DNA of 64,000 bases from Undaria pinnatifida (taxonomy: Eukaryota; Sar; Phaeophyceae; Laminariales; Alariaceae): NCBI GenBank assembly GCA_012845835.1, contig JABAKD010000028.1, forward strand, positions 12,214,717-12,278,716. The letters are read 5' to 3'. A program made the position numbers and the translations under genes. The notes under the pieces are model-generated. The model was given only the letters and a program-made list of their open reading frames with translations, was not told the DNA's origin and ran no database searches. Shown one piece after another: positions 1 through 64,000 of this stretch; the first letter of the stretch is position 1; every line of letters begins with the position of its first letter.

Positions 1-1460
1 GCAAATGACAGCCGCCAACGTAGTCAACAAACTTACTACTTCGTATCAATATATAATGGTGCCTGTATAACCACGGGTACACTTTATCAATACCACTCTC
101 GCCGAAGTATCAGTGTGGGTGCAACTAAAATCTTCCTTGGCGAACTTCAACCGCCTCTATTTCCTAACAACACCCTAGCCTCAACCCGAAACGCAAAGAC
201 TGAAACCCGGGGATGGCTCCGAAAATGTCCTCTTAGTCGTGGTTTAAATCCTGCCGAGGTAGTCGTAATTTAATGATTTAAATCTTGCGTGCATAGTCGT
301 GATACTCAGTTTCCGGCTCTGCATTACATTCGCAACGACTAAACGAACTCTTTTGGGACTTCAGAGGGGAAACTTATCGAAAAAAGTGACGATTGTAGCA
401 TCGAATACGCCAAGCAGTCTAGGTTTCGGGGCGAGGGGGTGCATCCGAACTGCAACGTGAAGGCACGCACGCAGCAGCACCGTGTTAAATGATCCTAATG
501 CTGCACATTCACACTATTAACGTAATATGATATCCATTTACTTGCCGTTTTTGGCCGCTGGTCGCTACCTGGTATACGATACATTCCTCTGAAGGGCGAA
601 CTTTTAATAGTTCGAAGCTAACGCGAACACTAACCACGTGTCCTACACCGCCGTTTTACGACTGTACCAGATATACTCTTACGATACGTCCAGCAGTAGC
701 AGCTGGGTACTGATGTGTTGTACTGCAAGGCAGTAAGGAATACCTGGTATGCCAGTACCGGTGTATACACTGCCAGATGTAATGAAAAAATGGTGGTACA
801 TGTGTCTCACGTGAAAAATTCACTTTTTTTGGTGTTCTCCGGCGGCCGAGAGTTTTTTTCTCTCACTCTCGGCTACGGGGCAAGCAAGACTGCCATGGGT
901 ACACTGTGAGAACAACAACAAAACAAAATACGATGCAAGTCTGGATCCCGGCCGAGCTCCGTGGCGGTGCTCTGAGCGTTCAACGTCGCTGAGCTGGCTC
1001 CTTTTAGTCAAGGGGTTGTGTTCCGCCCCGCTGAGGCGATCAGGTGCATGGAAAACCCAACTATTGTTATTCAATAAAAGTAATGTTCTTTTTAAAAAAA
1101 ATAGTGCGCTCCATTATCACATTTGTTAATCGCCCGCTAAGGGCGTGTCTTAACGCCTCCATTATTAAGGCATTGAAACGCTTGGAACCTGGAGCGGTAA
1201 ATGGTTGGGATTGCTGTTGATTGGTTATCAAATCAAATTGATTCCTAGCTTTTCCACCCTAACCGTGAATTTTGGGAGATGAAGAATATGACCCAGAGTA
1301 GTTAATCGTGTGCAAAAAAATCGAACGGCCCGCTTGGAACGAGATCTACAGCACCTGATTGGTGCTGGGAGTGTTTCTTCATACCTGGGAGCAGCCGTCT
1401 GGGAGTGTTGCTTCATACGCTAGAGGCCCACGAGGGTATGGGTGCAGGTGGGTTGACTTA
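1..1460. other. No gene recognised
   Basis: AT/GC-mixed sequence with only short, unconvincing open frames on both strands. No domain, splice-consistent exon, RNA gene or clear repeat array was recognised. Isolated copies of the palindrome-like motif ATACCTGGTAT begin here (about 742). Confidence 0.4.
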
Positions 1461-1461
1461 G

Positions 1462-1749
1462 GACTCACGGGATGGAGCATATGTGGACGCCCTAGGGCTC
1501 GGCCGCGGCAGGAGCCACGCGATACCGCCATGGCTAAACCAGGAGGTTCACGAGGCAAAAGACCGGGGTGCGAACGAGGCTCTGGCGATACATTGTCTGG
1601 CAAGTGTGGCACCGATGTTCGTAGAAGTTACAGTAGTCCTCGTCAAGCCGCGACGGCAATATCACAACTTCCAGATTTGTCCCGACGGTGCCACTTGGAT
1701 GGCTAGCACCGTCTTCTGTGAGGCTTGCCTTGCGATGGCGTTTATGTAA
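1462..1749 (+). CDS. Unrecognised open stretch, possible coding fragment
   Basis: An open frame of about 95 codons with mixed composition, containing PPWLNQEVHEAKDRG and FQICPDGATWMASTVFCEACL (read from GTG 1483). It has no plausible ATG and no recognised domain. It could be one exon or a decayed transposon gene. Two overlapping frames are also open here, so coding status is doubtful. No function is proposed. Confidence 0.12.
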   Translation, partial: DSRDGAYVDALGLGRGRSHAIPPWLNQEVHEAKDRGANEALAIHCLASVAPMFVEVTVVLVKPRRQYHNFQICPDGATWMASTVFCEACLAMAFM

Positions 1750-2014
1750 CGCTGTTCTTTTCTGTCAGGAGCAATCGCTACCCATGTGACGGTACTCCTG
1801 CCCTAGAGTCGAGCTGCACGGTCTCGCCGCAAAAGACGGTTGGGCTATTCTCTGTTCGGGTCGATTGCCCAGAATTCACCACTTCACATCAAACACAAAC
1901 AGGTTGGATGGAACGAACCAATGCGAACAGCCTCGTTCCATTCCAACAGTTCCAACAAGGTCGAAATGAGTTAAAGCACACCCTAAGCAGTCCAATTGTT
2001 TACCCTTCCTTCTC

Positions 2015-2100
2015 AGCAGCACAGCAGCAGCAGCAAGAGCAGCAGCAGCAGCAGCTGCCACAGCAGCAGCTGCCACAGCAGCAGCAACATTAGCAGCAGT
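2015..2100 (+). repeat. CAG trinucleotide repeat
   Basis: A run of AGC/CAG triplets interrupted by CTGCCA and AAGAG. It gives poly-Gln, poly-Ser or poly-Ala in the three forward frames and is best read as a simple repeat, not a gene. Confidence 0.8.
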
Positions 2101-2514
2101 ACATACCTATCTGTTGAACGTCATATACATATGTTGAACCTAGCCCTTCGGTGTACACCTCGCACCGAGTACTTCACACACCTACACACACCTACTTCCC
2201 CGACAAAACTGCTGCCTCCGTCCGTCTTTAGGGATACCTGGTACGTTTTCTGTCACGTTGTTGTACCACAACCTGAGAGGTAGTCGCACCGGGCATGACC
2301 CACAGAACAAGGCCCATACTGCCTGTCTCGCCGTGCAGACCCACACCGCCCCCTGTCTCGCTGTGCATCTGGCACCAGGCACAGCCCACTCTGCGTACCT
2401 CCGACTGACTGCCTTGACAGTTACTTTGCAACCGCAGCAACTTCCATGTTGCATACCGGAAATCTCTCAGGCACGAAAGACAGAGAGCGTGTAATTTTTT
2501 TCATCAAAATCATT

Positions 2515-2645
2515 AAATTGAAGAACGTCAGCTGAGATTTTAAAAAACTTGAAAAACGTCAGCTGTGAGTACGACCGATTGAATAGTTGAAACTCAACTT
2601 TGCAAGCTGCGTGGTACATCTATGTTTCGCTAATATACTGCTGTG
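2515..2645 (-). repeat. Divergent copy of the R1 dispersed repeat end
   Basis: On the minus strand this matches 15000-15115: a block with acgcagcttgcaaagttgag followed by GTTTCAAC and two copies of a TCAGCTG-containing segment. It is a diverged subfamily of the R1 tail described at 60990-62015. The region from 2650 to 3525 shows nothing recognisable. Confidence 0.5.
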
Positions 2646-3525
2646 ATTTGTTAGATGAGCAATTTTCTAGGTATGTTCCCGATAAAAAACGCGGCGGAAC
2701 CACAACACAGGCGCCCAACACGTCAGCTCCAACGACACCGCTGAACCAAACACACATCATCGGACCACATACCAGGCATACGAAGCATACAGCAGCAGCA
2801 ACTCATACATATCATTGGGAAGCCTGTGTTCCCTCTTTTGGGCTTGCGACTCCTCCGGGATGTCACGTCAACCATCTCCCGAAGGGAGCCTCGAAAATAC
2901 GTGTAATACACGTGGAAGGAACAGCAGTGTCTGTTGTGGGTTGTGGGCAAACAATTAATACTCGTACGTACGGTCAGTCAGCAACGGTGGATTATATCAG
3001 AGGTGCAAGTCCATATGCCTCACCACCGGCATCTTCTACTCACTACTCTAACATCAGGTGCACCTGCACCCATTCTATGGATACAGGTTCGTACTCGTAT
3101 TAATCCTGAAGACAATGTAAGAATATGATACCTTGGGGCAGGTGTACTGGTACTGCTCTCGGCAAAATGACCTACCGGCCGTACCAGTATCTTACTGCTC
3201 GGCAAGAATCACGTATGGCGTGACGGTATGTGTGCGGAATGCCTATGAACATGATACGCTGTTCGTGTTTCTGTTCGTGGCGCACCAAGCGAGAGCAGCC
3301 CGCATGCTTCGAGCTATCGAGCACCTGTATATCATAGACACGCCCTTCATGACAATACGATATTCTGCTGTACGTACTCGTACGTGCTCATGCTCTCGTA
3401 CTACACCGTGCAGACAAAAGTCAGCGCGCACATGATACCACCATGCCAACGAAGAGCCTGCTCACAGCAGTTGTCCGCTGTCATTGACTTCAACATCAAC
3501 CGCACTGCGAAAAAATGCAGAAAAT

Positions 3526-4100
3526 TCACCTGCTTTTATGTACTGAATACCTATAATCACACCGAATAACAACGAGTACTCGCCTAGGAGCGTAGTGGAA
3601 GAAGCCGATGTAGGCGTTGTTTTTCGATAGGCGGGAGTAGACCTTCTTAGGGGTCACGCAAAGCCCCCCCCCGTGACCTCGGTCCGAGTCTGACCCTGAG
3701 CTTGCCCCGTCAGGAAATAGCGATCGCCGCTGCCCAGTAGCGAAGGGAAACTCCTCGGGAGATGCCTTCAGAGCGACAACATGCTCTCTTCCCAGCCCTT
3801 GCTGCCAGTCGCCACTGCTGTCGAACCCACTCCCGTCGCGAGAAGACAGGCTAAGCGAGCTATTACTGCCGTTTGCATCGCTAGGTCCTCTGCGATTCTC
3901 CATGAACACTTCACTCGCGGAACGCAGACAAGTTTACGTCTGGGTTGCCTCCAGCAGTTGCTCGCACAGAGTGCAATCGAATCTTGGATCTCCAATCTCC
4001 ACTGATACTGTGTACTTCTGGCGAAAAACGTTGCGTACTTGGTCAGGACGCGGGCGAGTCGCTGACCTAGTACACGCAGACAGCAGTGTCGCTGTCTATT
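3526..4100 (-). other. Minus-strand open stretches, possible exons of an unknown gene
   Basis: Two minus-strand stretches look more protein-like than their surroundings. One (about 3925-4040) reads GDPRFDCTLCEQLLEATQT and ends at a possible donor GTAAAC. The other (3526-3909) is Ser/Gly/Asp-rich and ends YSRLSKNNAYIGFFHYAP. They lie in different frames, a G9 run sits between parts, and no homologue was recognised. If real, this gene would run divergently from CDC20 with a shared upstream region at 4100-4543. Confidence 0.2.
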
Positions 4101-4543
4101 ACGGTCTGTAAGGCGCCGTCTGGGCCTGACACGAGCGAGTGCGATTGTGCGATCGAGTTCGAAAGCAAGCAATCTGTATTTCCTTGGGGTTTCCAAACTT
4201 TGGGCGGCGTTTGTACATTTTGTCACGTACGTCTAGCCTCACCGTTGGGCCTTTTCTGGCGCGAAAGCATCAGAACTGCTCCGCACGCCCACTACTGCTA
4301 CGAGTGCTTGAGGCAAACTACATTACCAGGTATGTCAAGCTATTCTTGCTTAGATAGGTGCTGCTGTACGTCGCAATCTATCCGTGTGGGTGTACGGTTG
4401 CTGCTCGCTTGCACCTCGAAAAGCAAGCTCCAAAATTGTTGTGCGCTGCCCTTTTACGTATCACACGATACTGCACCTCCCCTGGTGCCACAGATCAATC
4501 AAGCCTGAGAGACGCTACCGGACTTCCTGCCAAAGTCAGCACG

Positions 4544-4748
4544 ATGAACGATCTCGATATGATGATGCCGCGGCCCAAGACTTCCGTGCCTAAGCGCAGG
4601 CGGACAGCAAAGTCGCCCTACACGCCCGCCGCGCGCTCCTCCAGCTCCAGCAAGACGGGGCTTGGGCCATCTACGCCCCAGCGTCAGAGCTTCGCCCCGT
4701 CTCCTTCTGCCCTGCTCGCTGGCATTGGCAGCAACGTGCTCTTCCCAG
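4544..4748 (+). CDS. CDC20: CDC20 exon 1 (start codon, basic Ser/Thr-Pro N terminus)
   Basis: Residues 1-68, [20 protein letters not shown] onward. The donor is CCCAG/GTACGA, phase 1. The cluster [12 protein letters not shown] could be a nuclear signal and CDK site together (inference). Confidence 0.85.
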
Positions 4749-7700
4749 GTACGAGTACTTCCACTCTATGATACAGCAGCACAGCGCATGCTGCCAGTAG
4801 TACTGGTGGAATCCGGTGGGAGTCAGGCAGGGCTTTCCTGATACATGCATAAAGACCTATCCGCTTTCTGTCTAGGTACAGACCGCGGTGCAGACACACC
4901 TTGGTATGCACTGCGTGGATGACCTTGGCGACTTTCCTATTATAGCCTGCGAGCAGCCTCCAGCGCGCCGCGTGCGACGCTACTTCTGTCTATGGAAAGT
5001 GCACGCTGCCCTGCCTTGCCCTGCCCTGCCCTGCCCTCTTATCTTTGTGCAAACGGGCATGGCAGAGGAGGAGGGTGTGATATTCGTGGACCGATCCGCT
5101 TTCTGTCTAGTCTAGTGTATAGTCTAGACTAGTCTAAACGTTTTGGGAACTAAGTATTTGTGTATTTGCGTGGGTGTCAAGTTCTTGGCGTTTTTCCGAG
5201 CCTGCAGCCTGCAGCCCGCTGCGTGCAGCGCTTTTCCTGTCTGTAGAAGGTGCGCCCTGCCCTGCCCTGCCCTACCCTCATATCTTTGTTCGAACGGAGG
5301 TTTACTAGGGGGGTGAGGCTTCCCTGGTGTAAGATATCATACGTAGGCCGATCCGCTTTTCTCTCTAGGTACGGACCTTTAGGAAGCTTCCATTTGCGTG
5401 GGTGTCAAAAGTTCTTGGGCGACTTTCCAAGCCTGCAACGCGCGCAGCGTGCAGTGTGCGGCGCTTCTTCTGGTCTGTGGCACGTATCATGCTTGGTACG
5501 CCCTGCCCCGCTCTGCCCTCATACTGGTATCTTTGTTCGAAGTGAATTGGAAGGGGAGGATTCCCTGATGAGCACCTACACCGTTGCGCTTACACACTAC
5601 GTGCAAACGTGCAAACATTTGGGAGGCATGCATGTGACATACGATTGATTGATTACGCGGGTGTGTGCAAAGTTCTGGGCGGTTTCCGAACCTGCAGTCT
5701 GCAGCGTGCGGCGCTTCTTTTATCTGTTGATCGCACACCATGCACCAAGCACCATGCCCTCAGCCTTTATTCGAGCCCTCATATGTTTGCTTGAATTGAT
5801 GATTGAGTTGTACGCATCTGGTATCTGGTGTATGCGAGCCACTAAATAGTACCTGCTAGGCACCGTAAAGAATCTAAGAATCGAGCTACGATTGAGGAAG
5901 TGTGTTACAACGTATATAGACCGATGTGCTTTCTGTACGTGGGTACCGTGACGCACAGACATTGTGAAGCACGACGCATTGTGTGAGGCATTTTTCAATT
6001 TTCGCGTGGTTGTCCGGGTATTTGTTGGCGATTTCTGTCTGTGGTCTGTGGAACGTGTACCTCGCCGTTCCCTACTCTGCCCCCATATCTTTGTTCGAAC
6101 TGACATGGCAGGGGGGTCAGGCTTTCCTGGTGTGTACGTAAAGCGATGAGCATTCTGTCTACTGTAGGTACCGACCTTTTAGGAAGCTGCATTTGTGTGG
6201 GTGTCACAGTTAATGGCGATTTTCCGAGCCTGCAGCCCGCAGCACGCCGCGTGCGGCGCTTCTTCTGTACTGGTATGTAGAACAAACATCCTCTCCCCCA
6301 CCCTGCCCCCTGCCCACTTATCTTTATTCGACTTGAGGTGGGTACGGGGGCTTGTGGCTTCCCTGGGTGTATCACACGAAGACCGATCCACTTTCTCTGT
6401 CTAGACCTTTGGGACGCGTAAAAGTGTGGCAAGCGATCGGTTGCGTGGGTGTAATCTTTCTTGGTGTTTGTCCGATCCTGCGGCGTGCTAGCGCTTCATT
6501 CTGTCTGTAGAACATGTACCCGCGTACCCTTGCTCGGATTGAGGCGTACATACCTTGTGTATGCGAGCTACGAGAGGCCACAGGGAGCGAGCTACGGTTG
6601 CTTGAGGAAGCGTATCATACGTTCATACCTGGAAGACCGATTCGCGTTCTGTCTACAGTGGGTATCATACCGTACGCACGTACAGGCCTTTGGGAAACAT
6701 AAGCGTGCATATGACGGGCGATTTTTGCTTCGGTCTCAAAACTACTACTTATAGGCGATTTTCCGAACCTGCATCAGAGCGTGCAGCGTGCGGCGCTTCT
6801 GTGCCTGTCTATGGAACCTGCGCCATACGCTCTGCCCTTCCCTGCCCTGCCCTTCCTTCTTATCTTGTTCGACTTGACTTGGTATGGGGGTTAGGGTCAG
6901 GGTTAGGGTGTTCAGGGTTCCCTGGTTTGTGTGCGTAAGCCGATCTGCTTGCTGTCCACGTACAGACATTTGGGGGGCATGCATGTTTCAGGCGGTGATT
7001 GATTGCGTGGGTTTCAAAAGTCTCGGCATTCTTCCGAGTTTGCAGCGAGCACCCCCAGCGTGCGACCCTTCCCTGCCCTCATTTTGTGGTTCGAAGGAAT
7101 GAGACATACCTCTACCTGGTGTCAGTACATGCGCGTCGCCAGATATTATAGGGAGTGAGCTCCGATCGAAGCAGTGGCTTAATTCGCGTCGCCCTTGAGG
7201 TATTTTGCGTGCGTATGCACACTTGCTGCGCCTTACCTGTGCTCTTATGGCACATACCTGGTACTGATATACCTGTGGTATGACATACCAGGTACCAGGT
7301 ATTGATATTCTACAGGATACCTGGTGCAGCACATATTGCTGTATCTGCGAACGGGTTACGTTTTTAGATTTGCGTTTTCGTAAACAAGGGAAAGCAACAA
7401 GCAACTGGGACGATCCGGCCCACCTTTCTTATCATACTGCTGCAATGCTGTTCGTAGTCCTGTCACAATGTTGTCGATTGTGCATATCATATTTGATAAG
7501 TGTCCCTGTATTTCTATCTGACACGTGTCCCTGCGCCCACTCGTACACGTACGCACTCGTAGCCCGTAGTTAGTCTGCGCTTGTATGCAGGTAAGGCATG
7601 CTGCGCAATCTCGAATATCGCACTCTCGCTTTCTCCGAACGCTTCCTCCGCGAACACCTCCTGACGCTACAAGTACGATATAGTATGATCGTTCTGTAGG

Positions 7701-10700
7701 GAATAGAGTAAACAAGAATGCGGTTCAGGGCTATTGGCTAATGGCAATGCTAGTAATATTTGAAAATATAGTTCGAGCACATCTTGAGGGCGAAAACCTA
7801 ACGGGTATTAGATGGAGATGTCACCGGTACAGTGTGTACCCCGATTCAAGAGCACCCTGTGACGAGCCGAAGCAGGCGCTCGACACATTGTTCTTGCCTT
7901 AAGTCGAATGTATATGGCTTTTGGTATGGCGGCACATGCCGATTTGACCGCCCTCACGTCCCGCACGCTCTTGTCTTCGGTGCTCTTAAATCGGGTTATC
8001 CGTATCGAATGTATTTGCGGTCATGTAAGCGTAAACCTATACAGCCAGTGACATGTGATACTCGTACTTCGAACTAATATGATACCTAGGTAGACTACGT
8101 ACAACAGTAGCCATTGTATTCGCGATAATGTATGTCGTTTAAACCTGTACAGCCGGTGAAATGTGATACTCGTACTTATAAGTAATATGATACCCAGGTA
8201 GACTACAAGTATAGCAGTAGTAGCGCATAGCGTGCCTGACCATGGCAGGCTAAACAGAACGACGATGTCCGCGCTTACTTACAGGTGTACAGGTGCGGCA
8301 CGCTTTCGGGTATTCGGTACCCTGGTGCATCGTACGATTACGTCTGAATTCAACCATCGTACCCTTTTTCTCATTTCGGGCCGCAGACCTGTCCTCGCCG
8401 TCCATGCCATCCACCCCACGGACGACGACATCCTCCAGGGCCAGCCGGGAACCCGGCACTCCCTCGAGCATGCGCAGCCTATCTCGGACTCCGGTGTCAC
8501 CGCTTAAGAATGGCGAGGTAGGTGCAAGGGGGAGGCTTTTGTGTGTTTGTGAGTTGTGGGGAGCGTTAGCTCTAACGTTGGGTTCGCATGCAGAGTACAC
8601 TGCTGTCTTTTGTGTCTTGATTATGCGCCGCCTTTCAGATGTCTCTCTCCTTCTGACGTTCTATAGCTCTTGTCCCGTCTCTCTGTGTCTCGATCCTCTC
8701 CCTCTCTTATCTCTCATTCTCTCTCTCTCCTCCTCTCTGGCTATCTCTCTGGCTCTCTGGGTATCTTGCCTCTCCCTCGCCATTTCTCCTTCTTTCTCTT
8801 TTCTATCATTTTTTCTCTAACTATGCCTTTTTTTTACTTCTGTGTCTTTCCTTTCCCTCCCTCCATCCCTCCCTTCCTCCCCCCCTCCCTCTTTCCCTCT
8901 CTCATCTCAGAACGACCGCTTCATCCCAAACCGCCAGTCCATGAACCTGGACCTCAGCAACCACATGCTGCTCAACAACAGCAACATCGAGAACGAACCA
9001 CAGCCCGGATCAGATGCCCCCGCTCCCCTACGGCGCGAATTCCAACAAGCTCTTAAGAACACCCTCCTCAACCCCATGTCCGGCGCCACCCCCAAGAGCG
9101 AGCGAGGGGGGGGCTGCAAAGGTGGCAGCCCGCGCGTGCTGTCGTTCACGGAGCGGACACCTCCTCCCCAAGACCGTTTCTCGAACGTACTCAAGGTGAA
9201 CAAACATTAAGTGCCCATACATCTTCAAGAAGTAATACATCTATAGAAACGCGCGGCCAAAGTATCACGCAGCTTGCAAAGGTGAGTACAGGGCCTTAAT
9301 TTTTTTCAACACTTTTATAAAATATGTGTGCCCTTTATATAAAAATACGCACGAGTTGTATGTCGTCTTCCCGAATATCGATAATAATTTTTTTAATTGA
9401 TGGGTATTATGATACTATATATTGTTCATTTGTACATATCGTCTGTCGAATCCCGAAAAAATGTTTCGTTCTTTCACTTCCGCCCTGCTATATGTTATGG
9501 ACGATTTACTCCCCCGTCCTATCTTTAGAGCCTGTATAGTTACGACTGCACCCACCGGTGAATCACTTGGATTATTCACTGAAGTGTTGGACGGTATTTG
9601 CAATACACCAGGCGATTATTGACCCTTTTGAGGCCCGTTTATATTGACCTAAAAAATGGTGAAACCGACGAACGCTACAAACCCAAGGCCAACCGAACCC
9701 ACGACAAAACGGGTTCGCATAAAAAGAAGTGGTTGGATTTTTTTTCCTAGCCTGACCTCTTTCCGTGTGTTAAGTGGGCCTTGGGGTTCTATGACATTCG
9801 TCGGTTTTAATACTATTATTGTATCGTTTTCTATCTATCCGAATGTGGTATTCCGCAAACACCCTAGTACCAGTGTCATTGGCGGAATCAATGAGCAGTG
9901 TGAAAATTCGCAATGGTCGAATATTGAAGAAGCGGTGTATTATATCTCTTCACGCTCTGTCTTTTTTGGCAGGTGCTGCACACGATGAGCAACTCGTCTA
10001 TCGCTCGAGCATCGGTGGGCAGGAGCATCCCCTCCGCCCCCCTGCGCATCCTCGACGCGCCCGATCTCGTGGACGATTACTATCTCAACCTCATCTCCTG
10101 GGGACACAACAACGTGAGTGCTATCGACCATTTTAAGCTATATTTTGCTGCTGCGAAAAAGAGTCCGAGCTAATTCCGAGTGGTTTCTCCCCATGCTGTG
10201 GCTGTTTTTGCTGCTGCAAAAATGAGTTTGTCACGCTCAAAACGGCGTTTGTATATAGTTTCCGAGCGCAAAGAGATTACATGATTGAAGACTGAACGTA
10301 TTAGCATCACCCTGTTGTTTGTGGTACTATTAATAGCTAGCTGGCTAGCTCTAAGGGGAATCGCCGACCTACTGTAAATCCATCATTAGGGTATGCACAC
10401 CCGCCCCCCATAACCACGCGCGATCGGAGTATCACACACAGCCTGCAAAATATGGCTTTTGACGAAATGCTCGATTTCACAGCTGTAGCGTATTTCTAAA
10501 GTTTTAATATAAAATGATCCAACACCCATTTGAAGTTCGTAGGATGTCTTAAAAAGAGAGGGGTGTGGGTTAGGGCTAGGGCAAGGGTTACGATTACCGC
10601 CCGCGACGCGCCTGGTCTGGTGGGTGTACGTACGAACTATTGACGGTACCTCAACCTCATCTCCTGGGGAAACAAAAACGTGAGGGCTATTGTTGGCCGT

Positions 10701-13700
10701 TTTGGGGGCCGTGAATATCTTGATTATAGCATAGCGAGGTTAGGGTTAGGTGGATATCTTGATTATAGTATAGCGACCGTAAAGACGTCGATTGCGATAT
10801 TTTCAAGCTTCTAAGAGTAGCGTGAGCGCGCAGCAGTACGACAAGGACCATGCCGCACCCGTCCCGTACGAGTCTTTGCATTGTTCGCGTCGTCGTTCGG
10901 GCGCCAATGGTATCATCGCCAATATCGCTAACCAGCAGCGGTGGCCGATGCGGAAATCGTCAGTTTTGGTGGTCTGTTTTTCCCTCTGAAGCCCCGTTAA
11001 GGGGATAGTGTTTGACATGTTAAAGCCAGCAAACAGTGCGTGGCATGCTTTGCAGTAGTCTAGTATTAGGGGTCCGTGTCTTGCGTCATCCTTTTGAGGG
11101 CACCTTGCCGCTTTTTCTATTAAACGGTTGGCGTATTCTTTGGATTATATCTAACCCTTGCCTTAGCACTATAACCCTGTGGCGGTCAAACGCAATCACC
11201 CGTTGTACGAGTAGGATTAATTTACAGTTCACCCCTTCCTCTTGTACATCGTGTATCTCAACCATTTTATCGAATACATGGTAAGGCTTTACTGGTTCAA
11301 GAGCTGCTCCCTTGCTATTAATAGCGTCCACACACTTGGAATTAGTGTGCCATTTTTTGCAGTAGTGATTGGGCTGCGTGACCAACTAACCCTTAAAAAA
11401 CTGCATTCCCTTTTCGTCTTTTTTGGGGACAGAGTATTTGGAATATGAGCGTGCGTCGTTGTCTGCAGGAGCAAAAGGACTAATCTGCGCCCTTTTTAGG
11501 GTCAAAATACTTGGAATTAGTGTGCCATTTTTTGCAGTAGTGTATGGGCTGCGTGCCTGACTAACCGTGAAAAAACTACATCCTCTTTTCGTTTGTTTGG
11601 GGACAGAGTACCGGTGGGATGTGAGCCTGTGTCGTGTTTTGCAGGAGCAAAAGGACTAATCGATTCGCAAACGTGCCGTGATGATGCAGGTGCTGGCGGT
11701 TGCTCTAGGACAAGCTGTTTACCTCTGGAATGCTGCGACGGGATCGATCGACCACCTCCTTACGCTTCCCGAGGAAAACGATTTCGTCACCAGGTGCAGT
11801 ATTAATTTCAATAGCCATAAAACGGTATACCTTTTTGTAAAGAATTATTGTAACAACGTTAGCCGTGAGTTAGACAATTTACGCCATATTCTAATAACAT
11901 CAGCTGTGAGTTGGACAAATTTACGCCATTTGCTGTTATTAAATTTTGATCCGTGCTAATATAGGCATTGTAGCACTTTTTGATGGGCATTTTTTTTTTG
12001 TTCTGGATGATCGGACGGACTGCTTAACCCACAAAGATCGGGATGCTGTTATTTTTTGTTGGGAAATTATTTGGGGCGCCGTTATTTTTTTTTGGGAAAT
12101 TATTTTTCTCATATACTTAATGCATGCGATTGAGTGTCCTTCGGGTTGCACTTTCATTTGTCTCTTGAATCAGTCTTTCGATATGGTGTATTACGGGTGT
12201 TATAGAACCTCTCATATCAGGAACCTCGCAAAGAAATGGTCTGCTTCTACCATATAATCCCCCTCTTTTCCGACCACCTACACGACCGCCTAGACCTAGC
12301 ACCATGCGTATAACAAGCTGCTACATATCATTGATCTCACAGCCGAAGTGTATTTGAATATTATTTGTGACCTAAACCTCCTAAAAATCCCCCCCCCCCT
12401 CTTGCTCTCCCTTACTCAAACGCCCCACCAAATATCGAAATCCGCCACATTAATAAACACTTCACGCACAAGATATCACCTCATTATCTTTCCAGAGCCA
12501 TCTATGCCGCTGTGTTTCCCCCCCCCCCCCCCCCCTCCCCCTCCCCCCCCCCCCCTCTCCCCCCCCCCGCCCCCTCCCCCCCCCCCCCCCCCGCTCCAAC
12601 GCCCCCTCTTTCCCGACCACCTACACGATCGCCTAGACCTAGCACCAAGCGTATAACAAACTGCTACATATCATGCGCGCGATCGGAGTATCACACACAG
12701 CTTGCAAAGATGAGTTTCGACGAAATCTTCGATCTCACAGCTGGAGTGTATTTTAATTTTTATAATATCATTGATCTCACAGCCGAAGTGTATTTGAATA
12801 TTATTCGTAACCTACACCTCCTAAAAATCCCCCCCCCCCCCCCCCCCCCCTCTTGCTTTCCCTTACTCAAACGCCCCACCAAACATCGAAATCCGCCACA
12901 TTAATAAACACTTCACGCACAGGATATCACCTCATTATCTTTCGAGAGCCATCCATGCCGCTGTGTTTCGCCCCCCCCCCCGCCTCGAACGCCCCCTTCT
13001 TCCCCATCACCCGCACCTTCGCCTAGACCTAGCACCACACGTATAACAATCCCCTCACCTAAAGCCGTTCCCCCCCCCCCCCCCCCCCGCCCCCACCCCC
13101 CCCCGCCCCCACCCCCCACCCTTCCCCCCCCCCCAACACATCCCAACCCCACCCCCACGAACACTCCACCCTCTCTTTACTCACTGATTGCACGAATTAC
13201 CCCAGGATATACATGATAAACTGATGTATTATTTCCAAAAATGTCACATTTATCCCCTCAAAATAATGTATAGCTTCCAGGCACATATTGAGCTGCCCCC
13301 CCCCCACCCCCCCCGCCCCCAATAATATACTGGTGCCAAAACCGTCAGATTTATCCCCTCGAAAGAATTTATAGCTTACATGCACAAATTGCCCCTTTCC
13401 CCCCCCCCCCCCCCCCGCCCCCCTCCAAACCCGCTCGCTTTTGATCAAAACCAGGCCCCCCTTTCCCTTCACAGCTGTCAGATTTTGTCCCCCTCAGAAA
13501 CGGGTTTTATAGTTTCCGCGCACAGACTGACTAAAATCATCCTGTTGACCCTGATAGCTACACTGTAGTTGTAAGGGGAGTCGCCGACCTATATCCTTAA
13601 TGAGGACACACAACTCGTAATGCGCGCGATCGGAGTATCACACACAGCTTGCAAAGATGAGTTTCGACGAAATCTTCGATCTCACAGCTGGAGTGTATTT

Positions 13701-14826
13701 TAATTTTTATAATAATATAGCAAGTGTCGCTAGCAGGTGCAAAACTACGTAGTACCACATGCTACGAAAGTATCAAGTAGTAATACCGCCTTTTGGCTAG
13801 AGCAATTAATTGTGGCGGACAAGGCTCATCGTTGCAGTTCGTACACGTCCACGATGATACCTCTGCAGCCCGCGTTGCTCGAGGCGCCCTCTTTTTGTTT
13901 TACCTGACATATTTGGTTTTTTTGTAGGGTTTTAGGCTGTTTTTTAGTGTTTTTAGTTTTTTTTTGCTTCGAATCACGAGAGGGCGTCGACCCAACCCAG
14001 CCCTAACCCCGGCGCTAAGGCTCCGACCCGCGCGCTGCTTCGGCGCGCGTTTTAAAGAATCTGGTGAAAGTGTGTGGACCACCTCAAAATCGAAATCTAT
14101 TTGGTACTTTATCCGGTATGTTTTGTGGCTTGAGAGCGCCGCCAAGGATTACTACTGGTTTGCTTTCTTTGTGTGGCCGATGATTTGAATGAAGTCAATT
14201 TATTTTGATTTTTTTCCCTGTCAAGTCCAGTAGGGGTTATATAATAGTTGATCTCACCGATGTGTGTACGAGTAGCTCCAAACCAAACTGATTGTTCTCT
14301 GCTCCACGCACGCTACCCTCGAATGCCGAACGAATGCATCGCGACTAGCGCCCAACTACCGTGGTAATTTTCACACGCTATTATATTAATAGGAGCTGAT
14401 ATACAGTTAGTGCGCAGTAGGTTTTACACTATGTAAGAGCTAAATTTTTACAGTGTACAGTAGAGTAGACTATAGTCCCTCTATAGCGCCGGTTGAGTAG
14501 TGCCGGTTGGCCGCTATAGTGGCGGTGAAATCGCTTGGCACAGATAGGAACAACCAGTTGTGGCGACATGGGTAAGTAGCGCCAGTTGTCGTTACAGTGC
14601 TGTTTTTTCCGTCTGGCACACCAAGGCGCTGTAGATGGACCACTACTGCTGTAACACGTACTACCTTAGTATCAGTGCACAGAATGATTATTATGGAAAA
14701 TCGCCCTATATGCGGGTTCTACTAACCATGTCATACAATAATATCGTGCTTACTATTATAATAATATCTCCATGCAGGTTTTACAGTCGTATCAGTGCAC
14801 AGAATGATTATTATGGAAAATCGTCC

Positions 14827-14905
<79 letters not shown>

Positions 14906-17900
14906 GACCCTGACATCATCCAGGGGAGTCGCCGACCTAAATCTTTCAAGAGGATCAAATATATAACACGCGCGAACGGCCTTCCGTAAATGTTGTGCAA
15001 CTACTGCTGTATATTAGTGAAACATAGATGTACCACGCAGCTTGCAAAGTTGAGTTTCAACCATTCAATCGGTCGCACTCGCAGCCAACGTTTTTCAATT
15101 TTTTTTGCAAAATATAAGTAACAGACTAACCTCTTCGTTCGTTGTTTTTGGTTACGCTTGTGATGGTCTGCTGTGATTCAGCGTTGAGTGGATGGACAGG
15201 GACGGTGGGAGCCTTCTCGCTGTGGGCACGAATCACTGTGCTATTCAGCTGTGGGATGCGGCTAAGCTCGCTCAGGTATGTATGTACTTCGAAGAATACA
15301 TTGGTTTCTTGTTTCCAGGGCGTTTGACGGGTCGGGTCGCCTCTCGCGGGTCGGGTCGGGTCGGGCTTGGATCGAATCGTGGTACTTGGAAACCTCTTGG
15401 CCCGAACCGTTCTGATCCGTGAGAGTCCGAACTACCTCTTGACCCGACCCGAGTCGACCCGCGAGATTTTGGGAACCTCCTGACCCGACCCGCGGAATGG
15501 GTCATGACCCGTGAAAAGCTCTGCTTGTTTCAGTTGTGTGTACAGCATGCGGCAGCACTTGAAATAATTGGCAGTCAAGAAGTTCAGGGTCGAGTTTTGA
15601 GACGAAAGGAACATGGCTTTTGTTGAACTGAACACAGTGAAGGAAGGACGCACCCTGTGTTCCGTAATATTTCCAGCTTGGTGAGAAACAAGAGATTCTT
15701 AACTGGTGTCGCACACTGCTGTATTGTCTCATGTACGACTTCCTTCAGCCACTTTTTTTGTGTTTTTTTATGATCTGTTCGTGGGGTGTTGCTCTACTAC
15801 GAGTGCAGAGACAACGGATTAGTATGGCCACGAGTTAATGTGAGAATAACGACATGAACGCCTGGTATGCCCTGTTAATAGTGGTGTAATATAAGGGGAC
15901 AAGGGACAAGGGAAGGCAGTCGTGACTACGGCTTGTCCTGACGGTCGTCGAGTATAGAAAGCCTCTTGCGGGTTCACTCACCCCTGTAGAACTACAGCAA
16001 AGTATTTGGGGACACAATTGCCTTGGAATTAGTCTAATGGGGTATCACAAAAAAAAAAAAAAAAAAAACAGTTCAAGTAAAAGTTTTGACGCAATTGCCT
16101 TGGAATTAGTCTAATGGGGTATCACAAAAAAAAAAAAAAAACAGTTCAAGAAAAAGTTTTGACGTCAATCAAGTAAGCAATGCATGAATAATGCACCAGA
16201 TAAAAGTGGTATTAACTTGTCACTAATGGACCTGCGCTGTGCGTTGCACGTGCTTTTCGTATATCTTGACAGCGACTCAAGGTCGATCATGCCTACGGTA
16301 GAGGATCTAGATTCATTTAGTACGTTCCAGCATTTTTTTCCCGATGTAAATTGGAACCACCTGCAAAAAGATGTATCTCGTTTTCGGGGACATTTTACTT
16401 GGGATAATTGTGGGAAAAAATGTGAGATCCTAAATTAAGTAGATGTATTCTTTGAGCACTCTACGTACGACTACTTGTCTGAAACGACTGTTAACGCCGT
16501 TATGACTGGAAACCCGTTTTTGTGGACAACTTACTTGGATTTTGCATAGGGACGGGTTTTGGGGCTCTGAAGGGGTTAATAGCTCACGTTGTCGCTGTCA
16601 TGGGAGCTGAAGGACACGCCACTGCTGGATTGCGAATACAATCGGGTTAACTTGGCTCGCGACATGTATTCAATACATGGAACTGTGGTGAGCTTGATAT
16701 TTATTTTTCCCCATCCGCCGGAGGATAAATAAAATAAAAAAAAGGCTAATATAATTGTGACACGCTTGTTACGCGTCTATCCTTTTTGGTGCATTTATCT
16801 GTCAGCTTCGGATCATGACGGGACACTCGGCGCGCGTGGGAACACTTGCCTGGAAGAGACACGTCCTGTGCTCCGGCTCTCGCGACAGCAGCATCGTGCA
16901 GCACGACGTTAGGATCCCAAACCACAAGATTGCTACATTTGCCGGACACGATCAAGAGGTGGGAGGCGTTTGTTACGGTAGCAGCTGGGGGGGGGCGGGG
17001 AGCGCACCTGAAAGTTAGGGTTAGGGTTAGGGTTAGGAAACAGCTATTCCGTGCAGCACGACGTTAGGATCCCAAACCACACTAACTCTACGTATGTTTG
17101 CCTTTTTTTATTTTCCATTTTTTTATTTTTTATTTTTTTATTTACGTATTTCTATATACACATTTCTATATTTATTATAAAAATTAAAATACACTCCAGC
17201 TGTGAGATCGAAGATTTCGTCGAAACTCATCTTTGCAAGCTGTGTGTGATACTCCGATCGCGCGCATTACGAGTTGTGTGTCCTCATTAAGGATATAGGT
17301 CGGCGACTCCCCTTACAACTACAGTGTAGCTATCAGGGTCAACAGGATGATTTTAGTCAGTCTGTGCGCGGAAACTATAAAACCCGTTATATATTGGGCA
17401 GACGACAGGAAGCGGTAATACCGCGACCATTCCGCGCCACCGTGCGGTACAGCAGAATACGCATAGATTTTTGGCCCCGATCCGCGACGCTGATTGGTCA
17501 ACTCAGCCTCGTACCGGTTTTTGACACCAACCCCTTGCGATAGGTACATCGTATCGCGGCTTTTCAGCTCGACCGTCACCGCTTTCTGACGTGACCCATA
17601 CCGCTTTCTGTCGGAAAATAAATATGCCATGCGGACCGACTTTGCTCATGGCTCTTCACGGCGCGCACCCTTTCAAATTCCGGCCGAGCGTCAACCGTGG
17701 GCGCCATGTCATGTAGACTGCATAGCTACAAGACTACATGTAGAAGACCATGTAGAAGACTACAATGTAATATGCTCCCGATTATTTTAAGGTCCACATT
17801 TCAACAGTCGAAAAAGCCGTTGTTTCGTACATAGCCAGTAGTGTACGATACGACTACAAATGGCGCCATCACTTAAGGATATAAATATATATATTGCCCG

Positions 17901-20900
17901 AGGCTCGGTTATTATTCTTATTAGTTTTCATTGGGGCATCTTTTATTGTAGGTTCTAGTGTATGGGTAGTGTACTATAGGGTATTTTCCGGGCATCTCAC
18001 GTGAGCACAAGTTCTTATAACTACCAAGTTTAAGTGGTGGCGTCCTCTCCCTCCGTGGATTTCCACAGAATGCGGTGTAGGAATACGCAAGGCGGACGAG
18101 AGAGCGGTGTGTGTGCATCGTCAGGGTCGATGATGGCGCCATCGGTAGCGAGGGTTTTAACAGAATGCGGTGTGCGAATGCACAAGGCAGACGCGAGGTG
18201 GTGTACATGTGGGCCAAGAGGGTCGTGCGCGTGTAGCTGGACTGTCACTTCCCCTTGTCCCATTGTCCCACCCCTTTCTCCGCCATTCATACATACATAC
18301 ATGTACGTGGGGTGTGCAAGCTGTCTATGGTTGAGCAGGGTCGTGCGCGTGCAGGTGGACTGTCACTCCCCCTTGTCCCTTTGTCCCACCCCTTTCTCCG
18401 CCATTCATACATACATACGTGTAAGTGGGGTGTGCGAGCTGTTTATGGTTGAGCAGCGGTTCGTGCTGTGTGCCGAAGGGGTGTTGCGATGATTGCTCTG
18501 AAGGGATCCGAAATATGACGGCGCGCAGTTCTATGCATGCTACATGACGTAGCGCCTATGGTTGATATTCGGTCCGAATTTGTAAGGGTGCGGAGCGTGA
18601 AGAGTCTCGGGCAAAGTCGGTCCGCATGGTATACTTTCCGACAGAAAGCGGTATGGGTCACGTCAGAAAACGGTGACGGCCGAGATGAGAAGCCGCGATA
18701 CGATGTACCGTAAGGGGTTGATGTCAAAACCCGGTACGAGGCTGAGTTGACCATTCAGCGTCGCGGATCGGGGTAAAAAACCTAGGTGTATTCTGCTGTA
18801 CCACACGGTGGCGCGGAATGGTTGCGGTATACCGCTTTCTGTCGTCTGCCTTTATATGTTAATATCCCGCAGATGGGAAAAAATAAAGCTCAAGCATTCC
18901 GGCGATATTGGGTGAGAGTAATCAATCATTGGTTGGCGTTTATCGTAGTTGATCAACCCTGCCAGGCAGGCATGCTTCGGCCCTAAACGCGCTACAAACA
19001 CTACTTTTTAGTTTTTTCATCCTCCGGCGGATGGGGGAAAATAAAAGGTCACCCTTCCCACGTTCTTTCATACACGTCGTGTGTCATTCTAACTCAGTCG
19101 TATTCGCAATCAAGCTGGTTTTCTGGCGTGTTCTTCAGTTCCCGCGATAGCGATAGCGCGAGCTGTCCCTACCGGCGGTCCCCGTTACTACTCCGGCAGC
19201 GCAAGCTGCCACTGTACCGAATGCGTGAGTATGTCGACCCCACCTGACCCCTGGGGTAATGTGGGACTTGCGCAAGCTCACCCACTAACAAAACCCCCGG
19301 CCATGAGAAAACAGCCTTCGACTGGACTTGGTTAGTCCAGTTACGGTCCACCCTACCCATTCGGGCGTTGGTCCTCGTACAAACAATACCTTGGCCCTAC
19401 TGTAGAGGCATTCTGTGATACGGTGATAGGGTAGCACCTAGCTACAATCAGTTTATCAGTCAGGGTATCAGTCAGAGTATCAATCAGAGTATCATATCAG
19501 TCAGTTTATCAGTCAGTTCATCAGCAAGTTTATCAGCCAGTTTATCAGTCAGATTATCAGTCAGTTTATCAGTGGGCTTTTATTATGGCTCCTCGTTTGG
19601 GGAGCCTTTTACCTTGCCCAAAAACGAACCCTGGAAAAAAATGGAAAATGCATCCCCATGAGTAGTCCGATGGCCTCGAGAGGTACGGCTGCACTCGCCG
19701 TAGTCCGCGGGAACCGCCGCCCCCCCCCGCCAGTTTGTGTGATTTGCAGACCGATAGTGCAAAACGATTTTGATGAGGCCTTCCGAAGATATCGAGTAGA
19801 CGGTAGCGATATCGAGTAGACGGTAGCGATATCGAGTAGACGGTAGCGATATCGAGTAGACGGTAGCGATATCGATTAGACGATATCGATATCGAGGAGC
19901 TCCCCATTTTTAGTGGGGGAACATGATCACCCAGAAACATTGTTGGCTCAAACGTGCTATTACTCCTATCGTAGAAAGCCTCCATAGCACGCGCTAACTC
20001 CGCTTGGTTCGACCCAGGGGCTGTTTTGTCCGTGGTATTTTCCACGTTTCATACATTATTGGCCCGCAAGAAACTCAGCCTGAGATTTACGGGAACGTAA
20101 GAAAATCGGGAGCGGTTACACTAAAGCTAGTGTGGAACACGGCCTTTCTTAACCCCTTCCTTAACCGGTTTGGAGCCCGGGTATAGCGACGAAATAGCAA
20201 CCAAAGAAATACACGACAATTGCGACGTTATCCACCGTCTCCGTCTCCGTCAGTGCGCGGCAGCAAGTGGTAGGAATGGGATAAAGTCGTGGTATCGTAT
20301 CTTGTTGTGTTATTGCGGTTCGGACGAGCTCGGTTCGGATACGAAATGTATCATCACCAATAGCCTAAAGAAGCAGTCAGCGTATTGTCGAAGGGCCGAT
20401 GCTGTAACCGTCACTGTTTTTTGTCAACTTTCCCCGCTATAAGGAAGTCCCAAACGGAGTTAAACAAGAATAGCTTGGGCCGGTAGTATACTAAATTTAG
20501 TGTTGAACACACCCTTAAGTAATTAAGAAACCTAGCCTATGCCTGTAGTATACTAAAGTTAGTGTTGAACACACCGTTTGGTAAATAAGAAACCTAGCCT
20601 ATGCCTGTAGTATGCTAAAGTTGGTGTTGAACACACCCTTTAGTAAGTAAGAAACCTAGCCTGCGCCAATAGTACACTAAATTTAGTGTTGAACACACCC
20701 TTTAGTAAATAAGAAATCTAGCCTGGGCCTGTAGTATACTAAACTTAGTGTTGAACGTACTTTCTTTCAAATAAGAAACCTAGCCTGGGCCTGTAGTATA
20801 CTAAATTTAGTGTTGAGCATACCCCTTCTGAATAAGAAACCTAGCCTGAGCCGGTGACAACATGTCTTATTGAGGGACCTTTGCGGTATTACTAATACAA

Positions 20901-23900
20901 ATGTACCATGGTATGTTTTTCGCCGACACCCGTGTGTCACCACCCCCCCCCCCGTGACACTAAGGTGTGCGGATTGAAGTGGTCACCCGATGGTAACACT
21001 CTGGCATCGGGGGGCAACGAAAACTTTCTCTGCCTGTGGGACGCCAGCATGAGCGGGAGGGGAGCTATCGGCGGTCGCTCCTCCGTGATACACAGGCCTC
21101 GCAAGACTCTGGTGCAGCACGTAGCGGCAGTGAAGGCGTTGGCGTGGTGTCCGACTCAGAGGCACTTGTTGGCGTCGGGAGGGGGTACTGCCGATCGCAC
21201 GATCAAGGTAGGACACGGAGTGGTTGGAACCTGTCCTGTTTCTACGGACTAGATAATTTTTGCGATGAGCACTATCCAAGGTGGGACACCGAACGGTTGG
21301 GTCGTGTCCTGTTTCCACGGACTAGGTTGTTTTGGCGATGAGTTGGTTAATACCGCCGGCAGGGACAGGTCGCGCTGTCACTGGCACGGGAACGGAGGGA
21401 CACGCCAGCTGGCGCTGGATTGCGAATGCGATTGGGTTAAGTTGACACACGACGTGTATGAGTACACGTGGAAGTGTGGTGAGCTTACGCTTTATTTTTC
21501 TCCATCCGCCGGAGGATGAAAAAGCAAAGAAGAGAGTTGGTTAATGTGAGAACACCAGCACCAACAACACCTGTGGATGATGAATATTTTATCTACGGAT
21601 CGCGACATCAAGTCGGACACAGCAGTTGATGGAGTGTATTAATTACAAGCGAACGCGAGTTTGTAATATGTACGCCGCCTCAAGATAGCGGACCCTTTCG
21701 AGAGCGCTGAAGCCGGGTTATACCTGCACCTCCGCCGACGTACAAATACGCAAACTAGCCTGCCGCGCGAGTTTAGGGCCACGATTATATTGAAGTTTTA
21801 GGCAGACGTATTTTGTCTCGCCATTGCAGCAAACTTGGAAGAAAACCGAGGAAAAGAAAACGTGCAAACGTGGGAATGCTGGACCCTATGCGCGACAACA
21901 ATGAAGGCACGTGCCGGGGGGGGAGAATGGAGGACACCTGTGCTGACCACGGCTTGTCCAGAAGATCGTTGAGTGTAATGCAAATAAGGCCTCTTATGAG
22001 TTGAGCTTTTGGAGTACGTGGTAAAAGTGTGACGATTGAAAAAACAACAATAAAATGCGTCCCGGAATCCGACGAGCCCCGTTCGCTAGTATCATACAGC
22101 CTTCGAAAGTTTGTTATAGTCCTGGCTGCCGAACGCCGACAACCACATTGCTGCGCATGCTGCCGCGAAGATTCTGACGTGCTCTCTCTTGTCGGCAGTT
22201 GGTTCTGGCACACCTTTCAAACCGCCCATGCTTACCACGATGTTGTCGTACATGTGGCACCGCGAATGTTCTCTTGCTGGAAGTTCTTGAGCACGGCCGA
22301 CGTAACATGTACATGCTTATGACCGTTGCGTATTGAGCCGCGAGCAGTCTGACGTGCTTTCTCTCGATTGACGTGCTCTCTCTCTCGCTCACAGCTCTGG
22401 GACACAGCTAACGGGTCGATGCTTGTAACCACCATGTTGCGCGTGGTGCGGCGAATGTTCTCATGTGCTGCCCCCGCCATCCCACCTCTCTTTCTCTCTC
22501 TCTTGCCTGACGTGCTCTCGCTCAATGATGGCAGTTCTGGAACACGGCCAACGGATCCATGCTCAACTCTGTCGACACCGGGAGTCAGGTGAGCTCCTGC
22601 CTGCCTGTCCACCTTCCTTGTCACACGCGCGCGTGGCGTCGGTCGTGGGATATCATGCCGTGCTCTTGGATTTCTTGGATGTTGCAATTTTATGCTGCAG
22701 TTACCCTGACATGTTTGTGATTGGGCTGCTGAATACTTGGTTTATTTTTTAACGTAGGGTGTCATGCTTTTTGTTTTTCGGGATGTTGCGATTCAACGCT
22801 GTAAAAGGTACAGGAAGTATGTATGAAACTGGGCAATACGAAATGGAGGATGATATTTTTAGAAATAGAATAAGTCCGGGAGCCGATATGTACATCTCTA
22901 CAGCTCCCGAAATTTATTGATTTGTTCGTTTATGCAAATCCTAGACGTCGAAAATATGAAAATCGCGAAACGAAACTAATGTTTTATTATGTTAATTTGC
23001 GGATAATAGACTGAATTATTGAAATATTTGCTTTGCATCTTCGGGCACGCGAAATACTGAAGGTTGTGCAGAATGGTGTAGCATGCCTCTCTCCCTATTG
23101 GAAACCTAGGCTATGCCCGTACTTCTGTTTCTCATTGCGAAGGATTTCTGTTCCTTATTATGAAGTCCAGTGCAGTATTGCCTTGCGTCATGCCTTAACG
23201 TCATGCCCTGGTATCATTTTTTAGCCATAGGCGTGCCTTACTGCGCATGTCTTAAATCAGCTTTTCGCCGTGTCTTAAGGCTTTGTTATTGCTCTACTCT
23301 GCTGTCTGTCATATCCGTAATCTGTACTGGTACGAAAATGCCACCCTCATACGAGTACCGGTATGCAGCTATCCCGGCATGATGTGTAAACTGGTTGGCG
23401 TTATCCTGACATGATGTGTGATTGTCTGCCTGCTGTCTGTTTTTTGTTGGTCAGGTGTGCGCGCTGCAGTGGTCTCGACACAACAAAGAACTGGTGTCAT
23501 CTCACGGCTTCAGCGAGAACCAACTGTCCCTATGGAAGTATCCCAGCATGCTAAAGATCAAGGAGTTCAGGGGGCACACATCCAGGTAAAGGGGGATTTC
23601 TATTAGTAACGAACACTACAAATGTCAGACACATCCAGGTAAAGGGTCACTTCTAATAGTAACGAACGCTACAAATGTCAGACACATCCAGGTAAAGGGT
23701 CATTTTTTTATGGCGAACACTGCAAATGTCAGGAGTCGTGACAAAAACGTGACATTTTCGCCAATTGTGGTATGGTATTATACAAGTAGTTGCTTTGTGT
23801 TTTGTTTTGGTTCTTTTTCTTTTACTTTTCCGTAAAAAATGATGACAGGATTAACACATGCAGGTAAAGGGTCATTCCTAACGAACACCAAAAATGTCCG

Positions 23901-25698
23901 AAGTCGTGGCTAAAACACGTGACATTTTCGCCAATCGTGGTGTCATGTGATATTTGTTTTGATTAGTTTTTTTCTTTTTGGTTTTCCGTAAAAATTGATG
24001 TCAAGAGTCGTCACTAAACACGTGACGTTTTCGCCAATCGTGGCAATTTTCAGGAACATATCCTAATTTCGAATTTCGAATATTTTTTTGGAATTTTCCG
24101 TGAAAGTTAGTTGGTGTCAGGATTCCTGACGAAAACAGAGTGAACTATATTTTTGAAAACGTGTCATTTTTCAGAATTTCACCATGTCAGGAAACGTGTT
24201 TTTTTGCGTTTGTTGGGAATGAATGACCAGACCCTGAAAGAAATACCTGGTATCATACGAAGTACTTCGTATCAAGCAATGCAGTACCGATATTGGCTTT
24301 TTTTGTTTTCGATGTTCCTGATTTTCTCTGCTGTACAGGACAGTTTGTTGGAACCGCTTATATAATACCTGGTATGAATGGGATCGTGTACCTGGCAGAG
24401 CAATTATTGACAACTGGTTTTCGTTGTTTACGGCGTTTCTGGTTTTATCTGCCGTCTTCTCGTGGGGTGATTTTTTATGATACAGATGATATACCACGGG
24501 TATTATATTATTCTTTGAAAATTCCAAACACATAAAATACGAAGTAGTATTTATAGTATTAATAGTAGTTGCTGATCAGATACCCACCAGTTTCTGGTAC
24601 TCTGCCGTATATGCTTTGCTTGTCTACTACCCGCCGTGTCCTTGCCTCTCCTTGAATGACAGCTCATCTTCATCAAAGTCGTTCTCTCATACTCGTATAT
24701 ATCCCCTATTCACACATGCCTTCCAAGTATATTAAGATCCATTTTCGCTCTACAAACCCCAGATTTCCTACGTTCAATATTAGACATTTAAGGGTCGTTC
24801 CTAACGAACGCAAAAATCACGATCCTGACGAAGTAATATGTCACGATTCCTGACATTTCGAAATTCTGAACTATCACGCTTGAAAAAAAATACGCGTTTG
24901 TTTCATTGTGAATCTCGACGTCATAGAGGCACCGAGGGCAGTGAAAGCAAAAATATCGTTGTATTTACGTTGATTTTGATGGAAGGCCCGTTGCCGACAA
25001 AGGAAAACAAGATGTTGCGGTAATGTGTTCGAAAGCTCAACGACATAAGTACCACTAGAGCAGCATTTGATATTTCTTCAACCTACGTCCAAGATATAGA
25101 GTAAAGAAAATGTTAACACGATTCAGCGTTCGGATTCCTGACAAATGTTAATGTTACGATTAGCGAAAACTTTACGTTTCTTTTTTGTCACGATTCTTGA
25201 CATTGTTTTTGTTCGTTAGGAAAGGTTCTAATATGAGCGACTGCAAGTTTCGACTATTTTCGATCGCGGCAAAAACCAGGGATTCCTTTCGAGTTGTACG
25301 AAGCGGCCGCACACGAGCACACCATCAATGCACACAAATTGAAAAAGTAAATGTCTCCTCGCTGTGCTTGTTCCTAGCTACAGCCATGCTACTTGTATCT
25401 TTTTCGTATTATAGGCATCTGGTGAAGTGTTTTGTTGCCACAGATTCGCCGTTGCAAGTAGAACCGTGGTCACCAATCACCGCCCCGTGCACTGTGAAAA
25501 ACGCCATCTTACGCGTGCAGGGTGCTGCACATGGATACATCTCCCGATGGCTCAACGGTCGTTTCCGCTGCCGCTGACGAAACCTTGCGGTTTTGGGACA
25601 TGTTTGGCTCTCCCCCGTCCGCCAAGTCTCACGGCAAGGGGCCGGAGCACGGTGTCCCCGGGTTGTTGACTAGCATGCACATGCACAACCTGCGCTAG
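4544..25698 (+). CDS. CDC20: CDC20 (Fizzy-type) activator of the anaphase-promoting complex, 11 exons
   Basis: Exons: 4544-4748, 8387-8517, 8911-9195, 9973-10113, 11690-11793, 15182-15275, 16806-16958, 20965-21207, 22535-22588, 23455-23585, 25521-25698. All ten introns are GT-AG, and the phases (1,0,0,0,2,0,0,0,0,2) close to one 572-residue frame. The product recruits substrates to the APC/C at the metaphase-anaphase transition. The N-terminal ~112 residues are basic and rich in Ser-Pro/Thr-Pro ([18 protein letters not shown]), typical CDK targets. The C box DRFIPNR is at residues 114-120. [19 protein letters not shown] (about 236-250) precedes a seven-blade WD40 propeller with [54 protein letters not shown] and [14 protein letters not shown]. 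The protein ends in Leu-Arg where most relatives end Ile-Arg. I saw no KEN box. CDC20 is preferred over CDH1 because of the plant-CDC20-like FIPNR context and the HGFxxNQL blade. The ATG at 4544 is the first sensible start; the frame stays open upstream to 4358. Confidence 0.93.
4860..7110. repeat. Degenerate tandem satellite of about 230-310 bp in CDC20 intron 1
   Basis: About nine diverged units in a row. Each has a block like cgattttccgagcctgcagc, then a GCGCTTCT-TCTGTCTG block, a run of CCCTG repeats, ATCTTTGTTCGAACT, a CCGATCCGCTTTCTGTCTAGG block and GGACCTTTGGGA. Repeats of the GCGCTTCT block fall near 4980, 5228, 5460, 5712, 6257, 6490 and 6797. No coding capacity is evident. The array fills most of the first half of intron 1; 7110-8386 holds nothing recognised except copies of the ATACCTGGTAT motif and a ~75 bp duplication near 8050-8215. 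Confidence 0.75.
8387..8517 (+). CDS. CDC20: CDC20 exon 2 (Ser/Thr-Pro region)
   Basis: Residues 69-112, [18 protein letters not shown] to [12 protein letters not shown]. The acceptor CCGCAG/AC restores the split Asp codon from exon 1. The donor is GCGAG/GTAGGT, phase 0. Confidence 0.9.
8630..8910 (+). other. Long pyrimidine (CT-rich) tract of intron 2
   Basis: Almost 280 bp of TCTC/CCCT sequence ends directly at the exon 3 acceptor CATCTCAG. It is an extreme polypyrimidine tract for the 393 bp intron 2. The translations across it (Ser/Leu/Pro-rich) are not genes. Confidence 0.75.
8911..9195 (+). CDS. CDC20: CDC20 exon 3 (C box)
   Basis: Residues 113-207. It starts [20 protein letters not shown], carrying the C box that binds the APC/C core. 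It ends with [20 protein letters not shown], the counterpart of the KILR/RILAF region. Phase 0 at both ends. Confidence 0.95.
9230..9290 (+). repeat. Short R1-tail fragment in intron 3
   Basis: The stretch gtatcacgcagcttgcaaag matches the conserved block just before the ATG of R1 repeats (compare 12690 and 61940). The rest of intron 3 (9290-9972) shows nothing recognisable. Confidence 0.45.
9973..10113 (+). CDS. CDC20: CDC20 exon 4 (linker into the propeller)
   Basis: Residues 208-254, including [20 protein letters not shown] and [11 protein letters not shown], the hallmark segment preceding WD40 blade 1 in Cdc20/Cdh1 proteins. The donor AACAAC/GTGAGT is phase 0. A damaged copy of its 3' half and donor lies at 10600-10700. 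Confidence 0.95.
10250..10515 (+). repeat. Diverged R1 repeat copy in intron 4
   Basis: Contains tatagtttccgagcgca, aggggaatcgccgacc and cgcgcgatcggagtatcaca, then an ATG at 10452 reading [15 protein letters not shown]. This is a diverged version of [15 protein letters not shown] in the main R1 copies. Confidence 0.7.
10600..10700 (+). repeat. Partial duplicate of CDC20 exon 4 with its donor
   Basis: The sequence ccgcgacgcgcctggtctgg through cctcaacctcatctcctggg and AAAAAC/GTGAGG matches the exon 4 3' half and splice donor at 10050-10130, with indels. No acceptor or open frame is conserved, so it reads as a decayed exon-edge duplicate about 570 bp downstream of its source. Confidence 0.75.
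11335..11670 (+). repeat. Two-copy tandem duplication (~175 bp) upstream of CDC20 exon 5
   Basis: 11335-11485 and 11510-11660 share acttggaattagtgtgccat, ggggacagagta and gcaggagcaaaaggactaat. Each copy includes a pyrimidine-AG that resembles an acceptor, but neither includes exon 5 sequence. Confidence 0.8.
11690..11793 (+). CDS. CDC20: CDC20 exon 5 (WD40 blade 1)
   Basis: Begins [20 protein letters not shown], closely matching the first propeller blade of Cdc20. Ends FVT plus AG (phase 2), completed as Ser by exon 6. Confidence 0.95.
12255..13715 (+). repeat. R1 dispersed repeat cluster (at least two nested copies) in intron 5
   Basis: Shares long near-identical blocks with 60990-62015: atatcgaaatccgccacatt, long C runs, cgcctagacctagcacca, modules with tttatcccctc plus tatagctt, then aaggggagtcgccgacctat. 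It ends in two ATG tails (12710 and 13657), each reading [15 protein letters not shown]. Proline-rich translations across the C runs are artefacts. Intron 5 from 13715 to 14825 holds nothing clear. Confidence 0.85.
14828..14906 (+). repeat. (GTT)n microsatellite
   Basis: About 26 uninterrupted GTT triplets within intron 5. It is preceded by a duplicated segment: gtatcagtgcacagaatgat occurs at 14670 and 14788. Confidence 0.95.
14903..15115 (+). repeat. Diverged R1-subfamily tail in intron 5
   Basis: Contains caggggagtcgccgacct and acgcagcttgcaaagttgag as in R1, then the variant block found inverted at 2515-2645. Confidence 0.6.
15182..15275 (+). CDS. CDC20: CDC20 exon 6 (WD40 blade 2)
   Basis: Encodes [20 protein letters not shown] then [11 protein letters not shown], a canonical WD blade. 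The acceptor GATTCAG/C gives the shared Ser codon. The donor CTCAG/GTATGT is phase 0. Confidence 0.95.
15315..15515 (+). repeat. Degenerate GGGTC/GACCC minisatellite
   Basis: Repeats of gggtcgggtc and cccgacccg with spacers such as gtgaaccgt and tttgggaac, in intron 6. The same repeat type recurs at 44545-44750. Confidence 0.7.
16010..16168 (+). repeat. Two-copy tandem repeat (~75 bp) with poly-A
   Basis: Both units read caattgccttggaattagtc, taatggggtatcac, an A run of 17-19, then CAGTTCAAG. The poly-A inside each unit suggests duplication after a retroposition-like event (inference). Confidence 0.8.
16590..16740 (+). repeat. Hairpin-ended dispersed repeat, copy 1
   Basis: Matches 21385-21530 on the same strand and 19010-19140 inverted. 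Shared parts are ctggattgcgaat, a short palindrome around ACGTGTA, gtggtgagctt and a terminal stem-loop atccgccggaggat flanked by T and A runs. Confidence 0.7.
16806..16958 (+). CDS. CDC20: CDC20 exon 7 (WD40 blades 3-4)
   Basis: Encodes [20 protein letters not shown] and [20 protein letters not shown] and ends AGHDQE. The [11 protein letters not shown] motif is characteristic of Cdc20/Cdh1. Phase 0 at both ends. Confidence 0.95.
17017..17037 (+). repeat. Interstitial TTAGGG repeat
   Basis: Three to four perfect TTAGGG units within intron 7. It lies between exon 7 and a duplicate of an exon 7 segment. Similar short tracts occur near 6890, 10570, 10738, 45183 and (as CCCTAA) 62760. Confidence 0.85.
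17050..17085 (+). repeat. Duplicate of an exon 7 segment in intron 7
   Basis: About 32 bp (cgtgcagcacgacgttagga and onward to ccaaaccaca) repeat exactly the coding sequence at 16894-16925, 155 bp downstream. Only this inner piece is copied, immediately after the TTAGGG tract. Confidence 0.9.
17165..17390 (-). repeat. R1 repeat copy, inverted, in intron 7
   Basis: Minus-strand R1 end: tail ATG at 17230 (minus) reading [15 protein letters not shown], preceded by the block with agtcgccgacctatatcctt. Homology stops at aaacccgtt, where the inverted-repeat element at 17397 begins. Confidence 0.85.
17397..18850. mobile_element. Non-autonomous DNA element with long terminal inverted repeats
   Basis: 17397-17717 and 18540-18850 are imperfect inverted repeats of about 315 bp, both starting GGCAGACGACAG at the outer end and containing two copies of ccgctttctgtcg. 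The ~820 bp centre has no transposase-like frame. Flanks ttatatattg and tttatatgtt resemble a short AT-rich target duplication but do not match exactly. The element sits against an R1 copy inside intron 7. It is likely a fold-back or MITE-type derivative; its autonomous partner is not visible here. Confidence 0.85.
18221..18458 (+). repeat. Two-copy tandem repeat (~118 bp) inside the inverted-repeat element
   Basis: Both copies contain ggtcgtgcgcgtg, gactgtcac, cacccctttctccgccattc, an (ATAC)n run and gtggggtgtg. A shorter pair related to ccacagaatgcggtgt lies just upstream (18058 and 18158). Confidence 0.85.
19010..19140 (-). repeat. Hairpin-ended dispersed repeat, copy 2 (inverted)
   Basis: Begins with the stem-loop atcctccggcggat, then the inverted equivalent of attcgcaatc and the ACGTGTA-type palindrome seen at 16590-16740 and 21385-21530. 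Confidence 0.65.
19445..19575 (+). repeat. Short tandem repeat, TATCAGTCAGT type
   Basis: A run of variants of tatcagtcagttta in intron 7, about ten units. Confidence 0.85.
19788..19900 (+). repeat. 20 bp minisatellite, five units
   Basis: Unit GATATCGAGTAGACGGTAGC repeated head to tail, near perfect, then degraded to GATTAGACGATATC. The unit includes the palindrome GATATC. Confidence 0.9.
20460..20855 (+). repeat. ~62 bp tandem array ending 110 bp before CDC20 exon 8
   Basis: Six to seven units of ctgtagtatactaaatttag, tgttgaacacaccctt and aataagaaacctagcctg. Units differ at a few bases, mostly in the purine-rich spacer. Confidence 0.9.
20965..21207 (+). CDS. CDC20: CDC20 exon 8 (WD40 blades 4-5)
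   Basis: Encodes [37 protein letters not shown] and a blade ending [15 protein letters not shown] Gly/Arg-rich loop ([18 protein letters not shown]) replaces the shorter loop of animal CDC20. Phase 0 at both ends. Confidence 0.95.
21203..21346 (+). repeat. Tandem duplication spanning the exon 8 splice donor
   Basis: 21203-21272 and 21276-21346 align: ATCAAG/GTAGGACAC with atccaaggtgggacac, then gtcctgtttctacggactag with gtcctgtttccacggactag, and gcgatgag. The last coding bases and GT are therefore present twice, about 73 bp apart. Confidence 0.85.
21385..21530 (+). repeat. Hairpin-ended dispersed repeat, copy 3
   Basis: Same structure as 16590-16740: ggctggattgcgaatgcgat-like start, ACGTGTATGAGTACACGT palindrome, gtggtgagctt, and stem-loop atccgccggaggatg at the end. 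Confidence 0.7.
21860..21990 (+). repeat. R5 dispersed repeat copy
   Basis: Shares accctatgcgcga, tgaaggca, gaccacggcttgtccagaag with 63510-63620 (plus) and 51460-51545 (minus); weaker relatives lie at 15890-15970 and 44430-44530. Length is 100-170 bp with no coding potential. It may be SINE-like, but no clear pol III boxes were identified. Confidence 0.65.
22174..22445 (+). repeat. Two upstream copies of CDC20 exon 9 with acceptors
   Basis: Copy A (about 22174-22275) has gacgtgctctctc, GTCGGCAG, then ttctggcacacctttcaaac. Copy B (22348-22445) has a CT tract, CTCACAG, then ctctgggacacagctaacgg, reading [10 protein letters not shown] in the exon 9 frame before GTAACC. Both continue into gcgaatgttctc. 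Exon 9 proper (22535) starts [10 protein letters not shown] after the same kind of tract. Copy B could be an alternative or decayed exon; copy A looks decayed. Confidence 0.85.
22535..22588 (+). CDS. CDC20: CDC20 exon 9 (54 bp micro-exon, end of a WD blade)
   Basis: Encodes [18 protein letters not shown], matching the IWNxxxGxxLxxVDTGSQ segment of Cdc20/Cdh1. Phase 0 at both ends, so skipping it would keep frame but remove a propeller strand. Confidence 0.93.
23455..23585 (+). CDS. CDC20: CDC20 exon 10 (HGFSENQL blade)
   Basis: Encodes [38 protein letters not shown] and RGHTS plus AG (phase 2). The HGFxxNQLxLWKYP signature is diagnostic of APC/C activators. Confidence 0.95.
23577..23700 (+). 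repeat. 53 bp tandem repeat carrying the exon 10 splice donor three times
   Basis: The junction acatccag/gtaaaggg occurs at 23585/23586, 23638/23639 and 23691/23692, each followed by taacgaac and acaaatgtcag. A fourth, more distant form (acacatgcag/gtaaagggtc) lies at 23863. Only the first preserves the frame; the next would run into a stop. Confidence 0.9.
23586..24230 (+). mobile_element. MITE-like element forming the 5' part of CDC20 intron 10
   Basis: Its left end gtaaagggtcattcctaacg (best copy at 23864) and diverged right end ttgcgtttgttgggaatgaa near 24230 match the ends of the elements at 24788-25225 and 45543-45817. Internal cgtgacattttcgccaat blocks recur. The left end coincides with the splice donor. 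Confidence 0.6.
24540..24787 (+). repeat. Dispersed repeat, copy 1
   Basis: Matches 45890-46135 on the same strand: ttgctgatcagatacccacc, ctactacccgccgtgtcctt, gaatgacagctcatct, tatattaagatcca, ccccagatttcctacgttca. In both places it lies next to a MITE of the AAGGGTCGTTCC family. Confidence 0.85.
24788..25225 (+). mobile_element. MITE with AAGGGTCGTTCCTAACGAACG ends
   Basis: The left end aagggtcgttcctaacgaac, then caaaaatcacgatcctgac, is mirrored at the right end by tcacgattcttgacat and gttcgttaggaaaggttct. The element is about 435 bp with no coding capacity, inside intron 10. Confidence 0.65.
25521..25698 (+). CDS. CDC20: CDC20 exon 11 (last blade, C-terminal Leu-Arg, stop)
   Basis: Encodes [32 protein letters not shown], then a Ser/Gly/Lys linker and MHNLR before TAG at 25696. 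[19 protein letters not shown] is canonical. The Leu-Arg end is the expected counterpart of the IR tail that docks on APC3/CDC27. Confidence 0.95.
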
Positions 25699-26164
25699 AG
25701 GTGAGCGGTAATTCGACGACTCGGTTACTGGAGGTCTTTTTTGGCATCTCTTCCTAAGTTTTGAGACGTTGTATTAGCTGGTACCAGGTAGGCGTCTAGA
25801 TTTGTTTGTTTTTCCTGCTGTCATCGTACGAGCCTGCCTACTCGAGCGTTCGATCGATGTTTTTGATTGACGTATACGCTGCGTTTTGTCGGATGACAAA
25901 CGAAAACATACTGTTCACTTTATGCTCATATAGCTGTAATAGTGTTGACTCTATGTGTACAATGTCCGCGTGTTCCTCGATTCAGAGAACGATTTATTCC
26001 TTTTTTACACCAACTTGTTCGCAGTAAAACAAGTGCTCTGCCCCTCTCAGAGCTTTAATCGAGGCACAACCTTCTATTACTAGAAGCTGAGGCAAAAATA
26101 AACGACAGCACCAAAGCTGACTTTACTGCTATACGCGTTTCAAACGTACGGCGGTAGGCGCATA
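25699..26164. other. CDC20 3' flank, no feature recognised
   Basis: No second gene or clear polyadenylation signal. The 3' UTR end cannot be placed from sequence alone. Confidence 0.4.
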
Positions 26165-26232
26165 AATGGCAATAATCATAATCATAGTCATAATTATAAT
26201 CATAACAACAATAACAACAACAACAACAGTAG
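26165..26232 (+). repeat. Imperfect ATA/ATC/AAC simple repeat at the left edge of the retroelement
   Basis: Low-complexity ataatcataatcatagtcat then aacaacaataac runs up to the B2 repeat of the retroelement. A similar TAG/TAA/GAT simple repeat (31307-31425) lies at its other edge, so the insertion seems to have landed in simple-repeat DNA. Confidence 0.75.
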
Positions 26233-26404
26233 TTTGCACTTTGCTTTCGAAGTTGTATTATATTAATGCGCAACCCCCCGCCCGGAGAGGGGGGTTGGAG
26301 ATGGGAATACCCCGGGGCTGCCCCGCCGGCAACCCCACGCTAACATCCGTATACACGAGTCAACTCCCAACCCAACTGGCGACATCGAACTCTCGACGCC
26401 AGCC
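26233..26404 (-). repeat. Retroelement terminal repeat B2
   Basis: 172 bp, the same as 27163-27334. Includes the GC-rich palindromic stretch around cccggagaggggggttggag and ccccggggctgccccgccgg. Confidence 0.92.
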
Positions 26405-26950
26405 AACAACCAACGACGAACAATCGTTGGCAACTCGAAGAAGACATACGAGGCAACCGCCTATAACGTGCAGCATATAAAAAAACGTACACACGCGTGT
26501 AATAAATACGCTATAAATTTGCACGCCTGCACACACCATGCACATTAAACAAATGCACTTACTTGCCAATATACGGATAATTCCCCTCTCCCACACTTTC
26601 AGATTGCGCGCTAAATCCGATCCGATGCACTGCCACAACGTTCGCTGTTAACTATCAACATAATATCTGCGTAACACAGTCATACGTACCCCCACCGCAC
26701 GGAGGGATACTCAGATATTACACATGCTGAAAAAAAAAAAAAAAAAACACAACAACGAACACCCCTTGCACCACGCTATAACACTGATGCGGCTAGCACC
26801 CACCGCAAACCTGCGCAATCTACGAAACCCCGTCGCATCTTCAGCGAAAACGGGTACGTTTGCCAAAACAGTAACAAACACGCGCAACGTTACTGCGACC
26901 GATTAACTCCCCCTCCACTGACTCCCTCAAAAGCACGGGCGGGTGGGTGG

Positions 26951-27164
26951 GAACTTGAACCAGTCTGTATCACACCTTGGACCTGTAAGCTCTGACTCTG
27001 CTCCCCTACGCGCTCCGCGTGCAGGTCGTCGCCTACACAGCTGGGCCAGGTGTGCCCAATGCTATCGCTCATAAGACCATGAATTACCGCATTGATCTGA
27101 TTGGTCAAACTTCTTACGTACGTACAAAACCCATATTTTCTCATACTTCGATAATATTCTGCTT
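26951..27164 (-). repeat. Retroelement internal repeat A2
   Basis: 214 bp, matching 31093-31306 with one visible difference. It abuts B1 directly at 27163/27164, the arrangement expected from a circular intermediate. Confidence 0.92.
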
Positions 27165-27334
27165 TGCACTTTGCTTTCGAAGTTGTATTATATTAATGCG
27201 CAACCCCCCGCCCGGAGAGGGGGGTTGGAGATGGGAATACCCCGGGGCTGCCCCGCCGGCAACCCCACGCTAACATCCGTATACACGAGTCAACTCCCAA
27301 CCCAACTGGCGACATCGAACTCTCGACGCCAGCC
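27163..27334 (-). repeat. Retroelement internal repeat B1
   Basis: Same 172 bp sequence as B2, lying just downstream (minus strand) of the recombinase region. A one- to two-base TT/AA overlap is shared at the B1-A2 junction and at the outer end of A1, and may be the recombination core. Confidence 0.9.
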
Positions 27335-27396
27335 TCCAGCACAAACTGGTAGTTGACCCGTATTACGAATGTAGTCCCACCCCCCCCCGCCACCCC

Positions 27397-28010
27397 CTAC
27401 CCTCGAGTCGTAGAGTGCACACGGGATAACACACTTCTTTGTAATTCCGCGTTTGCCCAACTAGTCAGAGCCCATCGGCCCTCACGCTGCAACACCGCCG
27501 GTGTTGCACCCCCTGCCGACAAGTGCGTTGCGCCTCCAATCCTCAGGGAGTGCAAGGCGTACTCCTCCGCACGCACACCCGCCAACGCAACCACTTTCCG
27601 CAAAGCTACCGTCGCTTGATGTTGTGTCCACATGGACCATCTGCCATTACCAACGACACACGCAACCAAGGGGGCAGGGGGCCGAAGAGGGAAGAAACAA
27701 GTAACAAGACATCAATTCGATCATTAGATCGACGGCGCCGCCACCTTCCCCCACGCGCATCGACGGACCCTTTCGCACATGCGTGACAACCGCCCCTTTC
27801 CGCGGTTGGTCACCCTGCGGCCCGCGAAATCGAACCTTGACATGATCCGCGGTTGACCACTGCGCAACAGTAAGCTGAATATTTCCGCAAAATAATGCAA
27901 CATCAGCACGCCGCAAACAGTAAGTCTCGTGAACTCGTAACCGGGTTTCCGCGAACATTTCTGACGCGCGAGTCAAGAGACAGAACGAAGCACACAGGGC
28001 CGGCCACAAA
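27397..28010 (-). pseudogene. Tyrosine recombinase region of the retroelement (fossil)
   Basis: Shows the signatures of DIRS-type tyrosine recombinases: an LTRASEMF segment with the first catalytic Arg, then LRRADVALF, a VRFRGPQGDQ strand, and a C-terminal box ALHSLRIGGATHLSAGG (the H-x-x-R type motif). It is the last coding part of the element. It would integrate the circular cDNA. Confidence 0.82.
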
Positions 28011-28061
28011 ACACGACCCCCGGCACGCCACGTGGGGATCAGCTTCTCGCCCGCGAGCAGC

Positions 28062-30270
28062 CTATCCCACGGACCGCACGCATATTAACGAGGACCGAAG
28101 CGCGATCCCAGCGTGAGATACCGTCCGCGGCAACGTTAAAATACCCCCTACGTGTTTCGCGTCGAAGTGCCAACCAGAGAACAATTTGAGCACACCAAGG
28201 AGGCGCATCAACGCGCCCGATCTCGGCTCCTTCCCACCTCGACAACGCCGCACCCACTCTACGGCTGCTTCGTTGTCGCCACGCCACAACACGCAGTCCC
28301 CCAACGCGGCCGGGCGCTCGGCGCACGGAGATACGACGACCCAAGGGGAGACGACCATACCTAGCAGTTCGAGGACGTTAATCGATATATCGGTCTCGCC
28401 TGCAACTGACTTGCTCGACCCGCAGAATCGAGATCGTTCCCCGGCGTCAATATCGTATCTCCAGTACACCCCAGTTTCAAGGCAGAAACCCCCGACACCG
28501 GTTTTGGATGCACCCGAAAACGGAGTACGTTGGGAGGGGCGCTCAAGCAAATGATACATCGGAGCCGACAAGGTTCTTCCGCGCGCGTCCAATCCCTCCT
28601 CAATGGACCATCGCCAAAACTCGAGGTTCCCTTGAAACTCGGGTCCCAAGACGAGGCGCTGCCCTAGGTTGGCCGTACGACAACCAAATCAGATCCGGCA
28701 GATATGCGCGGCATACCCACCGAAGCCAACAAACGGTTCACGAAAAACCACCCCGGACGCACAGCAAAGGAGACATGTATAAGGAAGCCAACGAGCTGCG
28801 ACACCTGCTTCGCTGAAGCAGTTGTACGAGGCGAGGGCCACTCCGCAAGGAGATTTGCAGCTTGAGGCGCTTATGGGACGGCAACGTAACCGTAAGCGCC
28901 TCCGCGCCAATGATCCAACCCAGCGCCTCCAGTTGCGTGTCCCAGTCAGTGATTTTTCTGGTGGACAGGAGGGGCGGATCAGAGACACCACGTTCGCCCA
29001 ACAAGCGAAAATGGTCCGATGCCAGCGACTGGACAGCGCGCAAACAACGGCGACCGTCCGGCCATCATTGCAACTCGACGACAATGCCATCGTCTACGTA
29101 ATACCTCACAAAGAAGTAGTTCCCGGCGTTGCCACCAGGGCCAGAAACAGGCCCACAATCACCCGGGATAGAGACAACTGAAACCCCCCGCGGCGGGGAA
29201 ATTCCGACGTGCGCGACGGCAGCAGCCCCCTTTTTTTTGGGGAAACATCTGCGCCTTGAAAACCGAAATCAGATCCGGCAGATATGCGCGGCATACCCAC
29301 CGAAGCCAACAAACGGTTCACGAAAAACCGCCCTGGACGCACAACAAAGGAGACATGTATAAGGAAGCCAACGAGCTGCGACACCTGCCTCGCTGAAGCA
29401 GTTGTACGAGACGAGGGCGCTGACACCGTCTTAAGAGGGGGGAGTTTACCGAGGCGAGATGACCGAGGCTCGCGGAGCCTTGCTCGGCCATCGCCTGCAT
29501 CACAACCGCCCGAGCTTCCAACCAAGGGTCGACCGCAACGAATCGCAAGGCACCCGAACGTACGCCATCAAACGCCCCTTGTACACGCAGCAAGTCAGCC
29601 GGCAACTCACTCACACGCACACAAGAAACCGTACCTTTCTCGCCGAAGGGGACCGAGCCCGGAGCCACCGCCACGCGAGCACGCCCCACACCCCTATCGC
29701 CAGCCAAAGCTACCAACGCACGCCCACGCAGCCCCCCTCCTACACCTTGGGTGGCCGGTCGGGCACCCGCTCCCCCGCTGGCCCCCGGCGCCGTCACCGC
29801 TCTACCAACGGCAAGCTCAGCAGCCGCCCCCCCAGGTGTTGGCCCAACCGACAGGAAGGAACCGTGTCCTCATCCAGAACCAGCGCCGCCACTACCACCC
29901 CCGGACCCACCGCGGGGCTCTAAGCGCAGCACCGCCCGCGACCCACCAGCCGGCGCCGCCGAACTGCCACTGTCGCGAAGAGCATCAGGTGAAGTGGCGT
30001 CGGCCAGGGGAGCCGAATGCAAGAATTTGCAGTTGGAGACGAAGATCGTCGTTTACCATCTTGCTCATGACAGCCCGCGCCGCGGAGCCAGAGAGCAGGA
30101 TAATATTGCCGGTTGCTTGGTTTTGCTTGGGTGTGCCGGCGTAGGTCGGCAGACGCTGTCGTGAAGGCGGCATCGATCGTTGCCACCCTCTCCCGGCAAT
30201 GGCGGTCGCCGTCGCTGTCGAGGGAAAACCCACCAGACAGGACCGCCACAAGAGCCTGGCGCAAGAAATC
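28062..30270 (-). pseudogene. Reverse transcriptase and RNase H region of the retroelement (fossil)
   Basis: Contains an RT palm motif YVDD (about 29075-29090), a downstream connection typical of DIRS elements (LEALGWIIGAEALTVTLP), and an RNase H domain (28200-28560) with SKTGVGGFCLETG, INVLELLGMV and WRGDNEAAVEWV supplying the acidic residues. An internal direct repeat of about 145 bp (28688-28832 and 29272-29418) lies within it. Broken. Confidence 0.82.
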
Positions 30271-30277
30271 GAGGCGG

Positions 30278-31069
30278 TCAGCGACCATCAGCAGGTGTTC
30301 GACCATCCCTTCCGCGCGGCCCGTACGCACGAACGTCAAAGTCACTAATCGCGCGGAGCTGGGTAGCCACTGACGTCGTGACGTTGACGTCCTCGCCTAC
30401 GAAGGACTGGATATCCGCTGCCGAGTCGCCAATGTTGGGAGGTATGCGCCCGCGGAGCACCCAATGTTTTCTGGACGCCATCTTTTTCCATAGCGCAGTG
30501 TCGTCAGTTAACTGCGACCTTTGGACGTGGCGCTCTCTCGCGTCCCCACTGTCCCGCGGGGCCGGCTGCTGATCGGCAAAGTTGTCTATGAACTGCTGGA
30601 GCATGGCCTCGACGTGCTCGGTTTTAGACGCGCCACCAGCCACCGCATCCTGCAGGGTTTTAAAGGAGGCCAGCAGTTGATCCATCGTCGACTTGAGGCG
30701 GAACACATCTCCGTCTATCCGAGCAAACTCGCCAGACACCTGCCCTTGCCAGCGCAGAACTTCAGCCTATATTACCCCCGCAGCCTCGGACACAGCGGGA
30801 CTGGGGCTGAGCAAAGATGGTGCCGCGGTGGCAGACGCAGCAGTAGCAGCAGCCGAAGCGGCTGCGGCACGGCGACCTTCGGACTCAGCTTGCACAGCAG
30901 CCAGAGCTTCGGCACGGCGTTTGTCGACCCCAGCTTGCACAGCGTCGACAGCAGCATGAGCCTCGACTCGAGCAGCAGCCGAGGCGGCCTGATTAGGACC
31001 GCGTACAGCAGCAGCCACGAGAGCCTCAGCCTCCGGTGACTTGCACTCCTCCATCGTCGGGGAGTGCAC
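30278..31069 (-). pseudogene. Gag-like region of the retroelement (fossil)
   Basis: First coding part after A1. It has an Ala-rich, heptad-like N terminus (EALVAAAVRG, RRAEALAAVQAESEGRR) and a second stretch with VFRLKSTMDQLLASFKTLQD, consistent with a coiled-coil nucleocapsid-type protein. No zinc knuckle was seen. Confidence 0.65.
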
Positions 31070-31092
31070 GAACTTAAACTAGCCTTAAACTA

Positions 31093-31306
31093 GAACTTAA
31101 ACCAGTCTGTATCACACCTTGGACCTGTAAGCTCTGACTCTGCTCCCCTACGCGCTCCGCGTGCAGGTCGTCGCCTACACAGCTGGGCCAGGTGTGCCCA
31201 ATGCTATCGCTCATAAGACCATGAATTACCGCATTGATCTGATTGGTCAAACTTCTTACGTACGTACAAAACCCATATTTTCTCATACTTCGATAATATT
31301 CTGCTT
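31093..31306 (-). repeat. Retroelement terminal repeat A1
   Basis: Matches A2 at 26951-27164. Its outer end ctgctt borders a TAG/TAA simple repeat. Confidence 0.92.
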
Positions 31307-31430
31307 ATAGTAGTAATAATAGTAGTAATAACAGTAGTATTAATAGTGGTATTAATAGTAGACTAATGATAATGATAATGACAGTGATAATGATATGATA
31401 TAATGATGATGATTATTATAATTATAATGA
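31307..31430 (+). repeat. Imperfect TAG/TAA/GAT simple repeat
   Basis: Runs of tagtaataatagtag, aatgataatgataatgac and gatgatgattattat flanking A1. Confidence 0.85.
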
Positions 31431-32590
31431 CATACCAGGTGCATTCGTAACAGTAACAAAAATACTGATAATAATACATACCTGGTACCTGGTCTTTATA
31501 CGCGTTTACAGGGTGCTGGCGGTGAAGTAACGGAAGCCAGCCCTTTAGCCGTAGGCGTGTGCTCTAATGTAAGTTGGTCAGGTGAGTGAGGTATATTATA
31601 ACACACGCAGAGCTCGCGTTGAGTTTTGAACATACAGGTGGACCGTGTATCGGTGACAACAGTGCAGATAGAGCTTATAGAGTTGGTGGTGGTGGAGATC
31701 GTTATTATGAACAGTTTTTGGTGATTCGTTGGAGTTTACATGCAAGCAGGCTTTCGTGCTTTGTGGGAATTTTGGTACATAGAATAATTGAAGCGAGCAG
31801 GCGTTCGTCGACCGAATTTTGATTTATCCGGAATGTTTAGCCGTAGCCCCGTTTTTGCGTCGTGTTTCTTTTTTTTTTTTTGGTAGGAGACGTTTCTTTT
31901 TGTGGGTGATGTTTTTCTTTGGGTGGGTGGTGACGGTTTGTGCGAGCGCATGGCCGGCTAAACTTGATCCTCGCCATAACTTTTCATCAAAGGTGAAAGC
32001 GTTTTTTTTTTCATGTTGTCAACACCCGTTAGCAGTAAGCACCTGGCGATCGTCGTTTGTCGACTAGAACCGGCGCAAGGGTTTCCAAGGAGGCGTGTTC
32101 CCCAGTTGACCGACCGATCGATGTAAAATGTGATTTCGCGTCTCTAAGCGCCGCGGACTCGCTTTGGGGGAGTTTCGATATATATCCGCGACCGGGCGCC
32201 GCGAACTCGCTTTGGAGGAGTGTTGTCCGATTTCCGCGCTAGTTGACCGTACGCCCGCTCCGAAACCGGTTTTATTGACGCGTGCGATTCGGCGTTGCGC
32301 CCCCTCCGTGCTGCCGACCGGCTTGTGCTGTAGTACCGCGCGCGCGGCGTTGATTTTGTTGGGCTCGCGTTCGTCGCCCCACCGGGTTTCCGTGCCCACC
32401 CCCCTAAATTTGACCGAAGAAAACGACCTTCGTGCGGCTTAAGGTACTCGAAAGAATACCGTGCCGTGCGTTGATTTTTACACCCAGTGAGTTCTTCTCG
32501 CTAGAAGACCTGTGGGCACCTCATCTCATCTCCGGGCTTAATTCGGATATTGAGATAGCTTGTTGTTTGTGGCTGTGGTGTTGGTCTGGA
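31431..32590. other. No gene recognised; small internal duplication
   Basis: Contains several ATACCTGGTAT-type motifs (31430-31490). A short duplication has actcgctttgggggagtttc at 32158 and actcgctttggaggagtgtt at 32204. Open frames here are short and unrecognised. Confidence 0.4.
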
Positions 32591-32599
32591 GCAACGGCC

Positions 32600-33019
32600 G
32601 ACGGTGGCGACGTCATCATCATCATATCATCATCGTCGTCGTCTTCATCCCAATGATTATTACGTTGTTTCATCGTTATAATCATGCTCATACTCATGAA
32701 GCATCTCAAAACAACTCATCAGCATCATCTTCGTCGTCATCATCGTCATCATTGTCATCGTCATCATACTCATCGTCATTATACTCATCGTCATCATACT
32801 CATCATCATAGTCATCTTAATGTCATCATCATGATTGTATTCGTCGTCATTATCGTCATCATAGTCATCGTCATCATCTTAATGATCATCACGGTCGTTA
32901 TTTTCATTATCATCATCATACTCGTACTCATCATCGTTTTGGTCGTCATCATTATCATCTTCATCATACTCATCATTATTATCATCATCTCATAATGATC
33001 ATCATCATCGGCATCATCG

Positions 33020-33110
<91 letters not shown>

Positions 33111-33130
33111 TATCATCATCATCATGAGTT
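32600..33130 (+). repeat. Long ATC/GTC trinucleotide tract
   Basis: More than 500 bp of TCATCA/TCGTCA-rich DNA, purest as about 36 ATC triplets at 33020-33125. Poly-Asp and poly-Ser/His translations are artefacts. Confidence 0.93.
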
Positions 33131-33189
33131 AACATTTACCAGGTATATTATAACCGGCAAAGCCAGACAGATGATGGTGTTTCTCCACG

Positions 33190-33720
33190 AGATTGACTGA
33201 TTGACTACCCGTTGAGGGAAAGTTCGGCCGGGTTACCAAGAATCATGGATTTCATCGTCGATGCCTAATAATCTGCTTACTACTGAATCGCTGGTTTCAC
33301 CCGCCAAACACAACAAATAAATCTGGCAGGTCCAAAGGATCCGAGGGTTTACCCGTCGATGGCAAATCCGTTTTGTTTTTTTAGCGAATCCGAGGCGGAT
33401 CAACAGATTATATACCCGCGAAATGCAAATAATCTTGAACCCTGTTCCAAGGATCCAAGGACTTACCCGCCAAAGTTAAACTCGGTTTCAACAAAGAAAG
33501 ATCGACGGATCTATCTGTCAAGGGCACAATCCGGCCGATTAAAAAGAGATTACCGGTAATGTTTTACCGTCGATGCTGGAACCGGTTGGTTCACTAAACA
33601 CAGTAAACCACTTTTATCCATCAAACAAACGCAAATAAATCTGGCAGGTAGGTTCAAAGGATCTAGGGATTTACACGTCTGTCTGTCTGTGGTCGCCAGG
33701 GAACGTTCTGAATCAATCCC
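33190..33720 (+). repeat. Degenerate tandem array, GGATCCAAGGATTTACCCGTC type, locus 1
   Basis: Recurrent segments ctggcaggttcaaaggatcc, gatttacccgtcgatggcaa, atccggttggttga and cgccaaacgcaaat, roughly 75-120 bp apart. The same array type recurs at 40555-41165. Confidence 0.8.
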
Positions 33721-33734
33721 CGGGTTTCATATAT

Positions 33735-35075
33735 ATTTTACAAACAAAAATACACTCCCAGCTGTGAGATCGAATATTTTGTCGAAACTCATATTTGCAC
33801 AACAAGCTGTGTGTGATACTCCGATCGCGCGTATTACGGGTTGTGTGTCCTCATGGAGGATATAGGTCGGCGACTCCCCTTACAACTACAGTGTAGCTAT
33901 CAGGGTCAACAGAGTGATGTAATTCAGTCTGTGCGCGGAAACTCTAAAACTCGTTTTTGAGGGGGACAAAATCTGACAGCTGTGGAAGGAAATGCATCAG
34001 TTCATCAAGTGAATCCTGTAAGTCGAATATCCGGTGAGGGGAGGGCGGAGTTTTGAAGGACGTGGGGGCCTGGTTTTGATCAAAAGGGGGGCGGGAGGGG
34101 GGGAGAGGGGGGAGAGGACGAGTGGGGCAGGTCAATTTGTGCGTGGAAACTAAAAATCCTTCTTGTGGGGGAGGGGGGGGGAAATGTGCCGGGGGGGGCG
34201 GGGGGCGGGGGGCGGGGGGGGCGGGCTTTAGGTCGCATAGATGTAGGGGTTTGCTCTACTACGCGTGATGCTAGGTCTAGGCGATGGTGCGGGTGGTGGG
34301 GAAGGAGGGGGTGTTAGGGGCGGGGGTGGGTGGGAATTGCAGCAGCGGCATGGACGGCTCTAAAACGATAACGAGGCGATATCCAGGGCATGGAAGTGTT
34401 TATTACTCTGGCGGATTTCGATATTAGGTGGGGCGTTTAAGCAAGAGAAAGTGAGAAGAAGAAAAAGAAGAAAAAAAAAGGGGGGGGGGACGGGGGGGGG
34501 GGAAGGGTTTTTAAGAGGTTTAGGTCGCATATAATATTAAAATACACTCCAGCTATGAGATCAAGGATTTGGTCGACACTGATGTTCACAACATTGTGTG
34601 TGATCCTCCGATCGCGCGTATTAATCATATATGTAGGGGCTTGCTATACGCGCGGTGCTGGGTCTAGGTGATCGTGCGGGGTGTGGGGAAGGAGGGAGCG
34701 TTGGAGGGGGGGAGGGGGGATGAATGAAAGCTACGTCATAGATGGCTAGAAAGATAATGACGTGATATCAATTGCTTAGAAGTGTTTATTACTCTGGCCG
34801 ATTTCGATTGTAAGTGGGGCGTTTGAACGAACTGGGCGAGGAACAAAGGGGGGAGGGGGGCGGGGGGCGGAGTTGGAGCTACGGCATGGATGGCTAGATG
34901 GATAATGAGATGATATCAGCTGGCTGGTAGCGTTTACTACTCTGGTAGATTTTGATTTCAGGTGGGGCGTTTGAACAAAAGGGATCTGGGGGAAGGGGGG
35001 GGGGGGGCGAGCATTTCAATATGTGCGCGAAAACTATAAACCCTTGAAGGGGACGAATGTGACTGTTGCAGCAAG
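33735..35075 (-). repeat. R1 repeat cluster, inverted
   Basis: Tail ATG at 33792 (minus, MSFDKIFDLTAG), followed by the agtcgccgacctat block, tatagtttccgcgcacag modules, G-rich runs, tggtgctaggtctaggcgat and gccgatttcgatatt blocks. At least two further partial copies follow (to 34625, 34640-35075); one carries ISVDQILDLIAGVYF. Confidence 0.85.
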
Positions 35076-35289
35076 AAGACACCCCTTTATATCACCCGTG
35101 TTGGACGTACTCACTCCATTGTCAGATTGCAAACAAGAATCCGTCGAAAAGATGGATCGGAGGATTTTGGGGGTTTCGTATATGTGTGGGATGGATTTCC
35201 ACAACGGGATTGTGTGTTGTGGGTTTTTATGTGCCCGAATAATATCACTCTATTTTTCGACTCTATTTCCGCCTCTACCTTGTGTCTTC

Positions 35290-35545
35290 TCTGTGTCTCT
35301 TATACGGCTACCACGCCAAGGGCTACCACGCCCCATCTATATTGCAAGGGCTATTACGCCTTCACCACTGCACGGCTACCACGCCTGTGTATTTACATCC
35401 CGGCTACCACGCCACAGTTCCGAGTTCCATTTCTGGGTTATCATACCTGAGCTATCACGCTCCACCACACACGTAAATCGGGTTATCACACCCGCCTTAG
35501 GTAGTGGTTCGTAGTTTACCGATCACCGGCTATTACGCCACCTTT
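35290..35545 (+). repeat. GGCTACCACGCC minisatellite
   Basis: Eight or more spaced variants (ggctaccacgcc, ggctattacgcc, gggttatcacacc) 20-45 bp apart. R1-like tail material resumes at 35925. Confidence 0.75.
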
Positions 35546-35924
35546 CTACTCCACAACCGGCCTGGTAATGTTTATGTAGTAAATTAATGTATAACATAGA
35601 TATAATATATGGATTTTGCGGGGGTATAATTGATTGTTTAGCTGGTTGGTGCTGCTGGGAACAACGCACAGACAGAACAAAAGCCGGGAGGGAGAAAAAA
35701 CAAAATAAACCGCCCACCATACATATGATAGAGAAGTATACCGGAAACTACAGTAGTAATAAATTTATAAATACCTGGTAGATGTTATGTTAGATCTAGC
35801 TCAAAATTCCCTACCTAAAATAAAGTAAAAATACCAACACTTACTTACCATTATAGTGAACAAGAAATAGGACCCCTCCTAATAAAAACTCTCTCTCATA
35901 TAGTATATTACAAGTACCAACAAC

Positions 35925-36000
35925 GCAGCTTGCAAATATGAATATTGACCTGAAATTCGTCGAACTCACGGCTGACGTCCTTGAAACGTTTTTCATAAAA
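35925..36000 (+). repeat. R1-subfamily tail with diverged leader frame
   Basis: caacgcagcttgcaaatatg leads to an ATG at 35938 reading MNIDLKFVELTADVLETFF. It lies head to head with the inverted R1 copy starting at 36001. Confidence 0.6.
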
Positions 36001-37165
36001 TATTATAAAAATGAAAATACACTCCAGCTGTGAGATCGAATATTTTGTCGAAACTCATATTTGCAAGCGGTGTGTGATACTCCGATCGCGCGTATTACGA
36101 GTTGTGTGTCCTCATTAAGGATATAGGTCGGCGACTCCCCTTGCAACTACAGTGTAGCTATCAGGGTCAACAGGGTGATGTTGGGCAGTCTGTGCGCGGA
36201 AACTATAAAACCCGTTTCTGAGGGGGACAAAATCTGACAGGTGTGGAAGGAAATGCATCAGTTTATCAAGTGAATCCTGCAAGTCGAATATCCGGTGAGG
36301 GTAGGGCGGAGTTTTGAAGGACGTGGGGGCCTGATTTTGATCAAAAGGGGGGCGGGGTTGGAGGGGGGGGGACGGGGGGGGGTCGGACGGGCGGGCAATT
36401 TGTGCGTGGAAGCTATAAATCCTTCAAGGGGATAAATCTGACGGTTTTGGGAAAAAAATAAATAAAAATGCGCCAGTTTATCATGGGGGGGGGGGGGTTA
36501 GGGCGAGGGTGGAGTGGGTGGGGCAGCTCAATCTGTGCGTGGAAACTATACATCCTTCTAAGGGGATAAATGTGACGGTTTCGGAAAGAACGCATCAGTT
36601 TATCATGTATATCGTGGGGTACGTCGTACAGTCAGGGAGTAGAGGTCGTGCAATCAGGGAGTAGAGGCCGGAGTGTTCGAGGGGGCGGGGGTGGGATGGG
36701 GTGGGGGGGTGGGGAGTTGGGGGGTGGGGGCGGGGGGGGGGGGGGGGGTGGTGAGGGGGGGGAAGGGAAGGGCTTTAGGTGGCATAGATGTAAGGGTTTG
36801 TTATACGTACGTATGGCGCTAGGTCTTGGCGATGGTGCGGGTGGTGGGGAAGGAAGGGGCGTTCGGGGCCGGGGGGGGGGGGGGGGAGGCGGGGGGGGGG
36901 GAAAGCAGCGGCATGGATGGCTCTAGAAAGATAATGAGGTGATATCCAGTGCGTGAAGTGTTTATTAACCTGGCGGATTTCGATATTAGGCGGGGCGTTT
37001 GGGCGAGGGAGAGCAAGAAGGGGGGGTGGGGGGGGACGTTTTTTTAGGAGGTTTAGGTCACATATAATATTCAAATACACTCCGGCTGTGAGATCAAAGA
37101 TATGCAGGGGCTTGTTATACGCGTGGTGCTAGGTCTAGGCGATCGTGCGGGTGGTGGGAAAAGAG
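36001..37165 (-). repeat. R1 repeat copy, inverted, nearly complete
   Basis: Tail ATG at 36058 (minus) reading [15 protein letters not shown], then the 5'-side blocks in the same order as 60990-62015 inverted: agtcgccgacctat, tatagtttccgcgcacag, three ~55 bp modules separated by G runs, the G-rich region, and ggatttcgatattaggcggg near 37000. Confidence 0.88.
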
Positions 37166-37659
37166 GGCGTTGGAGGGGGGGGGGTTGAGGGGGGTGGGGA
37201 GAAAGAATGAAAACTATATATATGTTGAACTACCAAAATATCCATTCACAATAGGTCGTCAGCGCGCACGCTTGAAAAAGGCAAACATGAAGTCGGTTCG
37301 AATCAAGCTCACCACACAGCACTACCCACTGTCACTTGACTCAGTAACACTCACAGTGAGTGGGTTATGCAAATAACCAACCAACTATGTTTCCGAGTTC
37401 GTTAGTTAATTTTCACCGACTTTGGAAGAGCGATCTCCGGAGCTATCCCCTCTCCACGTACTACAGTTATTAATACTCAGGAGAACACTAACAACTACCA
37501 TAACCATTCATCACGTCTCCAGCGCGCACGCTCCTGAATACCAACTATGATCTGGGTGCGAATCGTGCTCACGACACATCCTTCGTTGGTTATATAGCAC
37601 TATACCCGCTGAGCTGAAAGGAAACGACACACACGGCAGTATTAGCTACGATAGGGCAA

Positions 37660-38345
37660 GCGCTTGGAGGCGGCCATGAAAATAGCATCGTCGGGAAAAG
37701 AATTAGATTCCATTTTGGAAATGACGCCAATTTGGAAATTTAAATGTGGTCCATTATTTATTAGTTTAAGCTCTGCATATATATGCCAAGATCCAAGAAT
37801 AGCTCGGACGTATACCGCCCAAAATACAAAAAAAGCGCACCTCTCGCTTGTCTCGCTCAGCGTCTATTCGCGCTCACGTCAATGTGCGGAACGGATACGG
37901 CAGGGCGAGGGGCGTTGGAGCCGCCCCCCGAAGACGGCGCTCGAACGAATCTATTTGACCGAGAATTCCAGTTCCGAGAATCGCATACTTCTCCGGCAGA
38001 CTTTATTTGCGTAATAATAAGGTCGCGCGAAAAACGGTTTTAGCCTATCTATATCAGGTTGACGTGCAAACCAAGCACGCTCAAAATGAGAAACACTTCA
38101 ACAGCACCAACGCTATGATATAAAAAGACGAATAAGGGCGATCTACTTCGGGTATAACACGCGTTCTTCTGGACGTATCATGTTCGTCTTGCAGCCCTTC
38201 TAGTCTTTTTGCATGGCAATCGTCACAACTACTCGCAGTTTCCTGTGTTTTATTCGTTCAAGCCCTGCAGACATCAAGCAAAACAACAGCAATTTGGCTA
38301 CTTACTTGCATAATAGGTCGCGCAGAAAAACTTCGCCTATTGGGT
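37660..38345 (+). repeat. Segmental duplicate A (with 39260-40030)
   Basis: Shares cggaacggatacggcagggc, gaggggcgttggagccgccc, ctatttgaccgagaattcca and aagcacgctcaaaatgagaa with 39260-40030, in the same orientation but with block order changed. Also shares tttgcgtaataaggtcgcgc with 38770. No gene was recognised. Confidence 0.8.
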
Positions 38346-38807
38346 CAAAGCCTACAAACTAAGCTCGCAATTATTTACGCGGTCGCAATTCGGCTGGTCA
38401 TTTGCATCATGTACGTTATCTATCTATGGATTTTTTCTCTTCTTGTTCATGAAGGGTGTCCGTCTAGAATTTCACCTCCTAAATAAAGTGGTATCCCCGC
38501 CTTCGTTCCCGGCCGTAGGGAACCTTTCGCAGATAGATAGATGTCGTAGTATATATATACGTGTACGGAAAGCACGCCATCGCTCACGCGTTGTTTGTTT
38601 ATTTCTTTTTGTAGGTTGTCCATCGTTGTTGTGCGTTGTTGTTGTTGTTGGCGCGTACCCAATTATTAGTATTCTATCAGATACCATGGTATTTTTTTTT
38701 TTTTTAATATGCGTATTCACCCGAAGTTATGCACATTCTTCACACCTCCTCCTTCCTGCAGACGTTATTTATTTGCGTAATAAGGTCGCGCAAAAAAACG
38801 ATTTTGA

Positions 38808-38838
38808 GCCTGTTGTTGTTGTTGTTGTTGTTGTTGTT
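38808..38838 (+). repeat. (GTT)n microsatellite
   Basis: About ten GTT triplets. The surrounding 271-codon open frame (38443-39258) looks spurious. Confidence 0.85.
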
Positions 38839-39259
38839 CTCACATTAACTCGCATAATCAAGTCCGTGGTCACAGGACAGGCTCCAGTCACTCTGGAGCT
38901 GAGGAATACCCCAGGGAAAAACACACACAACCCAAGGTGGTACACGCATATATATATATCACAGCTGACGCAATTCATGCCTCCACCAGAAACATATAAA
39001 AGTGAAATCGGGAGTCAGTCTACGATGTGCCAGGTCCAGGCCGGTGCATACGTCTCACTACTCACGCCTGAAGAAACCAAATATTCCGATTGCCACCCAA
39101 GGAAGATTACCACGTATATATTACACGTAGTATCTATCACTACGCATACGCACGACAGGCGTAAGTCAATTGGAGAAAAAGAAACAAAGAAAAGAAAAGA
39201 AGATAAAGGAAAGGAAAGAAAAGAGAAGAAAAACGAAACAAACCTATATCATTATTAGG

Positions 39260-40030
39260 TTGACGTGCAGACCAAGCACGCTCGAAATGAGAAACACTTC
39301 AACAGCACCAAACGCAACAATATAAAAAGACGAACAAGAGCGATATACTACTGGTATTATAACACGCGCTCAAGCCCTGCAGACCTCAAGCAAAACAACG
39401 CTCGAGAGTATACCACCGCAAAATTCAAAACTTTAGCAACTACCTGCCGTTTGGAAATGATGCCAATTTTGGAAATTACCCAGACGCTGCAGACGTTAAG
39501 ATACAACCGAGAAGTCGCAGGATTACCTCCTCAAAATACAATATTTTTGCAACTTCTCCCTTGTCTCCCTCAGCATCCCTCCGCGTTCACGTCGAGGTGC
39601 CCAACGGATAAGGAAGCGCGAGGGGCGTTGGAGCCGCCCCCCGAAGACTTTTACGCGTTGGCGCCACCCCCCGAAAACTTTTACGTGTTTCATTCGTTCA
39701 AGCCCTGCAGACGTCAAGCAAAACAAACGCTCGAGAGTATGCCACTGCAAAATTCAAAACATTAGCAACTACCGTTTGGAAATGATGCCAATTTTGTAAA
39801 TCATCCAGGCGCTGCAGACGTCAAGATACAACCAAAATCTCGAGAATTCCTCCTCGACACGCAAATTTTTTGCAACTTCTCGCTTGTCTCGCTCGCCATC
39901 CGTCCGCGTACACGTCGAGGTGCGGAACGGATACGGCAGGGCGAGGGGCGTTGGAGCCGCCCCCCGAAGACGGCGCTCGAACGAAGCTATTTGACCGAGA
40001 ATTCCAGTTCCGAGAACCGCATACTGAGGC
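39260..40030 (+). repeat. Segmental duplicate B, internally repeated
   Basis: Contains two near copies of cttttacgcgttggcgccac / cccgaaaacttttacgtg and of caagcaaaacaaacgctcga, plus the blocks shared with 37660-38345. Confidence 0.8.
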
Positions 40031-40554
40031 CGAGACGAAAATAAGCTCCTGACCGAATCCCTGAAAAAAAGAATGATCATATATAGTCTTCAGTCTATAT
40101 ATTTATTGATCAGCTGGAAAACCCCGGGGGGCGTCCGGGATGTCGACCTGGCAACTACACAATTGGCAACCACACAACAACCCTCCTTCGTTTGAGTCTC
40201 AATACCCGGTAGTATATGTTTTCGTTGAGAGCAGTTGTACGGCATGCCTTTGTTTAGAAAACGTCTCCCAGAAATCTCAATGCACTCTCGGCATTGTTTT
40301 GTCTCTTTCCCTGTTTTTTTTTGCTTGTTGAGTAGATGATCATCATCTAGTAGTATCATACCACGGCTAACTGCCATCCCCAGGAAATATACCGAATTGA
40401 CGCGAATCCAATACTAGTTTTTCTCATGAGTCTAGACTGTCACGTGGATGGGCGCCCCTGGCTTGGGTGCTTGGGCTATGGTCGCCCTGACTGAGCTGTG
40501 TGCGCATACGGCGATGGCAACAACACAGACTGAATAATTACTGGTTGGTTTTAG

Positions 40555-41165
40555 ATTTATTTTGTGATTTACCCGTCAAACGCCAAAAATCTGGCAGGTT
40601 CAAAGGATCCTAGGGAGTTTTGCCGTCGATGGCAAATCCGGTTGTTGGTTGATCTGATGATGGATCAACAACCAACTGGTTCACCTGCCATACGAAATTC
40701 CGGCCTGTTCAAAGGATCCAAGGATTTATTATAACACCGGCCGGGTAAATTAAGATTTGGTTGTTTACCCGCCAAACGCAAATCTGGCAGGTTCAAAGGA
40801 TCCAACAGATTCCCCATTCATTCATTGATGGCAAATCCGGTTGGCTGGTTTGATGGATCAACTGGTTCACCTGCCTGTTGTCAAGCGAAGTTCCGGCCTG
40901 TTTAAAGGATCCAAAGACGTACTACCCGTCAAACCAGCAGCAGATAGATGTATTACTTTTTTTTTAAAGGTGGACGGATCTACGCGTCAAGCGAAATACG
41001 GGCTGCATGAAACACATCCAAGGATTTACCCGTCGATGTCAAATCGGGTTGGCGTAGAAAAAAATAACTTACCCGTAAAACGCGAATCAAAACGTATGGC
41101 AGGCCCAAAGATGGATGCAAGGATTTACCCGTCGATGGCGAATCCGGTTGATTTCGAGGATCACA
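40555..41165 (+). repeat. Degenerate tandem array, locus 2
   Basis: Same motif set as 33190-33720 (ctggcaggttcaaaggatcc, tttacccgtcgatggcaaat, caactggttcacctgcc), about six irregular units. 40031-40554 holds nothing recognised. Confidence 0.8.
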
Positions 41166-41474
41166 ACTAATTTACCCAACAAACGTGAGAATAAATGACA
41201 CCGCTTTAGACTACCAGTCAGTGGTAGGTAACTAGACCCACTCAATAGTTGCCGTACTAAGATTGTGTGCAAAAATCCAACACATCCCATCCGGCAAACA
41301 TGATTGCATCTAAATCGTGGAGCTCGTATAGATCTGGGATTCATCTCTCCTGAAAGGTGCAGATAGATCATGAAAAATTAACGGGCACTTAATCTGCCCG
41401 ATGTGAGCCCAATTTTACGTCCACGAAACAAAATATCCCAGCTGACTCGGGAGGCAATGTTCAAGTCATGACAT

Positions 41475-41700
41475 TGAACTGCGTTTCCTCCGTATTTCTT
41501 TGAAAACAACAAAACACGACTTGTTTTGACCAAAAAACATAGTTCGAGATTCAATACCTCTCGTACAGCCGGGAGGACTATTCTTCAAGACACTGCGTGT
41601 CCTCCGTATTATTTCGTGAAAAAACGCAAGAAAACACGATGGTTTCAACAAAAAATAATTCGAGATTCATGTTAACTCTCTCGCAGCCCGCGCCCCACAA
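41475..41700 (+). repeat. Two-copy tandem repeat (~115 bp)
   Basis: Both copies contain cgt-tcctccgtatt, aaaacacga, tttgaccaaaaaa/tttcaacaaaaa, attcgagattca and a cagcc end. 41701-43370 shows no recognised gene; open frames there are unremarkable. Confidence 0.75.
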
Positions 41701-43379
41701 AGAACGCGTGTCAAAATGTAGACTGCGCCGGGGTAAAATCGACAACGATGGCTACAAAACAACCCAAGACCGCCTCAGCTCACTGTCGCTCTCACCCACA
41801 TGGGGCTCAGGCGGGGGCGCGTAACGTTCGGTAACAATCGTGCCCGAAACGCTACTACAACACAAAAAAAAGAGGGTGGTTCGCCCGCGTCTAGACTATA
41901 CCCGTGCACCTACCTAGTTTATCCTACGCGGACCGCTTGAAACGAAACAGTTAGTGGTGAATCTATTCCCGCCACCCCTAAAGAAAATATTCTATATACC
42001 AGTAAAGGTGGCAACAGAGGGTCAGGTCCCCAGTGGGGGCTGAAAACAAGGCCAAGGTGCGAGCTTTTTGTCATCCCGCACCCAAAGGCGCAGATTCAAA
42101 ACAACAACGAAATATATCTAGACTACTTCCTTACTGTACGCACCGTGTAATTGAATTGAAAATCTAAAGCATTCGTATTATATACTTCGAAGTATATCAA
42201 ACTCTTTCGATACTTTTGGCTCTACCTGAACTCAATGCAAAACCGCTTGCTTTGCCCAATTTTCCCACGTTAAGCTAGCTTACTACTAATATTTGTTGCG
42301 CGATATGATATTTTGGGTACTTCTTACTATTTGCACCTCCCACCATAATCTGTCACGTAGACGGCGGGCCACGTTCCTAACGGCTAAGAGCACCCAGGTC
42401 CTTACGGGCTAGACAAGAAAAACAGGCTCGACAAAAAAGCAGGTAAGCTGCACCATGCGCCTCCCTATACAACGCTCCTCCAACTAAGGCAACGTCAGAG
42501 CGCCTGCCGACCAACACTGCCTGCCTTCCTCATAAGCCGTGCACAAAAGACTAACCTCCTCGTGACTTTCTTACGAAAAGCAAAACACCTACTGCCTACT
42601 GTGCGGTCAGAACCGAACACGAGGAAACCACTCAGCCCAAGCCAGGACGTCACCAGACAACAAAACCGTACATACTGCTGTAATATTTTAACGTTCTGCT
42701 CGAAAACAAAAGACGCCCATGCTTCCTCCGTTCCCGCAAAAACCGAGAAAAACTCCAAAATCCCACTAGAGACATCCAGTTCGAATCGAAACCCCGCATC
42801 CTCTACCTCTTACACGAAGCTGTCCCACGCTCACCAGCATAACATGCCCCCGACACAAAAACAAGATACGCGTTGGGTTTGGCATCTCGTGCAGACTCCG
42901 GTAGCTCCCGACAATATAAAACTCAATCATGTTGTGATAATCTACAACCTTGTTGTTCGGTTGCAACTTCCAACACTCCTACAACCTGTGATTCGATCAA
43001 GTTGTAGCCCTCTACAATCTTGTTATTTACTCAACGCCCCAGCCGACCCCTCCCCACCCTACTCCGGCCGGTGGCTCAGGAATCTACAACCTCGTAATCT
43101 CCAGGGATAAACTGGTGCAAAACAGCAAAGCAACACCACAACAGAAAAACAAAGCACGCCATCCGCTTTGCGGCTCCAACAGAACAAAGGTTTCGACTTC
43201 AACAAAGATATGGTAGTGCAATCGATGGCTCTGCAACGAGCGGGTGGTGGGTATATAGACTTCCGAGCTGCCTCTATCCCTATACACCGCACAACCTCCG
43301 AGCTCCGAGACATCCACCAAAATTCCACCGGTCGTTTCACCGTTCATTTATCAGACAGGGTGGGCGAGGTTACAATAAA

Positions 43380-43690
43380 GCTTAAGGGTTGTGGGCAAGG
43401 AAGGAAGGACAGGGGTGGTAGTGGAAACAGCAGCTCAATCCCCTTCCACCATTCCACCTTCCATCCCACAGCGTGGGTACGGCTAGGGTAAGCACCGTTC
43501 CACCTTCCATCTCACGAGGCGGGTACGGCCAGGGTTGGCGGGAAAGGACAGTGGTAAAAAGAGCGGTTCAACTCTCTTCCACCGTCCCTTCCTAACCCTG
43601 ACTCTCCTTTCAACGTCCAACCTTCCATCTCATGGGGGGCAGGGTTGGGAGTTGGGGGAAGCAAGGAAAGGGGTGGTAGTAGCATGCATG
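43380..43690 (+). repeat. Degenerate tandem repeat (~100 bp unit)
   Basis: Three irregular units with gttccaccttccatc, gggtacggc-agggt, ggaaggacaggggtggtagt and gcggctcaat. Confidence 0.7.
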
Positions 43691-43729
43691 AGCGGCTCAA
43701 TCAGCACCCGACAGCCGCCGCATTAGCGA

Positions 43730-44285
43730 GAGCGGACTCGTAGACGACCGACAAGACGACGGACACGATGGCGACCACCTTCCCGGGCGTTAGAGTGTCC
43801 TCCGGAGGTGTCCACGAGCGATCTGAGAAATTATTACAACATAAACCATCCAAACAAAGTACAACGCGCAACGTGGCAAAAAAAGCGGAGGGGCGGCGGG
43901 GGGGTGTACTAAGTTTGTGCATGGTCGTAGTCGTATGGTCACAGACCCTCGCATCCCTACTATGCCGGGACGGAGCACGTCGGGTTTCACCAACCAGGCA
44001 CACATTGCTTGCGCCAAGCGCGAAGCGCGTGAGGTGTTCGGGGAGTGGCATGAAGGGTGAACTGCATCCTTTCAAGAACCGCTCGTGAGACGGACTTCGG
44101 CGCCTTGTGCCTACTTTCTTGTTTATGGATGACAGCGCCAATGAGTTACTTCGTTTTCTCGTGTGGGCATTCCAGAGACAGCAACGGATATACTACGTAA
44201 CTGCTTCGTGTGTGCCTTGCCATATTGACACTACGTGATGCGATCACTCCGCTTGTGTGGGGCTAGGATTCTCCACCCCGCACAA
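43730..44285 (+). repeat. R2 dispersed repeat copy 1
   Basis: Shares gacggagcac-tcgggttt, caccaac-aagca, ccgagcgcgaagc, gtgaactgcatcc, gcggacttc-gcaccttgtg with 49090-49530 (plus) and 56740-57030 (minus). Hundreds of bp, not coding as far as can be seen. Confidence 0.8.
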
Positions 44286-44544
44286 CTTTAGGTATGCGGG
44301 GGAGGGGGGGGGAGTAGAAAGGGATCTACAGCCACGAGAGATCGGAAAATTACTCGAACTGACATCCAAAATAAGTTACAACGCGCCGCGCAGCAAAAGA
44401 GAGGCGGGAGGGGGGGGGGGGGGGGTAACATAGGAGAACGATCAAAACGAAGCCAAGTGCCGAGGGAGAGAACAGACAACGCCTGTGACCACAGCTTGTT
44501 CAAGGGTCGCTCAAGAGGGTAAATACAAATTCCAGGGGTTTTCA

Positions 44545-44750
44545 CGGGTCATCCACCGGCGCGCGGGCCGGGTCAGTGCCGGGTCATGAGGTTTGTAATC
44601 TCTCGCGGGTCAAGTCAGGCGGCCTCACGGGTCGGATCGGGTCAGCTCGGGTCACGATATTTCACATCTCACGGATCGAATAACAGATCATTTCTTCGGG
44701 TCGCCCTCACCCACCTCGACCCACGAGAAGTAACACGACCCGTAAAAATC
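44545..44750 (+). repeat. Degenerate GGGTC minisatellite, locus 2
   Basis: Repeats of cgcgggtcaagtcag, cgggtcggatcgggtc and cacgagaagtaacacgaccc, resembling 15315-15515 in intron 6. Confidence 0.7.
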
Positions 44751-44755
44751 CATGG

Positions 44756-45079
44756 TTGAAAAAAAAACTCGTACGGGGTGAGCCAGAAAGTAAAAGCGAC
44801 GACGGCAAGAAAAAAAGGAGTGTAGATCACGCTAGGGGTGCAGCAGATTCCAAGAATTTTCTGAGCTCTGAAAACATGAGCACTTCCACATCTCCCCCGA
44901 AACGTGACTTTCGAAGACAATCGTTCGCGCAACCCGACCCCGATATTCCTATGCGCTCGCCCTACGACAAGTCTAGTCGTAAAAAAATTATCATACAGAC
45001 CGATAGTAGTGCTACACACTCGAGAAGCTCAACCAATCAGAACGTCAGAACGTCAGACGTTCAGAAACCTTTAGTCTAA
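44756..45079 (+). CDS. Unrecognised open frame, 107 codons
   Basis: Hydrophilic, Lys/Ser-rich frame (PPKRDFRRQSFAQPDPDIPM). The antisense frame is also open and equally plausible. No domain, splice support or homologue is evident, so it may be chance. Confidence 0.15.
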   Translation: MKKKLVRGEPESKSDDGKKKRSVDHARGAADSKNFLSSENMSTSTSPPKRDFRRQSFAQPDPDIPMRSPYDKSSRKKIIIQTDSSATHSRSSTNQNVRTSDVQKPLV

Positions 45080-45273
45080 CAACTGCGACCCCTAACGATG
45101 CCTCTACAGCGACACGCTCCACGTATTATGAAAAGGCATATTAATAGCATCAGCCGCCGATGCATATTAATAGTCAATCAACTTAGGGTTAGGGTTAAAC
45201 ATTTTCGGATAGCCCCCGCAAGGAAAACGCCATGATACCATCTTGAGAACGGCACTGTACTGTAGCACTGCTG

Positions 45274-45501
45274 TTATGAGGCTCGTGCCTCAAGTAAACA
45301 AGGCGAGTCTGCTTTTTGCCCTTCCTCACCGTCTACGCCGAGTTTGGACTCAAGGCGAGCCCTTGCCTCCTGAGCGTTGACGGCTTGGGAAAAGCCAAGC
45401 ACCTGCTCGGTGATGTAGGACAACTTCCAGGCCTGCACCTCTGACGCCAGCACGTCTTTGCCTCTCTCGTCGCAGCAATCACTGTCATCATCGTCATCGG
45501 C
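45274..45501 (-). CDS. Terminal exon of an unidentified minus-strand gene
   Basis: The acceptor CGTACAAG after a pyrimidine-rich stretch opens a 75-codon frame, ADDDDDSDCCDERGKDVLAS then EVQAWKLSYITEQVLGFSQA and ARARLESKLGVDGEEG, ending in a stop. It has an acidic start and a likely amphipathic helix. No family was recognised. Decayed copies of its acceptor and first codons lie at about 46760, 46865 and 47000, which supports a real exon-intron boundary. Earlier exons should lie at higher coordinates but were not found. Confidence 0.45.
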   Translation of the reverse strand, partial: ADDDDDSDCCDERGKDVLASEVQAWKLSYITEQVLGFSQAVNAQEARARLESKLGVDGEEGQKADSPCLLEARAS

Positions 45502-45542
45502 CTTGTACGAGCAAGAAGCAACAACAAAGGACAACGTATTAG

Positions 45543-45817
45543 CGCCGTTCCTAACGTAACACATCAAACGTCAGGAATCCTGCCAATAAAAGCGCGACAT
45601 TTTCACGAATCGTAATATTCGTCAAGAATCCGGACTTTGAATCGTTTTGCCGTTTGTTCCAATAAAAATTGATGTTAGGATTCCAGACGCAAAAACGAGA
45701 TTTTGGTTTTGGGGGGAAACGCGACATTTCAGAATTTCAAAATGTCAGGAATCAGGAATCGTGACATTTTGTCAGGATTCGTGATATTTTCGCGCGTTCG
45801 TTAAGGAACGACCCTTA
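45543..45817 (-). mobile_element. MITE of the AAGGGTCGTTCC family
   Basis: Ends gccgttcctaacg (left) and cgttaaggaacgaccctta (right) are inverted relative to each other. Internal cgtgacatttt and aatgtcaggaatc blocks match 23586-24230 and 24788-25225. It lies just upstream of the 45501 acceptor. Confidence 0.7.
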
Positions 45818-45889
45818 GTAGCCTAAGATTCTTCAAACCTTTTTGCCTCCAGCCTCCACCCTCACAACAGCAGTATATACCGTGTATAC

Positions 45890-46135
45890 TTCCAATTAGT
45901 TGCTTATCAAATACCCACCAGTTTCCGGTACTCCGCCGTATTTGCTACCGTATTTGCTTTGCTTGTCTACTACCCGCCGTGTCCTTACCTCCCTCCCGAA
46001 TGACAGCTCATCTCCACCAAACCCGCTCTCATGCCCGGACGTATCCCCCCTACCAATCATGCCTTCCGAATATATTAAGATCCAATCCCGCTCCCCAAAC
46101 CCCAGATTTCCGACGTTCAATCTTACGCGCTAGGA
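45890..46135 (+). repeat. Dispersed repeat, copy 2
   Basis: Near copy of 24590-24787 (ctactacccgccgtgtcctt, tatattaagatccaa, ccccagatttcc-acgttca). The adjacent MITE is again present. Confidence 0.85.
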
Positions 46136-46299
46136 ACTTGGGCTGGTGGATATTTGCAACAGCCCTCAACCGTGTGCGTTCATGGGAAGCAGAAAAGAGC
46201 TATTAACAGTCGTAACACACTGCTGCGGTAGGGTGACGCTCAGTTCCATGACGTAAGGATGTGCTCAATAGGGTATTCCATACCTGATATACTGTACTA

Positions 46300-46515
46300 G
46301 GTATACCCTGAGGGCAACCAAGTACCGGTATACCAGGTACCGGTATACCCTGAGAGTAGCCAGGTACCGGTATACCCTGAGGGTAGCCAGGTACCGGTAT
46401 ACCCTGAGGGTAGCCAGGTACCGGCATACCCTGACGGTAGCCAGGTACCGGCATATCCTGACGGTAGCCACGTACCGGTATACCCTGACGGCAGACAGGT
46501 ATATCCCGAGCGTAC
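46300..46515 (+). repeat. ~28 bp minisatellite with GGTACCGGTATACC
   Basis: About seven units of gtaccggtataccctgaggg plus tagccag. The unit contains overlapping palindromes GGTACC, ACCGGT and GTATAC. Confidence 0.92.
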
Positions 46516-46759
46516 CCGGGTATCTACCCGAGCATGACTTGAACAATCAGGGGTGGCACAGGGGTACCGCAGAGTATATACCCTACTAGCCCCCCCCCGT
46601 CAAGGTATTATCTTTACGTGATAATACGGTAGCTCTCTCCGTTACAGGAACTCCCGCTGGTGGATGTTTGCAACTGTCGCCAAGTGTGTGCATTGGTGGG
46701 AAGCAGGTAACACATATGACCATATTAAACTGTCAGGGAAAGTCTTCGCCATTCTCCTG

Positions 46760-47040
46760 ACAGAAATCGCTCTCAATAATCGTCATTGGCCTTGCGGGAG
46801 TGGCAGCAAGCAGCTATGATGGGTGAAATCACAGCTACCAGGAAAAACGCTTCCCATCCTCGGCACAGAAATCGTTACCATCATTGCCATCGGCCTTGCA
46901 CGGGGGGGGGGGGGGGGGGGGGGGAAGCCGCAATGAATGAAGAGTAACATATTCTTAATAGAACGTTGGCAGGTAACATGTGCACCATTGTCGTGATAGC
47001 CATCACTCTCGTCATCGTCATCAGCCGTGTGCGGGGGGGG
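46760..47040 (-). repeat. Decayed copies of the 45501 exon start
   Basis: Three minus-strand segments resemble the acceptor and first codons of the 45274-45501 exon (AAG then GCCGATGACGATGA). One (46820-46905) still reads ADGNDGNDFCAEDGKR. Each is preceded by or embedded in long G/C runs. Confidence 0.6.
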
Positions 47041-47474
47041 GGGGGGGCAGCAGCAATTGTTAGAAGGCACAAAACGTTTGTCAGGCATGCTTGCCGTACT
47101 TGCTGTACAACAAATGTATGTCAATGGAAAGGCACAACACAGGCGTCAGGCATCACTCCTGTACTTGATGTATAACAAACGTACATCATACTCGTAGGCA
47201 CAATGTTTTACACCTTGGTACTCAAGAGTCGGGAAGATACAAAAACACAATTCGAAATTGCCCTTTCCTTTCTTATTAGAAGATAAAAAAACGGTTGTTC
47301 GCCAGGAGACGTTAAAATCGTTGACGGGAAACACGAGATGAATTGCAAGGGCGTTCTCCTTCATTTGCCAGGCAATGGTGGCAACATCAAACTAGTCGGT
47401 CTATCACAGTCAATCAGCCACGCCCAAAGCTTGTCGCGTGCTACCGTGCCAGGTTCTGACAGTAGTGGTTCCCT

Positions 47475-48175
47475 CTATAGTGCACATACCGGCACTATAG
47501 AGGGATATACCGGCACTATAGTGGCAACCGGCACTACTCCGCATGCTAATACTACTGGTCGTTGTTCCCATCTGCGCCAAACGATTTCACAGGCACTATA
47601 GCGGGCAACCAGCACTACTCAACCGGCAATACAGAGGGACCTCTACTATATCAAGACATTTGGTCCGGTATGTGCACTGTAGAGGGAGCTACCGGCACGA
47701 TATACACTACTCCGCATACTACTACTGGTCGTTCCCATCTGTGCCAAACGATTTCACAGGCACTATAGTTGACAACCGGCACTATTCAACCAGCACCACA
47801 GAGGAACCTCTGCTATACCAAGACATTTGGTCCGGTATGTGCCATCCGCAAACACCGGCACTAAAGCGGACAGCTGCACTACTCCGTATACTACTACTAC
47901 TGGTCGTTCCAATCTGCGCCAAACAATTTCACAGGAACTATAGCGGACAACCGGCACTATTCAACCGGCACTATAGAGGGACCTCTACTGTACCAAGACA
48001 TTGGGTACGGTATGCGCCAGTCGTAAATACCGGCACTATAGCGGCCAGCGGCACGACTCCGCATACTGCCACTGCTGGTCGTTCCCATCTTTGCCAAGCG
48101 ATTTCACAGGCACTATGGCGGGCATCCGGCACTATAGAGGGACTGCTACTGTACCGAGACCTGTTTGGCGCAGGT
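47475..48175 (+). repeat. ~165-176 bp tandem array, four units
   Basis: Units begin near 47561, 47726, 47902 and 48077 with tggtcgttcccatctg-gcc, then aaacgatttcacaggcacta, caaccggcactattcaacc, gagggacctctactatacca and agacatttggtccggta. Subrepeats of ccggcactatag run through it. Apparent long open frames follow from the repeat. Confidence 0.92.
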
Positions 48176-48249
48176 AGCCACGCAAAGCAATCCCAAAAAT
48201 ACAACGAATCCCTGCTATCACTTCACATCGCGATCGTTGGGGCTTAGGC

Positions 48250-49080
48250 CTCAGACCGAGGTACCTACCGTGCTTCTTCAAAGTAACCATGCTGTTTTCT
48301 AAGCACATACGTAAAAACAGCTATTAATATATAGCATTCTACGCAAATGTGGCACCAGGTACAGCACAACTCCCCCACAGCCCCAACAGCCCACGATTCT
48401 GAGGGTTGTTGGCCAATCGCATACACAGCAGTGCACTGCCATCAGACTGCCTAACCCTTCTACTGCGAATCATATCCCTCTCAAACTCTACAAGTAGCGG
48501 GTCTCAACAAACGCGGATGCAAACCTAAAGGCGACAGTTAAGTTGAAACATTGCGACGTAGTTAGTACCTGGTATCTAGTATGAGATTAATGAGGCCTCT
48601 CTGCTGCGACCAGCCGGAGACTCACCCAGGGTTACTGCTCCCGCGTTGATCATCTGGCAATCAACGCGGCACCGCTACTATCCTTACTTCCCGCTAAAGC
48701 TAAACCAGGTAACTACAGCACCACTTGGTACCAGCTCTGGTTAAACTCTGGTCATACCTGTTCTGATTGCAGGCGTCCACGTCTTCCTTTCCCGAACAGC
48801 CCCTTGTCTCCATCTAACCCCCACGATAGGTGCCTGCAACGTATCATATTCACAGATCAAACAGATCACGATCTAGCTCATCTAGATCCTACACGTCATA
48901 CGAAGTATATGGTTGAGGTTTGAATACACGGTAACATACACATACGGCAACGTCTACTGACACACGATGCGCGTTGGTTGATTACAGCCTCACAGGCGGC
49001 AACGTTATCACAACACCACAGACGTCACCAGACACCAAACAACAAGCACAGTGGTCGACTGGTTGCAAGCCTTCGTTTGC
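48250..49080. other. No gene recognised
   Basis: No domain, array or RNA seen; scattered ATACCTGGTAT-like motifs (about 48570). Confidence 0.35.
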
Positions 49081-49089
49081 GAGATCGGG

Positions 49090-49530
49090 TGTGTTGAACA
49101 TCCAAAACAAGCTTCATGAGTCGCGCATCGTCAGTGCGCAAGGAACTGAGCACTTCGTTGGAGAGGTGGGGGTGTACTCATTCCCATGCATGGCCATTGA
49201 CCCTCGCATCGCCACAATGCCAGGACGGAGCATTTCGGGTTTTCACCAACCAAGCAAACATCGCGTGCACCGAGCGCGAAGCGCCGTGTGGTGTTCGGCG
49301 AGTCGCATGAACGGTGAGCTGCATCCTACTAAGAACCACATGTGAGGCGGACTTCCGCACCTTGTGCGTACTTCCTCGCATATCGGATGACAGCTTCGAA
49401 TGTTTTGTTTTGTTTTCTGGTGTGGCCACGTCCAGAGACAGCGATTGTGACCTTATGTAACTGCCTCGTGGGTGCCTTACCACATCACTACGTCATATCA
49501 TCCCCCTTGCGCGGAGTTAAAATTCTCCAC
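49090..49530 (+). repeat. R2 dispersed repeat copy 2
   Basis: Matches 43950-44285: gacggagcatttcgggtttt, caccgagcgcgaagc, gtgagctgcatcctac, aggcggacttccgcaccttg, ccagagacagcgat, catcactacgtcat. 49531-51120 holds nothing clear. Confidence 0.8.
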
Positions 49531-51119
49531 TCCGCAAACTCCGATCTACAGTAACTCGACCACCATGTCGGTTACCGCCGAAAAACAAAAACAAAAACAA
49601 AAAAGTGACCGACGGAGAGATGGGGGTTATTAATTATGAATGAACAAAGCAAGCCTCTTGGGGGGCGGGTATCACAGCGTCACAACCAACCGCGACGGTC
49701 CAGGTTGTCATTGGTCATCACCGCCGACTACTCCGTTATACCGACGAACGTTTTACGAAAAATTACCTGGTATAACATCAGTCGTCGACGCACATTAATA
49801 GTCAATGAACTAACTGAGGACTTATTTTCGGATGACCCTCTATAAAAACGCCACCACATGTTTCTTGGTAGTGGGTAGAGTTACACCCAAGTCGTGGTGG
49901 GGATACACACACACAAATATGACAGCTCTCCGTCATCTCGCGCGCTTGGCAAGCTACGTACTTACCACATTTTTGTGGGTTTTGTTGTCTTTCTTATCCA
50001 CGAGTCTACTGAGCTGACTCGACGTACCTCACGAGGTCTGCCCAGAGGCCACTTAATCTTCCCTTCTTGTCCTTGCTTTCTCCACGCCGACGCGCCTGGT
50101 CGGAAAAACACAAGCACCAGTCACCAATCAAAATAACAAACAAAAAAGACGTTCGTCAAAGATCGAGACGTATAACATAGACACGTTTAGTGGTCGCCAG
50201 AGGACATCCCGCTTCCATCCCCGGGTTTCATATATTGGTGGATGGATACGGATCGTGCGGTGGGTACAACGGCTGCCGGTGATATTCAAGGACATGAAAA
50301 AAGAACATATCGTGCACTACTGACAGCACAGAGAAGACAAGAAGTCCGCTGTGCAAAGAGAGCGTGACTACCGTCTGCGATCGCCGTTGGCACGGCCGTC
50401 GGAGGTCGCAGCAGCTTGCTTTGCGCTTTAGTGGCCACGGCAGCACCTTTGTCCCGGAAAACAAGCTAAATCGACAAAAGACGTCACATTCACGAGGAAG
50501 TGTGATGAGTGCGAACCTTTTGGATACAGCCCCAAATACCTCTCCCAATACTAATTCCAAGTAACTTGTCCCCAATAGTGAATGGGCTTCATTTTCACTC
50601 ATCTGCATCAGGACAACAAAAGTATTCGCAAAAAAATCAAAACCAAAAACGATTCCAAGCAATAACGAACGGCACCGCCGTTGTTTCGACCACCGAGAAG
50701 AAAAAAATGATCCGCGACAAACACCTTCAAGTACGGTGAGCTAAACTCCTCTAGATCTAATTGACCCACCAGCAAGGAGCACATGCGGGGACCGTAAAAT
50801 AAGTGAGTGTATGGCGGAGTAAAACAAAAAAGAATAGGACCCGGTACGGAAAAGGCTAAAACAAATACACGTGAAATATATTAAAGTTACCATTCTTTCC
50901 GAAAATATGTTTTTCGCCGGATTGATTAAGTACAAGTATGTGTTATAGTCTGAAGTTTGGCGGAACGGAGACAAAAATATCAGTGGGGGTGGTGGGGGTG
51001 GTTCCAGTAGGGAGCAACTCGCTTTGGGTGCCACAAGCATTCCACGTCTGCACGTACACACTGGGCAGGAATTCGCAGCCATAGATGAAGCAACGTCGGC
51101 CCAGCAGTGGCAACAGTAG

Positions 51120-51185
51120 CATCAACGCAGCAGCAGCAATAGCAGCAGCAGCAGCAATAGCAGCAGCAGCAGCAGCAGCAGAGTC
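51120..51185 (+). repeat. CAG trinucleotide repeat
   Basis: caacgcagcagcagcaatag followed by about 15 AGC/CAG triplets. Confidence 0.9.
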
Positions 51186-51439
51186 GACGACAGGACCATA
51201 GGAGAACAGGGATACAACACGTACAGTAGGGTCATTGATCGCAAACTTTCAACATTGTCGACATTTTTTCCGATTTTTTTTTTTCGGCGTTTTTTTCCGG
51301 ACAACTTCCATGCAGCAGATCGATCGGCCGAGGGTTGGGGTTGGGGTTAGGATTTTATTGACATTATTCTCGTAATACTGGAACCACACGCCGCACACAC
51401 AAAATTTCATTGTTTTCTACCCGTTTTTTTTTCACAGTT

Positions 51440-51610
51440 CTACTTTCCAGCTTCTGGACAAGCCGTGGTCACAGGTGTCACCCCTTCTCCCCCCCGGTTC
51501 TTGCCTTCAATTTTTATCGCGCATAGGGTTCAGCAATCCCACTGCTCGTCGATTTTTCATCGAGTGTTGCTAACTCACGCTCTCGCGCTTTCCGCAAGTC
51601 GTTTTGTGCA
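51440..51610 (-). repeat. R5 dispersed repeat copy (inverted)
   Basis: Closely matches 63440-63620 inverted: tctggacaagccgtggtcac, cttgccttcaatttttatcg, cgcatagggttcagcaatcc, tcgtcgattttt, acgctctcgcgctttccgca. Confidence 0.85.
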
Positions 51611-51921
51611 CGAAGAAAAACTGCATCCTACCGATACATGATTTTCTTTACATGTAAGACTTGCAAGGCAAGCGGCTCGCACCCACGTATTCAGGCAACT
51701 CGCAAAATACTGTTGAAAATGTGTTTTGCTGTTCTAAAAAGCTCTTCTAGAACACTCCTTTTAGAACCAAGCCCCGCTTTTTCTGGGCTAACTTCTTGGA
51801 ATTATTATGAGGTACGAGTGACTAGTTGTGTGTAGCAGTGTAAGGGTTATTAATTAATTGAGCTTCCTCATCACCCATCCGTCCGAGTATTACAAAAAAA
51901 AAAGGAAAAATTGAAAACGTT

Positions 51922-52174
51922 TCATTCCAATCGCCGCACCTCCGCCTCCTCCTCCTCCAGCTGCTTCTGCTTCTGCCGCGCCTCTTTTCTAGCGGCGATC
52001 TCGAAGCGCCACTTAAACGAGTACGCCTTGTGTAGCGCCCCGGCAGCCCAGCGCCTGTCGGCAGCCTCCTGCTTCGCGCGCGCCGTTTCCGCCCTGATCT
52101 CCGCCTGTCCCCGTTGCCAGCGCTGGATGATCATGGCCGCGGCAGCCTCTTGCCGCTTAGCGTTCTTGTCAGCA
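51922..52174 (-). CDS. CH/IQ gene terminal exon (IQ4, coiled coil, stop)
   Basis: Acceptor TTTTTTTCATCAACAG/T in phase 2. Encodes DKNAKRQEAAAAMIIQRWQR, a basic helix and KQKQLEEEEAEVRRLE before TGA. High Arg/Glu/Gln content is typical of an IQ-helix lever. Confidence 0.82.
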
Positions 52175-55100
52175 CTGTTGATGAAAAAAAGCGGCGAACA
52201 GAGCGAACAGAGGAAACGACGCGAGGGGTGGTTTTCAACATACTTTCCACTTGAGCTTGCAACACGCTATGTGTATAGACTATGTGCTCTTCATGAAACA
52301 GTGTTGGGACATAAACCTCGTACCTCTGAGTAATACAATAATTCTACCGAATTACCCCAATAAACTAGTCATAACCACCACCCGCCCCACCCCCCCGAAC
52401 CCAACCCAACCTTGTCAACGTCCATCACTTGCTCGCCCCCCCCTCGTGAAGGAAACGCCTTCGCCGACTTTATCGAACCAGCTCACAGACTTGTCCTCCC
52501 CGAACCCCCTGCCCGCACCCCCCCCCACCCTTGTACCATTACAGCAGGGGTCCCCCGGCAAGGCGGTGGTGTGTGAGAGCAATATGACCGCCTTATAGAG
52601 GAAAGCCGCATTACTCATTCCGGGTTATGAGTGCAATTATTAAGTATTCCCCAGTAGCGCCAAGCGATTTTGACCGCCTTATATCGAGATACCGCTTTAT
52701 TGGGGGACCCGTAATGTGGTCGATACTGGTATCACCTTTCTGGGCCCCTTACTAAGGAAGGGTATCATTAAATATTTTGCCGAACCAGCTGACAGACCAC
52801 AGGCCGCATTCACACGTGATGCGATCACTGAAATACCATCACACAGAAAAGACAAACTATACACGTCACCCATCCATGCCCCCCAACCCCCCCCCTCTCT
52901 ATCAGAACCTATACCAATCGCCCATACACCCTCCCCCCACCCATGAAAACCCCCTCTCGCCCCCCCAAAACTTTTCATCATCCATTCCCTTCCCCCCCGC
53001 CAAGGGAATGCCTTTGAAGACTTCATCGAACCAGCTAACATTCGATCACCGAATCACCGTAAAACAGATAAGGAGAGGACCATTAGAGTTCGGGAACCGA
53101 ACCAAGAGTAATGTGTCTATTGTTGCGAGAGAATTACGTAGTAAACGCACGCCAGTCATCCATCCATTCCCCCCAAACAAAAGGGCAAAAGCTACCACGC
53201 ATATACCTTGATTTCTAGTTTCAGTACGAATACAAACTGCGAAAGCATGGGTCATTTATCGATCCTTTAGTTCTTTCGGATGCCAAGCAAAAGGCGTCAC
53301 AAAAGTTACCCTCCGGGATAACTAACTCGATAACTAACTCGCTTATGGCAGCCAAGCGTCCATAGCGACGTTGCTTTCTGATTTTTCGATGTCGGCTCTT
53401 CCTATCATCGTGACGCACACGTCACCAAGGGCAGCATTCACCCACGAACGGGGAACGTGAGCTGGGTTTAGATCTTCGTGAGACAGGTTAGTCGTACCCG
53501 ACCCCACCCCTCGTCCCCGTCATTTCATCATTCATCACCTGCTGGGTCCCTTCGCGAAGGAAATGCCTTTGAAGACTTTATCAAACCAGCTCGCAGACTT
53601 CTCGGCAGCAGCAGGGTCCTCGTCCTCCTCGTCCTCCTCCTCCTCCAGGAAAGAATCTACGATCGTGCCAGCGATGGGCGAGTCCTCCGAGAAGCGAACG
53701 GAGGAGGAAGCCGAGGTGCGACGGCTTATAGAAGAATTCCGCACCTGTGCTCAGTCAAGCGAGTCGATGATCAAGACGTATTTTGGTTCACGGTGTACGA
53801 CAGCAGTGGGCAGTTAGTGTATAACAGTTACAACGTTAGAGTTAGCGCAAGCCGGGGGGGGTGCGTTAGAGTTCATCTCGGCGAACAAGAGTGTCTAACT
53901 CGATGCGTAAAGAAAATTACTCCGTACGGCATTAGAAGGTCCGTTAGCACAGTGTGAACGCGGAGGGGGCGGGGGGGGGGGGGGGGTAAGTGGGTGTCGG
54001 GGTTAACCACCTCGCAAACTAAAGTGTCGATGTCGATGCCTAAAGCAATACCGGTACCATTTAATCAGCACATCACTTCCCGCCCATGGGCAAAAATCGA
54101 CGCCAGTCGACGAGGGGAGAAAATGCTGAATTGTTCTCGCGATAAAAACGAAGGTGTGTAACTTAATGGGGAGGGGAGGGGGAACCTGCTTAGTCACCTC
54201 GGGTCTGAGTTATGTCTAGGGAGGGACAAGGAGGAAGAAAAAAAGCGAAAATAACGGGTGGGATGAGCAAGAAATAAAAAAAAGGGTTATTACATGGTTT
54301 GAACCGTGTACCGTCTCTGATACCGGTATAAACATCTACCTGGTACCAGGTTACAATCTATGATACCGGCATAATCATCTACCGCCTATGATATCGTTGC
54401 AACCATCCGCCATCTACAATACAACCATGACCATTGGTCTCTGGTAGTGGATCCACCCATCACCCACCCACTGTTGTCGCACACCAACCTAACTCAATTT
54501 ATCCCATCCCATCCCCTCCCATCCCATCCCATCCCATCCCATCCCAACCCGACCCAACCCATCCCAATCCAACCCAACCCATCCCAACCCAACAAAACCC
54601 AACCCAACCTAACCCAACCCAACCCAACCCAACCCAACCCAACCCAACCCAACCCAACCCAACCCCGCCATTTATGATACCGGTCTAATATCATGTACCA
54701 TCACCGTCTAACGCCGACAGGGCGATACGACTGCTTGTTGGCTGTCACACCAGACCTGTACCCTCCTTTTCTCCCTCTTGCCTGACTGTCCTTCATGTTC
54801 GCCTCCGAGAATTCCTTCGCACGAGCGCGACAACAAGCAAAAGCGGACGTCGCGGCGGGGACAAGCAAAGAAACAAACGACACGTAGCTGTCAGCGTCCA
54901 CGTGCTTCACTTCAGCATGAGGCGAAACCATCGCATCACTTTCCACGTTGTCCTCGAGTATTACACGACTGCGTTGCGACGATTGGGGAGTACCGCCTGA
55001 TTTCTCTGGGGCTCTCTTCTCTCCCTTTGAGGAGCTGGATCTATGATACTCACGTCACCCAAACGCGACTAAGAGAAAAATAAAATAAAAAATGAAATGG

Positions 55101-58100
55101 ACAACCAGCCCGATGAACAATAATGGCATGGCCGAGGAATAACGAGGCATACAACCACTACTCTTGTGAAAGTAAAGCGACATTGGGTATAGTATGTTAG
55201 TCCAATAATCATATTAATAGTATGTTCGTATAGCAGCCTCGTCAACCAGAAAAACAACACCAAAAAAAGGTACACCCTATCGTAGCACACAACACGCCCC
55301 ATCCCGAAAATAATCCTTCTACCCTCACATGCCGTCGGCGCTCCGCAAACAAGGAGGCCATACATATCTCCATTAGCACCAAAAAATAACACAAAAAACT
55401 GTCAAAGGTAATCAGAACGTCAAAACCCAACGCCCCCCTCTCCCCATCCCCATAAAATATGCCTACTGACCCTAAAAACCCCCCAACACCGCACTTAGCC
55501 CTAACCTTGACACCTCATTTGCCGCCGGCGCTCCGCAGACAAGGAGGCCATGCGTACGTCTCTCCAGTACCACAAAAAAAACAATACGCCCACAAACCAA
55601 CAAACCGCCAACGTCATCAAAATGCCAAAACCAACGCTCCACCCTCCCCATCCCGAAAATACGCCTCCTCCACCAGCACCCTCACCTGCCGCCGGCGCTC
55701 CGCAGACAACGAGGACATACGCCTCTCCAGCAGCACCGCGCTCAACGTGCGTCTCACCCGCGTGCCCCTCCACCACCTCTGCAAGGTGCCTGCCGCCGCT
55801 ACCCTCACCGCCACATTTGCCTCCGCCGCCATCGCCGCCGCTGCCGCCGCCGCTTCAGCTGCTGCAGCTGCTGCAGCTGCTGCCGCCTCGTACTCTTGTT
55901 GCTCGCGCAGCTCGACTGCTCTCTCCTTAAGCCTTGCGGCTTCGGCTCTCGATGCCTCCAACGCAGCTTTCGCTTGCTGCTCGGCGAGCCGTTTTTCACT
56001 CTCCGCCCGAGCCACCTCAAACCTGTGTAAGTCGATCCAGTCCATAACGCATCACACATCATTTAAATGGCAGCAACCAAAAAAAGGTACACATTATATG
56101 TGTTGACCCAAAAACAGGTACAGCCTCAAATCAAGTACAAAATTCATCGAACTAAGCACCCGATTGGCCGAAAGGACATCGCACCTGTTTCTAACGTGGA
56201 ACGACCCCGGTACACCTGTATGCGGTTGCTACATATGCCTGGGCTGAAACTTATTTTTTTGCTCGTATTTTGGGTTTTCAGGCTTAATCACTTCCCTACA
56301 GTGTCAATTTTGTTTCCCTGCTGAACACGCTGCTGTTTCATCCTTTCGCTCTTCCAACCTCTTCGGCTATTTCTTCATTATTTTTCCACTACTCAACCAT
56401 TGCCGACGACATGGGGTAGATCATAAGGGAGAAGGGAGCATGAATAGCCCACTCGGGGAAAAAAAAAAACATGACTGCGCAGTAAACTGAGGGAGGCTCT
56501 ATAAGGCAGTAGTCTTTGGTGAACCTTAGGCCCCGCGGGTTTTAGTCTGCACCTGTTTTTGACTCTAAGGTATACCTTTTAGGGAACAGGTACACCTTTT
56601 TTTGGCGGTTGCCCCAATATAAACTGCTTTCTCTGGTATTTCCTGCAAACCCAAGCATCATGCCTTAACGCTAAGAAACACGTATTTTAAAGACCATGAT
56701 GTCTTGACCTCCAAAATGTTGTAAGTGTTACCGCGTACCGCAAGTTACTCGTTGGCTATGAACCACCAACGCCCCCCCTCTCCAAAGTAACTCGTTGGCG
56801 CTGTCATCCATAAGCAAGAGAGTAGGCACAACGTGCCGAAGTCCGTTTTACGAGCGGTTGTTGGAAGGATGCAGTTCACCCTTCATGCGACTCGCCGAAC
56901 ACCTCACGGCGCTTCGCGCTTGGTGCTAACAATGTCTGCCTGGTTAGTGAAAACCCGACGTGCTCCGTCCCGGCATAGTAGGGATGCGAGAGTCCATGGT
57001 TATACGACTACGGCCATGCACAAACTGAGTACAACCCCCCCCCTCCCCCCCCAAGTCCAGTCTACAGCAAGCGGTCATGTTGTGGTACCGGTACATGCAC
57101 ATATTGCAACTAACGTGCCTTTGATATGAATACGATAGAGAGAGTTTTGTTCAATATTTCCACCCATTCCCTACCGACGCAACAGGCATTTAGCCGACTC
57201 ACCAGGTAACAGCCCGCTAGAATTGCTTTGACGCATGACACACACCTGGTAAGATATGGGACCATATTTCATAGCCCCCAACAACAACAACAACGTTCAA
57301 TATCCAAACGGTGTGTACATTTCCAGTCCAGAGTAGAAACAGTTACAATTTTCGCTGGTCATCACCTGCGCGCCGAAGCCGCAGCTCTCCCCATCTCCCC
57401 CCTCTGCCATGCCTGCAGCGTGATCGCCGCTTGGTTTCGATTGCGATGGCGCATCCACCGCCGGGAAGCTCGGGCAAGTGTGCTCGCGGACCTCCGGCGC
57501 CTCTTGATCAGGGGCGTGGTTTGCCTCATGACAGTCACCATGCGGTACCACGCCTGCCGACGGTGAGCACAGGAGACGAAAATAAACAACAAAACCCGTC
57601 AGTCTTGGTTAATGAACAAGCAGTAGACGTTTCTTTGATGACGAGACAACCGCTGTGGCTGAGAGTGGCTCAGCCGCCAAATCTGAAATTTGTCTGTCAA
57701 TATCATAGTGTGCTTACACCAACACCGACAACAACGTAAACAGCAGCAACAGCAACAACAACAGCAGCAACCAACACCAACACCAACACCAACACCAACA
57801 CCAACACCAACATCAACACCACCACCACCAACACCACCAGCACCAACACCAACACCACCACCACCAACACCATCACCACCACCACCACCACCACCACCAC
57901 CACCACCACCACCACCAACAGCAACAACAACAATAGCAACAACAACACACCAACACCAACACCACCAACACCACAACACCAACACCAACAACACCGACAC
58001 CAATAACACCGACACCAACACCAACAACACTGAAGACCTAACGCAGCTTGCAAAACACAGTTTTCGGCGAAATCCTCTACCAGGTACCTCTGTCATATTG

Positions 58101-58921
58101 TTTTTACAACAAAAAGCAATCAAGGCGTTTTCAATCCACCTGCATTGCCACAGACGCATCAAGGTGCAAGCTCTCCCGGTGTATCCGAGGCCTCCTGTTA
58201 AGAAGTTGCGCCACAAAGGCGACGTTGTATAGGTGAGCCTTAGTGTTGATGTGGCGAGGCCGAATGAGAGGAGCCAATCCGATCCCCTCAGCACCCGAAA
58301 TGACGAGACAGGCGCGGCGGAACTGCGCTCGCTTCTCGTCCTCATCGGGCCAGTCGATCTCGTCGCCCTTGAAGTTATCGTTCAGCTCCTGCGGCGTGTG
58401 GGGGTATTAGAAAGCACCGAGGCGAGAAAATGCAAGCAGGGTTAACAGAAGCAAAGTGTTTGGGAGCGCCGCACTTCCCTGGAGGGCAAAAGCTAATCGG
58501 TCTCGGCACCATCACAACTACCTACGTAGCCTTGTGTTTGGCCACATAACGTATGTGGTAGGGTAAACCTTACTATATACCAGTATGGCCTTGAATTTCT
58601 TCGGTCGCATATAACATGTGTGTGTTGTCTTCGCATCAAAAACCGCTATTTTTACCCCAGACACCATCACACCCCGTGCCAGTCCTGCTTGAGTCTCATC
58701 CTAGAGAGACAACGCAATTAGGTGATAGACTGGGAGAGAGAAAACCGATATCATCGCACCTTACTCCCGGAAAACATCAAAGGTATAACGTAGACTGCAC
58801 GCGGAACAAACACACAACACAGGCTATCTGCTGGCTGCTGACCTTCATGAGGGAGACGTAGCACCTTCCGTCGGACAGATCTTCGCCAAAGTTAGACACG
58901 CGCCTCTCGCTACCACCCCAC
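51922..58921 (-). CDS. Calponin-homology and IQ-motif protein, 3' seven exons (5' end not found)
   Basis: Exons, minus strand: 58921-58843, 58388-58140, 57553-57366, 56022-55686, 55068-54967 (tentative), 53744-53539, 52174-51922. All are GT-AG with matching phases, giving about 470 residues to the stop. Residues 1-90 resemble the second half of a fimbrin-type CH domain (RVSNFGEDLSDGRCYVSLMK, RACLVISGAEGIG, HINTKAHLYNVAFVAQLLN). Four IQ motifs follow: VAMQAWYRMVTVMR (built across a splice junction), AAITLQAWQRGEMGR, AAAGTLQRWWRGTRVRR and AAMIIQRWQRGQAEIR. Between them lie an Ala/Glu coiled coil, a Ser-rich and an acidic stretch, and SWFDKVFKGISF. Likely role: a calmodulin-regulated actin- or microtubule-associated protein (inference). 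A CH1 domain is expected upstream. Confidence 0.78.
52420..53045 (-). repeat. Two decayed copies of the 53539 exon end
   Basis: 52430-52500 (minus reads SVSWFDKVGEGVSFTRGG) and 52985-53045 repeat the 3' end and donor region of the exon at 53539 (SASWFDKVFKGISFAKGPS). A shorter trace lies at 52770-52800. Spacing is about 550 bp. Confidence 0.85.
52560..52720 (+). repeat. R8 dispersed repeat copy 1
   Basis: gagagcaatatgaccgcctt, then ccgcattact, taagtattccccag, gcgattttgaccgccttata, tattgggggac. Inverted copy at 58955-59115. Confidence 0.8.
53539..53744 (-). CDS. CH/IQ gene exon (Ser-rich, acidic, SWFDKVFKGISF)
   Basis: Acceptor GAGCACAG/GTG, phase 0; donor CCCAGCAG/GTGATG, phase 2. Encodes VRNSSISRRTSASSSVRFSE, then an acidic run EEEEDEEDEDP and the SWFDKVFKGISFAKGPS helix. 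Confidence 0.72.
54480..54668 (+). repeat. AACCC/ATCCC minisatellite
   Basis: About 35 five-base units, first CATCC-type, then AACCC-type (cccaacccaacccaaccc). This resembles but does not equal a telomeric repeat. Confidence 0.95.
54967..55068 (-). CDS. Tentative CH/IQ gene exon
   Basis: The strong acceptor ATTTTTCTCTTAG/TCG opens phase 0 (SRLGDVSIIDPAPQRERREP), closed by a possible GTGTAA donor that keeps phase. An overlapping frame (GGTPQSSQRSRVILEDNVES, continuing to about 54750) is also open and could be the true exon. The choice needs transcripts. Confidence 0.35.
55320..55560 (-). repeat. Two tandem decayed copies of the 55686 exon end and donor
   Basis: tgccgtcggcgctccgcaaa at 55330 and ttgccgccggcgctccgcag at 55518 copy the last codons (SAERRRQ) and donor area at 55686, with the following CCACCC/CCCATCC sequence. 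The donor is altered to ATGAGG or ATGTGAGG in the copies. Period is about 170-190 bp. Confidence 0.88.
55686..56022 (-). CDS. CH/IQ gene exon (coiled coil, poly-Ala, IQ3)
   Basis: Acceptor TTACACAG/G completes the Arg codon from the previous exon. Encodes FEVARAESEKRLAEQQAKAA, a long Glu/Ala coiled coil with an Ala-rich run, AAAGTLQRWWRGTRVRR (IQ) and SLSAERRRQ before GTGAGG. Confidence 0.82.
56740..57030 (-). repeat. R2 dispersed repeat copy 3 (inverted)
   Basis: Matches 43900-44140 inverted: taactcgttggcgctgtcat, ggcacaacgtgccgaagtcc, tgcagttcacccttcatgcg, acgtgctccgtcccggcata. It lies in a CH/IQ gene intron. Confidence 0.82.
57366..57553 (-). CDS. CH/IQ gene exon (IQ1 end and IQ2)
   Basis: Acceptor GTCGGCAG/GCG, phase 0; donor GCGCAG/GTGATG, phase 2. 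Encodes AWYRMVTVMRQTTPLIKRRR and NQAAITLQAWQRGEMGRAAA. Joined to the preceding exon it completes IQ motif 1. Confidence 0.85.
57725..57965 (+). repeat. CAACAC/CAC microsatellite
   Basis: AAC, CAACAC and CAC triplet runs, including about 17 CAC/ACC triplets around 57880-57920. Long Pro/Thr or Val/Gly frames here are artefacts. Confidence 0.93.
58140..58388 (-). CDS. CH/IQ gene exon (C-terminal half of CH domain)
   Basis: Acceptor CGCCGCAG/GAG and donor ATGCAG/GTGGAT, both phase 0. Encodes ELNDNFKGDEIDWPDEDEKR, FRRACLVISGAEGIG, then NVAFVAQLLN, the conserved last helix of fimbrin CH domains (LNLAFVANLFN). Confidence 0.85.
58843..58921 (-). CDS. CH/IQ gene exon (CH domain core)
   Basis: Encodes WGGSERRVSNFGEDLSDGRC and YVSLMK before donor ATGAAG/GTCAGC. 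It aligns with the VNNFSxDIxDGxAYxxLL segment of CH domains. The acceptor CATCATCAG needs a phase 2 upstream exon, which I could not find. Confidence 0.75.
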
Positions 58922-58954
58922 CTGATGATGCACGCACATACAGCAGTAGGGATC

Positions 58955-59115
58955 CCCCAATAGTTGCGGTCTGAGTAAGGCGATAATTCGATATAAGGCG
59001 GCAAAATTCCTTGGGGCGTCTGGGGAAGGAATTAAGTAATAATCTGGAAATAATAATGCGGCGTCTCCAATAAGGCGGTCATATTGCTCTGGCATATCAC
59101 ACCACCGTCTTACTG
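58955..59115 (-). repeat. R8 dispersed repeat copy 2 (inverted)
   Basis: Minus strand gagcaatatgaccgccttat, gccgcattatta, ttaattccttccccagacgc, ttgccgccttatatcg, actattgggggat. It sits immediately upstream of the CH exon acceptor. Confidence 0.8.
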
Positions 59116-59549
59116 GGGTATCCCTACCATGGCGATGGTGTAAAACGTCACGCAATCTTGTCAAAACGTTTCACACCTCGGACAGATTATATAGATCATA
59201 TAGATTATATATGTATACGAATAATTGTCATATTTTTTTTGTTCTTCGGGCACATCTCTTCGTGCTCGCACCTTTGTCCGAAACGTCGGATGGCATCGGC
59301 ATAATTCGACCGTTGGGGTCACGTTGCCGCAGGTTTGGGCGTGATCCGTGCAGTGTGTGTCGCGCGTGGCAAGGTTTTGATTTTTTCTTGGCCTTGGGCA
59401 CACTTAGGGCAAATACCCGGGTTTCCGCAGCATCCCCGGGGATCGGGTTTCCGAACCCCCTATTCCCGGGTACGCACGTACGATTTGGATGCAAACCGGG
59501 TTTTTCTGCTCCAAGAAGGGTACACGTACGTTTCCCTATTTTTGCAGAG

Positions 59550-60005
59550 AGCACCACGCTACGACCCTGCCGCCCAGAAGCAGTCCAGCCCCCTAGCAGC
59601 AGCAGCAGCCTGCAACTCTGTGCGCGTGTGGCTGCTGTTGTAGTAGCTGATTGATTTGATCGGAGCCTGTGATGCTCTACCCGCCTATACGCCACTACCT
59701 TTCGCTGCTGCTGCTACTGCTGCTTCTGTCAAGTGTCTGGTGACATGCCGGCGTAAAGTGTAAGGATCGTTTGAATAAAATATTAGTACTCAAATGGTCC
59801 TTATTATGTTCATGTTGGTGTGCTTCGCATATGATATCGTACCATACCAAGAGAGCACAATGCTACAACTCTGCCGCACAGCAGCAGCGGTAGGCAACAC
59901 CATTTATGTAAGATCGCAGAAGACAGACAGCAAACAACATGCGGAGAGCACAAGGCTACAACCCTGCCGCACAGCAGCAGCGGAAGGCAACACCATTTAT
60001 GTGCG
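59550..60005 (+). repeat. Three-copy repeat, GAGAGCAC block
   Basis: gagagcaccacgctacgacc (59549), gagagcacaatgctacaact (59850) and gagagcacaaggctacaacc (59943) are each followed by ctgccgc-cag-agcag. The last two also share ggcaacaccatttatgt. Confidence 0.8.
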
Positions 60006-60059
60006 CGTGGCGTGTCCTCGCCATGCTGCGGCGAGTTGCTCGTGTCGGAGTTGAGGTGT

Positions 60060-60205
60060 TACTCGACGAGTACCCGTCTTGGGGTACCCGCTAATTTCGG
60101 GGGGAAAATACCCAGGTACTCGCGAGTATTTACGGCGATTTTGGGCGGGTACACGGGTACCCGGGTACCCGGCTAACAGACGGGTACCCGGGGGTACCCA
60201 TAAAA
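60060..60205 (+). repeat. GGGTACCCG palindromic minisatellite
   Basis: Repeated GGGTACCC/CGGGTACCCG and ACTCGCGAGT palindromes over about 145 bp. Confidence 0.85.
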
Positions 60206-60639
60206 TTATTTGTCATCAAGTTCGGTCCTTACAGTTTGCTACGAATTGACTTTTACGAATAAACTCGTAAGGGAGGTTGTTGTGGTAACGCAAAGGGTAC
60301 AGAAGTCGGCATAACAACTCTGTACGTACAACTAATGATTTCCACACACCAGTAAAACAGACTATTAATACGCGATTCTAAAGCATCGTAGACATGTATG
60401 CATGTTTTGTGGGTTCAAAGCACACAGGCGGGTGAGGCGAGAGGCGTAAGACAGCATTTCTGTATCGAGTACCCAAAAAGTGCTAAAGTACTGCTATTGA
60501 GTACATCCAAGAAGTAGTACTGCGGGTAAAATGCGAATGCATTATTTTTCCGGGCAACTCTGTTTTGCATGTACAAACAAATGGCTATTGCGTCCGGTAA
60601 TGGTAATAATGTGTCCCTGCGCCACTCCCCTAGGCACTT

Positions 60640-60780
60640 CCCGGAGGGGAACCTTGTAGATTACATTGATTATATAGATCACATAGAGAATGTAGAGAAT
60701 GCATGTCATACAGATTATATAGATCATGTAGATCATACATATCATCTAGATCATCTAGATCATCTACAGTGGATATTGTA
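60640..60780 (+). repeat. ATTATATAGATCA/CATCTAGAT simple repeat
   Basis: Tandem variants of gattatatagatca and agatcatctagatcatct. A smaller related run is at 59180-59215. Confidence 0.8.
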
Positions 60781-60989
60781 TCTGCCGTTATGAGGTGTCG
60801 TGCAGGATTTGTATGTAGAGGGTACAGATCCAACCGAGGAAACAGGTGCTGGATCATGCAGATCGTACCGCTCCCATTCGGCAACACTAGCTAGACCATA
60901 CAGATCTTCCCTGAAAGATCTAGATCGTCAAGTGGGAACCGATGATCTGTCCGACGTGCCAAAAGATTACAACGCGCACGATGTTCAAA

Positions 60990-62015
60990 ACGTCACAAAA
61001 CACGTACTTCATATATCAAATATCGAAATCCGCCACATTAATAAACACTTCACGCACAGGATATCACCTCATTATCTTTCGAGAGCCATCCATGCCGCTG
61101 TGTCCCCCCCCCCCCCCCCCCCGCCTCGAACGCCCCCTTCTTCCCCATCACCCGGACCATCGCCTAGACCTAGCACCACACGTATAACAAACCCCTCACC
61201 TAAAGCCCTTCCTCCCCCCCCCCCCACCCCCCCCCCCCACCCCCCCCCCCCCCCCCACCCACCCCCCCCCCCCGCCCCCCCCCCGCCCCCACACACCCCA
61301 CCTCCCCCCCAACCCATCCCAACCCCACCCCCTCGAACACTCCACCCTCTCTTTACTCACTGATTGTACGACTTACCCCAGGATATACATGATAAACTGA
61401 TGTATTATTTCCAAAACCGCCACATTTATCCCCTCAAAATAATGTATAGTTTCCAGGCACATATTGAGCTGCCCCCCCCGCCCCCCCCCCCCCCCCCCGC
61501 CCCGACCCCCCCCCCCCCCCCCCCCCCGCCCCAACCCCCCCCCCCGCCCCCAATAATATACTGGTGCCAAAACCGTCAGATTTATCCCCTCGAAAGGATT
61601 TATAGCTTACATGCACAAATTGCCCCCTTTCCCCCCCCCCCCCCCCCCTCCCCTCCAAACCCGTTCGCTTTTGATCAAAACCAGGCCCCCACGTCCTTCA
61701 AAACTCCGCCCCACCCCCCTCACCGGTTATTCGACTTACAAGATTCACTTGATAAAAGGATACATTTCCCTTCACAGCTGTCAGATTTTGTCCCCCTCAG
61801 AAACGGGTTTTATAGTTTCCGCGCAGACTGACTAAAATCATCCTGTTGACCCTGATAGCTACACTGTAGTTGTAAGGGGAGTCGCCGACCTATATCCTTA
61901 ATGAGGACACACAACTCGTAATGCGCGCGATCGGAGTATCACACACAGCTTGTAAAGATGAGTTTCGACGAAATCTTCGATCTCACAGCTGGAGTGTATT
62001 TTCACTTTTTATAAT
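60990..62015 (+). repeat. R1 dispersed repeat, reference copy
   Basis: Order: atatcgaaatccgccacatt block; first C tract; cgcctagacctagcaccaca; second C tract of over 100 bp; then modules of about 55 bp (aaccgccacatttatcccct, aaccgtcagatttatcccct, agctgtcagattttgtcccc), each with tttatag and GCAC and separated by further C tracts; then aaggggagtcgccgacctat, aatgcgcgcgatcggagtat and the tail ATG at 61958 ([15 protein letters not shown]). Other copies: 12255, 17165(-), 33735(-), 36001(-); diverged ones at 10250, 14903, 35925, 63150. Confidence 0.9.
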
Positions 62016-62519
62016 ATATATCCATGGCGTGCGTACGTATCTGATACACACAATGTCAGCGCTATCACCTAACCTGACCGCAGCCCAATGCAGGGACAGT
62101 TCCCTCCGTCTCATAAACAGTGTGCCTAAACCATGTAGTCTCGAACAAGAGGTAAACTCTACTACTGTGTTTCTCTGATACATGGCACCGTCACCAGCTT
62201 CACGTGAGGGGGGGGGTTGAACTATAGCAGAGCAGAGCCACACAGCTTTTCGTGCATATTTTAAACTACTATGATGCGAAACGCAGCGGTGAGTCAGTCG
62301 GTCGGTCGGTCGGTCGTCAGTGGTGACCAGAGGAGGTGAACAGAGCAGTACGCACGTGCACACCATTTAATATTCGGTTTCTACTACTGCTCCAACTCGA
62401 ACTCTACGAAGCGAGCTGTTGTGGTGGATGAGTGAGTCGGGTGCCGGTGGAGACACAATCTGTGGTGGTGGTTCAACCAACTTGCAGCGCAGCAAGTACT
62501 CAGCAGCGCGTTTCTTTCA

Positions 62520-62600
62520 AAAAAGAGTACGGATCGACCCTAGATTTATTGATCTCACACCTGACGTGTTTATTATACTTTTTAAGAAAATGAGGCTGGC
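62520..62600 (+). repeat. R1-tail-like fragment
   Basis: tagatttattgatctcacac then ctgacgtgtttatta, reading RFIDLTPDVFIILF, resembles the [13 protein letters not shown] tail. Confidence 0.4.
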
Positions 62601-62719
62601 TTTTATAAGAATGAGTCTTGTAGTAGTAACGGATTTTAGACCAACCTCATTCCAGGAAAATTCTTTGGTTCCGCACTGCACTATAGATAGGCTAAAATAC
62701 GTAGGGTGGTGTGTGGTGA

Positions 62720-62805
62720 CCGGGGGGGGGACAACGCTAACCCCCGACCAGGGCTAAACCAACCCTAACCCCAACTCTAACCCTCATCCTAACCCCAACA
62801 CCATG
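62720..62805 (+). repeat. Degenerate CCCTAA tract
   Basis: aaccaaccctaaccccaact and ctaaccctcatcctaacccc: an interstitial telomere-like run on the C-rich strand. Confidence 0.7.
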
Positions 62806-63149
62806 GGATGACCCGGGCTTGGATGCCGTTGCTTGTGAAGTGCGGTCGTCCTGGATGCTGAGTTGTAGCCATCGTGGAAGCTGTGCTTTGGCCGTCGTGG
62901 ATGCGGTGCTGTGGAAAGACGAACGCACCGCCCATAGAGAATTTTCTGGTCTGAAACCCATTAATAAGTACTGTACAAAATACGTTTTGCACGCACTGCT
63001 CTAACTCCACCTCACGCTTCCTCCGTCCCGCGAGTTAGGTTCGCTTGTTTGCACACGCACTTACAATTCTCCGATCATGTTTCCGTTTTGTTATATAAAG
63101 CTAACAGACTATTACTACTACGTTTATGCATGCCGAATTCCACACATGC

Positions 63150-63385
63150 CTGTTGTTGTCCCCCTCAATCCGGGTTATATAGTTTCCGTGCGCAGAACAA
63201 GGCTTAGCACCTTACTTAGTCCTGTTGACCCTGATATCAGCAGGGGAGTGACCGACCTGTATCCTTCACGAGGGCACACCCCCCCCGTAACACGCGTGAT
63301 TCAAGTATGATATCACACGCAGCTTGCATGTACGAGGTTTGATCAAAATCCCTTTCGGGCGATTTCACAGCTCAAGTGTATTTTT
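63150..63385 (+). repeat. Diverged R1 copy
   Basis: tgtccccctcaatccgggtt, tatagtttccgtgcgcaga, tgttgaccctgatatcagca, gggagtgaccgacct and cacgcagcttgca in R1 order, with the leader frame degraded. Confidence 0.8.
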
Positions 63386-63439
63386 TCACCTGGCACAGAT
63401 ATGACGATTTTCGTCCCTGTGATATAGTGTAGGTACATT

Positions 63440-63620
63440 TTCTTGCGCACAAATTGACTTGCGGAAAGCGCGAGAGCGTGAGGTAGCAACGCTCGACGAA
63501 AAGTCGACGAGCAGTGGGATTGCTGAACCCTATGCGCGATAAAAATTGAAGGCAAGAACCGGGGGTGAGAAGGGAAGACACCTGTGACCTGTGACCACGG
63601 CATGTCCAGAAGCTGGAAAG
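63440..63620 (+). repeat. R5 dispersed repeat copy
   Basis: gcggaaagcgcgagagcgtg, agcagtgggattgctgaacc, ctatgcgcgataaaaattga, gaccacggcatgtccagaag; the close inverted match is 51440-51610. Confidence 0.85.
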
Positions 63621-64000
63621 CAGTACAAGTGTGAAACAAAAAAAAGAAAAGGTGTGCCGGATCTGCGAAGTACAGTTCCAACCCACGAAACATGTGCTAG
63701 ATCATGGTGGGATCGTACGGCCCCCACCCGAAGCATGATCTATAAGCCATAAAAGCCATACATATCATATATACCATGAATCTGTCTACGTAGGATTATG
63801 GGACCGCAGTCACGCAGCACGTAGTCCCGCAGTACGCTAATCTCTTCATCTGAAGGGAGGTGTGGAGACATACCGAGGTGGGTGGGTTGTACCCGTAACC
63901 GCATGCTCGAGGGTCAGCAACGACGATAACCTCAGAGTACCGCCAAGGAGCCAAGATGGCCTTGAAGGATTACAGTGACAATGAGGCGGTACGATCGAGG

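Follow-up and report, generated by a model that had tools for sequence, protein, structure and literature searches.

Does this genome habitually copy the edges of its exons, splice sites included, into the adjoining introns? The question is raised by the window, the whole stretch of 64,000 nucleotides of Undaria pinnatifida DNA analysed here. The original prediction named eight exon edges in it (five in a CDC20 gene, two donors of a CH/IQ gene, and an acceptor at 45501) that have duplicates in the neighboring intron. It proposed a genome-wide habit of duplication at exon edges that lengthens introns and supplies raw alternative exons.

Exon-edge copies in the window

Junctions were examined with a probe of 80 bases around the junction, compared in direct orientation and under a complexity filter with the 2 kb on either side. 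A match was accepted when its alignment extended 10 or more bases past the junction on both sides and scored at least 48. The features of the CDC20 gene are as follows.

4544..25698, + strand: CDC20 gene, 11 exons, rebuilt model
4544-4748, 8387-8517, 8911-9195, 9973-10113, 11690-11793, 15182-15275, + strand: exons 1-6
16806-16958, 20965-21207, 22535-22588, 23455-23585, 25521-25698, + strand: exons 7-11
10081..10124, + strand: exon 4 donor edge, source of a copy (33 exon and 11 intron bases; donor at 10113)
10647..10690, + strand: decayed copy of the exon 4 donor edge, GT retained (BLAST)
11322..11661, + strand: 175-base tandem pair wholly within intron 4 (BLAST 83.7%)
16895..16926, + strand: exon 7 interior, source of a copy, stopping short of the donor at 16958
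17050..17081, + strand: exact 32-base copy of the exon 7 interior, in intron 7
21197..21342, + strand: tandem pair of period 72-73 across the exon 8 donor at 21207 (TRF)
22357..22423, + strand: decayed copy of the edge of the exon 9 acceptor at 22535 (probe)
23576..24043, + strand: 53-base tandem array across the exon 10 donor at 23585, with decayed relics downstream

The rebuilt 11-exon model gives a stop-free spliced product of 572 aa, which matches the CDC20/Fizzy profile PF24807 at 421 bits and human CDC20 (chain 5g04_R) with an E value of 9e-118. From exon 3 onward the alignment to the human protein runs unbroken over the exon joins, so at the protein level those junctions are well supported.

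Of the 20 junctions of CDC20, four match in the probe: the donors of exons 4, 8, and 10 and the acceptor of exon 9. The exon 4 edge and its copy are 90.9% identical over 44 bases (probe score 72); the copy is a 44-base piece lying 566 bases downstream and is not arranged head-to-tail with its source. The exon 8 donor copies stand at 81% by BLAST, with a probe score of 62. The exon 9 acceptor has its copy about 140 bases upstream (probe score 65, against a null maximum of 31), and a second, older copy near 22202 was seen by eye only. At exon 10, TRF finds 3.0 copies over 23576-23732, the probe score is 80, and more BLAST pairs extend up to 24043.

Two further CDC20 repeats were considered as junction cases and set aside. 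The exon 7 copy derives from 16895-16926, which is exon interior, short of the exon end at 16958. Just ahead of this copy lies a run of TTAGGG repeats (17014-17081 for run and copy together), and the two are perhaps the product of a single repair event in which telomeric repeats were added along with a piece templated nearby. The 11322-11661 pair had been a candidate for the exon 5 acceptor, but use of the upstream acceptor leads to an in-frame stop, and the protein joins at 11690. The pair is purely intronic, an instance of the same process seen at the junctions.

The CH/IQ gene and the 45501 acceptor, on the opposite strand, contribute the following features.

55297..55737, - strand: three copies across the CH/IQ donor 55686 (BLAST pairs 73-82%)
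52415..53603, - strand: edge of the CH/IQ donor 53539 with decayed copies at 52973-53036 and 52415-52495 (BLAST 78%)
46741..47033, - strand: three decayed copies of the exon edge starting at 45501 (alignment scores against a null)

The exons of the CH/IQ gene come from an exon predictor and open frames, and its protein is an assembled composite, with an IQ match barely above the curated cut-off and a CH match below it. Two of its 14 exon ends match in the probe, namely donors 55686 (score 86.5) and 53539 (score 63.5); the 14 include both ends of exon 45500-45334, which may belong to another gene. By eye, an additional copy of the 53539 donor lies near 52790. The acceptor at 45501 fails the junction-spanning probe because little intron is shared with the copies. 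The edge copies themselves reach scores of 50, 50, and 55; in the null, the 99% quantile coincides with the maximum at 37.5.

Seven of the eight edges named by the original prediction are therefore duplicated as described, the exception being CDC20 exon 7, where only exon interior was copied. The probe scores in the window run from 62 to 86.5, compared with at most 31 in reversed-sequence controls, and the pairs within 2 kb number 67 direct and 2 inverted. Scores so far above the controls, together with the rarity of inverted copies, make chance an unlikely cause; the visible divergence of the copies likewise makes assembly duplicates unlikely. The copies appear to lie within existing introns, the CDC20 protein homology running continuously over the old junctions.

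The window also holds repeats of other kinds. Identical direct repeats of 172 bases at 26233-26404 and 27163-27334, 930 bases apart, resemble the two ends of a small, recent mobile element. Inspection by eye found broken frames resembling a retroelement polyprotein, with an RNase H-like stretch, at 28062-30766 on the - strand. It also indicated a dispersed repeat family that carries long C-rich tracts and recurs at three or more places (12259-13714, 17190-17400, and 61000-62000).

Junction-spanning copies across the assembly

The assembly comprises 511 Mb in 68 contigs. Exon pieces of kinesin, tRNA-synthetase, and TCP-1 genes were located in it by profile search, and 30 loci were picked with their introns unseen, comprising 29 kinesin loci and a tRNA-synthetase gene (L038). 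One of the 30, L033, is on the window's contig, 3.8 Mb from the window. A chaperonin gene, L039, was added later as an independent locus. Two kinesin matches with identical scores, at C2:16034374-16037637 and 16063521-16066784, lie 29,147 bases apart and reflect either recent tandem duplication of the gene or a duplicate made in assembly. The EsV-1-7 cysteine-motif family is large in brown algae; the assembly has 2151 candidates for it, and all 150 that were scored exceed the cut-off, many of them on one contig (C30), which agrees with a brown-algal host.

Homology alone places 34 introns at the 30 loci, and an exon predictor, with the homologous exon pieces as its training set, extends the number to 171. 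The gene models are thus predictions. The antisense control of the predictor gave 30 exons versus 190 in sense before retraining and 55 versus 193 after, so that perhaps 15-28% of the predicted exons are false. Among the 30 better-scoring homology-anchored introns it is exact on 21 in its final form, and was exact on 25 before retraining. Junctions of exons scoring below 5, points over a 3-mer complexity limit, and sequence shared between loci were dropped, leaving 248 of 278 junctions, 557 of 768 intron-interior points, and 127 of 154 exon-interior points.

In this filtered set, a local, same-orientation, decayed copy spans 27 of the 248 junctions (10.9%), two of the 27 being supplied by a low-complexity array at L014. 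Local direct copies are found at 55 of the 557 intron-interior points (9.9%) and at 2 of the 127 exon-interior points. Inverted copies number 0, 2, and 0 for junctions, intron interiors, and exon interiors, respectively. The difference between junctions and exon interiors has a p value of 0.0005 (computed before the repeat mask, 27/262 versus 2/142). In the unfiltered homology-anchored set of 34 introns, a score of at least 46 is reached at 7 of the 68 junctions and at 39 of the 396 points inside introns; the reversed control gave 0 and 7, respectively.

The part of the original prediction that spoke of a genome-wide habit is supported: one or more junction-spanning copies occur at 19 of the 30 loci, and at L039, 3 of 24 exon ends match. 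To summarize, about one splice junction in ten in this genome bears an old, decaying tandem copy in the adjoining intron. The junction matches number 27 both before and after masking of sequence common to several loci, and no dispersed mobile element, i.e., the same sequence at unrelated loci, was encountered in the 324 kb compared, a comparison that low-copy families could escape. That the copies are an artefact of assembly is highly improbable, given that they are diverged, mostly 70-90% identical, and that the pattern recurs at unrelated loci.

Is duplication then aimed at junctions? Such targeting might come about through transcription or splicing intermediates, or through the AGGT-like microhomology of donors and acceptors. 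Per base, junctions show no excess over intron interiors (10.9% versus 9.9%, p 0.71). This equality had been taken to refute any excess, a conclusion dropped once events rather than bases were counted: one duplication yields two covered intron stretches and one working junction, so equal per-base rates can mask an excess of events. Counted by family, within introns between confident exons, 17 of 31 families span a junction versus the 7.3-8.7 expected from uniform placement (P 6e-5 to 9e-4); 21 of 52 families lie outside these introns and are uncounted. Under a second null, in which either copy is counted, the figures are 21 of 49 families versus 12.1 expected (P 0.003), or versus 14.4 expected with a detection factor of 1.3 (P 0.02). 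Reading of L039 gives three junction families and two intronic ones, whereas homology-anchored introns alone give five of each, too few to tell among 29 introns. Tandem duplications simulated with a frozen exon are detected about equally at the two kinds of site (junction/intron ratio 0.64-0.88), and another simulation gives a ratio, derived from counts, of about 0.9 to 1.3.

The proposed excess at exon edges is accordingly absent per base and about twofold by family, and the latter is likely but not secure. The same twofold excess could arise if intron interiors were diluted by transposons that came in later than the duplications. In addition, the exon share of the copies ranges widely, from 10 to 97 bases, which speaks against targeting. 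We consider targeting to splice junctions unlikely, if still the foremost of the alternatives. The broader idea that junctions attract tandem duplication in brown algae, so that junction copying is a main engine of their long introns and of new splice sites, is equally unlikely.

Probable tandem duplication and decay of the inner copy

The pattern is probably explained by untargeted local tandem duplication that is tolerated when it crosses a single junction; with decay of the inner copy, the outcome is a longer intron. The proposed steps are as follows. Stretches of about 60-500 bases would be duplicated head-to-tail often, with no clear regard for splice sites. Copies internal to exons would be purged by selection, and those internal to introns would be neutral. 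A duplication crossing a junction would be tolerated because the exon body keeps its connection with the exon-proximal junction; an additional donor would end up downstream and an additional acceptor upstream, both within the intron. Splicing at the exon-proximal site would preserve the protein. The inner copy, its splice site included, would then decay at about the neutral rate, and the intron would stay longer. To judge from protein homology, the exon-proximal site is the one presumably used in the mRNA. We infer the mutational mechanism of the duplication; selection is the probable reason for the rarity of copies in exons, and introns would undergo net growth over time.

Orientation and position are consistent with this account. 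Pairs within 2 kb number 138 direct and 7 inverted in the 30 loci; with the window added the totals are 205 and 9, or 163 and 4 without sequence shared between loci. Side and divergence were analyzed with L014 excluded and L039 added. In all 28 locus cases and all 6 window cases, the copy is on the intron side of the junction from which it derives; since both matches of the L014 array are on the exon side, the total is 34 of 36.

Divergence bears on the frozen state of the exon. In the 27 usable cases of the 28 at the loci, the exon-derived part of the copies has diverged by 0.182, versus 0.227 for the intron-derived part. The corrected exon/intron ratio is 0.77 at the loci (95% interval 0.62-0.95) and 0.66 in the window (0.55-0.75; 4 of 6 cases usable), that is, between 1 and the 0.5 expected for a frozen exon. 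The exon-derived part is the less diverged, presumably because only one of its copies is free to change. Among the locus pairs, 120 of 138 are 70-90% identical and 9 are above 90%; much of the duplication activity is therefore not recent.

Contiguity fits less simply. By BLAST, a head-to-tail arrangement is seen at the loci in 4 of 21 families that span junctions and in 16 of 31 that do not; the window figures are 3 of 5 and 4 of 21, respectively. The locus junction families are thus less often contiguous than simulated tandem duplications, whose contiguous share is 0.38-0.87. The hardest fit for tandem duplication is L030, in which the exon part is identical at 46 of 48 bases, yet of 68 intron bases that could align just 13 do. 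Both L030 and the scarcity of head-to-tail families might be due to deletions at a later time or to gene conversion of the copy by the exon.

Short, non-adjacent copies, such as those of CDC20 exon 4, of CDC20 exon 7 beside TTAGGG, and of L030, might instead suggest copy-and-paste repair, in which templated insertion or template switching places short local copies in introns. A process of this kind would be expected to duplicate exon interiors as often as exon edges, yet exon interiors are seldom copied (2/127), inverted copies are almost absent, and 34 of 36 copies sit on the intron side of their own junction. It had been entertained for the non-adjacent copies and was dropped, as longer alignments show decayed homology extending into the intron in most cases. 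As a general explanation we hold it to be quite improbable, and retain untargeted tandem duplication with decay.

Intron length, splice sites, and known systems

The expectation that the process lengthens introns is upheld in part. Of the bases in the 171 predicted introns, 9.1% belong to local direct pairs, dispersed repeats included. Their share increases with intron length (rho 0.44), from 1-2% below 600 bp to 17% above 2 kb, a trend to be read with the caveat that short introns offer less room for a pair.

The expectation that the copies supply raw alternative exons is not supported as a rule. The splice dinucleotide is retained in 18 of 27 copies, near the survival of about 0.58 predicted from a mean identity near 0.76 with both bases free to decay. 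Of the 17 testable intact copies, 6 are in frame, which is the chance level, and 1 is also open. Thus, junction copying rarely leaves a usable new exon, and maintenance of the copies as alternative splice sites or exons is very improbable as their general explanation, even though two loci have features that invite it. At L030 (+ strand, oriented 3005-3053), a 48-base in-frame, stop-free copy of a kinesin exon start has its own AG and GTAAGA and is the best candidate for a new cassette exon. At L013 (- strand, oriented 7868-8311), a donor junction is present four times at 111-base spacing, each GGAG|GTGAGCC, and the frame is open as far as the fourth donor.

For the idea that introns can originate by tandem duplication, Rogers (1989), Gao and Lynch (2009), and Hellsten (2011) are reportedly cited.

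Four published accounts are relevant. In the potato RdRp gene, a tandem duplication crossing one intron-exon boundary produced a new intron, confirmed by RNA-seq (Ma, Lan and Niu 2016, PMC4974935). The Undaria duplications resemble it in crossing one boundary, splice signals included, but differ in that the copy stays in the old intron and decays, and in affecting about one junction in ten. A 2012 review terms tandem duplication of gene segments with splice-like sites prevalent (PMC3443670); in its model an exonic AGGT segment is duplicated and a new intron results, whereas here an existing junction is duplicated and its intron lengthened. In Drosophila populations, tandem duplication of a few hundred bases is described as frequent and as often taking in exonic sequence (Lehmann 2010, PMC2891723). 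That work concerns novel intron positions, unlike the decayed copies of existing junctions described here. Among brown algae, Ectocarpus has a high intron content and long introns, with an autosomal median of 524 bp, and its tandem repeats are fairly evenly distributed over the genome (PMC12477816); the text of that study considered here treats mainly transposons and leaves junction-spanning copies unmentioned.

Among the matches listed in a literature search, as represented by titles and abstract openings, none deals with genome-wide junction-spanning copies in brown algae. Tandem duplication is already known, then, to give rise to new introns in general, and one well-described case shows it crossing a splice junction. 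Judging by those matches, what seems to be new is the frequency, about one junction in ten, and that the old intron is merely lengthened. If the rate of about 10% holds in annotated brown-algal genomes, whose introns are known to be long, junction-spanning copies would offer a source of intron growth and decoy splice sites that can be counted and dated, a prospect tempered by the neutral and untargeted look of the process. They would also make it testable how splicing picks the real junction over a near copy a few hundred bases off.
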